Assembly: GCA_964019135.1 (NCBI GenBank)
Contig: OZ025256.1
Span: 41,636,035 to 41,700,034 of the forward strand
From: Arenicola marina
Lineage: Eukaryota > Annelida > Polychaeta > Arenicolidae
Reading direction: 5' to 3'
DNA length: 64,000 bases
Every line of letters starts with the position of its first letter. Within the stretch, counting starts at the first letter, position 1. The notes under the pieces are model-generated. The model worked only from the letters and a program-made list of their open reading frames with translations. It did no database searches and was not told where the DNA came from. A program made the position numbers and the translations under genes. Shown here in pieces: positions 1 through 64,000 of the stretch.

Positions 1-18
1 TCCATGTGGATCTTTCAG

Positions 19-129
19 AATGCGAGCCGGACCAGTTCCCGTGTCGCGTTGACGACACGTGCCTGTCACGTGATCAGCATTGTGATGACGTCGTCCACTG
101 TCGGGACATGAGTGACGAGAATCAATGCG
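19..129 (+). CDS. LDLa module A1 exon
   Basis: The exon begins after TCTTTCAG and ends before GTAAGAG, giving 37 codons in phase 1-1. All six cysteines are present (C-x6-C-x5-C-x6-C-x5-C-x8-C), and DMSDENQC supplies the acidic calcium cage. It is the first visible exon; the gene continues upstream. A 20-bp minisatellite starts just past the donor. Confidence 0.9.
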
Positions 130-3100
130 GTAAGAGGGATTGCCTTAGGGCCGGCTGAGTGCCATAACGGTAGACCGAGTGTCCTAACGGTAGACCGAGT
201 GTCCTAACGGTAGGCTGAGTGTCCATAATGTAGGCTGAGTGTCCGTAAGGCAGACTCAGCGTCCTTAGGGCAGACTCAGTGTCATTAAGGAAGGCTGAGT
301 GTCCTTGAGGCAGGATGTGTCCATAAGGCAGACTGGGTGTATTTAATGTAGGCCGAGTATGTTTAATGTAGGCCGAGTGTCAAGGCAGGCTAAGTGTCCT
401 TAAGGTAGGTTGAGTGTCCTTAAGGCAGACTAAGTGTCCTTAGGGAAGACTGAGTGTCCTTAGGCCAGACTGAGTGTACTTAGGGCAGACTGAGTGTCCT
501 TAAGGCAGCCTGACTGTCCTTGAGGCAGACTGATTGTACTTAGGGCAGACGGAGTGTCCTTAAGGGAGACTGAGTGTCCTTAAGGCAGACTGAGCGTGTT
601 TAAGGTAGGCTGAGTGTCCTTAAGGCAGGCTGAGTCTACCTTAAGTAGGCTTAGTGTCCTTAATGTACGCCGAGTGTCCTTAAGGTAGGCTGAGTGTTCT
701 TATGGTAGACTGCGGGTCCTTAGGGCAGAATAAGTGTCATTAAGGTAGGCCGAGTGTCAAGGCACACTGGGTGTCCTTAAGTGTGTTTAAGGTAGACTGA
801 TTGGCTTTAAGGTAAGCTGAGTGTCAAGGCGGACTGCATGTCCTGACGGTAGGCTAAGTGTCCTAACGCTATGTTGAGTTTCCTTAAGGTAGGCTCAGTG
901 TCCTAAGGGCAGACAGAGTTCTCATAATGTAGGTTGAGTGTCCTTAGGGTAGGCTCAGTGATCTTAAGACAGGCTAAGTGACCTTAGGGTAGGCTAAGTG
1001 GCCTTAAGGTAGGCTGAGTGTCCTTAAGGTAGGGTCAGTGTCCAAAGGGCAGACATTGTCCTTAGGGTAGGCTGATTGTCCTTAAAGTAAGCGTGGTGTC
1101 CTTAAGGTAAGCTGATCGACTGTCCTTAAGGTGGGCCCAGTGTCCTAAGGGCAGACAGGGTGCCCTAAAAGTATGTTGAGTGTCCTTAAGGTAGGCTGTG
1201 TCTACCTTAAGTAGGCTTAGTGTCCTTAATGTACGCCGAGTGTCCTTAAGGTAGGCTGAGTGTCCTTATGGTAGACTGCGGGTCCTTAGGGTAGACTAAG
1301 TGTTCTAAGAGCAGACAGAGTATCCTTAAATTAGGCTGAGTATCCTCACGGTAGGCTGAGTGTTTTTAAGGTAGGTTGAGTGTCCTCAAGACCGACTGAG
1401 TGTCCTTTAGGTAGGCCGAATGCCAAGACAGAGTGCGTGTCCTTAAGGCAGATTGAGTGTCTTTAAGGTTGGTTGAGTGTCCTTAAGATAGGCTCCGTGT
1501 CCTAAGAGCAGACAGAGTGTCCTTAAGGTAGGCTGAGTGTCCTTAAGGTAGGCTGAGTGTCCTTAAGGTAGGTTGAGTGTCCTTAGGGCAGACTGAGTGT
1601 CCTTTCGGTAGGCTGAGTGGCTTATAGCAGCCTTAAGGCAGCCTGAGTGTCCTAAGGCTGTAGGATACAGTTGTTCTACGTATGTTTATATATTGGGTAG
1701 GCATATATGTTTACAGAACAAAATAATGTAAAAAAGGGCGAGGTCACCATGTTATATTTATTTTACCGCGCTGTCAACATCACGTGTTATATACAATATG
1801 CCATTGAAACACATCACATTTTGCCATATTTTAACCTAGGATCTGATGAGGGGCCTCTCATTGAAACGTTTTGTAACGAGTATTTTGTACCTTTATAACG
1901 AGCATGGTGAATTTCTTTCCACTTTTGAGCTCAGTATATAATGCTCTTCAATTGTTGTAAATATTATACAAATCTAGAAAACAAATGCATCATACATCTA
2001 AGTTGACGCAGGATGAGTGCCTTAATGTTGACTGAGTCTCAGTGCGGCAAATCATGACCGAGTGAGATAAGGCTATATGGAGCCCCACTCTTCTTCACAC
2101 TATTATCTGTCACTTGCGGGTTTTGACATCTCACCTCGGTCTAATGCTTATAATAAGGAAATGAGCGGTGTTTACATTATGAAGCATGCTGAAGTCGGTC
2201 TGTTTGTCTGACATGGCAGACTGCGCGCGGCCGAAGCGTGATCTCATGGCCTCGCCCACCGATAACCAGTTCATGCCAATGTCGCCCCCCTCCCTGGCCC
2301 GCTGTGACGACGGACTCTGTCTGGACGTCAACAAGTGGTGTGACAGCGTCGTTGATTGCGCGGACTCCAGCGACGAGCAGCCGGGCTGCTCCAGAGGTCA
2401 GTATAGAGGTCAGATCTACCATGACCTCAAGGGACAGTTCCTCCTGACACCAGAGGTCAGTGCCCCTGACCATAGAGGTCAGCGTTCCTTGACGTCAGAC
2501 GTGTTATCAATGGGACCTCAGAGGTCAGTACCCCTGACCTTAGAGGCCAGAGTTCACTGACCTCAGACTTGTTATCAATAGGACCTCAGAGGTCAGTGAC
2601 CCTGACCTGAGAGGTCAGAGTTCACTAACCTCCAACTTGTTATCAAGAGGATCTCAGAGGTCAGCCTTCCCTTGCCTTAGAGGTTATCGTTCGCTAATAC
2701 CAGAGGTCAGTACCGCTGACAGCAGAAGTCAGTGGCCCCTGACCCCAGAAGTCAAAGCCCCTGACCAGTGACCTCCTACGATCATCACGGTCAACTATTT
2801 GTGGATGAAGTTTATATATTTGATATCCAATGCTGTGTTTATATATTTGATATTAACCATGTGTTTATACATTTAATATTTACCATGTGTTTATAATTTG
2901 ATATTTACCATGTGTTTATACATTTGATATTTACCATGTGTTTATGCCTTTGATATTTACCATGTGTTTATATATTTGATATTTGCCATGTGTTTATGCA
3001 TTTGATATTTACCATGTGTTTATATATCTGATATTTACCATGTGTTTATATATTTGATATTTACCATGCGTTTATAATTTGATATTTTCCATGTGTTTAT

Positions 3101-6100
3101 ATATCTGATATTTACCATGTGTTTCTTTACCTCCCCGGGCGCTGGCCTTGTGCAGGATGCCCTAATGACTACTTCCGGTGTGGAGACGGCGGTGACCTGA
3201 TGACACCTCCGCTCTGTATCCACCCATCCCTCGTGTGCGACCTTGAGGCTCATTGCCCCAAGGCTGAGGACGAGGCTACATGCGGTGGGGAGACTTTTCA
3301 AACTCACGACTAAAAGAACTTAATGATCCTTGTCTTTTCCTTGTCGCATTTGTATTTTTCTTATAATTATTCTTATTATTATATTGGTTAGTGGGCATTA
3401 AGCAAAGCTTCAGTCTAAATTGCTTACGTTTTTCCTACATTTAATATGAAAGTTCGTATTTAGATAAACTAGAGCGTTACAACTGATTGGCATTACTGCA
3501 CTATCCCATTCGAACGAAAACTCAAACTTAAAGTCTATGTAAACTCAATGTAAATATATGCTCCTCTTTCGAATTCGAATTTCCATTGAGTAAAAAATCC
3601 AATTTAATGTAAAGTCAACCTAAAGTAAATGTTAAATCAATCTGAAGCCAATATAAAGTCAACGTAAAGTCAATATAAAGTCAATATCCCTCACAGAGTG
3701 TCCGCCTGCGCAGGAAGTCATCGATGCCTACATGGAGCGCATGCGCAGAGACGACGGGTGCGGTTCGGGGATGGAGCCCCCTATGCCTGAGACGACCACA
3801 TTCCGCCCGCCGACGTCGACTAGCACATTCCGCCCGCCGACGTCGACTAGCACATTCCGCCCGCCGTCTACTGACACCACCGGCACATCACGCCCCACCC
3901 CCGACCCGCGCCCCACCCTGGCAGGCACGACCGACCCCTGGCGGACCTGTGCCAGCGGCCAGTGCGTCCCCAGCGACCGCTTCTGTGATGGCACCTACGA
4001 CTGCCTCGACCATAGCGACGAGTCCTCATGCCGTAAGTGTCGGATTGTGTGTCCCAGGCTGATTGATGTAGGGGCGGATCCAGAAAATCTGGATAGCGGG
4101 GGGTGGGGGGGGGGCGCGGTTTCGGGGTCGGATCCAGAAAATCTGAATAGGGGGGGCCGGTTTCAGGATCAGATCCAGATATGCTGGATAGGGAGGGGGG
4201 CGGTTTTCGTATTTGATATAAATTTCGGTCCTAAAAGGGGTGGGGGGCGGGGCACGGTCGCCCCCCCCCCGATCCCCTGGATCCTGGATGCCATCATATA
4301 TTTTCCTCATATATTTCCTCCGCCATTTTTAAAAAATTTATAATACATTAATTTACCTCTCTGAGGCACTGCCATAAATTGACTTGTTGAACCACGTGGT
4401 ATCATGATTCTGCCGCAAGTACAAATGTACCTGTACTTGCTGACGGTACCTGTGTACTTGCTGGCGGTTAACGTGTACTGCCAGCAAGTACACGTGTACT
4501 TCCAGCCGTCATTTAAACTCAACTGAGCCATATTGGTACGCGCTGGGGCGGGTGTGGGCTGGGTGTATGAAGAGGAGGCCTTAGCTAGGCTGGGAGGAGG
4601 GGTGTGAGAGCCTATGGTATGGTTGGTTTATTGACGTATATAAGGCCATCGGCCCATTTTACTAAGATATATCATATTTTATCTATTTTATGTACAAAAA
4701 ATATGTGTACAACAAAATATATTTGAAGAACCCTTGCTTATGCTTGATTTCCTTGATTTCCGCTATTTCCCCTACCAGCCTGCCCTAACCCGCAGGACTG
4801 GCGTTGCGGTGACGGGGCCTGTGTGAGTCACTATCGGACATGCAACGGGCTCCACGACTGCTCGGATGGAAGTGACGAAGCCGGATGTGGTAAGGCATGC
4901 TCTGCGTCGGTCAAGCGGTTATGTTGTTTAAATATATCTTGTCCAAGTAAAGTTTTCATTTTTACGAAGGATTTTGTTAGGAATATAAACGGTTACGTAT
5001 ATATAGTCTCTTTATAAGTTTCAACTTTAATCTAAATAAACTCTGCTGTGGGCATGAAGCCTATCCGGCCATATTGGAGGCGTATAAGACAGCCTATCAT
5101 TAAATATTTAATTTGATTATTTTAATTAATGTAAATAATTTAAATATATTTTCTGTAGTTTTTCTTTTTTGACCTATATGTTGGACACTATGTATGAATA
5201 CTATGTGTTTGGTTTTGTACTTTTGGCATTAAAGCCTTGCATACGAATAAATCACATCATTATAAAAGCAAATCAAAGATTACCTTAGTAGGCTATGTTT
5301 GGTCGAAGCGTGGTAGCCGGTTGGTGTAGGCTGTGAATGAAACTCTGTACCTTATCCTTTCTCTACCCGGCAGCCTGCCCGCCTTACCGCCCTCACCAAT
5401 GCAGCTCAGGTTCCTGCATTTACGCCTCTCAGTATTGTAATGGCTACAATGACTGCGGGGACTGGAGCGACGAGAACAACTGCAGAAGTAAGTGAGATGA
5501 CGTCACAGAGGCGGCGTACAAACGCGCGTGCATAATGTGTGTGACGTCACTTAATGAAATTGATGTCGTCGCTCCGTAAACGTTTATATAATATATGTAG
5601 ATCTGTTTAGCAATATGAAGGCTGAGCAGTAAGTGCGTCATGAAATCACTTGATCTGCATACAAATGAAGTAGAGAAGTCGTGCATCAACACAGATAACG
5701 TATAAACTAAAGAAACAAGACATCTTAATTGTTAATATAGGACCGTTATCTTGCCCTCAATGATTACGTGCCAGGAGCGGATCCAGGAATGTAAACAGGG
5801 GAGGTGGGGTTCCAAACCTGCGACCTGAGGGGGAGAGGAGGAGGGGGGGGGGCGGCTCTGAAGAAATTGGTGACCGGGGCATCCACCAAGTGTGTGTGCC
5901 CCTCAAATAGGTAAGCGTTCTTCTTCAAAAGAGGGGGGGGGGGTCCACGTCTCAGATGTCCTAAATTGTGCATTGAAAACCGGCTTAAAAGGGGTGGCGG
6001 GGGAGGGGGGTGGGGATCCGAACCCCCTGGACCCCCCCCCCTCCCCTGGATCCGCACTTGCATTCTTGGACATTGTTCCTTGGGGTCCCTTCTTTGTAGC

Positions 6101-9100
6101 AGTGATACATGCCTCTCATACGCGCTGAGAGGGGCCGGACCGGTAGTTCAGTGGGACTCACTGCGAGCGCTCTAGCCACCTGAGAGCCTAACGGCACGTT
6201 GATCGGTGGTTCGCGGCAAGCTGTGGCCGTGTCTGTGTGGTCGCAGGATAACGATCCAATGTTCTTCTTCGTAAAGAGTAGGGGGCAACCCCCGGGGACA
6301 TGGCTCCACTCTCCCTTCTATCTCCCGTAGACACGATATGACCAAAAGTGGTTAAAGCGTCCTGGTTGGTTATACAACCAACCAGCCATCGCGTATGCGA
6401 GCCATGTATGAGAGCCATGTATGAGAGCCATGTGTGAGAGCCATGTATGAGAGCCATGTGTGAGAGCCATGTGTGAGAGCCATGTATGAGAGCCATGTAT
6501 GAGAGCCATGTGTGAGAGCCATGTATGAGAGCCATGTGTGAGAGCCATGAATGAGAGCCATGTATGAGAGCCATGTGTGAGAGCCATGTGTGAGAGCCAT
6601 GTATGAGAGCCATGTATGAGAGCCATGTATGAGAGCCATGTATGAGAGCCATGTATGAGAGCCATGTGTGAGAGCCATGTGTGAGAGCCATGTGTGAGAG
6701 CCATGTATGAAAGCCATGTGTGAGAGCCATGTGTGAGAGCCATGTGTGAGAGCCATGTGTGAGAGCCATGTGTGAGAGCCATGTATGAGAGCCATGTGTG
6801 AGAGCCATGTATGAGAGCCATGTATGAGAGCCATGTATGAGAGCCATGTGTGAGAGCCATGTGTGAGAGCCATGTGTGAGAGCCATGTATGAGAGCCATG
6901 TGTGAGAGCCATGTATGAGCGCCATGTATGAGAGCCATGTATGAGAGCCATGTGTGAGAGTCATGTATGAGAGCCATGTATGAGAGCCATGTGTGAGAGC
7001 CATGTATGAGAGCCATGTATGAGAGTCATGTGTGAGAGCCATGTATGAGAGCCATGTATGAGAGCCATGTATGAGAGCCATGTATGAGAGCCATGTATGA
7101 GAGCCATGTATGAGAGCCATGTATGAAAGCCATGTATGAGAGCCATGTGTGAGAGCCATGTATGAGAGCCATGTATGAGAGCCATGTATGAGAGCCATGT
7201 ATGAGAGCCATGTATGAGAGCCATGTGTGAGAGCCATGTATGAGAGCCATGTGTGAGCCATGTGTGAGAGCCATGTGTGAGAGCCATGTATGAGAGCCAT
7301 GTATGAGAGCCATGTATGAGAGCCATGTATGAGGGCCATGTGTGAGAGCCATGTGTGAGAGCCATGTGTGAGAGCCATGTATGAGAGCCATGTATGAGAG
7401 CCATGTGTGAGAGCCAGGTATGAGAGCCATGTGTGAGAGCCATGTGTGAGAGCCATGTATGAGAGCCATGTGTGAGAGCCATGTATGAGAGCCATGTATG
7501 AGAGTCATGTGTGAGAGCCATGTATGAGAGCCATGTATGAGAGCCATGTATGAGAGCCATGTATGAGAGCCATGTATGAAAGCCATGTATGAGAGCCATG
7601 TGTGAGAGCCATGTATGAGAGCCATGTGTGAGAGCCATGTATGAGAGCCATGTATGAGAGCCATGTATGAGAGCCATGTGTGAGAGCCATGTATGAGAGC
7701 CATGTGTGAGCCATGTGTGAGAGCCATGTGTGAGAGCCATGTATGAGAGCCATGTATGAGAGCCATTTATGAGAGCCATGTATGAGGGCCATGTGTGAGA
7801 GCCATGTGTGAGAGCCATGTGTGAGAGCCATGTATGAGAGCCATGTATGAGAGCCATGTGTGAGAGCCAGGTATGAGAGCCATGTGTGAGAGCCATGTGT
7901 GAGAGCCATGTATGAGAGCCATGTATTAAGGCTACCTTCGTTGGTTCGTTGGTGAAATACATGAGATGGATGTAAAATCCGTGTCTGTTGTTAACGAAGC
8001 AAAATCAGAACGAATGAAGGGTTTTATTGCCGCCTAATAATACAGTACTACCCTCTGCTGGCCGAGCCGTTTACAGTAGGGTGGGTGATTGTATTTAAAA
8101 TGCATGGATGATTTATCCACCAGATAGCGCCACTGTCCCATGTACGTTCTACGGAATTGGGCACGGAATTGAAACTAATCATCCTCCATGGAACCTATTA
8201 GAAGTGCTTATCAAGAAACCAAGGCCACGTGATCTCATAACGTCATTATTGCTGCAGATTGCACAGCGGGGGAGTTCCGGTGTGCTTCCGGTCTTTGTCG
8301 GCCAGGCTATGCCGAGTGCGACGGCAGAAATGACTGCGAAGACCTCTCAGACGAAACCAACTGCGGTAGGTGGAACCATGCGATAAACGCTGAAATTTGT
8401 AGCGAAGTCCAGACCCAATGAATTAGGGGGCGACCCGAATGGTCTGCTAGTCATGGCAACGCTTGCTGGAGTTCGCGCTCCACTGTGCCAATTGCTATGT
8501 TCGTGCAGGTTGAAGAGCAGGTCTTGAATTCTGCCAAGCGCATAGGGGTATGCCCTGTTGCGCTCGAATCCTAAATGAGTCCCGTTGGTGCGTTAGAACT
8601 TTTATATATTATAACCACCAGCCAATCAAATTTACTGGCAGGATAAACGTCATTGTTTTTGCTGCTTAATTTTCTCTCTAGTGTATGACCTGGCCCCGTC
8701 AATTCGAGTCGGCTTCAGCCGAATTTATTTCGCCCTTGAATATGACGTTGGCATAGAGCTGGACGAAATCTTCGGCTCCGGCAGTTTCGAATAAGTTTTT
8801 CATCCTGCAATGTGACCTAGTTTATCGTCTATATGTTTTTCGGCCTGTGATATATGACCTAATTTCTCATCTATATCTGTTTTTCAGTCTGCAATGTGAC
8901 CTAATTTCTCCACTATCTTTGTTTTTTAGTCTGCCATGTGACCTAATTTCTCGTCTATCTCGGTTTTCAGCTTGCAATGTGACCTACTTTCTCGTCTATC
9001 TCCGTTTTTTAGCCTACAAGGTGACCTAATTTCTCATCTATCTGTTTTGCACTCTGCAATGGGGACATAATTTCTCGCCTATCCCTGTTTTTCAGCCTGC

Positions 9101-10357
9101 AATGGGGACATAATTTTTCGTCTATCTCTGTTTTTCAGCCTGCAATGGGGACATAATTTCTCGCCTATCCCTGTTTTTCAGCCTGCAATGGGGACATAAT
9201 TTTTCGTCTATCTCTGTTTTTCAGCCTGCAATGGGGACATAATTGTTCGTCTATCCCTGTTTTTCAGCCTGCAATGGGGACATAATTGTTCGTCTATCCC
9301 TGTCTTTCAGCCTGCAATGGGGACATAATTTTTCGTCTATCTCTGTTTTTCAGCCTGCAATGGGGACATAATTGTTCGTCTATCCCTGTCTTTCAGCCTG
9401 CAATGGGGACATAATTTTTCGTCTATCTCTGTTTTTCAGCCTGCAATGGGGACATAATTGTTCGTCTATCCCTGTCTTTCAGCCTGCAATGGGGACATAA
9501 TTGTTCGTCTATCCCTGTTTTTCAGCCTGCAATGGGGACATAATTGTTCGTCTATCCCTGTCTTTCAGCCTGCAATGGGGACATAATTGTTCGTCTATCC
9601 CTGTTTTTCAGCCTGCAATGGGGACATAATTGTTCGTCTATCCCTGTCTTTCAGCCTGCAATGGGGACATAATTTTTCGTCTATCTCTGTTTTTCAGCCT
9701 GCAATGGGGACATAATTGTTCGTCTATCCCTGTCTTTCAGCCTGCAATGGGGACATAATTGTTCGTCTATCCCTGTTTTTCAGCCTGCAATGGGGACATA
9801 ATTGTTCGTCTATCCCTGTCTTTCAGCCTGCAATGGGGACATAATTGTTCGTCTATCTCTGTTTTTCAGCCTGCAATGGGGACATAATTGTTCGTCTATC
9901 CCTGTCTTTCAGCCTGCAATGGGGACATAATTTTTCGTCTATCCCTGTTTTTCAGCCTGCAATGGGGACATAATTGTTCGTCTATCCCTGTCTTTCAGCC
10001 TGCAATGGGGACATAATTGTTCGTCTATCCCTGTTTTTCAGCCTGCAATGGGGACATAATTTTTCGTCTATCTCTGTTTTTCAGGCTGTATGTAATGTGA
10101 CCGAATTTTTCGTCCATCTCTGTTTTTCAGCCTGCAACGCCTCATCTATGCGCTGCGCCAACTACGTCTGCATGCTGTCAGGCTACTTCTGCGACAGCCT
10201 CAACGACTGCGGGGATGGGAGCGACGAGGAAAACTGCGGTATGACGTCACATCCGGTGTGTCGGGTTGGCCATGCTCCTATTGGAGCTTCAGGCTTCATG
10301 TCAACCTGGATAATGTCTCTCCGATACACTCGCATGCGTGTATCTTTGACGAGGCTC

Positions 10358-10396
<39 letters not shown>

Positions 10397-13300
10397 CTGC
10401 CAAGAATAGGGCGCGTCTATAATCTTTGTGATGTTTATAGTTATATATTGCCAATATTATGTTTGCATTGCGTTGTGGTTTTTTTGGTGTTAGGTTTGCT
10501 GTGGCGTTTACAGTGGGTGTTAACAATGTTGTTTTTACAATGTTATGTTTACAGAGTGTTCGGACAATGAGTTCCAGTGCACCGACCCAGCGGTGTGCAT
10601 CATGGCAGACCACTTCTGTGACGGGGTGTCAGATTGTGCCGATGGCAGTGATGAGCCAGAAAACTGCGGTCAGTGCACCTGTACTAATACACCGCAAACT
10701 TCAAATCAGTACACATGTACTAAGTCATGGATCTAACACAGCGCACCTGCACTAACACATGTCAAACTCGGTACGCGTGTACTAACCCATAGTACACTGA
10801 AACAGTGCAACTGTACCAACACATAGCGAGCGCTGATTCTGTGTCTCTGTACGAGCGAGTACAAAGCGCCAAACCATACTAACACATGACAAGTTTCAAC
10901 TCAGAGCACCGCTACTAAAATGTATCCTTGTATTCTGAATGGTATGTTTACTAGACAGAATTGCTTATACGCATCCATACCTCCACCGTAAAACAATTAT
11001 ATAGAATTCTATAGCATAAATTACTGATGTAACCCTAGAGTAGTAATTAATACGTTGGTATTGTGAACTCTTTTTGAACTTCGAGACTAAACTAATGGAA
11101 ATATTTACATAATGCATATCAGAAACTGGTGATTACAGTTCAGCAAAACAGTTTATAGCAATATATCACGCCCAATGCATGGGGTGGTTTGTCCTGTGAG
11201 CTCACAGAAGTAGATTCGTGTAGTGTTGAGGCGATCATTCACTCTAAACTGTTTTCTGTTGCAGTTGAAATGTGTCTGGAGGGACAGATCTCTTGCGACG
11301 GGCGCTGTGTCGGCCAAAGTTACATATGCGACGGTCGTGCCCACTGTTTAGACTTCATGGACGAGAAAGACTGCAGTCAGTACTGTCTTATACCTCCCAC
11401 TCGGTATTGTCTTATTGACTTAATAACCTCCCACTCGGTATTGTCTTATTGACTTAATAACCTCCCACTCGGTATTGTCTTATTGACTTAACAACCTCTC
11501 ACTCGGTATTGTCTTATTGACTCAATAACCTCCCACTCGGTATTGTCTTATTGACTTAATAACCTCCCACTCGGTAATGTCTTATTGACTTAATAACCTC
11601 CCACTTGGTATTGTCTTATTGACTTAATAACCTCCCACTCGGTATTGTCTTATTGACTTAATAACCTCCCACTCAGTATTGTCTTATTGACTTAATAACC
11701 TCCCACTCGGTATTGTCTTATTGACTTAATAACCTCCCACTTGGTATTGTCTTATTGACTTAATAACCTCCCACTCAGTATTGTCTTATTGACTTAATAA
11801 CCTCCCACTCGGTATTGTCTTATTGACTTAATAACCTCCCACTCGGTATTGTCTTATTGACTTAATAACCTCCCACTCAGTATTGTCTTATTGACTTAAT
11901 AACCTCGCACTCGGTATTGTCTTATTGACTTAATAACCTCCCACTCGGTATTGTCTTATTGACTTAATAACCTCCCACTCAGTATTGTCTTATTGACTTA
12001 ATAACCTCCCACTCGGTATTGTCTTATTGACTTAATAACCTCCCACTCGGTATTGTCTTATTGACTTAATAACCTCCCACTCAGTATTGTCTTATTGACT
12101 TAATATCCTCCCACTCGGTATTGTCTTATTGACTTAATAACCTCCCACTCGGTATTGTCTTATTGACTTAATAACCTCCTACTCGGTATTGTCTTATTGA
12201 CTTAATAACCTCCCACTCAATATTGTCTTATTGACTTAATAACCTCCCACTCGGTATTGTCTTATTGACTTAATAACCTCCCACTCGGTATTGTCTTATT
12301 GACTTAATAACCTCCCACTCAGTATTGTCTTATTGATTTAATAACCTCCCACTCGGTATTGTCTTATTGACTTAATAACCTCCCACTCGGTATTGTTTTT
12401 ATATTGACTTAACCTCCCACTCAGTATTGTCTTATTGACTTAATAACCTCCCACTCGGTATTGTCTTATTGACTTAATAACCTCCCACTCAGTATTGTCT
12501 TATTGATTTAATAACCTCCCACTCAGTATTGTCTTATTGACTTAATAACCTCCCACTTGGTATTGTCTTATTGACTTAATCACCTCCCACTCGGTGTTGT
12601 CTTATTGACTTAATAACCTCCAACTCGGCATTGTCTTATCGACTTAATAACCTCCCACTCGGTATTGTCTTATTGACATAATAACATCCCACTCAATATT
12701 GTCTTATTGACTTAATAACCTCCCACTCAGTATTGTCTTATTAACTTAATAACCTCCCACTCAGTATTCTCTTATTGACTTAATAACCTCCCACTCGGTA
12801 TTGTCTTATTGACGCAATATTCTCCCACGGAGATGAACACTGGAAGCTCTAATCCTGTAACGGACTTCAGAATATTGGTAGTTAAGCGAACACTTCAAAC
12901 ACATGTATATACGCAGGGTGTGCATTTTATATGTTGAGTTATATAGCATGTTCATGCATACAAAGTACTATAGTTATAGCACAGATACATGTATTCCGAA
13001 AAGAAATATCTGTCAATTACTTATCACTCAAGCATGTCTTTCCCCGAAGCGATATGTCGGCATGTATCCGTACACTACAAAAAAGGATCGCTCACAACGC
13101 GTAGAGAAACTTTCGAAATACATGGGACTTGTTTGTCGGACACAACGCACGTGGAAGGCCTTTTTTCGCCACATAATCAGATAGAAGCAACAGTGACGTG
13201 AATGAATGATTGACATCCTGGACCGGTCTGTTGATCTCAAAAGCCGTTTACATTTGGAGGTTGATTGAGACGGTACGGTATTATTGTATGGTATTCTTAC

Positions 13301-16300
13301 TACTCTAGCTGTGTGTCTGTGTACCCTGTACTGATGATTACAACAAGGTGACAAGCACTCATGCCCTCAATGGTGCTTCCCTCCTCTCTTCAGATTGTCC
13401 CCTGGACCACTTCCGGTGTGCTAACGGCCTGTGTCGGCATGAGAAGAGCTGGTGTAACGTGGCCCAGGACTGTGTCACAGACCAGAGTGACGAGCCGGTT
13501 GGCTGTGACCAGGGTAAGGTGGGGGTCTGACATCAGGTTTAAGAGGTGGTGGGGCGGAGGGGGTGGACATGGATAAGCCGGTTGGCTGTGACCAGGGTAA
13601 GGTGGGGGTCTGACATCAGGTTTAAGAGGTGGTGGGGGGGAGGGGGGTGTGGACATGGATAAGCCGGTTGGCTGTGACCAGGGTAAGGTGGGGGTCTGAC
13701 ATAAGGTTTAAGAGGTGGTGGGGCGGAGGGGGGTGTGGACATGGATAAGCCGGTTGGCTGTGACCAGGGTAAGGTGGGGGCTGACATCAGGGTCAAGAGG
13801 TGGTGGGGGGGAGGGGGGTGGACATGGATAAGCCGGTTGGCTGTGACCAGGGTAAGGTGGGGGTCTGACATCAGGTTTAAGAGGTGGTGGGGGGGAGGGG
13901 GGTGTGGACATGGATAAGCCGGTTGGCTGTGACCAGGGTAAGGTGGGGGCTGACATCAGGGTCAAGAGGTGGTGGGGGGGAGGGGGGTGTGGACATGGAT
14001 AAGCCGGTTGGCTGTGACCAGGGTAAGGTGGGGGTCTGACATCAGGTTTAGGAGGTGGTGGGGCGGAGGGGGTGTGGACATGGATAAAACGGAGGGCTGC
14101 GACCAGGGTAAGGTGGAGGTCTGGCATTTGGCTCAGGAGTGTCTGTGTCTGTGTGCGTGTGTGTCAGGTGGGTGGGGGGTGGGGATGTGTGAGGTGGGGG
14201 TGGGGATGTGTGCGGGGGGGGGTGGGGATGTGTGAGGTGGGGGTGGGCATATGTGCGGTGGGGGGTGGGGATGTGTGAGGTAGGGGTTGGGGATGTGTGA
14301 GGTGGGGGTGGGGATGTGTGAGGTGCGGGTGGGGGATGTGTGAGATGGGGGTGGGGATGTGTGAAGTGGGGGGTGGGGATGTGTGAGGTGCGGGTGGGGA
14401 ATGTGTGAGGTGCGGGTGGGGGATGTGTGAGGTGCGGGTGGGGGATGTGTGAAGTGGGGGGTGGGGATGTGTGAGGTGGGGGTTGGGGATGTGTGAGGTG
14501 GGGGTGGGGATGTGTGAAGTGGGGGGTGGGGATGTGTGAGGTGGGGGTTGGGGATGTGTGAGGTGGGGGTGGGGATGTGTGAGGTGCGGGTGGGGGATGT
14601 GTGAGGTGGTGGTGGGGGATGTGTGAGGTGGGGGTGGAGGGTTGTGACCAGGGTAAAATGAAGGTTGGAGGCGTGTCTGGGATCGAGATGAAGCATACAA
14701 GATTTAGCCCATTCTCATGCTATTATGATTGATATAACATATTCGAATACTGAATAAATCGTTTAATCAAAAGCAAGGTTGCCAACACGATACATACAAA
14801 TGCATAAATGCGAAAGTTGCCCTGTCTAGACCATGACAAAATGAGGTGTTGATGTTTTTTTTTGTATATTAAGCAATATTTATTTAAAGTAATATGTTCT
14901 GCAATCAAAATTGTGTATTACCAACCTCTTCTCCATGTCAAATATGTATATTCTGTCTTGAATTTAAGTCCTGAAAGCCTGTGGGCTATCTGTGGGAAAG
15001 CAAATCTATTCACCGGAGCAGAATTTGGTGGCCGGTTTTATATCCCTGCACGCCTGTTTGCTGTTCGGTATTCTGTGTCATGTCGACCGCGGCTCCCTAG
15101 GACGTCCGCGCGCGATAAAATAGTCCGCGCAGCTTTATGTTGAAATTCTTGTTTTACAAACTCAACGAGATATAAAACATATGCATCATAGCTTTGAGAT
15201 ACATTCATTATTGATTCTAAAATGTAAAAAAATCTAGCATGGCGCTTGTAAGTAGGTTGCTTTAAAGAGGTTTGCAACAACGAGTACACACCTTAATGCT
15301 AACCCCAATGTGTTGATGTTGCAGCCTGCCCCTTGACCTACGTGAGATGTGAAAATACCCAGGAGTGTGCCCACCCCATTTCTGTCTGCAGTGGCTTTGT
15401 GGACTGCACTGGTGCAGCTGCAGACGCCATAGACTGTGGTAAGTACTCTATTCCCACATGTACCGCCAATAAGACAAAACTGCTTCGCCAGGCCTGCAGC
15501 TTGGCAATAGACCGATCCAGGCTGTCAAACCTTCACTGACAACCAGGTTGCTTTCATCCGATTATGTGGTGCAAAACAAGTTTTCCACATGCGTTAGATC
15601 GGACGAATAAATCGGCCAGACAAAGCAACATGTCACTTTGTTGTCAGTGTCAGAGATGAATACTGTTCACTTGTACCATCAGCTATGATTGTCAATTTCA
15701 TATTCACTAGTAAAGAAAAAGAACTTAAGGAGGTTCCCGGCATCACTGTGGCGCCATCTGGTGGACTATGCCGCTGCGATCTGGCGAAGTAAAGGGAATT
15801 TGATAGGCAAAGGCAAGTCCAAGCAAACTAAAGAACTTATAGGGCATGCAAGTGAATCTCGTTTTATGTGTGCGATAACACACGAGATCAGATTTTGGGG
15901 ACAACGTAGGCTGGGAACCGGCCTAGAGCTGCTCGCAGCATACTAGGCCGGTAACTAGTAATTGTTAAGCCTCCGTGATTGGTCGAGCGCCAGTTGTCGT
16001 GCAGATGCTATGGCAAGCCAAAATGAATTTTCATATCTTCAAGAAATTAACCGTAAAATTGTTGTATACATGTCTTTACATGAGTTGGACATATGTCCTA
16101 TTATTTAAAACCATATTACAATGTGACGTAAATTGGATAATAATTTGGATTTCACATAGCATATGAAACAGAGAGATTAGGAATAGAGAGACATTGAATT
16201 CGTTTGCCGGGAGGAGGATATTTTGGCAAATATTATACGAAGCTGATGTCGGCCTCGTCGTCATTACTGGTTATAATTGTGTTGACGAAACGGAAACATT

Positions 16301-19300
16301 GCCTATATTCCGTGATAGTTCAGCGGCTAAATGACAAATTAGGTCGAGTTGTGCATTTGGTGGTAAACGCATGAAAGTTAGCACATTTGTCCTTAATATC
16401 CTTGTATTTAAATTTAGCTAATGTCCAGTCGACTTTACCCCTGGCGGCTTTGGACGGGCAAAACTACCCAAAAAAAGCTCAATATCTTGCAAATCGACGA
16501 TCGAACTAATATTTTATGTTTATGCATAGGTTTTCCGGGTCGCTGAATTAAACAGAAGATATTTGTGTGTATCTAGGTGCAACGCATCCTCTAGTTCCAC
16601 GATGGCGGACAAACTGAGCCCAGCAAACATGCTCAATATCTTAAAAACTAAGAGGCGCAGGGTCCCTATATAGGGAAATGACTGATGCGTTGTTCTTGAA
16701 TATCCAGTGAGGACTTATTTTACCTTTGCTTACACAAAAACCTATGGACAGACATCAGAATAACAGTTTTATCCTTCTTATTGTGAGTCCTAGATATCGC
16801 TTATGATTGGTGACATTGTCCACCATTTCAAAACATGGCTGCCATGGCCGTCGGGGATCAAATCTGACTCGACACTTCTAAATTCGATGAATTTCTAACA
16901 TGTGAGCCAAATTTCATCCTTTTACCACAAAATGACATGACATCCTGTAGTACAATTCGGTAATACTCCATGTGTTTAATGGTCAGCTAGAAAAGATCTA
17001 AAACACACGTTCATTATTGAAATGTAGTATTGCAAAGGAGGGAAGACGGACGCGCACGCACGTACAGACGTATGTAACTGTTTTCTTTCTTTTTTCATAA
17101 TTTAAAACACGTGGTAAGGCGTCACCTACCCGCAATCTCGAACTTGATCATGTTCATACTGTCTCCTCTCCGCCAGGTCTCACGATCAGTTGCATTCATC
17201 AGTCGATTAAATTCCAATTTGGCTTTCCATGGTTTCGAGGTCAGACCCCCGTCTTATAAGTCAGCATATGTCGTAATTGGATATTTCCTTAGATAAATTA
17301 CAATGCGAGGTTTCGTGAAGGTATATAGAAACACTTATGAGGTGCAGTATGGGAACATCAATTATGTTTTTTAAATTTGGCGACTAAGGAAAAAGGCCGG
17401 AATTCCGGCCCCTTCTAAAATGGAGGATACCCGTTACCAGCGTTTCAGACAGGCAGGCTGGTTCCCAGCGAAGGGACAACGGCTTTATATGCGACCTTAA
17501 CTTTTCACTGCTCCCTGCTTGACGAATCAAAACGCTGTCATTCTAGTCACGATTTAGGACGTGGAACCAGGCAAACTGCGCGGTGAGCGAGGGGAGAAAA
17601 GGGTGGGTCCCCTCTAGACCTGTATGCAACTTAAATAAGCACCTGTTAACTATCTAGTGACAATATATTGTTGAAAGACACTTTGAACTTGTATTTTCCC
17701 GTATCAATAACTGCGGTCAGTAAACTTGGCGCACTGCAGCCCGCTGAATACCCAATATTTGTGCTGGCCTGACTGTGTTGCTGACGGCCGAATTACAGAT
17801 GACAAGCGGAATAAACAATAATTGGCGAAAATGGGGAAGCGGCTATTGTTTTCGACATATCGATTTATCCAATGTTTCTCATACTGCTGATGCATATGGG
17901 TGATTTTATGAGCAGATATGATAGAGCCACTTGAGCTCAATACTACTTAATTGTTATTTTACCGCGAATGATTTTATTACAGTTTTGCCCAAATCAAGAA
18001 CTCAATTATGACGGCTTTGACAATTTATAACTAAGCCTTATTTAAATAAAGCTTTAAATAGGAATAACATTATAAAATAAAAAATAAAACTTAACTGTAT
18101 TAACTTAAATATTGTGACATTATATAAATCCTCAATCATGCCCTTTGTAGTTAGCAAATATTTGATGTCAAATAATGTGTACAATTTACCTATACATATT
18201 TGTCTGAGATATATATTACACATAGATATAGATCTAAGTATATGGGAAACGATATTTGATGTCTTTTACATATTTTCTAATTTATGATAAAAAAAATTCA
18301 ATTTGTAAAATTTTAGTTTTTTGATTATATTTAAATATTGAGTTTTTTGCAAGTCAATAATCAAGTGAACATACCAATAAAATATTGCAAAGAATGTAAA
18401 TATAAATTAGACAAGAGTACAAAGTATGTGGGTGCAAATAACCAAATCTATGAAGAAATGAAAAAGTTAACAGACTGCATAAAACTCTAGAACATTTAAA
18501 GAAAATTAATGAATTTGCCAATGTCATGAATAATGTTTGTCATCACAGAAAGTAGAAAGTTGATTGTTATAGTCTACTGAATTGTAATGTCCAGTTATAT
18601 TTTAAGTGTTGTAAACTGGTCTTTTCAAATAATGAAACATGTTATAGTATATACTATAGCAACCGAGCAGAAATCTGAAAAAGTGATTATACAACACCAG
18701 TTTATTTATTAAGACACACAGAATTTATTGGCAAAGCAATATGTCGTCTTGGTGCTCTTGTCACAACTGTAGCTAAATGTTAGAGAAAAGAATCAAAGTA
18801 ACAACATGTGCCATATATATTGATCATTAGTATTATTTTATTGTGATGTTTATACTGATTAAATGAAAATATATATATATAAACCTGCCAAAGATGTTTA
18901 ATGTTACTTGAGTTCTTATGTGCTACTTGTTATTATGGATATTTTTCTGATTTTTTTTATTTTAATTTTAATTTATATACATCAAATGTATAGACCTCAG
19001 GACAACAGTACCAAAAAGGTGCAATTTAATCAAAAATTAAGTCGCACAATCTAAAAAGGACATCTTATCATTACAGAGTTATGCAGCATTAATTTCAATG
19101 TAGATTTTAATTTGCAAATGTCATGTCACCCAGGGCTGATTTAATGTAGAACAAAGTTGATGATTATTATATCCTATTAAGCCATATAATGTCCTATTTT
19201 ATTTTAAAAGTCATAAATTTATCTTTTCTTCATTTAAAATGATGGAACACAATCTAATACAATATACCGGTAGCCACTGAGAGATTTGAAAAAGCTTATA

Positions 19301-22300
19301 TGTCATATTTATTAAGGCACACAGGATTTATTAACCAAGGAATGTGCCCTTGTCATTAATGTTGTTGAATGCAGGAGAATTAAGAGATGACATTGACCTA
19401 ACAAAATGTAACATATATATTGATTATCCCTTTATTGGGATTTTTTATGTTTATGCTGGTTAAATAAAAATGTTTCTATATATAATATATATAATAATAC
19501 ATTTAATAATATTACTGAATTCATTATGGGTTAATTGTTATCAATATTTTTAATAGTTTGTTGTTCTCTTGTTTCTTTATTATATGTTTCATGTTTCATC
19601 AGGACAAAAGTAGCTATGAAAGGTGTAATTTAATCAAATCAAATTAATTGGACAACCTTAAAATGAAATGTTATGAATTTGATGAAGTATGAAATATTTC
19701 ATTTTTTGTACCTTCACTTAGTTTTTGTACCTGCTACATTTGAAATACTTGCAGATTTTATTTTATACCATATGTTGTCAACCTAATTAAACTGATATGA
19801 TAGAAGCAAATCCAATGCAAAGAGACAAATATCAACTTTGATTTATTATCATCATATTTATGCAATGTATGAGCAAAAAAGTAGTCAATCATGAAGGTTA
19901 TACACTGAATAATTATTGATTTTGTATATTTGCATTACAGATTCTCGATGAAAATCTCCATATATTTAAAGATGCCACAATTTTTTACTAATTTTTGTTT
20001 CCTTGTGTGTTTATGTCCAAAGTAGCAAAAGAAAGTGTAATTTAATTAATCAAAATCAAAAGGAAATGTTACAATCAAAGATTTATACAGAACTAAAGCT
20101 ATCGGTAAGCTGAACGCAGGCACATCAGCTATACAAATTAATAATATCAACACAAGTGGCCACCTATAAAAATCTAAACACTTTTTGTTTTATAAGTTAA
20201 GGCTTAATGCCACCATTCCCATAAAGAGGAAGCTTAGATTATCTATTTTTGCTAGCAGGTATGACTGAAGTCAACTGCTTCATGTATATACTTTTTGGAT
20301 ACTAAGTTTGCGGCACAAGTTTAACTTAGATCCAGATCATTATACCGGTAAGCCGGTAAGTACATGTAAGCTAGCTCACTCTGTGGAAATGGAAAAGTCA
20401 CAGTGAGTCTTACTGGTCTATTTTGTGGTTCTCATGAAACTGTTCGTCAAAATACCCATCAATACTATGAATGTAACACAACGGAAGCAATTTAGAAAGA
20501 TAATGTCAACACAGTAAATTTACAACGCTGTTCTTTTGAAATTTGCCTATTTGAATGGTAGTTGCATTCAGGATTGAAAAACTGTAATTTTGACGGCAAA
20601 GGCTGTCCATACCTGTCACTCGATCACTCAAGATCAGTGTAAACATTGGGAAATCATCTACCTGTTGTGCGGCTAGTTAACTGAACGAGGCCAGTATTAT
20701 GGAAAATAACATGTTAAAAGTGTCATCTACCAAAATATCGAACAAGCCGGCAAATTACATAGCGTCGACAACACAGGCACAGTAAATCAGGGGTGGGGGG
20801 AGTGTAGGATCCCCCACATCATCGTATCATCGTAGGCCTATATGCTTACACGTTTGGTTGCTTAAATGTTTTCATGTAAATTTGATCGCACCAAGTATCT
20901 TATTCACTTCCGTCTCCAGTTCAGCATGTTTCCCATTCCGACCCTGAGAATTACCGGCACAATTTCCATGTTCAGGGTCATTTTACCGAAAAACGAGGTA
21001 GAAGACCCATATATTTTTTTCTCTTATTTGAACAAACAAGGAGCAAGCTTGTTACAGACAAATTTTTATTAACTTTGTCTGAGCCGTCTTTTTTCTGTTT
21101 AATATTTCGTGTCGAAATTCCAAAATTCTCCATTGACGGCCATTATAAAATTAGTTGTGACCCCCCACCTATTCAACATCATTTTGACAGAAAAGTAGGT
21201 AGAAGACATATCTTTTTTATGTTATTTTATCGTTTTGGATACAAGGTAGAGTCTACTATAAGTTGAAAAAATGTCAAGAAGGTTGTCTGAAAAAAATGTA
21301 ATCTATACATCTACCTTAAACATGGGCGGGGCTTAGTGTCGGAGTATGGATCGGTCTATTAAAGCTCCTCAAACAACAATTTTATACACTGATATACATA
21401 CGAATGGTTGGCATTCAAACAATATACGAAGGTCATACTTACACCACGAAATATATAGTTTGCAAGAATTACAATAGTTTATGGCTTATAACCTGCTCCC
21501 TCGGTTGAAGCGTATCTTGTAAGAACGTTTGGCGTTCATGGGGACTACGTCATCAAAACATGAATATTGTTGTCGTTTCTTGAAGACTAAAAAAAACATA
21601 ACATTGTTTTCTTTTTTATTTTACGTTTCTCAGCTCAACTGGGCCTCTCGGATTGTAAGTATCATTCATTTTCATGATGTTACCAGCTGCATATACATTA
21701 TGAATGTATTATTATTAAATTGGTAACTTTAACCGAAGCGTTTCTATTATTATTACTGATTATAATATATCTCTATATGACAATACAAATCTACAATGTC
21801 TAACTATCAGCAATAGCTATAATAGTTAAATCAATCAAGTCTAAAACTGCATAGGCAATACTGCTTACATAAGAAATATTCACGTATATATATATATATC
21901 TGTACTTACCCTCCCCCGTCCCCTCGCGAATGCATGATGCCTTATATTACAGCGGCTTGCGGTGTGTCTTACTACAAGGGGCCGGCGATGATGGGACCGC
22001 CCCCTGGCGGGGAGGAGAGTGAGGACGACGCCATGACAGCGACTCCCCACGAATTCCCCTGGCAGGCCTCAGTGAGAAACGGCTCCATGGGCGGGGGTCA
22101 CATCTGTGGCGGCACCGTGGTCGGGGCCATGTGGGTGCTGACGTCAGCATCCTGTGTGTAAGTGATGACGTCACATGGGGAGTCACGTTGAACCCATGAG
22201 CAAGTGTTGCGTTGTGACATCACTTTTTAACATCCTTCTCAGGGGCGGATCCAGAAAATCTGGATAAGGGAGGGGGGGGGGGGGAGCGGTTTCGGTTTTC

Positions 22301-25300
22301 ATGTGTTATATGCGTATATATAGCTGTATATGTGAAGGTGTATATGTGAAGCTGTATATGTTATGCCATATGTTAAATGGTATAAATGTCGGCCGTATTT
22401 ACTTTATTTACTTTATTTACACTCTAGACCCAAGAAATAACATTATTTACACATTGTTACGTTATTTACAAGCCAGACGGACATGGTCAGAATGTATAAC
22501 GTAGTTTATTACAGAGACTAAGACAAACAGGTCAGTGGGGTATTGCAGTGGCAACGACCAACGACAGAGTGCCAGAGAACTGCCCGTCTATCTCTCAGCT
22601 CATTAGCATAAGTGAAGGTGGCGCCATCTACCGGTTAGACACATTATACAGTGGCGCCATCTACTGGTGAGCTGACATCACGTAACATCCTTCTTCTTTT
22701 AAAGAAACAAGCTTATAGATACATTATCCATACATTTACAAAAGATATATCAATAAGTGAAGCCGTAGATACTTCTGAATCTGTAACAATGATTTACAAA
22801 ATTATTATCATAAAAGTCTTTATAAATTCAGCTTCTCGACTTTCTTCACGCTTCTCCCGGATCTTGTCCGGTAACCCTCGGTGGGTTGTTCTGCCTGCAC
22901 GTGATCCGGAACAGCTGAACGTATTGGTTCTGGACTTGGCGCTGGCTGATTAATAACAGGCGATGCGACGACTGGCGGCGTGACGATGGTCCTCGTCGGT
23001 GTGCGGACTGTCACTAACGGAGTACAGTCATCGTCTGACATATGGTGTTCAGACTTTGAGACAGCGCGTAGATACTGTCTGTTTCTCCTGTAGGTCGTCC
23101 CCGCATCTCCCTGCACTTCAAAAGTACGGCCTTTCAGTTGTTTGGTGACAGTTGCTTCTCGCCACTCCCTTCTTCCTGTTTGAATAGGCTGCATCCTCAC
23201 CACATCACCAACACTCAGCGGTTTCAAGTCTTTTCGGTGATGGTTGGCGTCCGAAGCCCTTGCAAACCGTCTTCTTTCCATGAGATCACGGTCACGATGA
23301 ATTGCCTGAGACTCTGGCATCAGCCTTGTTGAACTGGTGGGGATTAGGGTGTTGGTCCTCCTACCAAACAGTCTCTGGACTGGACTAGTCTCCAATCCTT
23401 CTGTGGGGGTGTTTCTTAGGTTTAGTAATCCTATATAGGGATCCTCTTTGCACGCGCTACTCTTGTTCATCATCCGTTTGGCAATCTTTACTGCAGCCTC
23501 AGCAGCTCCATTTGCCTTGCTATTTCCTGGGCTCGTCCGTTGATGGTGGAAACCCCAGGTCTCGCTGAAAGTCTTGAAGTCGGCAGACGTGTACTGAGGG
23601 CCACAGTCACTGATCACCACATCAGGAATCCCATGCCTTGCGAAGTGATGTTTAAGTTTTGCGATTACCGTTTTAGATGTTGTGTCAGGTAGAAAGTCAA
23701 CTTCAAAGAACTTACTGAGGTAATCGACAGTCACAAGGTAATTTCTTCCCCTGATGGAAAACAGATCAGTTCCGACCTTCATCCAGGGCCGCTCTGGCAC
23801 CTCATGTTGGTGCAGTGTTTCAGCTGATTGCTTATTCACACACATTGAGGCACAGGTATGACAGGTTTCGACGTACTGACGGATATCATTGGACATCCCT
23901 GGCCAGTATACCAGATCACGAGCGCGGCGAAGACAAGAATGGATACCTTGGTGTCCTGCGTGAACTTTTTCTTTCATTTCAGAACGCAGTGATGTCGGGA
24001 TCACAATGCGCTCACCTCGCAGTACCACGCCGTCCTGCACAGCGAGTTCATCCCGATGATCGAAGTATGGTCTTAACTCCTGTGGGACCAAATTTCTGTG
24101 CTCAGGCCATCCTTTCATGATCGTTGATTTCAGCAACAGCACTGTATCATCCATCAGCGAGGCATTGCGAATGTCTTCCAGCCGAGAGCTCCTGATGACT
24201 GACTGAAACAGATTGTGTACAAATTCAACAGAGTTCAATCCTTTCTCTGCCAGCGGAGCGCGTGACAGAGTGTCAGCTAGAGGTATCGCATTACCTGGCT
24301 TGTAGACAAGTTCGAAGTTGTAGACTTGACTACGCAGTAACATGGATTGTAGTCGTTTCGGTGCTTTGGACAGCGGCTTTGCGTTGATAGCAACTAAAGG
24401 TTTATGATCCGTTGTGACGCTCACACGTCGTCCATACGTGTAATGGTGGAATTTCTCTAACCCAAAAACCACAGCCAACATTTCTTTCTCGATTTGGGCA
24501 TATCTTCGTTCCACTTCTGTCAATGACCGACTAGCATAGGCTACTGGCTTCCCATCTTGCAGAAGAGCACTCCCCAGACCATAATCACTCGCATCATTTT
24601 CCACAGTCAATTCTTTGGTCGGGTCATAGAAAGTCAGTACGGGCATAGTAGTGATCATCATCTTAATTTGCTCGAACGCTCGTTGTTGGTTGTCAGACCA
24701 TACCCATGGAACGTCCTTTCCCGTGAGATTGCGAATCGGTTGCATGATGTTTGACAGACTAGGTAGGAATTTAGAGAGATAATTCACCATCCCCATGTAA
24801 CGACGAAGCTCCTCCATGTTCTCAGGGACCTTCATCTCTGTGATAGCCTTCACCTTCTCAGGGTCAGACTTCAGGCCGTCCTGAGTGATCAAGTGTCCCA
24901 TGAAGGTTATGCTACTCATCCTGAGTTGCATCTTGTCCTTATTTAGTTTCATACCTTTCTCTTGGCACCGAGCAAGGAAGAGATTCCAGTTCCTGTCATG
25001 TGTTGCGACATCTTCTCCATGTATGACAGCATCATCAGCTATACATGCAACACCAGGCAGGCCATCCAGTGCTTCCAGGATCTTCTTCTGAAAAATCTCA
25101 GATGAGACTGCTGTCCCGAAAGGCAACCGGAGCCACCTGAATCGACCGAAACATGTTTGAAAAGTTGTCAGTTTACTTGATTCTTCATCCAGCTCGACGT
25201 GCCAGTATCCTGAAGAGAGATCAGCTTTCGAGAACACTTTAGAATTACTCATTTCATGCAATGTTTCCTCCAAGATTGGCAACGTATAATGTTCACGTTG

Positions 25301-28300
25301 TAAAGCTTTGTTCAATTCTCGAGGATCAATACATATTCTGAGTTCTCCAGATTTCTTCTCTGTAATAGCCATTTGGCTCACCCATGGGGTTGGCTCATCA
25401 ATAGGTGCTAGTACTCCCATTTCAATAAGTCTGTCCAGTTCTTGTTTTAGCTTAGGGCGTATGGCAATAGGAACGCGCCTAGCTGGCATTATCACAGGAG
25501 ATATGTTTTCATTTACCTTCAGGTGATGTTTCCCTGGAAATGTTCCAAGTTTCTTGTTGAAGACGTCTGCATACTTGTCTTCTGTGGACACTGCTGCGAC
25601 TTTGTCAAAGTTTTCTTCATTGACTTCAATAAGTTTCATCTGTTTTGATGCATTTAATCCTAGAAGTGGTGTGAAGTCCTCCTTGCATACAACAAACTCT
25701 ACCGAATACTTCTTTCCATTCTTCGGGTTTCTGATTGTTTGTCGACTAGTTCCTAAAGGAGTCAGTTCAGTCTTATTCCACATTTTGAGAATTCTTTCAG
25801 TCTTTTCTAGTTTAGTAGCATATTGGCTTGGCAACATATTAACAGATGTTCCTGTGTCAATTTGAAAGACCACTTCATTGCTTCCAACTAGCATTCGACA
25901 TTTGACGTCTTTGGAATTTGAAGTTTTAACAACATTTATCCACTCCTCTCCTGAATCTTCTTCAGAGTTGTGTACAAAGTGAATCTTTTCTTGTCTTCTA
26001 CTATTATATCGCTGAGGGCATCTCTTTGCGAAGTGATTTCGTTGACCACATGTTTTGCATACTTTGCCATAGGCAGGGCAAACCTCCTTTTTCATAGCAT
26101 GTCTAAAGCTACAGAATTTACAGTCTCTTTCCACTTTAGATTCATATCTCTTCTGTGGTTTCTTAAATTTCTTCTCTGTGTCAGTTGAGATTTTATGCAC
26201 ATATTCAGGTCGCAAAACTCTGGTTTGAGTGGTTGCATTCTCAGCAGCTTTACAAATATTAATACAAGTTGCTAAGGTTAAGTTCCTTTCCTTTAACAAT
26301 GCTGCTTGCGTTGTGGAGTCGCTTATTCCTAGCACTATCCTGTCTCTAAGGATGGAGTCCACACACGTAGCACAATAATTGCAGCTTTTCACTAGAGACC
26401 GTATAGCTGAGTAGAAAGTTTCAAAAGTTTCTCCTTCGAATTGAATACGCTTGTTGAAGATATATCGTTCATATGTTTCATTTACTTCTCCGACAGCAAA
26501 TGCTTCGAAACGTTCAAGTATTTCCTTTACAGTCCTTTCTTCTTCTGTAGAGTCAAACTGGAACCCATTGTATACCTTCAAGGCTTCCTCTCCCACAGTG
26601 TGTAACAGAAGGGCTACTTGGTACTTCTCTGTATGTTTAGACAGATTAGTTATCACTGAATAGTTGCTCCACTTCTGTTTAAACATTTTCCAGTTCTCCG
26701 ACACATTACTATCGAAGTTGAACGGCTGTGGGGGTCTTATACCCGTAATTGGCGCTGCTTCATCACCCATCTTGACAGATACAGTATTTTGACAGCTACG
26801 GTGACACTGACAGTTCAAGAGTAAACAAACTGGGCGATAATAGAGTTTTTACGCTTCAATTCCAGTTTTCTTCTTTTATAGAATTTGTCAACGAGTTAGA
26901 GAGTCATTCCTAGTTTACAGTCAAACTGGTGATTTTTACTCACTACACCACATGGTTGCGTTGACGAGGATTGTCCTGCTTCGGAGATAGAGGTGTAGAA
27001 CTTGTGAAAACGAGCCGGCATTCGGCACCATGCGGTCACGTGGTCTGCTCCAGCATGAGTTTTGACATTTATGGACCAAAGTTGCGCCGAAGTTCCATTG
27101 CAACTTGCCTCATAGTTGTCATAACGTCGTCTTGTCTTCCACTGTTCCTGCTTTTCACCGCTGCCACCATGTTACGTTATTTACAAGCCAGACGGACATG
27201 GTCAGAATGTATAACGTAGTTTATTACAGAGACTAAGACAAACAGGTCAGTGGGGTGTTGCAGTGGCAACGACCAACGACAGAGTGCCAGAGAACTGCCC
27301 GTCTATCTCTCAGCTCATTAGCATAAGTGAAGGTGGCGCCATCTACCGGTTAGACACATTATACAGTGGCGCCATCTACTGGTGAGCTGACATCACGTAA
27401 CACACATTGAATTCAAAACACAGCATTATTCACAAGTTGGACCCGAAGCATAGCATTATTTACACTTTAAACCCAAGGCATAACATTATTTACACTTTGA
27501 ACTCAAAGTATAACATTATTTACACTTTGAACTCGAGACATAACATTATTTCCCTTGGAAAATATTTCAATATTTCAATATTTGTTCATAGAAATATAAT
27601 TCCTGTAAAACTGAGGATATCTGATGAAGCGCATTATTGTTGCTGTTCCAATCCTATTCTTTGTTATTAATATTTAAACATCATTTATTTAGCGATGTTC
27701 CCCTGAAAGGGACTGCCATCTGGCAGGGTCACCTCAACAAGCATAGCAATAGATAAATCGACATAAAATAACATAAAATACATGGTTTACCTCTATTGTG
27801 ATCGTTGAAGATTATAGATTTAAGTAAATAAAATTAAAGATGATCATCTGTTATAATGAGTAATATGATCGTACAACAAGATCGTACGCTAATAATAATA
27901 ATACTATGATAATACATAAGTCTTTTTACAGTGAAAAATCATTAGACCCGTAGAGCAATATAGTTTCCAGGCTATGTAGGTTTGGGGGAATCGTGATTTT
28001 TTCAGAAATATTATCGAACAGGGTCAACCTAGTGGCTTCATCAGCGGGACAATGAGTTAAATAGTGTGCCGTACTTCTCTCTTCGCTCCACATCTTGGGC
28101 ATGCGGCCATATTTTTTAAAATATTTCTTTCGATAAGAGTTGAGGGCGCTTAACCCCCTACATGTAGACGCGCATGTCCTATTTTCCCAGACATGGTGAC
28201 ACGCCGGCTCGGATCCAGGTGGTGGTGGGTGTTCACGACGTGGTCAATGTGCCGGAGGGACCCTCCTGGATGGCCGTGGATGAAATCCGGACGCACCCCA

Positions 28301-31300
28301 AGTTCATGGCCATGTCCCGCATGACTTCCCAGTACGACCTGGCGCTCCTCAGGCTGACGGAACCCATCGTCTTCACGGCTAAAGTCCAGCCCATCTGTGT
28401 CACGGAGGAGGACTTCCCGACGGGCCACCAGTGCGCGGTGACCAGCTGGCCCATGGGTGAGGCTGGTTGGGGGGGGGGGGGGGGGAGGGGGTGCGGTCGG
28501 GCTGGTGAGACGGGCGCGGGGTGGAGAGGGTGCTTCTGGATGGTGTCTGTGGTGGCAGACTGACTGACCCATGGGTGAGGGTGGGGGGATGGGGTTCGGG
28601 GTTCGGGGCTACCAGGGCTGTCGAGGGAGCAGGGTGGGCGGCGGTAGGGTTAGGGGGTGGAGTGTGGACGGGGGGGGGGGCGGGGAGGGCGGGTGCCGGG
28701 TGCTGCTGGATGCTGTCTGTGGCGGCAGACTGACCAATGGACGAGGTGGGTGGTGGGGTGGGGTGGGGGGTGTTGACCTTGATAGATTTCACAACATTGC
28801 CTGATGCCCTATTACCGTTGGTATTAAAACACGTAGCATTTATGGTTATATATACATTAACACTATTTGACGAGAAACCTGTGTATGTTGACGAATGTGT
28901 ACCGCATTATACTGAAGGAAGAAATGGCTTTTCCCATCACATAGGTTACTATGTGCGGGACACACGGCTGCAGGTTTCCATGGAGACGGTGGCCAATCGA
29001 CAGTTGTGCGAGGCTCTGTTGAACCCCACCATGCCCGACACCACGCCAACGAATGGCACCACCAAGGGACCCAGCACCCCAACCCCGGTACCCCCCATGG
29101 AGGGCGCCGTACCATTCGGGGACAACATGCTGTGCACGCGACGCCCTGTGGATATGAACGGCAACTACACCTCACCAAGCCAGGTATATACCCCTGATTG
29201 GCAATACAATGCAATATATATACCCCTGATTGACAATGCAATACAATATATATATATATACCTGATTGGCAATACAATACAATATATATAAACCTGATTG
29301 GCAATATAATACAACATATATATCATCCTGATGGGCAATACAATACAATGTATGTATACCCTAATTGGCAATACAATACAATATATATATACCCCTGACT
29401 GGCAATACAATACAATGTATGTATACCCTAATTGGCAATACAATACAATATATATATACCCCTGACTGGCAATACAATACAATATACATAATCCTGATGG
29501 GCAATACAATACAATGTATGTATACCCTAATTGGCAATACAATACAATATATATATACCCCTGACTGGCAATACAATACAATATACATAATCCTGATGGG
29601 CAATACAATACAATGTATGTATACCCTAATTGGCAATACAATACAATATACATAATCCAGATGGGCAATACAATACAATGTATGTATACCCTAATTGGCA
29701 ATACAATACAATATACATAATCCAGATGGGCAATACAATACAATGTATGTATACCCTAATTGGCAATACAATACAATATATATATACCCCTGACTGGCAA
29801 TACAATGCAATATACATAATCCTGATGGGCAATACAATACAATGTATGTATACCCTAATTGGCAATACAATACAATATACATAATCTAGATGGGCAATAC
29901 AATACAATGTATGTATACCCTAATTGGCAAAACAATACAATATACATAATCCTGATGGGCAATACAATACAATTTATGTATACCCTAATTGGCAATACAA
30001 TACAATGTATGTATACCCTAATTGGCAATACAATACAATATATATATAACCCTGACTGGCAATACAATACAATGTATGTATACCCTAATTGGCAATACAA
30101 TACAATATATATATACCCCTGATTGGAAATACAATACAATATGTATATAACCTTGATTGGCAATGCAATACAAAATATGCATATATACCTGATTGGCAAT
30201 ACAATACAATATTTATATACCCCGGATTGGCAATATAATACAATATATATACCCCTGATTGGCAATACAATACAATATATATATATACTCCTAATTGGCA
30301 ATACAATACCATATTTATATACCCCTGATTGGCAATACTATACAATATATATACCCTGATTGGCAATTCAATACAATATATATACCCCTGATTGGTAATA
30401 CAATTCAATACGTATACCTCTGATTGGCAATGCAATACAATATAAGTATATAAACCTGATTGGCAATGCAATACAATATAAGTATTGGCAATAATATACA
30501 ATATTCATATACCCCTGATTGGCAATATAATACAATATATATACCCCTGATTGGCAATACAATACAATATGTACACCCCTGATTGGCAATACAATACAAT
30601 ATATATACCCTTGATTGACAATACAATACAATATATACACCCCATATTGGCAATACAATATATATATACCCCTGATTGGCGATACAATACAATATGTATA
30701 CCCCTGATTGGCAATACAATACAATATATATAATCCTGATTGACAATATAATATATATAGCCCTGATTGGCAATACAATACAATATTATACCCCTGATTG
30801 GCAATATAATACAATATATATACCCCTGATTGGCAATACTATATATATATATAGCCCTGATTGACAATACTATGGAATACACGTATAGCTATAGCTTGGC
30901 TTGTGTTTGTGGTAGGGTGGTAACGCAAGCATTTCACACAAAATTGTAGTCAAACTGGGAAGCCGTAGCCGCAATCACTTCACCAATGGTTATAGTGGGA
31001 TCAAAGGTAGTTTGATGCTGGTTTGGTTGTGTGCAGCATATGATCCTCATCTACATTCAAACTGGGCTTCATTAGTTGTGTTATTGTCAACACTCCGTGA
31101 TCAATGAAGCATCTTAATATACCATTTATATGTGTACATGATATGTGTGCTGTAAATTATGCATTTTTTGTGCCCTAACGTCTGGTCAAACTTGGCGGTG
31201 ACTCTGGCCGGTTCTATATAAGTGGTTAAAATATTGAACAGGTCAAAGAAACATTCAATTTCCAAGCAAGCGTTTTCTCTCAGCTACTATTTGCATGCAG

Positions 31301-34300
31301 TACTCATCACACAACCCACCTCCCTTAATCTCATGCCCGTTCACTTTTTTGAGGTTCTCTTTTGTTCTGCCGGTCGCTGCCTCGCCAGCATGCTCGGCAC
31401 TTTAACATCAACAGCTGAAATGCACTTCCGGTTGTACAATCGCTTTCTCTCGCTCTTCTGGTATAAGCCAATGCCCCCCCCCCCCCACACACACACACAC
31501 TCCCCTGGTGGTACCACTGGCCAACCAGTGGTTTCTAGTGCCAGCGAACAGCAGGTCATAACTGAAATCTCCCGACCATGTGAATAATTCTATTGTTCCT
31601 CGTCTTCTTTATGACACTTGTTATTGCTGTTATATTCACTTGGTTAAATATACGTTTGTTGTCTTGACTGGTAATTGTTCTACACTCATTAACAGCTAGT
31701 ACTCGAGGTTAGAGCCACCGCCAATATTTTTCGGATGTTAGGGCACAAAGCACATAATGTACAGCACAAATATTCTATAAACATGGTACCACAAAACAAC
31801 CACTAGGGGTAAATGGCGACACGCGACACAGGGATATTTGAAAAATCGACATTCGACATTGACCCCCAAATTCTGACACTGAGGAACTGAAAAAAGCGAA
31901 ATCGACACAGATAGTGGCATTTTATAAAAAAAATTACACTGAACTTAGCCACAAAGCGACACGGAACGTCATGAAAAAGCGACATTCGACACTGAGAATT
32001 TAGAAACATCGACACTGGACACTGCACCCCCCCCCCCCACCCCACACTTCCAGACCCCTACCACTGATACTTCTTTGATCCTGATTGACAGTACTCGATG
32101 TTAGAGCCGAGGCCAAGTTTTTCCAGATGTTAGGCCGCAAAAGCACACAATTTACAGCAAAAATATCGTATAAACACGGTAACACAGGACAACCACTGAT
32201 GCTCCTTTGATCCCGATTGATAGCACTCGATGGGGGAGCCGCTGATGTGCGCCAAGGATGGCGTCTGGCAGCTCTACGGGCTCAAGATGTCTTCCGGACC
32301 GGTCAACGCCTACCTGAGGATTCCCTCATACCTAGGCTGGATCAACAGGCAGATGGGAGGTATGCCCCTCCCCTCACCACGCCAGCCCCTACCGTCCACT
32401 TCGGCCCCCGTTGCTGAAGGGGAACCTGAGGCAGGCAATATCTGAGCTGGATCAACAACTAAATGACATCGCTTTGAACCATATTTAGTTTTTGTATATG
32501 TTATTATGCATATATGAATCTGTGGGCCTCCATATATCCTATTGATGTTTCCAATACTGTTGCATCATGCATTGAAATGGTTTGTTTGTATAATCTGATT
32601 GTAAATTAAACAGAAATTATCATATATCTATCATATATCCATAAAACAAGCACTGCCAAGTTGTCGGTGGTCTATGTGTGGTCAACTCGACACCAGTGAA
32701 ATGACATTCATTTATAAAGAAATCAGAGCCAACATCCTGACCGAGTAAGAAGCGCGCTCGTCGGCTCACTACCTTAGGACCCCCAGACCTCTGTATGACC
32801 AGTATATATCTCTCTCGTCCCCAGTCTGTCCTGACACGTGGTCAGCATGCTCACCGCTCACCCCAGACCTCTGAATGACCAGTATATGTCTCTCTCGTCC
32901 CCAGTCTGTCCTGACACGTGGTCGGCGTGCTCCCCGATGACCCCAGACCTCTGTATGACCAGTATATGTCTCTCTCGTCCCCAGTCTGTCCTGACACGTG
33001 GTCAGCATGCTCACCGCTCACCCCAGACCTCTGTATGACCAGTATATGTCTCTCTCGTCCCCAGTCTGTCCTGACACGTGGGCGGCGTGCTCCCCAATGA
33101 CCCCTGACCTCTGCGTCATGAGCAACGAGATCTGCAACGGAGTCAATGACTGTGGAGACTTCTCTGATGAACCATCCTGTCGTGAGTTTCGTTCGTTGTG
33201 AATCATTCGTCTATAATATTGAAATCATTGGTTAGAATTTAATATTGAAGTCATTGATTAGAATTTAATATTGAAATCATTGATTAGAATGTAATATTGA
33301 AATCATTGATTAGAATTTAATATTGAAATCATTGATTAGAATTTAATATTGAAATCATTGATTAGAATTTAATATTGAGATCATTGATAATAATGTAATG
33401 ATGAAGTCACTGATAAGATCTTAAATATGACATCACTGCTAAGAATGTAATAATGAAATCATTGATAAGAATGTAATAATGAAATCATTGATAAGAATGT
33501 AATAATGAAATCAGTGATAACAATTTAATGATGAAATCATTGATAAGAATTTAATAAGGAAAAGAATGATACGAATATAGTAATTAAATCACTCAACACT
33601 CAAGCAAAAACGCAAGTGTTTTACTGACTTGAATATTTCTGTTAAATACATATGATTGAAAGAACAACCTATCCTTAGATCATCGAAATAAAAAAATATA
33701 TGACAAAGTAAATATCATTAAGCTGATGCTTGTTGAAGCGGTTATTCGGCTCGACTTGTAACCTGCCACGCTATAGCTACAGAGCACTGGGTTCATTGAT
33801 AATGGTGGTTTGTTTCCATGCCAACAGTGTGCACTGCTGACCAAATGGCGTGTCCTGTAAGCGGTCTCTGTATTGACGCCGATGCCAAGTGTAACAAGGT
33901 CAACGACTGTGGGGACTGGAGCGATGAGGCTAACTGCAGTAAGTATGCCATCTGCAGCGGCAGATTGTGTGACTTGTCTCCTTGAACCAGGACGCACCGT
34001 AGATTGTGTGGCGTGTTGTCTCCTTAATCCAGGACGCCCAGTAGATTGTGTGACTTGTCTCCTAGAACCAGGACGCACCGTAGATTATGTGACTTGTCTC
34101 CTTAGAACAGGATGCCCCGTAGATTGTGTGACTTGTATGTCCCTTAACCAGGACACCGATGTAGGCTGTCTTTACTGGTTTGTCCTTACACCAGGACGCC
34201 CTTTTTCTTATATTATATTTATTGATTTTGACTTACGACGCTCACAATTTGTGATGAACCTTATTGATTGTTGTTTTCAGCCTGCTTACCTTGGGAGAGA

Positions 34301-37300
34301 CAATGCCAGAATGGTCCCTGTTTGCCTGTTGCCGAGTGGTGTAACGGCAGGTTCGACTGCCCCGAACTGGAGGACGAGGCAAACTGCAGTAAGCATGTCA
34401 TGTGGTCCGATATGGCAGCGCCTAGCTAGCTCTCTGCGAAAAAGAGAAGTGTATTATTGTTCATCTAGCCCTCATGGATATAGAGAATTGTATTCTTGTT
34501 CGTCTGGCTGTCATAGATACAAAGAAAACATGCTGGTTCGTCTAGTTGTCAGTGATATAGAGCCGAATATTCTTGTTTATCTACCTCTCAGGCATCAATA
34601 GGATAATACGCTCTCTCCTCTAGCTCTCATTGATAGACAGGAGAATGCCTTGCCTCATCTGGCTCTCAGTGGTACACAGAGACACACCCAGACTCATCCA
34701 ACGCCCATGGATATACATAGTAACATCATTATTGTACTTACAGTATCCTCCGCGCTATAGAGTTGTTTATCCCTCCAGCATAGACGACTTCGCAAATCAT
34801 AGTTCAGGTTATTTCACTGTAAGGCGCCGCAGAATGTGCAATGCATTCTGGGTAATATGGATAGGTGCTACCTAAAAAATGCGAGCGTATATTTATTAAT
34901 TCAGATACTCCGAAGGGATACATCTAGATTAATATTCAAAATTAATCTCACTTCGGCTTGCCATAAAGAATCTTTGGCGGGATGACGTATATTTTTTTTT
35001 AGCTGTGGCATATCATTCGGTTGCTTAGGAACTTCCATTGTGACGTCATGTTCATAACATTTTGACGTCACAACTACTCACTATGACAGCAGCCGATGGG
35101 CGGTCACCAAGAGCGCTCTGCTTGGCAACAGACATTTAGCCCGTCGTTTATACTAAATAAACTTTAATATGTATAGTCCTACATCCAATGTTAACAGTGA
35201 ATAATTGATTCTTTAATTTTGTGGGGCAGCTGGTTTAATTATTAAAGACATGACATAATAGGCTTCAACCTCTCTTCGCTTGAATATATTTATGTACAGC
35301 TGATATTTACTCCGAATCCGAAAACGTCTCATGGGGGTTGTTACGCGAAATGAAAGTCCTAAGCCTATGCTTGAAATGGACTTTGAATACGCATGCATGT
35401 TATCTTAAGAGCTCGCTTGCGCTCGCTATTATTTTGGTCTTTGCGAGATGTCAACATGGCGTGACTTCGCATGGCAGCGTATTCTATAGACAAATAAACC
35501 TACTATATTGTCAGCTATTTAAATTTAAAAAGTTATGTAATTTGGATATAAATTAGACACATTCATGAATTCGATACACGCCTTGCCAATAACCTGCAGA
35601 TATGGTATTTATCTCCGTAGAAACATTCAAGATAACACCAAAATATTTCCCAGAATTCTTTTTGCCAGTCATACCTTTTCCAACACATGTCGTATAATTG
35701 CGAAGTCGTGCATGTAGTAGGGGTCTGGAAAGGGGGGGTCCAGTGTCCAGCGTCGGTTTTTCAAAATTCTCAGTGTCGAATGTCGATTTTTCACGACGCT
35801 CAGTGCCGTTTTTTTTTTTAAATTGCCACTATCTGTGTCGATGTCGCTTTTTCAGATCCTCAGTGTCGGAATTTGGAGGTCAATGTCGAATGTCGTTTTT
35901 TCAAAAATGCCTGTGTCGCGTATCTCCATTTACCCCTTCGCGACCCCTTGTATGGGTTTTGTATTAAGACACTACGCGGTGTGTGTGTATCTGATCTGTC
36001 ATGGCGGTCACTCCTTCTTTCTCTGTACGCAGCCTGCTTGCGGGATCATTACGGGAGTCTCCAGTTCCGGTGTGACAACGGTCTGTGCCGCCCCCTGAGG
36101 GAGTACTGCGACGAGACGGCCGACTGCCCTGACGCCAGCGACGAGAAGGACAACTGCCATACCAGTGCGTACCCCTAGTGCCCCGTTGTACGCACTCTCT
36201 GCCTTCGACTCGCTCCGCTAGGGCTCTATTATATCTCTTTTGTCTCCTACTTCCTCAATGCATGGTAACACTCGCTCGCCAGGGCGGCGCTACGCAAATT
36301 TATGGGGAAAATGCGCCGCGCATTTCTACAAATTAGTGCCGGGGACCCAGCCTAAGCCTAATAACACACGGTATCACGTGATGAAAAGAAAGAGTTCAGT
36401 CACAATTATGACTTTTTCGTTAGGGTACAAGGTTTTTTTTGCTGTATTAAATACACAGAGCTCATTATTTTTGTGTTTTATTCTTGAAAATGCTAAAAAC
36501 AGTATAAAATAACAGTATAAATGACACTTAGTCGAAGAGACTCTAGTTCAGGTAATGTGAAGCCTTGGCACCAGAGTCACGTAATAAATTAAGTTTGGTA
36601 AATGAAAAATTTGGTAAACGCGCTAGTTGGTAGTAAAGCAAAATCATACAAAAGCAAAAGCACATGGTACTCAATTTTAAAATGGTCAATAGGACGGCGT
36701 TCCGTCTTACAATTTGATCTGTTCTACCCCCCGCCCCCCCCCCCCAACCCCCGATCCAGCTTGCCCGCCGGGGACAGAGCCCTGCAATGCCACAGACATC
36801 TCCCGGGGCTGCCTCCCCACCGCCGCGCGCTGTGACGGATATCGCTATGACTGTCCCAACAATGAGGACGAAATGAACTGTCGTGAGTTGTCCTGTCTTC
36901 TCCCTAGATGGCGACTCTGTTTAAATACGAGTTCAGCCCCGTTACGCGCTCCGGGGTGTGACGATTGTGGTTTACTCTAAATACCGTTATGCTACGTGTA
37001 CAAGTCGTTATTATGTTTATGTATTATGTATAAGGAATCGAATGATTACCAGCGATTTAATTCGGCTTAATGGGTGGATTCTGTGTGTTTGGGAGCGATA
37101 ACCCATATTAGGGTGCTTATGATGGGTGAAAAGTCTCGGGTGAGTATATATCTGAATGTTCTGTTCTGTGTATATGTTTCTTTAGAACCACGTGGACCAA
37201 ACCTCGAGGGGCCGGCCCGGTAGCTCAGTGGGTTAGAGCGCTCGCCTTGAGTGCTCTGGCCACCTGAGAGCCTAACGGCACGTGGATCGGTGATTCGCGC

Positions 37301-40300
37301 CCGGCTGTGGCCATGTCTGTGTGGTCGCAGGATAAAGATCCCATGTCCTTCTTCGCAAAGAGCAGGGGTTTACCCCCGGGGACATGGCTCTACTCTCCAT
37401 ACAACCATACTCAAACCTCGTTTTTTTACCATTTCGTTGCATTATCTTGCATCCTCCTAGCGTGTTCTGACCGCGAGTTCTCATGCGCCGACGGCCGCTG
37501 TTTAAACTCTGCTTATTACTGGTGTAATGGCTACCCGGAATGCCCGGAAGCCGAAGACGAACCACCGCTGTGTCAAACGTGTAAGTACACCTATCTTATG
37601 GCGGGGCAGGGACAGATCCAGGAATTTGAAAAGGTGGGGGGGGGTGTGCATTGAGATTTGCGACCGGAGGGGGGGGGGGGGGTCGCGACGGAGAAGTGGG
37701 GGGCACCAATTTGTTTAAGACTGTAAAGGTGCGGGGGGAGGGGTGGGGGGGTCCACGCCTCACATTGTGCCTTGAAAAAAGGCATTCTTCCACAAAGAAG
37801 GGGGGGGGGCGCCTCTGGACCCCCTCCCCCCTCCAGATCCGCCCTTCGTCCGTGCAGCTTTGGGGTAAACTGCTTCAGTATGCCGCTTGTGTCATTGGTA
37901 ATTAACAGATTGCGTGACAGTGGCAGCGTGTGGATGGTATCCTATATGTACATCACAATGACCGTTCCAGACAAGAATATGTCATTGGAATCATGCCATA
38001 TATGTAACAGATGTAGATGCTGGCATATTTTACAGGCGGAAAAAAAAGATCTCATGAATACATTTTAGTGATATGGCCAAGGTATATGCAGATGGTTTTA
38101 TATAATTACCGGATGGATCAATTGATGTCCCGGGGGGGCGGGGGCGGGGGGGGGATGATGGCTTTTGGGTGGAGGCCAAGATTGCTTGTCTTGGTTTAAT
38201 GTAATTCAGAGGCAAACCATAGACCTCCTCCTTTCCCCTTTGCGCATCCCTGGATATCAAATGGTCCGTCCCTAACATATCTCCTTTGCTATGTCTCACA
38301 GTTTGCCCGCCCGGCTTCATCAAGTGCAACACCTCCGATGGCCACTGTATCGCCCTGTCTAGTCGCTGTGACGGCTACCGCGACTGTCAAGACATGGAGG
38401 ACGAGACCAACTGCCGTGAGTATTCTACAATCGTGCATTAAAATTGTTGTATATCGAGCTCTTTCCCGCCAAAACTAAGCCTAGGCGATATATATATATA
38501 AATCACAATTTGCAGAAAACTCGATTATTTCAGTCTATAAATTCAGAAAACTAATAAACATCGCCGTTTCGGCTGTGATGTGGCAAACGTGTGTCCGGCG
38601 CGTTTGTATCAAAGCATCAATGCCATTTTTCCGAGGGGGGCCTCCCTGGTGTAGTGGCTAGCGCACTAGACCGCAGATCAATAGGTCCTGGGTTCGAATC
38701 CGGGCTCGGGCACCTAATCTGGGGCATGTTTCATTCCTTCATCCTTCATCGTCCCGGGAGCTTCCTTGGCCCAATTTAGCCTGTATGTGCACAAAAGTGG
38801 CCTAAAACACCAACATTTCATTCCATTTTTCCGAGGATTGCCATGGCATGTTTAGATCTGAAGAAACCTGTATAAACTAAATCATAAACATATGTTTTTT
38901 CCTTCACGTGGATGACAATATTACGAGCCGAAAGGCCTTAATGTATCAACATTGACGTTGCGCAAAAAACAAAAAAATGCCCAGAATGCCTGGCGTATGG
39001 AGAGGCGCCACCCAGCGGAGATCTCTAAAGTCCGACTAGCGATGTGGTTTATGGTTTATTGCAGCCTGTGACGAACCTGGTTACTTCCTGTGCCAGACGA
39101 GCGGCGAGTGCCTTAAGGACTGGGCCATCTGTGACGGGTACCCCCAGTGCCGGGATGAGAGCGACGAACTGGACTGTGGTAAGGACATTAATGGGTTGCC
39201 TATGCGGCTATGAATCAACTGATACAGTGTTAAAGCAATATGTTCCGTAATTGTTATATTACCAACCTCTTCTCCATGTCAAATAAGTATATTCTGTCTT
39301 GAATTTAATACAATATGTTTTATAATTTTTATATTACAAATCTCCCCTCCGTATCAAATAAGTATATTCTGTCTTGAATTTAAATCCTGAAAACCCTTGG
39401 GTTATCCGGAGAGAAGCAAATTTGTTCACCAGAGGAGAAGTTGGTGGCCGGCTTTATGTCCCTGCGCACCTGTTCACTGTTCTGTATTCTGTGTGATGTT
39501 GACCGCGGCTCGCTAGGACGTCCGCGCGATAAACTATAGTCCGCGCAATTTTATGTTGAAATTGTCGTTTTACAGAAAAATCTTTTTACAGTTTACAAAC
39601 GAGATATGAAACATATATGCATCATAATATTGAGATACTTTTAGTCTTGATTCTAAAATGTATACAAATCTAAGATGGCGTATGTAAGCAGGCTGCTTAA
39701 AAGTGATACAGTGGTCATTTCTGTGCTTGTCCATGCTGAATTCCGCATGGTACACTGGCCTCTAGTGAGCTCTCCGAGCAATGTGCAGAGGGTAGATCTG
39801 TGCGTGTTGTACTTGCATGGTTTACTCACTAGATGGCGTCACTGGCCCATGTTTCCATGTGGATTCAACGAGTGGGTGGGGTTGAGATGGGGGCGTTTGG
39901 AAAGACACAGTGGGACGGTATCAATTGGAAGGATACATTTTAAAAGTCGATATCTATTGGAAAGATATATTGTTAACTTCCAAGTCACTTGTAAAGTTAC
40001 CTTCCTGAAATAGAAAAAAACTGTTGGAAAGATGCCGTCTTAAAGTAGTTTTTTTTTTGGAAATAAACACTGAGATGTAAACTGAAATCGGAGATCAGTT
40101 GGAAAGGACATGCACTGTCAAAGTCCAGATTGGTTGGAAAGCTACATTGTCAAAGTCCAGATTGGGTAAAAAAGCTACATTGTCAAGGTCCAGATTGGTT
40201 GGAAAGCTACATTATTAAAGTCGAGATATGTTAGAAAGCTTCATTGTTAAAGTCGAAATTGGTTGGAAGACTACATTATTAGAGTCGAGATTGGTTGGAA

Positions 40301-43300
40301 AGCTACATTATTAAAGTCGAGATTTGTTGGAAAGCTACATTGTTAAAGTCGAGATTGGTTGGAAAGCTACATTATCAAAGTTGAGATGGTTGATAAGCTA
40401 CATTGGTAAAGTCGAGATTGGTTGGAAAGCTACATTGTTAGAGTCTAGATTGGTTGGAAAGCTACATTATTAAAGTCGAGATTGGTTGGAAAGCTACATT
40501 ATCAAAGTCGAGATTGGTTGGAAAGCTACATTGGTAAAGTCGAGATTGGTTGGAAAGCTACATTGTTAGAGTCGAGATTGGTTGGAAAGCTACATTATTA
40601 AAGTCGAGATTCTTTGGAAAGCTACATTATTAAAATCGAGATTGGTTGGAAAGCTAAATAGTTAAACTCGAGATTGGTTGGAAAGCTACATTGTTAGAGT
40701 CGAGATTGGTTGGAAAGCTACATTGCTGGAGTCGAGATTTGTTGGAAAGCTACATTATTAAAGTAGAGATTCTTTGGAAAGCTACATTATTAAAATCGAG
40801 ATTGGTTGGAAAGCTAAATAGTTAAACTCGAGATTGGTTGGAAAGCTACATTGTTAGAGTCGAGATTGGTTGGAAAGCTACATTGCTGGAGTCGAGATTT
40901 GTTGGAAAGCTACATTATTAAAGTCGAGATTCTTTGGAAAGCTACATTGTTAGAGTCGAGATTGGTTGGAAAGCTACATTGTAAAAGTTGAGATTGGTTG
41001 GAAAGCTACATTGTAAAAGTTGAGATTGGTTGGGAAGCTACATTGTTAGAGTCGAGATTGGTTGGAAAGCTACATTGTTGAAGTCGAGATCCCAATTGGT
41101 GTGCATGTACTGACTTTCTCTTTCGCAGTCTGTGATGATGGGGCGTTCCTCTGCGACCAGTCTAGGTGTCTGTCGACCGATTACCGTTGCAACCATTATA
41201 TGGATTGCCGAGACGGAACGGATGAACATGACTGCGGTGAGTCAGATCCCGTCTCTTACAAACAAAAGTGAAATGTACACCCAGCCACGCTCGAGTTGGT
41301 GTGACGTCATCACACTGACGTCATGCCGCGCAGGGAACCAGCCAGCCCACAGAGTGAACTTGCTAGCTTGAAAGCTTTACGGAGTTCGGTTCATGGATAT
41401 GAACACCACTCGTCCGTCAGAGGGCGTAACAGAATACATATGGATCAGCCAACCAGTCTCAGTGTGTTGTACTACATGACCAGAACCAGGCAGTAACATT
41501 ACATTAGTTGCCGTTATGTCTGTCCTCAGTGAGGGGGGGGGGAGGGAGGGTACTTAATGCATCCCTGTGGGCTGGGGGTTCCGCGGTATAGCCCCTTCCC
41601 CCCCTCTAATTCAACGCCAACATCCGCTCGGTCGGGGCGTTTTAAGGCCAAAATCCGCTCGGAAGAGATATTTTTTCGGGGCAACCCCCTCCATGATCGC
41701 ACATTTCAGAGCCCCCTCCCCACCCTATAGGGGTAACTTTTTCATCAGAAATGTCCGCTCCCTCAGGCATCAAAGGGCACCCGCCGAAGCCCCCACCTCC
41801 CGCCCTTCACCCGGGGGGTATGTCACTATGTAATGAAATGGACACATTTTTACCTTTGTATTCTTGTCAAGTTTACAATTATTATTGACTAAGAATCAAA
41901 TCAATATCAACTGATACAGCAACAACCTCAATGTATTTGTGGGTATTGCCATGGTAGCTTGAGATGAACAACGACATTAAATATATTATAATTGTGACTC
42001 CATGATAATGATTGCAGAGTGCTCGGACAGCCAGTTCAAGTGCGCCACCATGGGTAACTGCACCTCCATGTATAGCCGTTGTAACGGCTACAACGAATGT
42101 GGGGATTGGAGTGACGAGATGAACTGCGGTCAGTTATAGGTTTTGTAATGTTTATGTTTCACATCTCTTCTTCATGTAAAATAGGTATATTCGGTTTTTA
42201 ATTTAAATCATGAAAACCTGCGGATTATTCGGAGAGGAGCACATTTGTTCACCGGAGCAGAAGTTGGTGGTCGGCTTTATATCCCTGCGCGCCTGTTCAC
42301 CGTTCGGTATTATGTGTGATGTCGACCGCGGCACGCTAGGACGTCCGCGCGTGATAAACTAGTCCGCGCAGTTTTATGTTGAAACTGTTTCTTTACAGAA
42401 CCAATGAGATATAAACATTCTAAAATGTAAAAAAATCTAACATGGTGCATGTAAGTAGGCTACTTTATATACCATGTAGCCACTGTTGACATTGGCCAAT
42501 GATACATGCTTTGAGTTATTCCAATATACCTTAGCCAAGTATTTGGAGTTGTGTAATACATATTTACACGTGTTTCGTGGTCAAATGAATTTATAATAAT
42601 TAGAATTAAATATCCAGAAGATAGTAATGGAGATTTACTGGTGTGCAACCAACAGAGTGCAGGGATGATCAGTTTCAATGCGATATCGGGCCGTGTCTGG
42701 ACGAGATTTACTGGTGTGACGGAAACCCCGACTGCCCGGATGAAAGCGACGAACCCGAGTCGTGTAGAACATGTAAGGCTAACATTTAGCACCGTTACAA
42801 CGGTTCTTTTGTCAACTGTGCCTTACATATACAACGCGTTTCTACATGTTGTTGATTCGTGCTTCAGATATTTTAATGGAGGCAGTCGCATAATTTGTGC
42901 CTGCGAATCGGGCAAAAATAACTTTCTTTAAAATATAATATATCGATTTTTTCTTTCCTTTATATTTATTAGGTGTCATTAAGGCCTGATAAACAGAACG
43001 GCCATCAAAGCAGGCATATAGCAACAAATTCTTATCTTTTATCTCGCGTACATGTGTGATTTGCCAATACATGTGTTGGATGTATGTTCACGCCTTGACA
43101 ATGATTCGGGGTATACTGCGACTCCTGCATCCGCAGCATCATGTAAATAGTTTATTACAAATTTTGTAATAATACAATTAATTTATGAAAATAATCTTAT
43201 CTGGATTTAATAAATCCGAGGCCTTTTAATATTCGGCAATTAGCAAAATATGTACGTGAGAATCTCTCGTTACCTTGCGGCAGCTATCATCTCTTGTCAT

Positions 43301-46300
43301 AATTAAATTTTAGGTCAGAGAACCTGGAGCCTCATGTTTTCTGAGGTCAAATTATCTCAATAAAAAGATGAATTTCTTCGCTAGATGTCGCCAGTGATCT
43401 TTGGCTATGGTCATGTTGCAGGTTCTGTCAATCAGTGCGCCCCAGGCCAGCTGCTGTGCCAAGTGGCCGGGGAGAACGCCTGCGTGAGAGGCGAGAAGCT
43501 GTGTGACGAGGTCCGGGACTGCGACGGGGCAGAGGACGAGAAACCGCCAATATGTGGTATGTAAGCCCGCCCACCGCCTACACACCGGCCGCCTACAGCC
43601 TACACACAGCCTACCCACAGCCTACACACCGTCCGCCCACAGCCTACATACCGTCCGCCCACCGCCTACACACCGTCCGCCCACCGCCTACACACCGTCC
43701 GCCCACAGCCTACACACCGTCCCCCCACAGCCTACACACCGTCCGCCCACAGCCTACACACCGTCCGCCCACAGCCTACACACAGCCTACCCACACCGTC
43801 TGCCCACAGCCTACACACCGTTCGCCCACAGCCTACACACCGTCCGCCCACCGCCTACACACCGTAAGCCCACAGCCTACACATCGTCCGCTCACAGCCT
43901 ACACACCGTCCGCTCACAGCCTACACACCCTCCGCCCACCGCCTACACACCGTCCGCCCACAGCCTACACACCGTCTACCCACAGCCTACACACCGTCCG
44001 CCCACAGCCTGCACAACCTCCGCCCACAGCCTACACACCGTCCGCTCACAGCCTACACACCCTCCGCCCACCGCCTACACACCGTCCGCCCACAGCCTAC
44101 ACACCGTAAGCCCACAGCCTACACATCGTCCGCCCACAGCCTACACACCGTCCGCTCACAGCCTACACACCCTCCGCCCACCGCCTACACACCGTCCGCC
44201 CACAGCCTACACACCGTCTACCCACAGCCTACACACCGTCCGCCCACAGCCTGCACAACCTCCGCCCACAGCCTACACACCGTCCGCTCACAGCCTACAC
44301 ACCGTCCGCCCACAGCCTACACACCGTCCGCCCACAGCCTACACACCGTCCGCCCACAGCTTACACACCGTCTACCCATAGCCGACACACCCTCCGCCCA
44401 CAACCTACTCACCGTCTACCCATAGCCTACACACCGTCCGCCCACAGCCTGCACACCCTCCGCCCACAACCTACTCACCGTCTACCCATAGCCTACACAC
44501 CGTCCGCCCACAGCCTGCACACCGTCCGCACATAGCCTACACACCGTCTACCCACAGCCTACACACCGTCCGCCCACAGCCTGCACACCCTCCGCCCACA
44601 ACCTACACACCGTCTACCCATAGCCTACACACCGTCCGCCCACCGCCTACACACCGTCCGCCCACCGCCTACACACCGTCCGCCCACAGCCTGCACACCC
44701 TCCGCCCACAACCTACACACCGTCTACCCATAGCCTGCACACCGTCCGCGCATAGCCTACACACCGTCTACCCATAGCCTACACACCGTCCGCCCACAGC
44801 TTACACACCGTCCGCCCACAGCCTACACACCGTCCACCCATAGCCTACACACCGTCCGCTCACAGCTTACACACCGTCCGCCCACAGCCTACACACCGTC
44901 TGCCCACAGGCTAAACACCGTCCGCCCACAGCCTACACACCCTCCGCCCACCGCCTACACACCGTCCGCCCACAGCCTACACACCCTCCGCCCACCGCCT
45001 ACACACCGTCCGCCCACAGCCTACACACCGTCTGCCCACAGGCTAAACACCGTCCGCCCACAGCCTACACACCCTCCGCCCACCGCCTACACACCGTCCG
45101 CCCACAGCCTACACACCCTCCGCCCACCGCCTACACACCGTCCACCCACAGCCTGCACACCGTCCGCGCATAGCCTACACACCGTCTATCCACAGCCTAC
45201 ACACCGTCCGCCCACAGAATACACACCGTCCACCCACAACCTACACACCGTTTACCCATAGCCTACACACCCTCCGCCCACAACCTACACACCGTCCGCC
45301 CACAGCCTACACACCGTCCGCCCACAGCCTACACACCGTCCACCCGCAGCCCAAACACCGTCCGCCCACAGTCTACTCCTGCATCTTGCCCACCTGCCCT
45401 CAGAAACCTTGCCCGCTCCCCAGCTATCTTTAAGGTGGGGACCGCCTTGAGGTGACAGATCAGGAAGGTATATACTATATATATCCCGCCTTGTTCACGC
45501 AGAGTGTTTGGAGGCGTCCTGTTTCGACGGGGTGTGCATTTCCGCCGGCAGGTTGTGCGACCTTCAAGCCGACTGCCCGGATGCCTCTGACGAGGCGAAC
45601 TGTGGCCTGCGTGAGTACACGTGACTTGAGAAAACGCCCTTTCCTTCCATTTATGACATTTACGATATTTATAATTTGAAGCTACTTGGAAATAAATTTA
45701 ATTTTGTAAAGATGTTCTAAAGCGATCAGAAAACATCCAGTAACATTTGAAATACTTTTTCATGGTGTTTAGCGATCAGATTATATATAAAAACGTTTAG
45801 ATTTTATGTCATGCTCTAACGCGATCAAAAGACAAAAATTTAGTATTGTGAGGAGAATAAATATAAGGCCTAACACTTTAAAATCTTTTTCCATGTCTTA
45901 TTGTGACCAGAATAAATTTCTCAATTTTAACCCAGCCTTTTAACCCTGTCTTTAACCCTGTCTTTTGCCCTGTATTTAACCCTGTCTTTAACCCTGTTTT
46001 GACGCAGCGTGCGCCCCCAATCAGCATCTGTGTGACGGGCGATGCATCAGCGCCGCCCTGGTGTGCAACGGACGCATCAACTGCCAGGACTTGTCCGATG
46101 AGGTCGAATGTGGTAACTATGGCAACCAATACGTTCCCTCGACCCTCTCAACGCTACTAATGGATCGCTCACTCAACCGGGTGAAACGCTAATTAAATGT
46201 GTTTCAATGAAGTTTCCGAGAAATGATTCAAGCATTCAAGTAATTGCATTATGAAGTTTTATAGGGAAATATATTGCCACAGAAACTGAAGCAAAATGTA

Positions 46301-49300
46301 TGGGTCCGCAATCCGTGTAGCTATAACATAGTTAAAGATATAGAGTGGTTTACGCACACGCTCTCAGTGAACCCCTTCCCCGTTACTGGGGCCGCCCATC
46401 CACCCGATACAGTGTCACACTGGTTAGCACTGATGTGGCGGACACCCCGAATGGTCTAGTGGCTAGCGCGCTAGGCTTAGTCGAGTGAACTCTACCAGGC
46501 TAACCATTGTGCAGGAATTTGAGGATGCCGCCCCACTGTGCGAATCTCTACTTTGTGCGGGATTGTCCAGTGTCGATCCCAATGGTATTTTCAAAAAAGA
46601 ACCGTGTCGGTGTAAATTTTTCACACGTTCGGTCTCGGAATTTGTGATACCAATGTCAGATGTCCAAAACAATGGCTCCGTGTCGCCATTAGAGGTCATA
46701 AAGCCGCGTCATTGATGGCACCTCCCGAGACTGTTACCAACAGGAGTAGTCGAGCAGTATTCATGAATCCACCAAGCTTGATACCTATGCGACATACAAG
46801 AGTTCACTCGAAACAGAAAAGTATCTTATCAACTTGTACAACGACTTGCTAAATAAATACTTAAGGTACGCTTCCAATTGCACTAGGGAAACATTTGTAA
46901 ATATACTGAAAACAGATAATGCTGTTAAGCTAGCAGAACTGGGAAACTTCATCTACCAAGGAACAAATCTCCGTAATCAGTTTCCACAAAGCTGTCCTCA
47001 TAAGTAAGTTAGTTGTGTTAATATCATAATCTGTATATATAGGTTGTACTATGGCCCGAAGGCCAGCAGTACAGACTAAACCTCTACTTTACCTCACCTT
47101 ACCTCCCGAGACACTGCTGCCTGTGTATGACCTGCCTGCCGTCCTGTCCTTACCTCACCTTACCTCCCGAGACACTGCTGCCTGTGTATGACCTGCCTGC
47201 CGTCCTGTCCTTACCTCACCTTACCTCCCGAGACACTGCTGCCTGTGTATGACCTGCCTGCCGTCCCGTCCTTACCTCACCTTACCTCCCGAGACACTGC
47301 TGCCTGTGTATGACCTGCCTGCCGTCCTGTCCTTACCTCACCTTACCTCCCGAGACACTGCTGCCTGTGTATGACCTGCCTGCCGTCCTGTCCTTGCCTC
47401 ACCTTACCTCCCGAGACACTGCTGCCTGTGTATGACCTGCCTGCCGTCCTGTCCTTACCTCACCTTACCTCCCGAGACACTGCTGCCTGTGTATGACCTG
47501 CCTGCCGTCCTGTCTTTACCTCACCTTACCTCCCGAGACACTGCTGCCTGTGTATGACCTGCCTGCCGTCCTGTCCTTACCTCACCTTACCTCCCGAGAC
47601 ACTGCTGCCTGTGTATGACCTGCCTGCCGTCCTGTCCTTACCTCACCTTACCTCCCGAGACACTGCTGCCTGTGTATGACCTGCCTGCCGTCCTGTCCTT
47701 ACCTCACCTTACCTCCCGAGACACTGCTGCCTGTGTATGACCTGCCTGCCGTCCTGTCCTTACCTCACCTTACCTCCCGAGACACTGCTGCCTGTGTATG
47801 ACCTGCCTGCCGTCCTGTCCTTACCTCACCTTACCTCCCGAGACACTGCTGCATGTGTATGACCTGCCTGCCGTCCTGTCCTTGCCTCACCTTACCTCCC
47901 GAGACACTGCTGCCTGTGTATGACCTGCCTGCCGTCCCGTCCTTACCTCACCTTACCTCCCGAGACACTGCTGCCTGTGTATGACCTGCCTGCCGTCCTG
48001 TCCTTACCTCACCTTACCTCCCGAGACACTGCTGCCTGTGTATGACCTGCCTGCCGTCCCGTCCTTACCTCACCTTACCTCCCGAGACACTGCTGCCTGT
48101 GTATGACCTGCCTGCCGTCCTGTCCTTACCTCACCTTACCTCCCGAGACACTGCTGCCTGTGTATGACCTGCCTGCCGTCCTGTCCTTACCTCACCTTAC
48201 CTCCCGAGACACTGCTGCCTGTGTATGACCTGCCTGCCGTCTCGTCCTTACCTCACCTTACCTCCCGAGACACTGCTGCCTGTGTATGACCTGCCTGCCG
48301 TCCTGTCCTTACCTCACCTTACCTCCCGAGACACTGCTGCCTGTGTATGACCTGCCTGCCGTCCCGTCCTTACCTCACCTTACCTCCCGAGACACTGCTG
48401 CCTGTGTATGACCTGCCTGCCGTCCTGTCCTTACCTCACCTTACCTCCCGAGACACTGCTGCCTGTGTATGACCTGCCTGCCGTCCCGTCCTTAGCTCAC
48501 CTTACCTCCCGAGACACTGCTGTCTGTGTATGACCTGCCTGCCGTCCCGTCCTTACCTCACCTTACCTCCCGAGACACTGCTGCCTGTGTATGACCTGCC
48601 TGCCGTCCTGTCCTTACCTCACCTTACCTCCCGAGACACTGCTGCCTGTGTATGACCTGCCTGCCGTCCTGTCCTTGCCTCACCTTACCTCCCGAGACAC
48701 TGCTGCCTGTGTATGACCTGCCTGCCGTCCTGTCCTTGCCTCACCTTACCTCCCGAGACACTGCTGCCTGTGTATGACCTGCCTGCCGTCCCGTCCTTAC
48801 CTCACCTTACCTCCCGAGACACTGCTGCCTGTGTATGACCTGCCTGCCGTCCTGTCCTTACCTCACCTTACCTCCCGAGACACTGCTGCCTGTGTATGAC
48901 CTGCCTGCCGTCCTGTCCTTGCCTCACCTTACCTCCCGAGACACTGCTGCCTGTGTATGACCTGCCTGCCGTCCTGTCCTTGCCTCACCTTACCTCCCGA
49001 GACACTGCTGCCTGTGTATGACCTGCCTGCCGTCCTGTCCTTACCTCACCTTACCTCCCGAGACACTGCTGCCTGTGTATGACCTGCCTGCCGTCCTGTC
49101 CTTACCTCACCTTACCTCCCGAGACACTGCTGCCTGTGTATGACCTGCCTGCCGTCCTGTCCTTGCCTCACCTTACCTCCCGAGACACTGCTGCCTGTGT
49201 ATGACCTGCCTGCCGTCCTGTCCTTGCCTCACCTTACCTCCCGAGACACTGCTGCCTGTGTATGACCTGCCTGCCGTCCTGTCCTTACCTCACCTTACCT

Positions 49301-52300
49301 CCCGAGACACTGCTGCCTGTGTATGACCTGCCTGCCGTCCTGTCCTTACCTCACCTTACCTCCCGAGACACTGCTGCCTGTGTATGACCTGCCTGCCGTC
49401 CTGTCCTTAGCTCACCTTACCTCCCGAGACACTGCTGCCTGTGTATGACCTGCCTGCCGTCCTGTCCTTACCTCACCTTACCTCCCGAGACACTGCTGCC
49501 TGTGTATGCCCTGCCTGCCGTCCTGTCCTTGCCTCACCTTCCCTCCCGAGACACTGCTGCCTGTGTATGACCTGCCTGCCGTCCTGTCCTTACCTCACCT
49601 TACCTCCCGAGACACTGCCGCCTGTGTATGACCTGCCTGCCGTCCTGTCCTTACCTCACCTTACCTCCCGAGACACTGCTGCATGTGTATGACCTGCCTG
49701 CCGTCCTGTCCTTACCTCAGCTTACCTCCCGAGACACTGCTACCTATGTATGACCTGCCTGCCGTCCCGTCCTTACCTCACCTTACCTCCCGAGACACTG
49801 CTGCCTGTGTATGACCTGCCTGCCGTCCTGTCCTTACCTCACCTTACCTCCCGAGACACTGCTGCCTGTGTATGACCTGCCTGCCGTCCTGTCCTTGCCT
49901 CAGCTTACCTCCCGAGACACTGCTGCCTGTGTATGACCTGCCTGCCGTCCTGTCCTTACCTCACCTTACCTCCCGAGACACTGCTGCCTGTGTATGACCT
50001 GCCTGCCGTCCTGTCCTTACCTCACCTTACCTCCCGAGACACTGCTGCCTGTGTATGACCTGCCTGCCGTCCTGTCCTTGCCTCACCTTACCTCCCGAGA
50101 CACTGCTGCCTGTGTATGACCTGCCTGCCGTCCTGTCCTTACCTCACCTTACCTCCCGAGACACTGCTGCCTGTGTATGACCTGCCTGCCGTCCTGTCCT
50201 TACCTCACCTTACCTCCCGAGACACTGCTGCCTGTGTATGACCTGCCTGCCGTCCTGTCCTTGCCTCACCTTACCTCCCGAGACACTGCTGCCTGTGTAT
50301 GACCTGCCTGCCGTCCTGTCCTTGCCTCACCTTACCTCCCGAGACACTGCTGCCTGTGTATGACCTGCCTGCCGTCCTGTCCTTGCCTCACCTTACCTCC
50401 CGAGACACTGCTGCCTGTGTATGACCTGCCTGCCGTCCTGTCCTTACCTCACCTTACCTCCCGAGACACTGCTGCCTGTGTATGACCTGCCTGCCGTCCT
50501 GTCCTTACCTCACCTTACCTCCCGAGACACTGCTGCCTGTGTATGACCTGCCTGCCGTCCTGTCCTTACCTCACCTTACCTCCCGAGACACTGCTGCCTG
50601 TGTATGACCTGCCTGCCGTCCTGTCCTTACCTCACCTTACCTCCCGAGACACTGCTGCCTGTGTATGACCTGCCTGCCGTCCTGTCCTTACCTCACCTTA
50701 CCTCCCGAGACACTGCTGCATGTGTATGACCTGCCTGCCGTCCCGTCCTTAGCTCACCTTACCTCCCGAGACACTGCTGCCTGTGTATGACCTGCCTGCC
50801 GTCCTGTCCTTACCTCACCTTACCTCCCGAGACACTGCTGCCTGTGTATGACCTGCCTGCCGTCCTGTCCTTACCTCACCTTACCTCCCGAGACACTGCT
50901 GCCTGTGTATGACCTGCCTGCCGTCCTGTCCTTACCTCACCTTACCTCCCGAGACACTGCTGCCTGTGTATGACCTGCCTGCCGTCCTGTCCTTGCCTCA
51001 CCTTACCTCCCGAGACACTGCTGCCTGTGTATGACCTGCCTGCCGTCCTGTCCTTACCTCACCTTACCTCCCGAGACACTGCTGCATGTGTATGACCTGC
51101 CTGCCGTCCTGTCCTTACCTCACCTTACCTCCCGAGACACTGCTGCCTGTGTATGACCTGCCTGCCGTCCCGTCCTTAGCTCACCTTACCTCCCGAGACA
51201 CTGCTGCCTGTGTATGACCTGCCTGCCGTCCCGTCCTTACCTCACCTTACCTCCCGAGACACTGCTGCCTGTGTATGACCTGCCTGCCGTCCTGTCCTTA
51301 CCTCACCTTACCTCCCGAGACACTGCTGCCTGTGTATGACCTGCCTGCCGTCCTGTCCTTACCTCACCTTACCTCCCGAGACACTGCTGCCTGTGTATGA
51401 CCTGCCTGCCGTCCCGTCCTTACCTCACCTTACCTCCCGAGACACTGCTGCCTGTGTATGACCTGCCTGCCGTCCTGTCCTTACCTCACCTTACCTCCCG
51501 AGACACTGCTGCCTGTGTATGACCTGCCTGCCGTCCTGTCCTTACCTCACCTTACCTCCCGAGACACTGCTGCCTGTGTATGACCTGCCTGCCGCCCTGT
51601 CCTTGCCTCACCTTACCTCCCGAGACACTGCTGCCTGTGTATGACCTGCCTGCCGCCCTGTCCTTGCCTCACCTTACCTCCCGAGACACTGCTGCCTGTG
51701 TATGACCTGCTTACCGTCCTGTCCTTACCTCACCTTACCTCCCGAGACACTGCTGCCTGTGTATGACCTGCCTGCCGTCCTGTCCTTACCTCACCTTACC
51801 TCCCGAGACACTGCTGCCTGTGTATGACCTGCCTGCCGTCCCGTCCTTACCTCACCTTACCTCCCGAGACACTGCTGCCTGTGTATGACCTGCCTGCCGT
51901 CCTGTCCTTACCTCACCTTACCTCCCGAGACACTGCTGCCTGTGTATGACCTGCCTGCCGTCCTGTCCTTACCTCACCTTACCTCCCGAGACACTGCTGC
52001 CTGTGCATGACCTGCCTGCCGTCCCGTCCTTTCCTCACCTTACCTCCCGAGACACTGCTGCCTGTGCATGACCTGCCTGCCGTCCTGTCCTTACCTCACC
52101 TTACCTCCCGAGACACTGCTGCCTGTGTATGACCTGCCTGCCGTCCTGTCCTTGCCTCACCTTACCTCCCGAGACACTGCTGCCTGTGTATGACCTGCCT
52201 GCCGTCCTGTCCTTACCTCACCTTACCTCCCGAGACACTGCTGCATGTGTATGACCTGCTTGCCGTCCTGTCCTTACCTCACCTTACCTCCCGAGACACT

Positions 52301-55300
52301 GCTGCATGTGTATGACCTGCCTGCCGTCCCGTCCTTACCTCACCTTACCTCCCGAGACACTGCTGCATGTGTATGACCTGCCTGCCGTCCTGTCCTTACC
52401 TCACCTTACCTCCCGAGACACTGCTGCCTGTGTATGACCTGCCTGCCGTCCTGTCCTTACCTCACCTTACCTCCCGAGACACTGCTGCCTGTGTATGACC
52501 TACCTGCCGTCCTGTCCTTGCCTCACCTTACCTCCCGAGACACTGCTGCCTGTGTATGACCTGCCTGCCGTCCTGTCCTTGCCTCACCTTACCTCCCGAG
52601 ATACTGCTGCCTGTGTATGACCTGCCTGCCGTCCCGTCCTTACCTCACCTTACCTCCCGAGACACTGCTGCCTGTGTATGACCTGCCTGCCGTCCTGTCC
52701 TTGCCTCACCTTACCTCCCGAGACACTGCTGCCTGTGTATGACCTGCCTGCCGTCCTGTCCTTACCTCACCTTACCTCCCGAGACACTGCTGCCTGTGTA
52801 TGACCTGCCTGCCGTCCTGTCCTTACCTCACCTTACCTCCCGAGACACTGCTGCCTGTGTATGACCTGCCTGCCGTCCTGTCCTTACCTCACCTTACCTC
52901 CCGAGACACTGCTGCCTGTGTATGACCTGCCTGCCGTCCTGTCCTTACCTCACCTTACCACCCGAGACACTGCTGCCTGTGTATGACCTGCCTGCCGTCC
53001 TGTCCTTACCTCACCTTACCTCCCGAGACACTGCTGCCTGTGTATGACCTGCCTGCCGTCCTGTCCTTACCTCACCTTACCTCCCGAGACACTGCTGCCT
53101 GTGCATGACCTGCCTGCCGTCCTGTCCTTACCTCACCTTACCTCCCGAGACACTGCTGCCTGTGTATGACCTGCCTGCCGTCCTGTCCTTACCTCACCTT
53201 ACCTCCCGAGACACTGCTGCCTGTGTATGACCTGCCTGCCGTCCTGTCCTTGCCTCACCTTACCTCCCGAGACACTGCTGCCTGTGTATGACCTGCCTGC
53301 CGTCCCGTCCTTACCTCACCTTACCTCCCGAGACACTGCTGCCTGTGTATGACCTGCCTGCCGTCCTGTCCTTACCTCACCTTACCTCCCGAGACACTGC
53401 TGCCTGTGTATGACCTGCCTGCCGTCCTGTCCTTACCTCACCTTACCTCCCGAGACACTGCTGCCTGTGTATGACCTGCCTGCCGTCCTGTCCTTACCTC
53501 ACCTTACCTCCCGAGACACTGCTGCCTGTGTATGACCTGCCTGCCGTCCTGTCCTTATCTCACCTTACCTCCCGAGACACTGCTGCCTGTGTATGACCTG
53601 CCTGCCGTCCTGTCCTTGCCTCACCTTACCTCCCAAGACACTGCTGCCTGTGTATGACCTGCCTGCCGTCCCGTCCTTACCTCACCTTACCTCCCGAGAC
53701 ACTGCTGCATGTGTATCACCTGCCTGCCGTCCTGTCCTTACCTCACCTTACCTCCCAAGACACTGCTGCCTGTGCATGACCTGCCTGCCGTCCCGTCCTT
53801 ACCTCACCTTACCTCCCGAGACACTGCTGCATGTGTATCACCTGCCTGCCGTCCTGTCCTTGCCTCACCTTACCTCCCGAGACACTGCTGCATGTGTATC
53901 ACCTGCCTGCCGTCCTGTCCTTACCTCACCTTACCTCCCGAGACACTGCTGCCTGTGTATGACCTGCCTGCCGTCCTGTCCTTACCTCACCTTACCTCCC
54001 GAGACACTGCTGCCTGTGTATGACCTGCCTGCCGTCCTGTCCTTACCTCACCTTACCTCCCGAGACACTGCTGCCTGTGTATGACCTGCCTGCCGTCCTG
54101 TCCTTACCTCACCTTACCTCCCGAGACACTGCTGCCTGTGTATGACCTGCCTGCCGTCCTGTCCTTACCTCACCTTACCTCCCGAGACACTGCTGCCTGT
54201 GCATGACCTGCCTGCCGTCCTGTCCTTACCTCACCTTACCTCCCGAGACACTGCTGCCTGTGCATGACCTGCCTGCCGTCCTGTCCTTACCTCACCTTAC
54301 CTCCCGAGACACTGCTGCCTGTGCATGACCTGCCTGCCGTCCTGTCCTTACCTCACCTTACCTCCCGAGACACTGCTGCCTGTGTATGACCTGCCTGCCG
54401 TCCTGTCCTTGCAGTGTGTAATGCGGACAAGAGTGCCTTGTCCCTGCTGGACCTGCGGCCGTTCGTCGCCATGCCCATGGAGCCTCTGTTTCGCTGTGGT
54501 GACGGGATCGGGTGTCAGCCCCTGTCCGCCCACTGTGACGGCATCCTGGACTGCCAGGATGGCAGCGACGAGGAAAACTGTATCCAGAACGTCGGTAGGT
54601 GGCACCACTGTTGTCTCGCTAACTGTAGTTGTGCCGTAGTCCAGATATTTGCCGTTCAATAGCAAAGTAATAATTATGACAAAAGTAATAATTATGACAA
54701 AAGTAATAATTATGACAATAATACTAATTATGACAAAAATAATAATTATGACAAAAGTAATAATTATGACAATAGTTATAATTATGACAAACGTAATAAT
54801 TATGACAAAAGTAATAATTATGACAATAGTAATAATTCTGACAATAGTATAATTACGACAATAATAATAGTAGTAATTATGAAGATAATCATAATAATAA
54901 TGTAATAATGGCAATAGTAATAATGACAATAATGATAATGATAGAGGCTGCACCATTAATGGTATTTAACCACAGCCCGTCGCCTTACGGTTTAACTCCT
55001 GTATTTATCCACACACTCAATACAGCCTGTCTCTATTAAGGTGCATCACACCCCTGTATATCTCGCAGGCTGTCCCCCTGACTTCTTCCGATGCGCCCAG
55101 AGCGACAAGTGTGTGCCCCCCGAATCCCGATGTGACATGTGGCCGGACTGCGGTGACCCCAGAAGGCCGCCGGCTGACATCGACTTCAGCGACGAGCTCT
55201 CCTGTCGTGAGTTACGGTCCTGCATCTGAAGCTGCTTGCTGCAATGATGTCGTTATGTGAAGTTTTATTCTGGTCTCGTGAGCTGGCATTGCGGTCTCGT

Positions 55301-58300
55301 GAGCTTTCATCTCTGTCTCGTGAGCTTTCCTTTCGGTCTCATGAGATATCATTGCGGTCTCGTGACGCACTATATTTGGTCGCGGGATGCGTACGTGATT
55401 TCGTGGAGCGCGAGGTTTAGTCACGTTATACGTCATCGTGACCGGCGAATGCGACGTTGTCATTGGCCAATTAATTTGTTTGTATATGCATCTGAGATAC
55501 TTCAGTAGATGACGTGATTTAATGGCGTTCTGTTGATTTGTTGAATTGATCTGAAATAGAAACATTAATCTATCTGTTATGTAATGTTATATAATGCTTG
55601 TTAGTAAATTGGTTCTTGTTTATGAGACGTTTCTGCAACGTTAGTATGTCAGATCGGATCTAGGGGGGGTTAGTGTGGGCGGTTAGTTATGGCGGTTGCA
55701 ACCCCCCCGCCCCCTTGGGAACTTAAACATACATTGTAAAAGTCGGGTTCTCCGAGCACCCGCTCCCCGGTCGCAAGTTTTCATAGAGCCCCCCCCACCC
55801 TTCCCCCTTTGCAAATTTCTAGATCCGCGCGTTTATATTGGTTTGTTTTGTCCCCCAGCATGTCCTCCCACCATTGACTTCATTGGGCTGATGGCCGCGG
55901 CCCTGCCAGAATACCTGGCCGCCCTGGCGAACGAAACCAGCACCACACCCCCCACTGCCACCCCCAACACCACCACACCCGGCACTTCCAACACCGTGCC
56001 ACCAGCAACGCCCCCCGCCACGGGCACAGCCGCCACCCCCGCGACTACCATCCCCACCCCCGCGGCGCTAGGGGGCATGACGTTCTCGGCCATTTTCGCC
56101 ATGGCAACCAACACGTCGCCACCCATGCCGCCCCCGACGCCCGGCCCCCCTCTGCCCCCTACCGACGCGGCGTTATACCACCTCCCCTGGTGGTGGGTGG
56201 CATTCTTCTCACGAGTCGACCCCGTCGACTACATGACTGTGGACTTCACCGCGTGGGGGCAGCACTGCAGCAACGGGTACTGTATCCACGACAGCCAAGT
56301 GTGTGACGGCCGGCCAATCTGCCCGGACGACAGCGACGAGGGCTGCAGCACTCCCCCGGGTAGGTCCCGTCATTGCACGCCCACCCAGCTCTCGAACCCC
56401 AGCTATTTGTCGTGTGGCGACCCCTATGAGTTCAAGCAAAATGTTCTGTAATTTCTATATTAATGAAGCAATGAAACAGTAGCGTTTCATATCGTTTGTG
56501 TCCATATGAAGGCTAGATTAATCATTTGATTGAATAATCAAAATTCCTGAACAAAATTAGTCCCATTTGTTAGAAATCAAGCAGAAACATGTGCTCAATT
56601 TTCAGATTATTCATGATTTAAAATGATTATTCATGATTTAAAGTGATTCTTCATGATTTAAAATGATTCGTAATGATATAAAATAAGTTTTCCTAATTTA
56701 AAATAATTGTTCATGATTTGAAATGATTTAAACAGCTTTTTCATTATTTTAAATTATTTTTCAGTGTGCGGGACCGACATGATACCGTGTAACAACACTG
56801 TGTCAGGTCGATGTCTGTACCCGTGGCAGATCTGTAACGGCTACATAGAGTGCTCTGACGGCGAGGATGAGAGTGGTTGTGGTGAGTGAGCGTGAGACCG
56901 GGGCACCATTTTGTATTAACAGTGTGTGCAGTCCAAAAAGCAATCAGAAATAATAATTGTGTGCCTTCATTAATAGATGTATTGTTTCTTAATGAAAGCT
57001 AATGACAATATGCATTATTATTATTATCAGCCGTGATATTTAATTTACCCATCAAAGGCGCGGATCCAAGATTTCATCAATGGGTGACAGGTGAAGGGGA
57101 ATGAATTTGTCAATAGGCGGGAGGGAGGGGGGGGGGGGGAGGGGGGGTAGGGCGGGGTGACAATTTGAAGAATAAGAATCGTCTATCGATAGAGCCATTG
57201 CTTCTAACACCGCTCTTCCCTCCCTTCTTTCTCCCGTTGACGCGATACGACCAGGATTGATTTGAGTGTCATGAATATACAACCAACCAACCAATCTAAC
57301 CTCGGCTGCACCATGCTCTCGGATACCAGGGGCATGCGCAGAAATCGATTTCAAAAGTTCATATCTTATCTCGTGCTTTTGTCTCAATGCTCTCAATTTC
57401 AAAAACGTATTTTTGTTTCACGGCGTTCACGGTGAAAGGCAGTTAGAGGCAACTTTTTCAGCAGGCTTTAGCGACCTTTTTTTGGCAATATATTAATTGA
57501 TATGGCATTGCGTTGTTGTAGTGTGTGCGGCTCATGAGTCGCGGTGCTCGGCGATGGGACCCTGTGTGAGAAACTCGTACTTCTGCGACGGCTATAGCAA
57601 TTGTCCTAACGGGGAGGATGAGCAGGGATGCCGTAAGTAACTGACTGGTATCACAATCATAAGTAACTGACTGGTACCCCTGTCGTAAGTAACTGGCTGG
57701 TACTCATGTCGCAAGTAACTGGCTGGTACCCCTGTCGTAAGTAACTGGCTGGTACCCCTGTCGTAAGTAACTGGCTGGTACCCCTATCGCAAGTAACTGG
57801 CTGGCACTCCTGTCGTAAGTAACTGGCTGGTACCCCTGCCGTAAGTAACTGGCTGGTACCCCTATCGCAAGTAACTGGCTGGTACCCCTATCGTAAGTAA
57901 CTGACTGGTATCACAACCATAAGTAACTCACTTGTACCCCTGTCGTAAGTAACTGGCTGGTACCCCTGTCGTAAGTAACTGGCTGGTACCCCTATCGCAA
58001 GTAACTGGCTGGTACCCCTATCGTAAGTAACTGGCTGGTATCACAACCATAAGTAACTCACTTGTATCCCTGTCGCAAGTAACTGGCTGGTACCCCTGTC
58101 GCAAGTAACTGGCTGGTACCCCTGTCGTAAGTGACTGGCTGGTACCCCTGTCGTAAGTAACTGACTGGTACCCCTGTCGTAAGTAACTGGCTGGTACCTC
58201 TGTCGCAAGTAACTGGCTGGTACCCCTGTCGTAAGTAATTGGCTGGTACCCCTGTCGTAAGTAACTGGCTGGTACCCCTATCTCAAGTAACTGGCTGATT

Positions 58301-61300
58301 GATACCCCTGTCGTAAGTAACTGACTGGTACCCCTGTCAAAATAACTGGCTGGTAGAAACTATGCAATGTCAAGGATCTCATGCTCAAATAGTTTTAATT
58401 ATTATGTTTATGCTTCAGCTTGCAAAGGAGACCAATTCACCTGCGACAGTGGCAAGTGTATTAATGCGAGCGAGAGGTGTAACTTCGAACATGATTGTGG
58501 GGACGACGACTGGAGCGACGAACTCGGATGTAGTAAGTATAACCTACCATACAGCTCCAGTCTACGTGGGAGGCTGCCCGGTAGCTCAGTGGGTCAGATC
58601 GCTCGCCACCTGAGAGCCTAACGGCACGTGAATCGGTGATTCTAGCCCCGCCGCGGCCATATATGTGTGGTGGCAGGATAAAGATCCCATGTCCTTCTTC
58701 GCAAGAAGTAGGGGGTTACCCCCCGGGGATATGGCTCCATTATCCCTTCCTTCTCCCCGCGACGCGATAGGACCAAACGTGGCTAAAGCGTCCTGAATAT
58801 ACAACCAACCAACCAGTTTACTTGATGCGGTGGGGCTTGCTCGTCAGATTCAACATGGGTCGTATTGTGAGACCCATGGCTAGCGTTACAGGCGTGAAAT
58901 GTCAGGGCACGACACTTGGCGGCAGAGACGTGTCACCATGATACAGAGCGTGTCATGTCACGTTACCGCAGCCGTCTACCAATCTCAAGAGAGCGTTTGA
59001 CGCACGACACCGGAAACGAGCGACGCCGTCATTCAAATGACCTTGACGTTTTGGATACTTTATCGCGAAGAAGGCTATGTGACAAGGCATGCATTAAAGC
59101 AATATGTTCTGTAATTTTTATATTATCAATCTCGTCTCCATGTCAAACAAGTATATTCTTTCTTGAATTTAAATCTTAAAAGCCTCTGGTCTATACGGAG
59201 AGAAGCAAATTTGTTCACCGGAGCAGAAGTTGGTGGCCGGCTTTATATCATTGCGCGCCTGTTCGCTGTCCGTATTCTGTGTGATGTCGACCGGAGCTCG
59301 CTAGGACGTTCGCGCGCGATAAACCATTTCGAGCAGTTTTATGTTTAAATTGTTGTTTTACAGGCTCAACGAGATATGAAGCATACATGCATCTAAATTT
59401 TGACATACTTTTACTCTTGATTCTAAATTGTTAGATTGCAAAAAACCTAAATGACGCCTGTAAGTATATTGCTTTAAACACCAACAACAATCACAAATGT
59501 GATTCTAAGTATCAAAATTAGACACTTATTAATGAGTTGATATGAAATGTCGAAAATAGCTCTATAAGAAAATTGAAGTGAAATTAATTGGTGTCATTTA
59601 TTTATGACCAGCCTGTAGGATGAACCAGTTTTTGTGCGGACCTGACACTGACAACCAAGTATGCGCCAATGAAGACCAGTTTTGTGACCGCCGATCGGTC
59701 GACTGCCCAAGCAGCTACGACGAACAAGTCACGTGTGGTAAGTATGTGTAACGGTCGGACTGTACATTCAAGATATTATGTCTATTAGCTTCCCGATAGC
59801 CGTCTGGCTATTCTGATTTCTTAAGTCCTGATTTCTTAATCGATTGAATTGTGAATATCGGACCCCGTATGGTAAAGTCTATCAAACCGGGGTCCCATCT
59901 ACCTCGCCATACAACTACACTCTGTCGATCGACCGCTGAAAACAAGGAGAGGGGTCCCTACTTGATAATTTCATAGAAGCTTTAATATACAAGATATTTT
60001 ATCTATGTTTCTTGGTTAATTTTTTAATTTTAAACGATTGCCCATTGCACTCAGTCAGTATGAAGTGTGATAAAGTTGTTATTCTTCTGTTTGCATTCAG
60101 ATACGCTATGCCGCACGGGCCAGATGTCATGTGACGGGAAGTGTATACCTGCCAGTGCCCGCTGTGATAGCATAAGAAACTGCAAAGACTGGTCTGATGA
60201 AATCGGTTGCAGTGAGTAACAAATCAACCCCCCCCCCCACTCCCACCCCCCTATTTTGATATTGGACTATTCCTATACTTAGCGTCCAAGGGTGTTTATA
60301 CTTTGCATTGTCCGTACTTGGTATGACGTAGTACGCAAGAATCATCGCGGTGTTTCTTTGACGTAACCCATACGCAACACCGAGTCTGGACCCGCATTCT
60401 GTACCATGGGTTTTACTGCTTGACATTCGCTAGAGAATATATAACCTTTGAAACTGATTATAATATGGTTAATAGACGTTCATCGACTGAACTGAACTTT
60501 CCAACAGTATAAAAACCGCTCCATTCTTCAGGCGTAAATTTTGCTCCTCGCGATGTTTCCCACTTTGTTTCATTATTTCTTACCGGACGCAATTCAAGGA
60601 TCAAGCGTTGATACACAATATTACACACTCATTTTGATGTTACCACAGCATGTAGTTCACTTCACCCGACCTCTTGCAATTTAGACCCCCTTTCCAAATT
60701 CTCCAGCTTCTTGTTAGTGAGTGGGTTAAACTGTAAAAATCTGCAACATTAATCTTGATGTTCGATCATTTGTTTATTTGGCCCGATACAGCCAGTTCGT
60801 GTTTGCAGAAAGGTGGCCTGGTACACCAATCTATCCACCCTTTAATCCATCCATGAATCCATCTATCCACATTTGACACTCTGTCGTTGACATTCAGCTT
60901 GCGGACTGAACGACTTCGCGTGCGGTAACGGCGTTTGTCTCTCCCGGAAGTACTGGTGCGACGGGGACTTCAACTGCCCGGACTTCACGGATGAACCTGA
61001 AAACTGTCTCTCTCGTAAGGCGCTCGTTCCCTGCCTCTCTCTATTCTTCAATTGCCTCAGTGGTAAGGCGCTGGTTCTCCTCGATCTCCACCACTCGGTT
61101 TTTAGATTTTGACCTTGCTTTTAAAATTTATCACTAGGTGCATTATGTAAATATGAATTACCGTTAACCGAATATCGATGATTATCAGAGTATAAAGAAT
61201 ACACATTACAGCGTAATGACTAATGGTGAGTGCAGGGTCTCGCTATATGTTAAAATGTAAATCGTTTCAAAATATCTGGCATGCAGGGCATTTTCTTGTT

Positions 61301-63373: not shown

Positions 63374-64000
63374 GTAAGTCTTCAACGTGGTAAGGGATGC
63401 ACCGACCGATGGCGGAGGGTAAGTCTTCAATGTGGTAAGGGATGCACCGACCGATGGCGGAGGGTAAGTTTTCAATGTGGAAAGGGATGCACCGACCGAT
63501 GACGGAGGGTAAGTTTTCAATGTGGAAAGGGATGCACCGACCGATGGGGGAGGGTAAGTCTTCAATGTGGAAAGGGATGCACCGACCGATGACGGAGGGT
63601 AAGTCTTCAACGTGGTAAGGGATGCACCGACCGATGGCGGAGGGTAAGTCTTCAATGTGGTAAGGGATGCACCGACCGATGACGGAGGGTAAGTTTTCAA
63701 TGTGGAAAGGGATGCACCGACCGATGGCGGAGGGTAAGTCTTCAATGTGGTAAGGGATGCACCGACCGATGGGGGAGGGTAAGTCTTCAATGTGGTAAGG
63801 GATGCACCGACCGATGACGGAGGGTAAGTCTTCAATGTGGTAAGGGATGCACCGACCGATGGGGGAGGGTAAGTCTTCAATGTGGTAAGGGATGCACCGA
63901 CCGATGACGGAGGGTAAGTCTTCAATGTGGTAAGGGATGCACCGACCTATGTCGGAGGGTAAGTCTTCACCGTGGTAAGGGATGCACCGACCGATGGCGG
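63374..64000 (+). repeat. 45-bp donor-anchored array running to the window end
   Basis: About 14 units begin at the donor of protease 2 exon b (GGGGATG|GTAAGTCTTCAA). Each carries GGGTAAGTCTTCAATGTGG and a preceding GATGGCGGA or GATGGGGGA that mimics the exon end. All units keep GTAAGT. The array continues past 64000. Confidence 0.97.

Follow-up and report, generated by a model that had tools for sequence, protein, structure and literature searches.

Do minisatellites in the introns of this gene grow out of exon borders, so that their units come to carry copies of the neighboring splice site? The question was raised by a reading of the letters alone (the sequence-only reading) of the window, a 64,000-nucleotide stretch of DNA at C9:41,636,035-41,700,034, in a 43.4-Mb contig whose end is about 1.7 Mb away; the assembly totals 867 Mb. 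The mitochondrial COX1 of the assembly is 91% identical to that of Pilargis wolfi (Pilargidae, Phyllodocida, Annelida), and the named matches that follow it, among the 120 listed, are annelids. The window contains part of one plus-strand gene with LDLa repeats and two trypsin-like domains, whose exons were placed manually by visual inspection, with domain grammar and splice signals as guides; exons 1 and 44 of the model are the first and last visible in the window.

19-63373, plus strand: 44 predicted exons, non-contiguous, based on a stop-free spliced open reading frame, phases, and splice sites

The spliced reading frame of this model encodes 2077 amino acids, with no stops, agreeing phases, and GT/AG sites. 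A Pfam scan of two stretches of the model identified LDLa (PF00057) and trypsin (PF00089) domains in the first stretch (840 amino acids) and a trypsin domain (PF00089) in the second (146 amino acids). The best two database matches of the gene were nematode LDLa/trypsin proteins, and part of the first trypsin-like domain gave matches to serine proteases of solved structure. Trypsins usually carry the motifs TAAHC and GDSGGPL. The first trypsin-like domain (window 21953-32359) has TSASC and HSMGEPL at these positions and may be an inactive protease, because the usual motifs are absent; the second retains TAAHC.

TRF returned 57 rows for the window, corresponding to 38 non-redundant arrays, 36 of which were inside complete introns. 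At least 25 bp of array was present in 25 of the 43 introns of the model, and arrays accounted for 22,348 of 57,127 intron bp versus only 158 of 6,228 exon bp, the deepest overlap of any array with an exon being 49 bp. Array density was 34.4% in the surrounding 264 kb, whereas five 10-kb stretches sampled at random, exon-poor and used for array density only, gave 14.3, 3.0, 9.1, 4.4, and 26.7%; the region is therefore repeat-rich even by the standard of this genome. Other kinds of repeat are also present. Intron 14 contains an LTR element (window 22455-27402) with an intact minus-strand Gypsy-type open reading frame of 1342 amino acids (22820-26848), for which the best database match was to Priapulus (61%); its 233-bp direct repeats are 99.6% identical (one mismatch), and its insertion was therefore recent. 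A short interspersed repeat occurs at window positions 6140-6314, 37216-37420, and 58577-58745, with many more copies in the flanks, and looks tRNA-derived; Rfam at gathering thresholds and ARAGORN with the bacterial code made no call, including for this repeat. Pieces of a dispersed family, up to ~400 bp long and 77-92% matching, occupy parts of several introns and also occur in the flanks.

14882-15262, 39221-39700, 42136-42400, 59094-59431, and 62452-62978: dispersed repeat family

The sequence-only reading had listed ten strong cases in which an array with its exon's own splice site in the unit begins or ends exactly at a junction. Five of them have the neighboring splice site in the unit.

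13493-14127, plus strand: exon 11 donor array (donor 13514), ~86-bp unit, ~7 copies
57632-58355, plus strand: exon 36 donor array (donor 57633), 26-bp unit, ~28 copies
63364-64000, plus strand: exon 44 donor array (donor 63374), 45-bp unit, at least 14 copies, continuing past the window end
8795-10137, plus strand: exon 8 acceptor array (last intron base 10130), 43-bp unit, ~31 copies
32781-33113, plus strand: exon 18 acceptor array (last intron base 33064), 80-bp unit, ~4 copies

For each of the 17 junctions claimed by the sequence-only reading, we aligned the junction ±25 nt to its own intron with gaps and compared the score with those of 60 letter shuffles; the claims at 45928 and 56605 were read as acceptors 46007 and 56764. 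The exon 11 unit includes the last 21 nt of the exon and the donor, and this junction had a gapped score of 92, compared with a maximum shuffle score of 26, and an ungapped 40-mer that recurred at 40/40. The exon 18 array reaches 49 nt into the exon, with a gapped score of 95 and a 40-mer recurring at 39/40, and the exon 44 array takes in 10-13 nt of its exon. The consensus of the exon 36 array opens with the last base of the exon followed by GTAAGT, and thus includes only one exon base. The exon 8 unit contains TTTTTCAG and the first 7 nt of the exon; identity to consensus was 0.75-0.81 in the first five units of this array and 0.76 in the last, with an inner mean of 0.95, which we read as the probable mark of an old junction copy that later expanded in its middle. 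The other arrays checked for unit divergence had little gradient of that kind at the junction end.

In the remaining five strong cases, the splice site was carried partly (2397, 11376, and 29184) or the array merely abutted the junction (43557 and 54414). The following list gives these five, together with two of the weaker cases and one duplicate, at exon 40, that the sequence-only reading did not include.

2397-2790, plus strand: exon 2 donor-side repeats, with the short motif AGAGGTCAGT spanning the junction
11376-12828, plus strand: 34-bp array starting 16 bp into intron 10, from TRF and gapped alignment
29184-30870, plus strand: exon 16 array of ~32-bp units, beginning one base after the first donor base (span +1 to +25)
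43557-45376, plus strand: intron 29 array of ~83 copies of a 22-bp unit without a donor, with its start 10 bp inside the intron
47089-54414, plus strand: 61-bp array, 120 copies, 97% matches, 7.3 kb, with its TRF end 4 bp before the intron end
31690-32240, plus strand: exon 17 acceptor copies, diverged and dispersed, at the 31690s, the 32090s, and the real site (last intron base 32223)
28457-28770, plus strand: exon 15 weak donor duplicates in G-rich sequence, 40-mer 29/40, marginal gapped score of 35 versus 34
61003-61082, plus strand: exon 40 two-copy donor duplicate (donor 61015)

At donor 2397, the gapped score was 26 versus 22 for an alignment spanning positions -6 to +7. The 11376 alignment spans -2 to +16, and its copies carry a degenerate donor. 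At 54414, the alignment ends 2 nt short of the exon, and the 61-bp copies have a pyrimidine tract and no AG at the matching place. The weaker cases also divided. Acceptor 32223, listed originally as 31690, stood, with a 40-mer match of 31/40 at 32072 and a gapped score of 46 (span -25 to +18), and donor 28457 stood marginally; the 10669 repeat, which begins two bases past the first donor base, and those at acceptors 46007 and 56764 lie on the intron side only, and junctions 130 and 55207 gave no gapped match that beat the 60 shuffles. Overall, 15 of the 17 junctions exceeded all shuffles. The expectation that the array consensus would align across the junction held, with at least 4 nt spanned on both sides, for seven (2397, by a short match; 13514; 28457, marginally; 63374; 10130; 32223; and 33064), the other ten falling short of this span. 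In an ungapped 40-mer test, 10 of 87 junctions had a better match in their own intron than elsewhere among the model's introns (junction 130 by the smallest margin, 22 to 20), as did 0 of 87 in the inverted-strand control; the donor 61015 duplicate, a candidate from this ungapped test, scored 25/40 against a best of 22 in other introns.

The units themselves are unrelated to each other, as the sequence-only reading had stated. Among 26 arrays of the gene, cross-similarity was limited to one pair, formed by two adjacent arrays, and the units of 5 of the 26 matched elsewhere in the 264 kb, none of these five being junction-spanning. Several independent arrays with unrelated units thus contain a splice site, and the earlier view that no single mobile repeat had spread is sustained.

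How many decoy splice sites do these arrays hold? We called a decoy comparable if it scored within 2 bits of the real site, using scores derived from the gene's own sites. There were 109 comparable decoys in the ten arrays or duplicated regions, rather than the hundreds that had been proposed; they were present in nine of the ten regions and in all five spanning arrays, and included donors and acceptors. Array-by-array values were 26 acceptors at exon 8, 23 at exon 44, 13 donors at exon 36, one at 54414, and none at 11376; 19 of the 109 were at 29184 and 32223, where the real site is itself weak. Use of any of 105 of these 109 decoys would introduce an in-frame stop into the extended exon, and we therefore infer, from frame, domain grammar, and stops, that the exon-proximal site is the one used. 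With a stricter cut (scores no lower than the lower quartile of real sites, applied to all arrays of score ≥300), the sense strand of the arrays had 43 donors and 44 acceptors; the other strand had 25 acceptors and 214 donors, of which 207 lie in the 47089-54410 array. The abundance of antisense sites indicates that repeats create splice-like sites without any link to splicing, and the 207 donor-like sites on the reverse strand of a single array illustrate how easily decoys are made by chance.

Outside this gene, we looked at LDLa exons on C20 (loci L027 and L029) and C3 (L030), a sample of 15 model-predicted exons with 30 junctions. Candidate duplicates extending 4 nt or more on each side of the junction were found at two of the 30 (L029 donor 5951 and L030 acceptor 3572), and a further candidate at L027 acceptor 3992 covers the AG and 2 exon nt; all three exceeded 100 shuffles. 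Two other L027 donors had intron-side duplicates only. The exons that carry the two spanning duplicates, in L029 and L030, measure 122 and 110 nt; neither length is divisible by three, as most LDLa exon lengths here are, and one additional L029 exon is oddly long; for these reasons, some exon borders in L029 and L030 could be wrongly placed. A copy of the exon at L027:3992 is present on C139, a 13.6-kb contig (L028). Over the ~340 bp compared, the two copies are distinguished beside this acceptor by exactly 72 bp, equal to three 24-bp units, and by one substitution; the 24-bp array sits between two acceptor copies and not across the acceptor. Longer matches between L027 and L028 are 94-99% alike, and a ~2.6-kb stretch of L028 is unmatched. 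L028 is probably a haplotig of L027, although the pair may be paralogues instead of haplotypes. A query of the genome with exon 34 of the window gene returned one full-length copy, at the window itself, with no second full copy in the assembly to compare as an allele. Dense minus-strand repeats at G000:C7:32082740-32088547 are ~70% identical to the Thr/Pro-rich part of exon 34 and perhaps belong to a mucin-like repeat gene.

Are arrays concentrated at exon borders? When arrays were placed at random inside introns, a null that forbids the birth of an array across a junction, 7 of 36 arrays were within 5 bp of a junction or crossed it, compared with 1.0 expected (p=6e-5), and to this extent the predicted enrichment of array edges over random intron placement was borne out. 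When the seed was allowed to overhang the exon, however, spanning arrays in the window came close to chance, with 4 observed and 4.3 expected using best-scoring periods, which in several arrays are multiples of the basic unit and raise the spanning expectation, or 2.5 expected using the smallest periods (p=0.24). Under the same null, 7 arrays started 0-20 bp from a junction versus 2.8 expected (p=0.017). The result therefore depends on the null: if an array is allowed to originate across a junction, the apparent attraction to borders is much reduced, and the idea of a process that starts at exon-intron borders was overstated.

We enlarged the sample to 264 kb by adding 100 kb on each side, where exons were predicted by a finder tuned on the window. 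At a threshold of 20, this finder made 38 predictions on the plus strand of the window, of which 36 overlapped known exons and 31 were exact, and 8 on the other strand, an accuracy that is optimistic because tuning and testing used the same exons. Addition of 59 predicted flank exons (118 junctions) to the window set gave 206 junctions, for which we observed 10 spanning arrays versus 6.2 expected (p=0.10) and, with stricter settings, 9 versus 4.7 and 7 versus 3.3 (p ~0.05 each). There were 12 arrays 0-20 bp away versus 4.4 expected and 17 arrays 101-200 bp away versus 21 expected, making array edges 3.4-fold denser in the nearer interval (p=0.002). Eight of 88 window junctions had their 40-mer duplicated in the vicinity, after a match of 133938 to 134369 was dropped from an original nine because it was the next LDLa exon's own donor, and so did 8 of 118 flank junctions, which unlike the window set were counted without removal of paralogous exons; none of the 206 had an inverted duplicate. 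The non-exonic background was 33% per base uncollapsed and 4.2% with one unit counted per array. Relative to the latter, 16 of 206 junctions represents an excess over the 8.6 expected (p=0.013; raw count of 17 of 206, p=0.006; flanks alone, p=0.12), with p-values that are uncorrected for multiple tests and rest partly on predicted exons and on a transposon-diluted background. Because exon predictions, dilution of the background by transposons, and the several tests blur the result, an approximately two-fold excess at junctions is plausible but not secure. Across the genome, a tandem GTAAGT pattern was no more frequent than its reversed control (402+391 versus 1380+873).

We favor the explanation, with a probability of about 0.72, that these are ordinary intronic minisatellites of a repeat-rich annelid stretch, in which some duplications covered a junction by chance and selection pinned the array edge. 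Evidence for it includes the units that carry a splice site at five junctions, the lack of relationship among units, the high array content of introns and of the region, the window counts of spanning arrays under the overhang null, the homogenized interior of the exon 8 array, the stops that decoys would add, the candidate duplicates in other genes, and the commoner occurrence of nearby duplicates at non-exonic bases of the 264 kb (33%) than at junctions (16 of 206). Short tandem duplications would arise widely in non-coding DNA by slippage or repair and then change by unequal exchange. If one covered a splice junction, the exon-facing copy would retain its role in splicing and the others would become intronic, which is the anatomy displayed by the arrays; selection on the exon would allow growth only into the intron, leaving one edge fixed at the junction, and the true site would be the exon-proximal one, nearly all comparable decoys adding an in-frame stop. 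The rate of such hits at junctions may be roughly double that at other non-coding points, an estimate that is still insecure. This residual excess counts against chance and selection acting alone, which do not predict it, and would be accounted for if exon-intron borders, as mutational hot spots, were especially prone to tandem duplication, for instance because of breaks that are transcription-coupled or R-loop-linked, or because of short matches between exon ends and intron starts. The density of array edges at 0-20 bp, the duplicated junction 40-mers, and the 1.6- to 2.1-fold excess of spanning arrays in the three whole-region settings all point to such hot spots, but spanning arrays in the window showed no clear excess, the flank junctions alone were non-significant, arrays far from exons are diluted by the transposons in the background, the finder that supplied 118 of the 206 junctions had its tuning and its testing on the window gene alone, and the eight flank matches may include paralogous exons. 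We regard border hot spots as unlikely on balance.

Selection might instead have kept the arrays as functional decoys or regulators of splicing, and the presence of up to 26 sites of similar strength beside one junction fits that proposal; the in-frame stops that 105 of 109 decoys would cause, the unrelated units, and the lack of any usable splice site in the arrays at 43557, 54414, and 11376 make it very improbable. Copy numbers of long arrays are difficult to assemble, so repeats could have been inflated as an assembly artefact, yet array copies differ by many substitutions, the exon 8 array decays in an orderly way toward both ends, and exon 34 has its single full-length copy in the genome; an artefact is an even more distant prospect. 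Seeding by an Introner-like mobile element that carried splice sites would leave related sequence in many introns, and the single cross pair among 26 arrays, with no junction-spanning unit matching elsewhere in 264 kb, renders this origin scarcely credible. Chance coverage of junctions combined with selection on exons thus remains our preferred account.

The mechanism we propose can be likened to that of the amphioxus "mirages", and the sequence-only reading, which knew of no named system like this one, had overlooked them. As described in PMC3087553 and PMC3902484, mirages occur in Adh3, TnC, the globin genes BflGb6 and BflGb9, and PGBD5, and share with the worm arrays both tandem units across exon-intron boundaries, at 5' and 3' ends, and many copies that carry splice signals. 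Here, five arrays have units that span a boundary (57633 by its one exon base), and donor and acceptor boundaries are both affected, with splice signals in the copies; the worm arrays look like a new annelid case of mirages of the amphioxus type. According to the same papers, mirages vary in length between haplotypes, and in BflGb6 the array ends are excluded from homogenization; the exon 8 array, with its diverged ends and homogenized interior, resembles the globin mirage portrayed in PMC3087553. The repeats of the PGBD5 mirage are described as imperfect. The host differs, being an annelid rather than a cephalochordate, and, unlike mirages, several unrelated arrays occur in one gene, with spanning units of 26-86 bp and up to ~31 copies. 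Transcript data reportedly show regular splicing for the Adh3 and globin mirages, whereas the worm arrays are known from sequence only. Among the matches listed in the open-licence literature, there was no annelid report of boundary-spanning minisatellites. A broader claim, that splice junctions in this annelid are hot spots of minisatellite birth, about two-fold or more above other intron DNA, and that splice-site-copying arrays arise repeatedly across genes, enlarge introns, and are convergent with those of amphioxus, is tentative and somewhat doubtful.

Two other systems bear on the comparison. Human internal tandem repeats at exon-intron boundaries, which are variable and alter gene structure, have a similar placement in the account of PMC2812944 (2009), where such repeats in recent paralogues give novel introns or alternative transcripts; the worm frame, by contrast, points to an exon that is unchanged beside an intron that has grown. 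The Rogers model of intron gain by tandem genomic duplication, as cited in PMC3087553, likewise duplicates splice-signal sequence, but here it is existing introns that enlarge. Boundary-spanning minisatellites are found here in a phylum far from amphioxus, several of them in a single gene, and offer natural tests of how the spliceosome selects one site among tens of near-identical neighbors.
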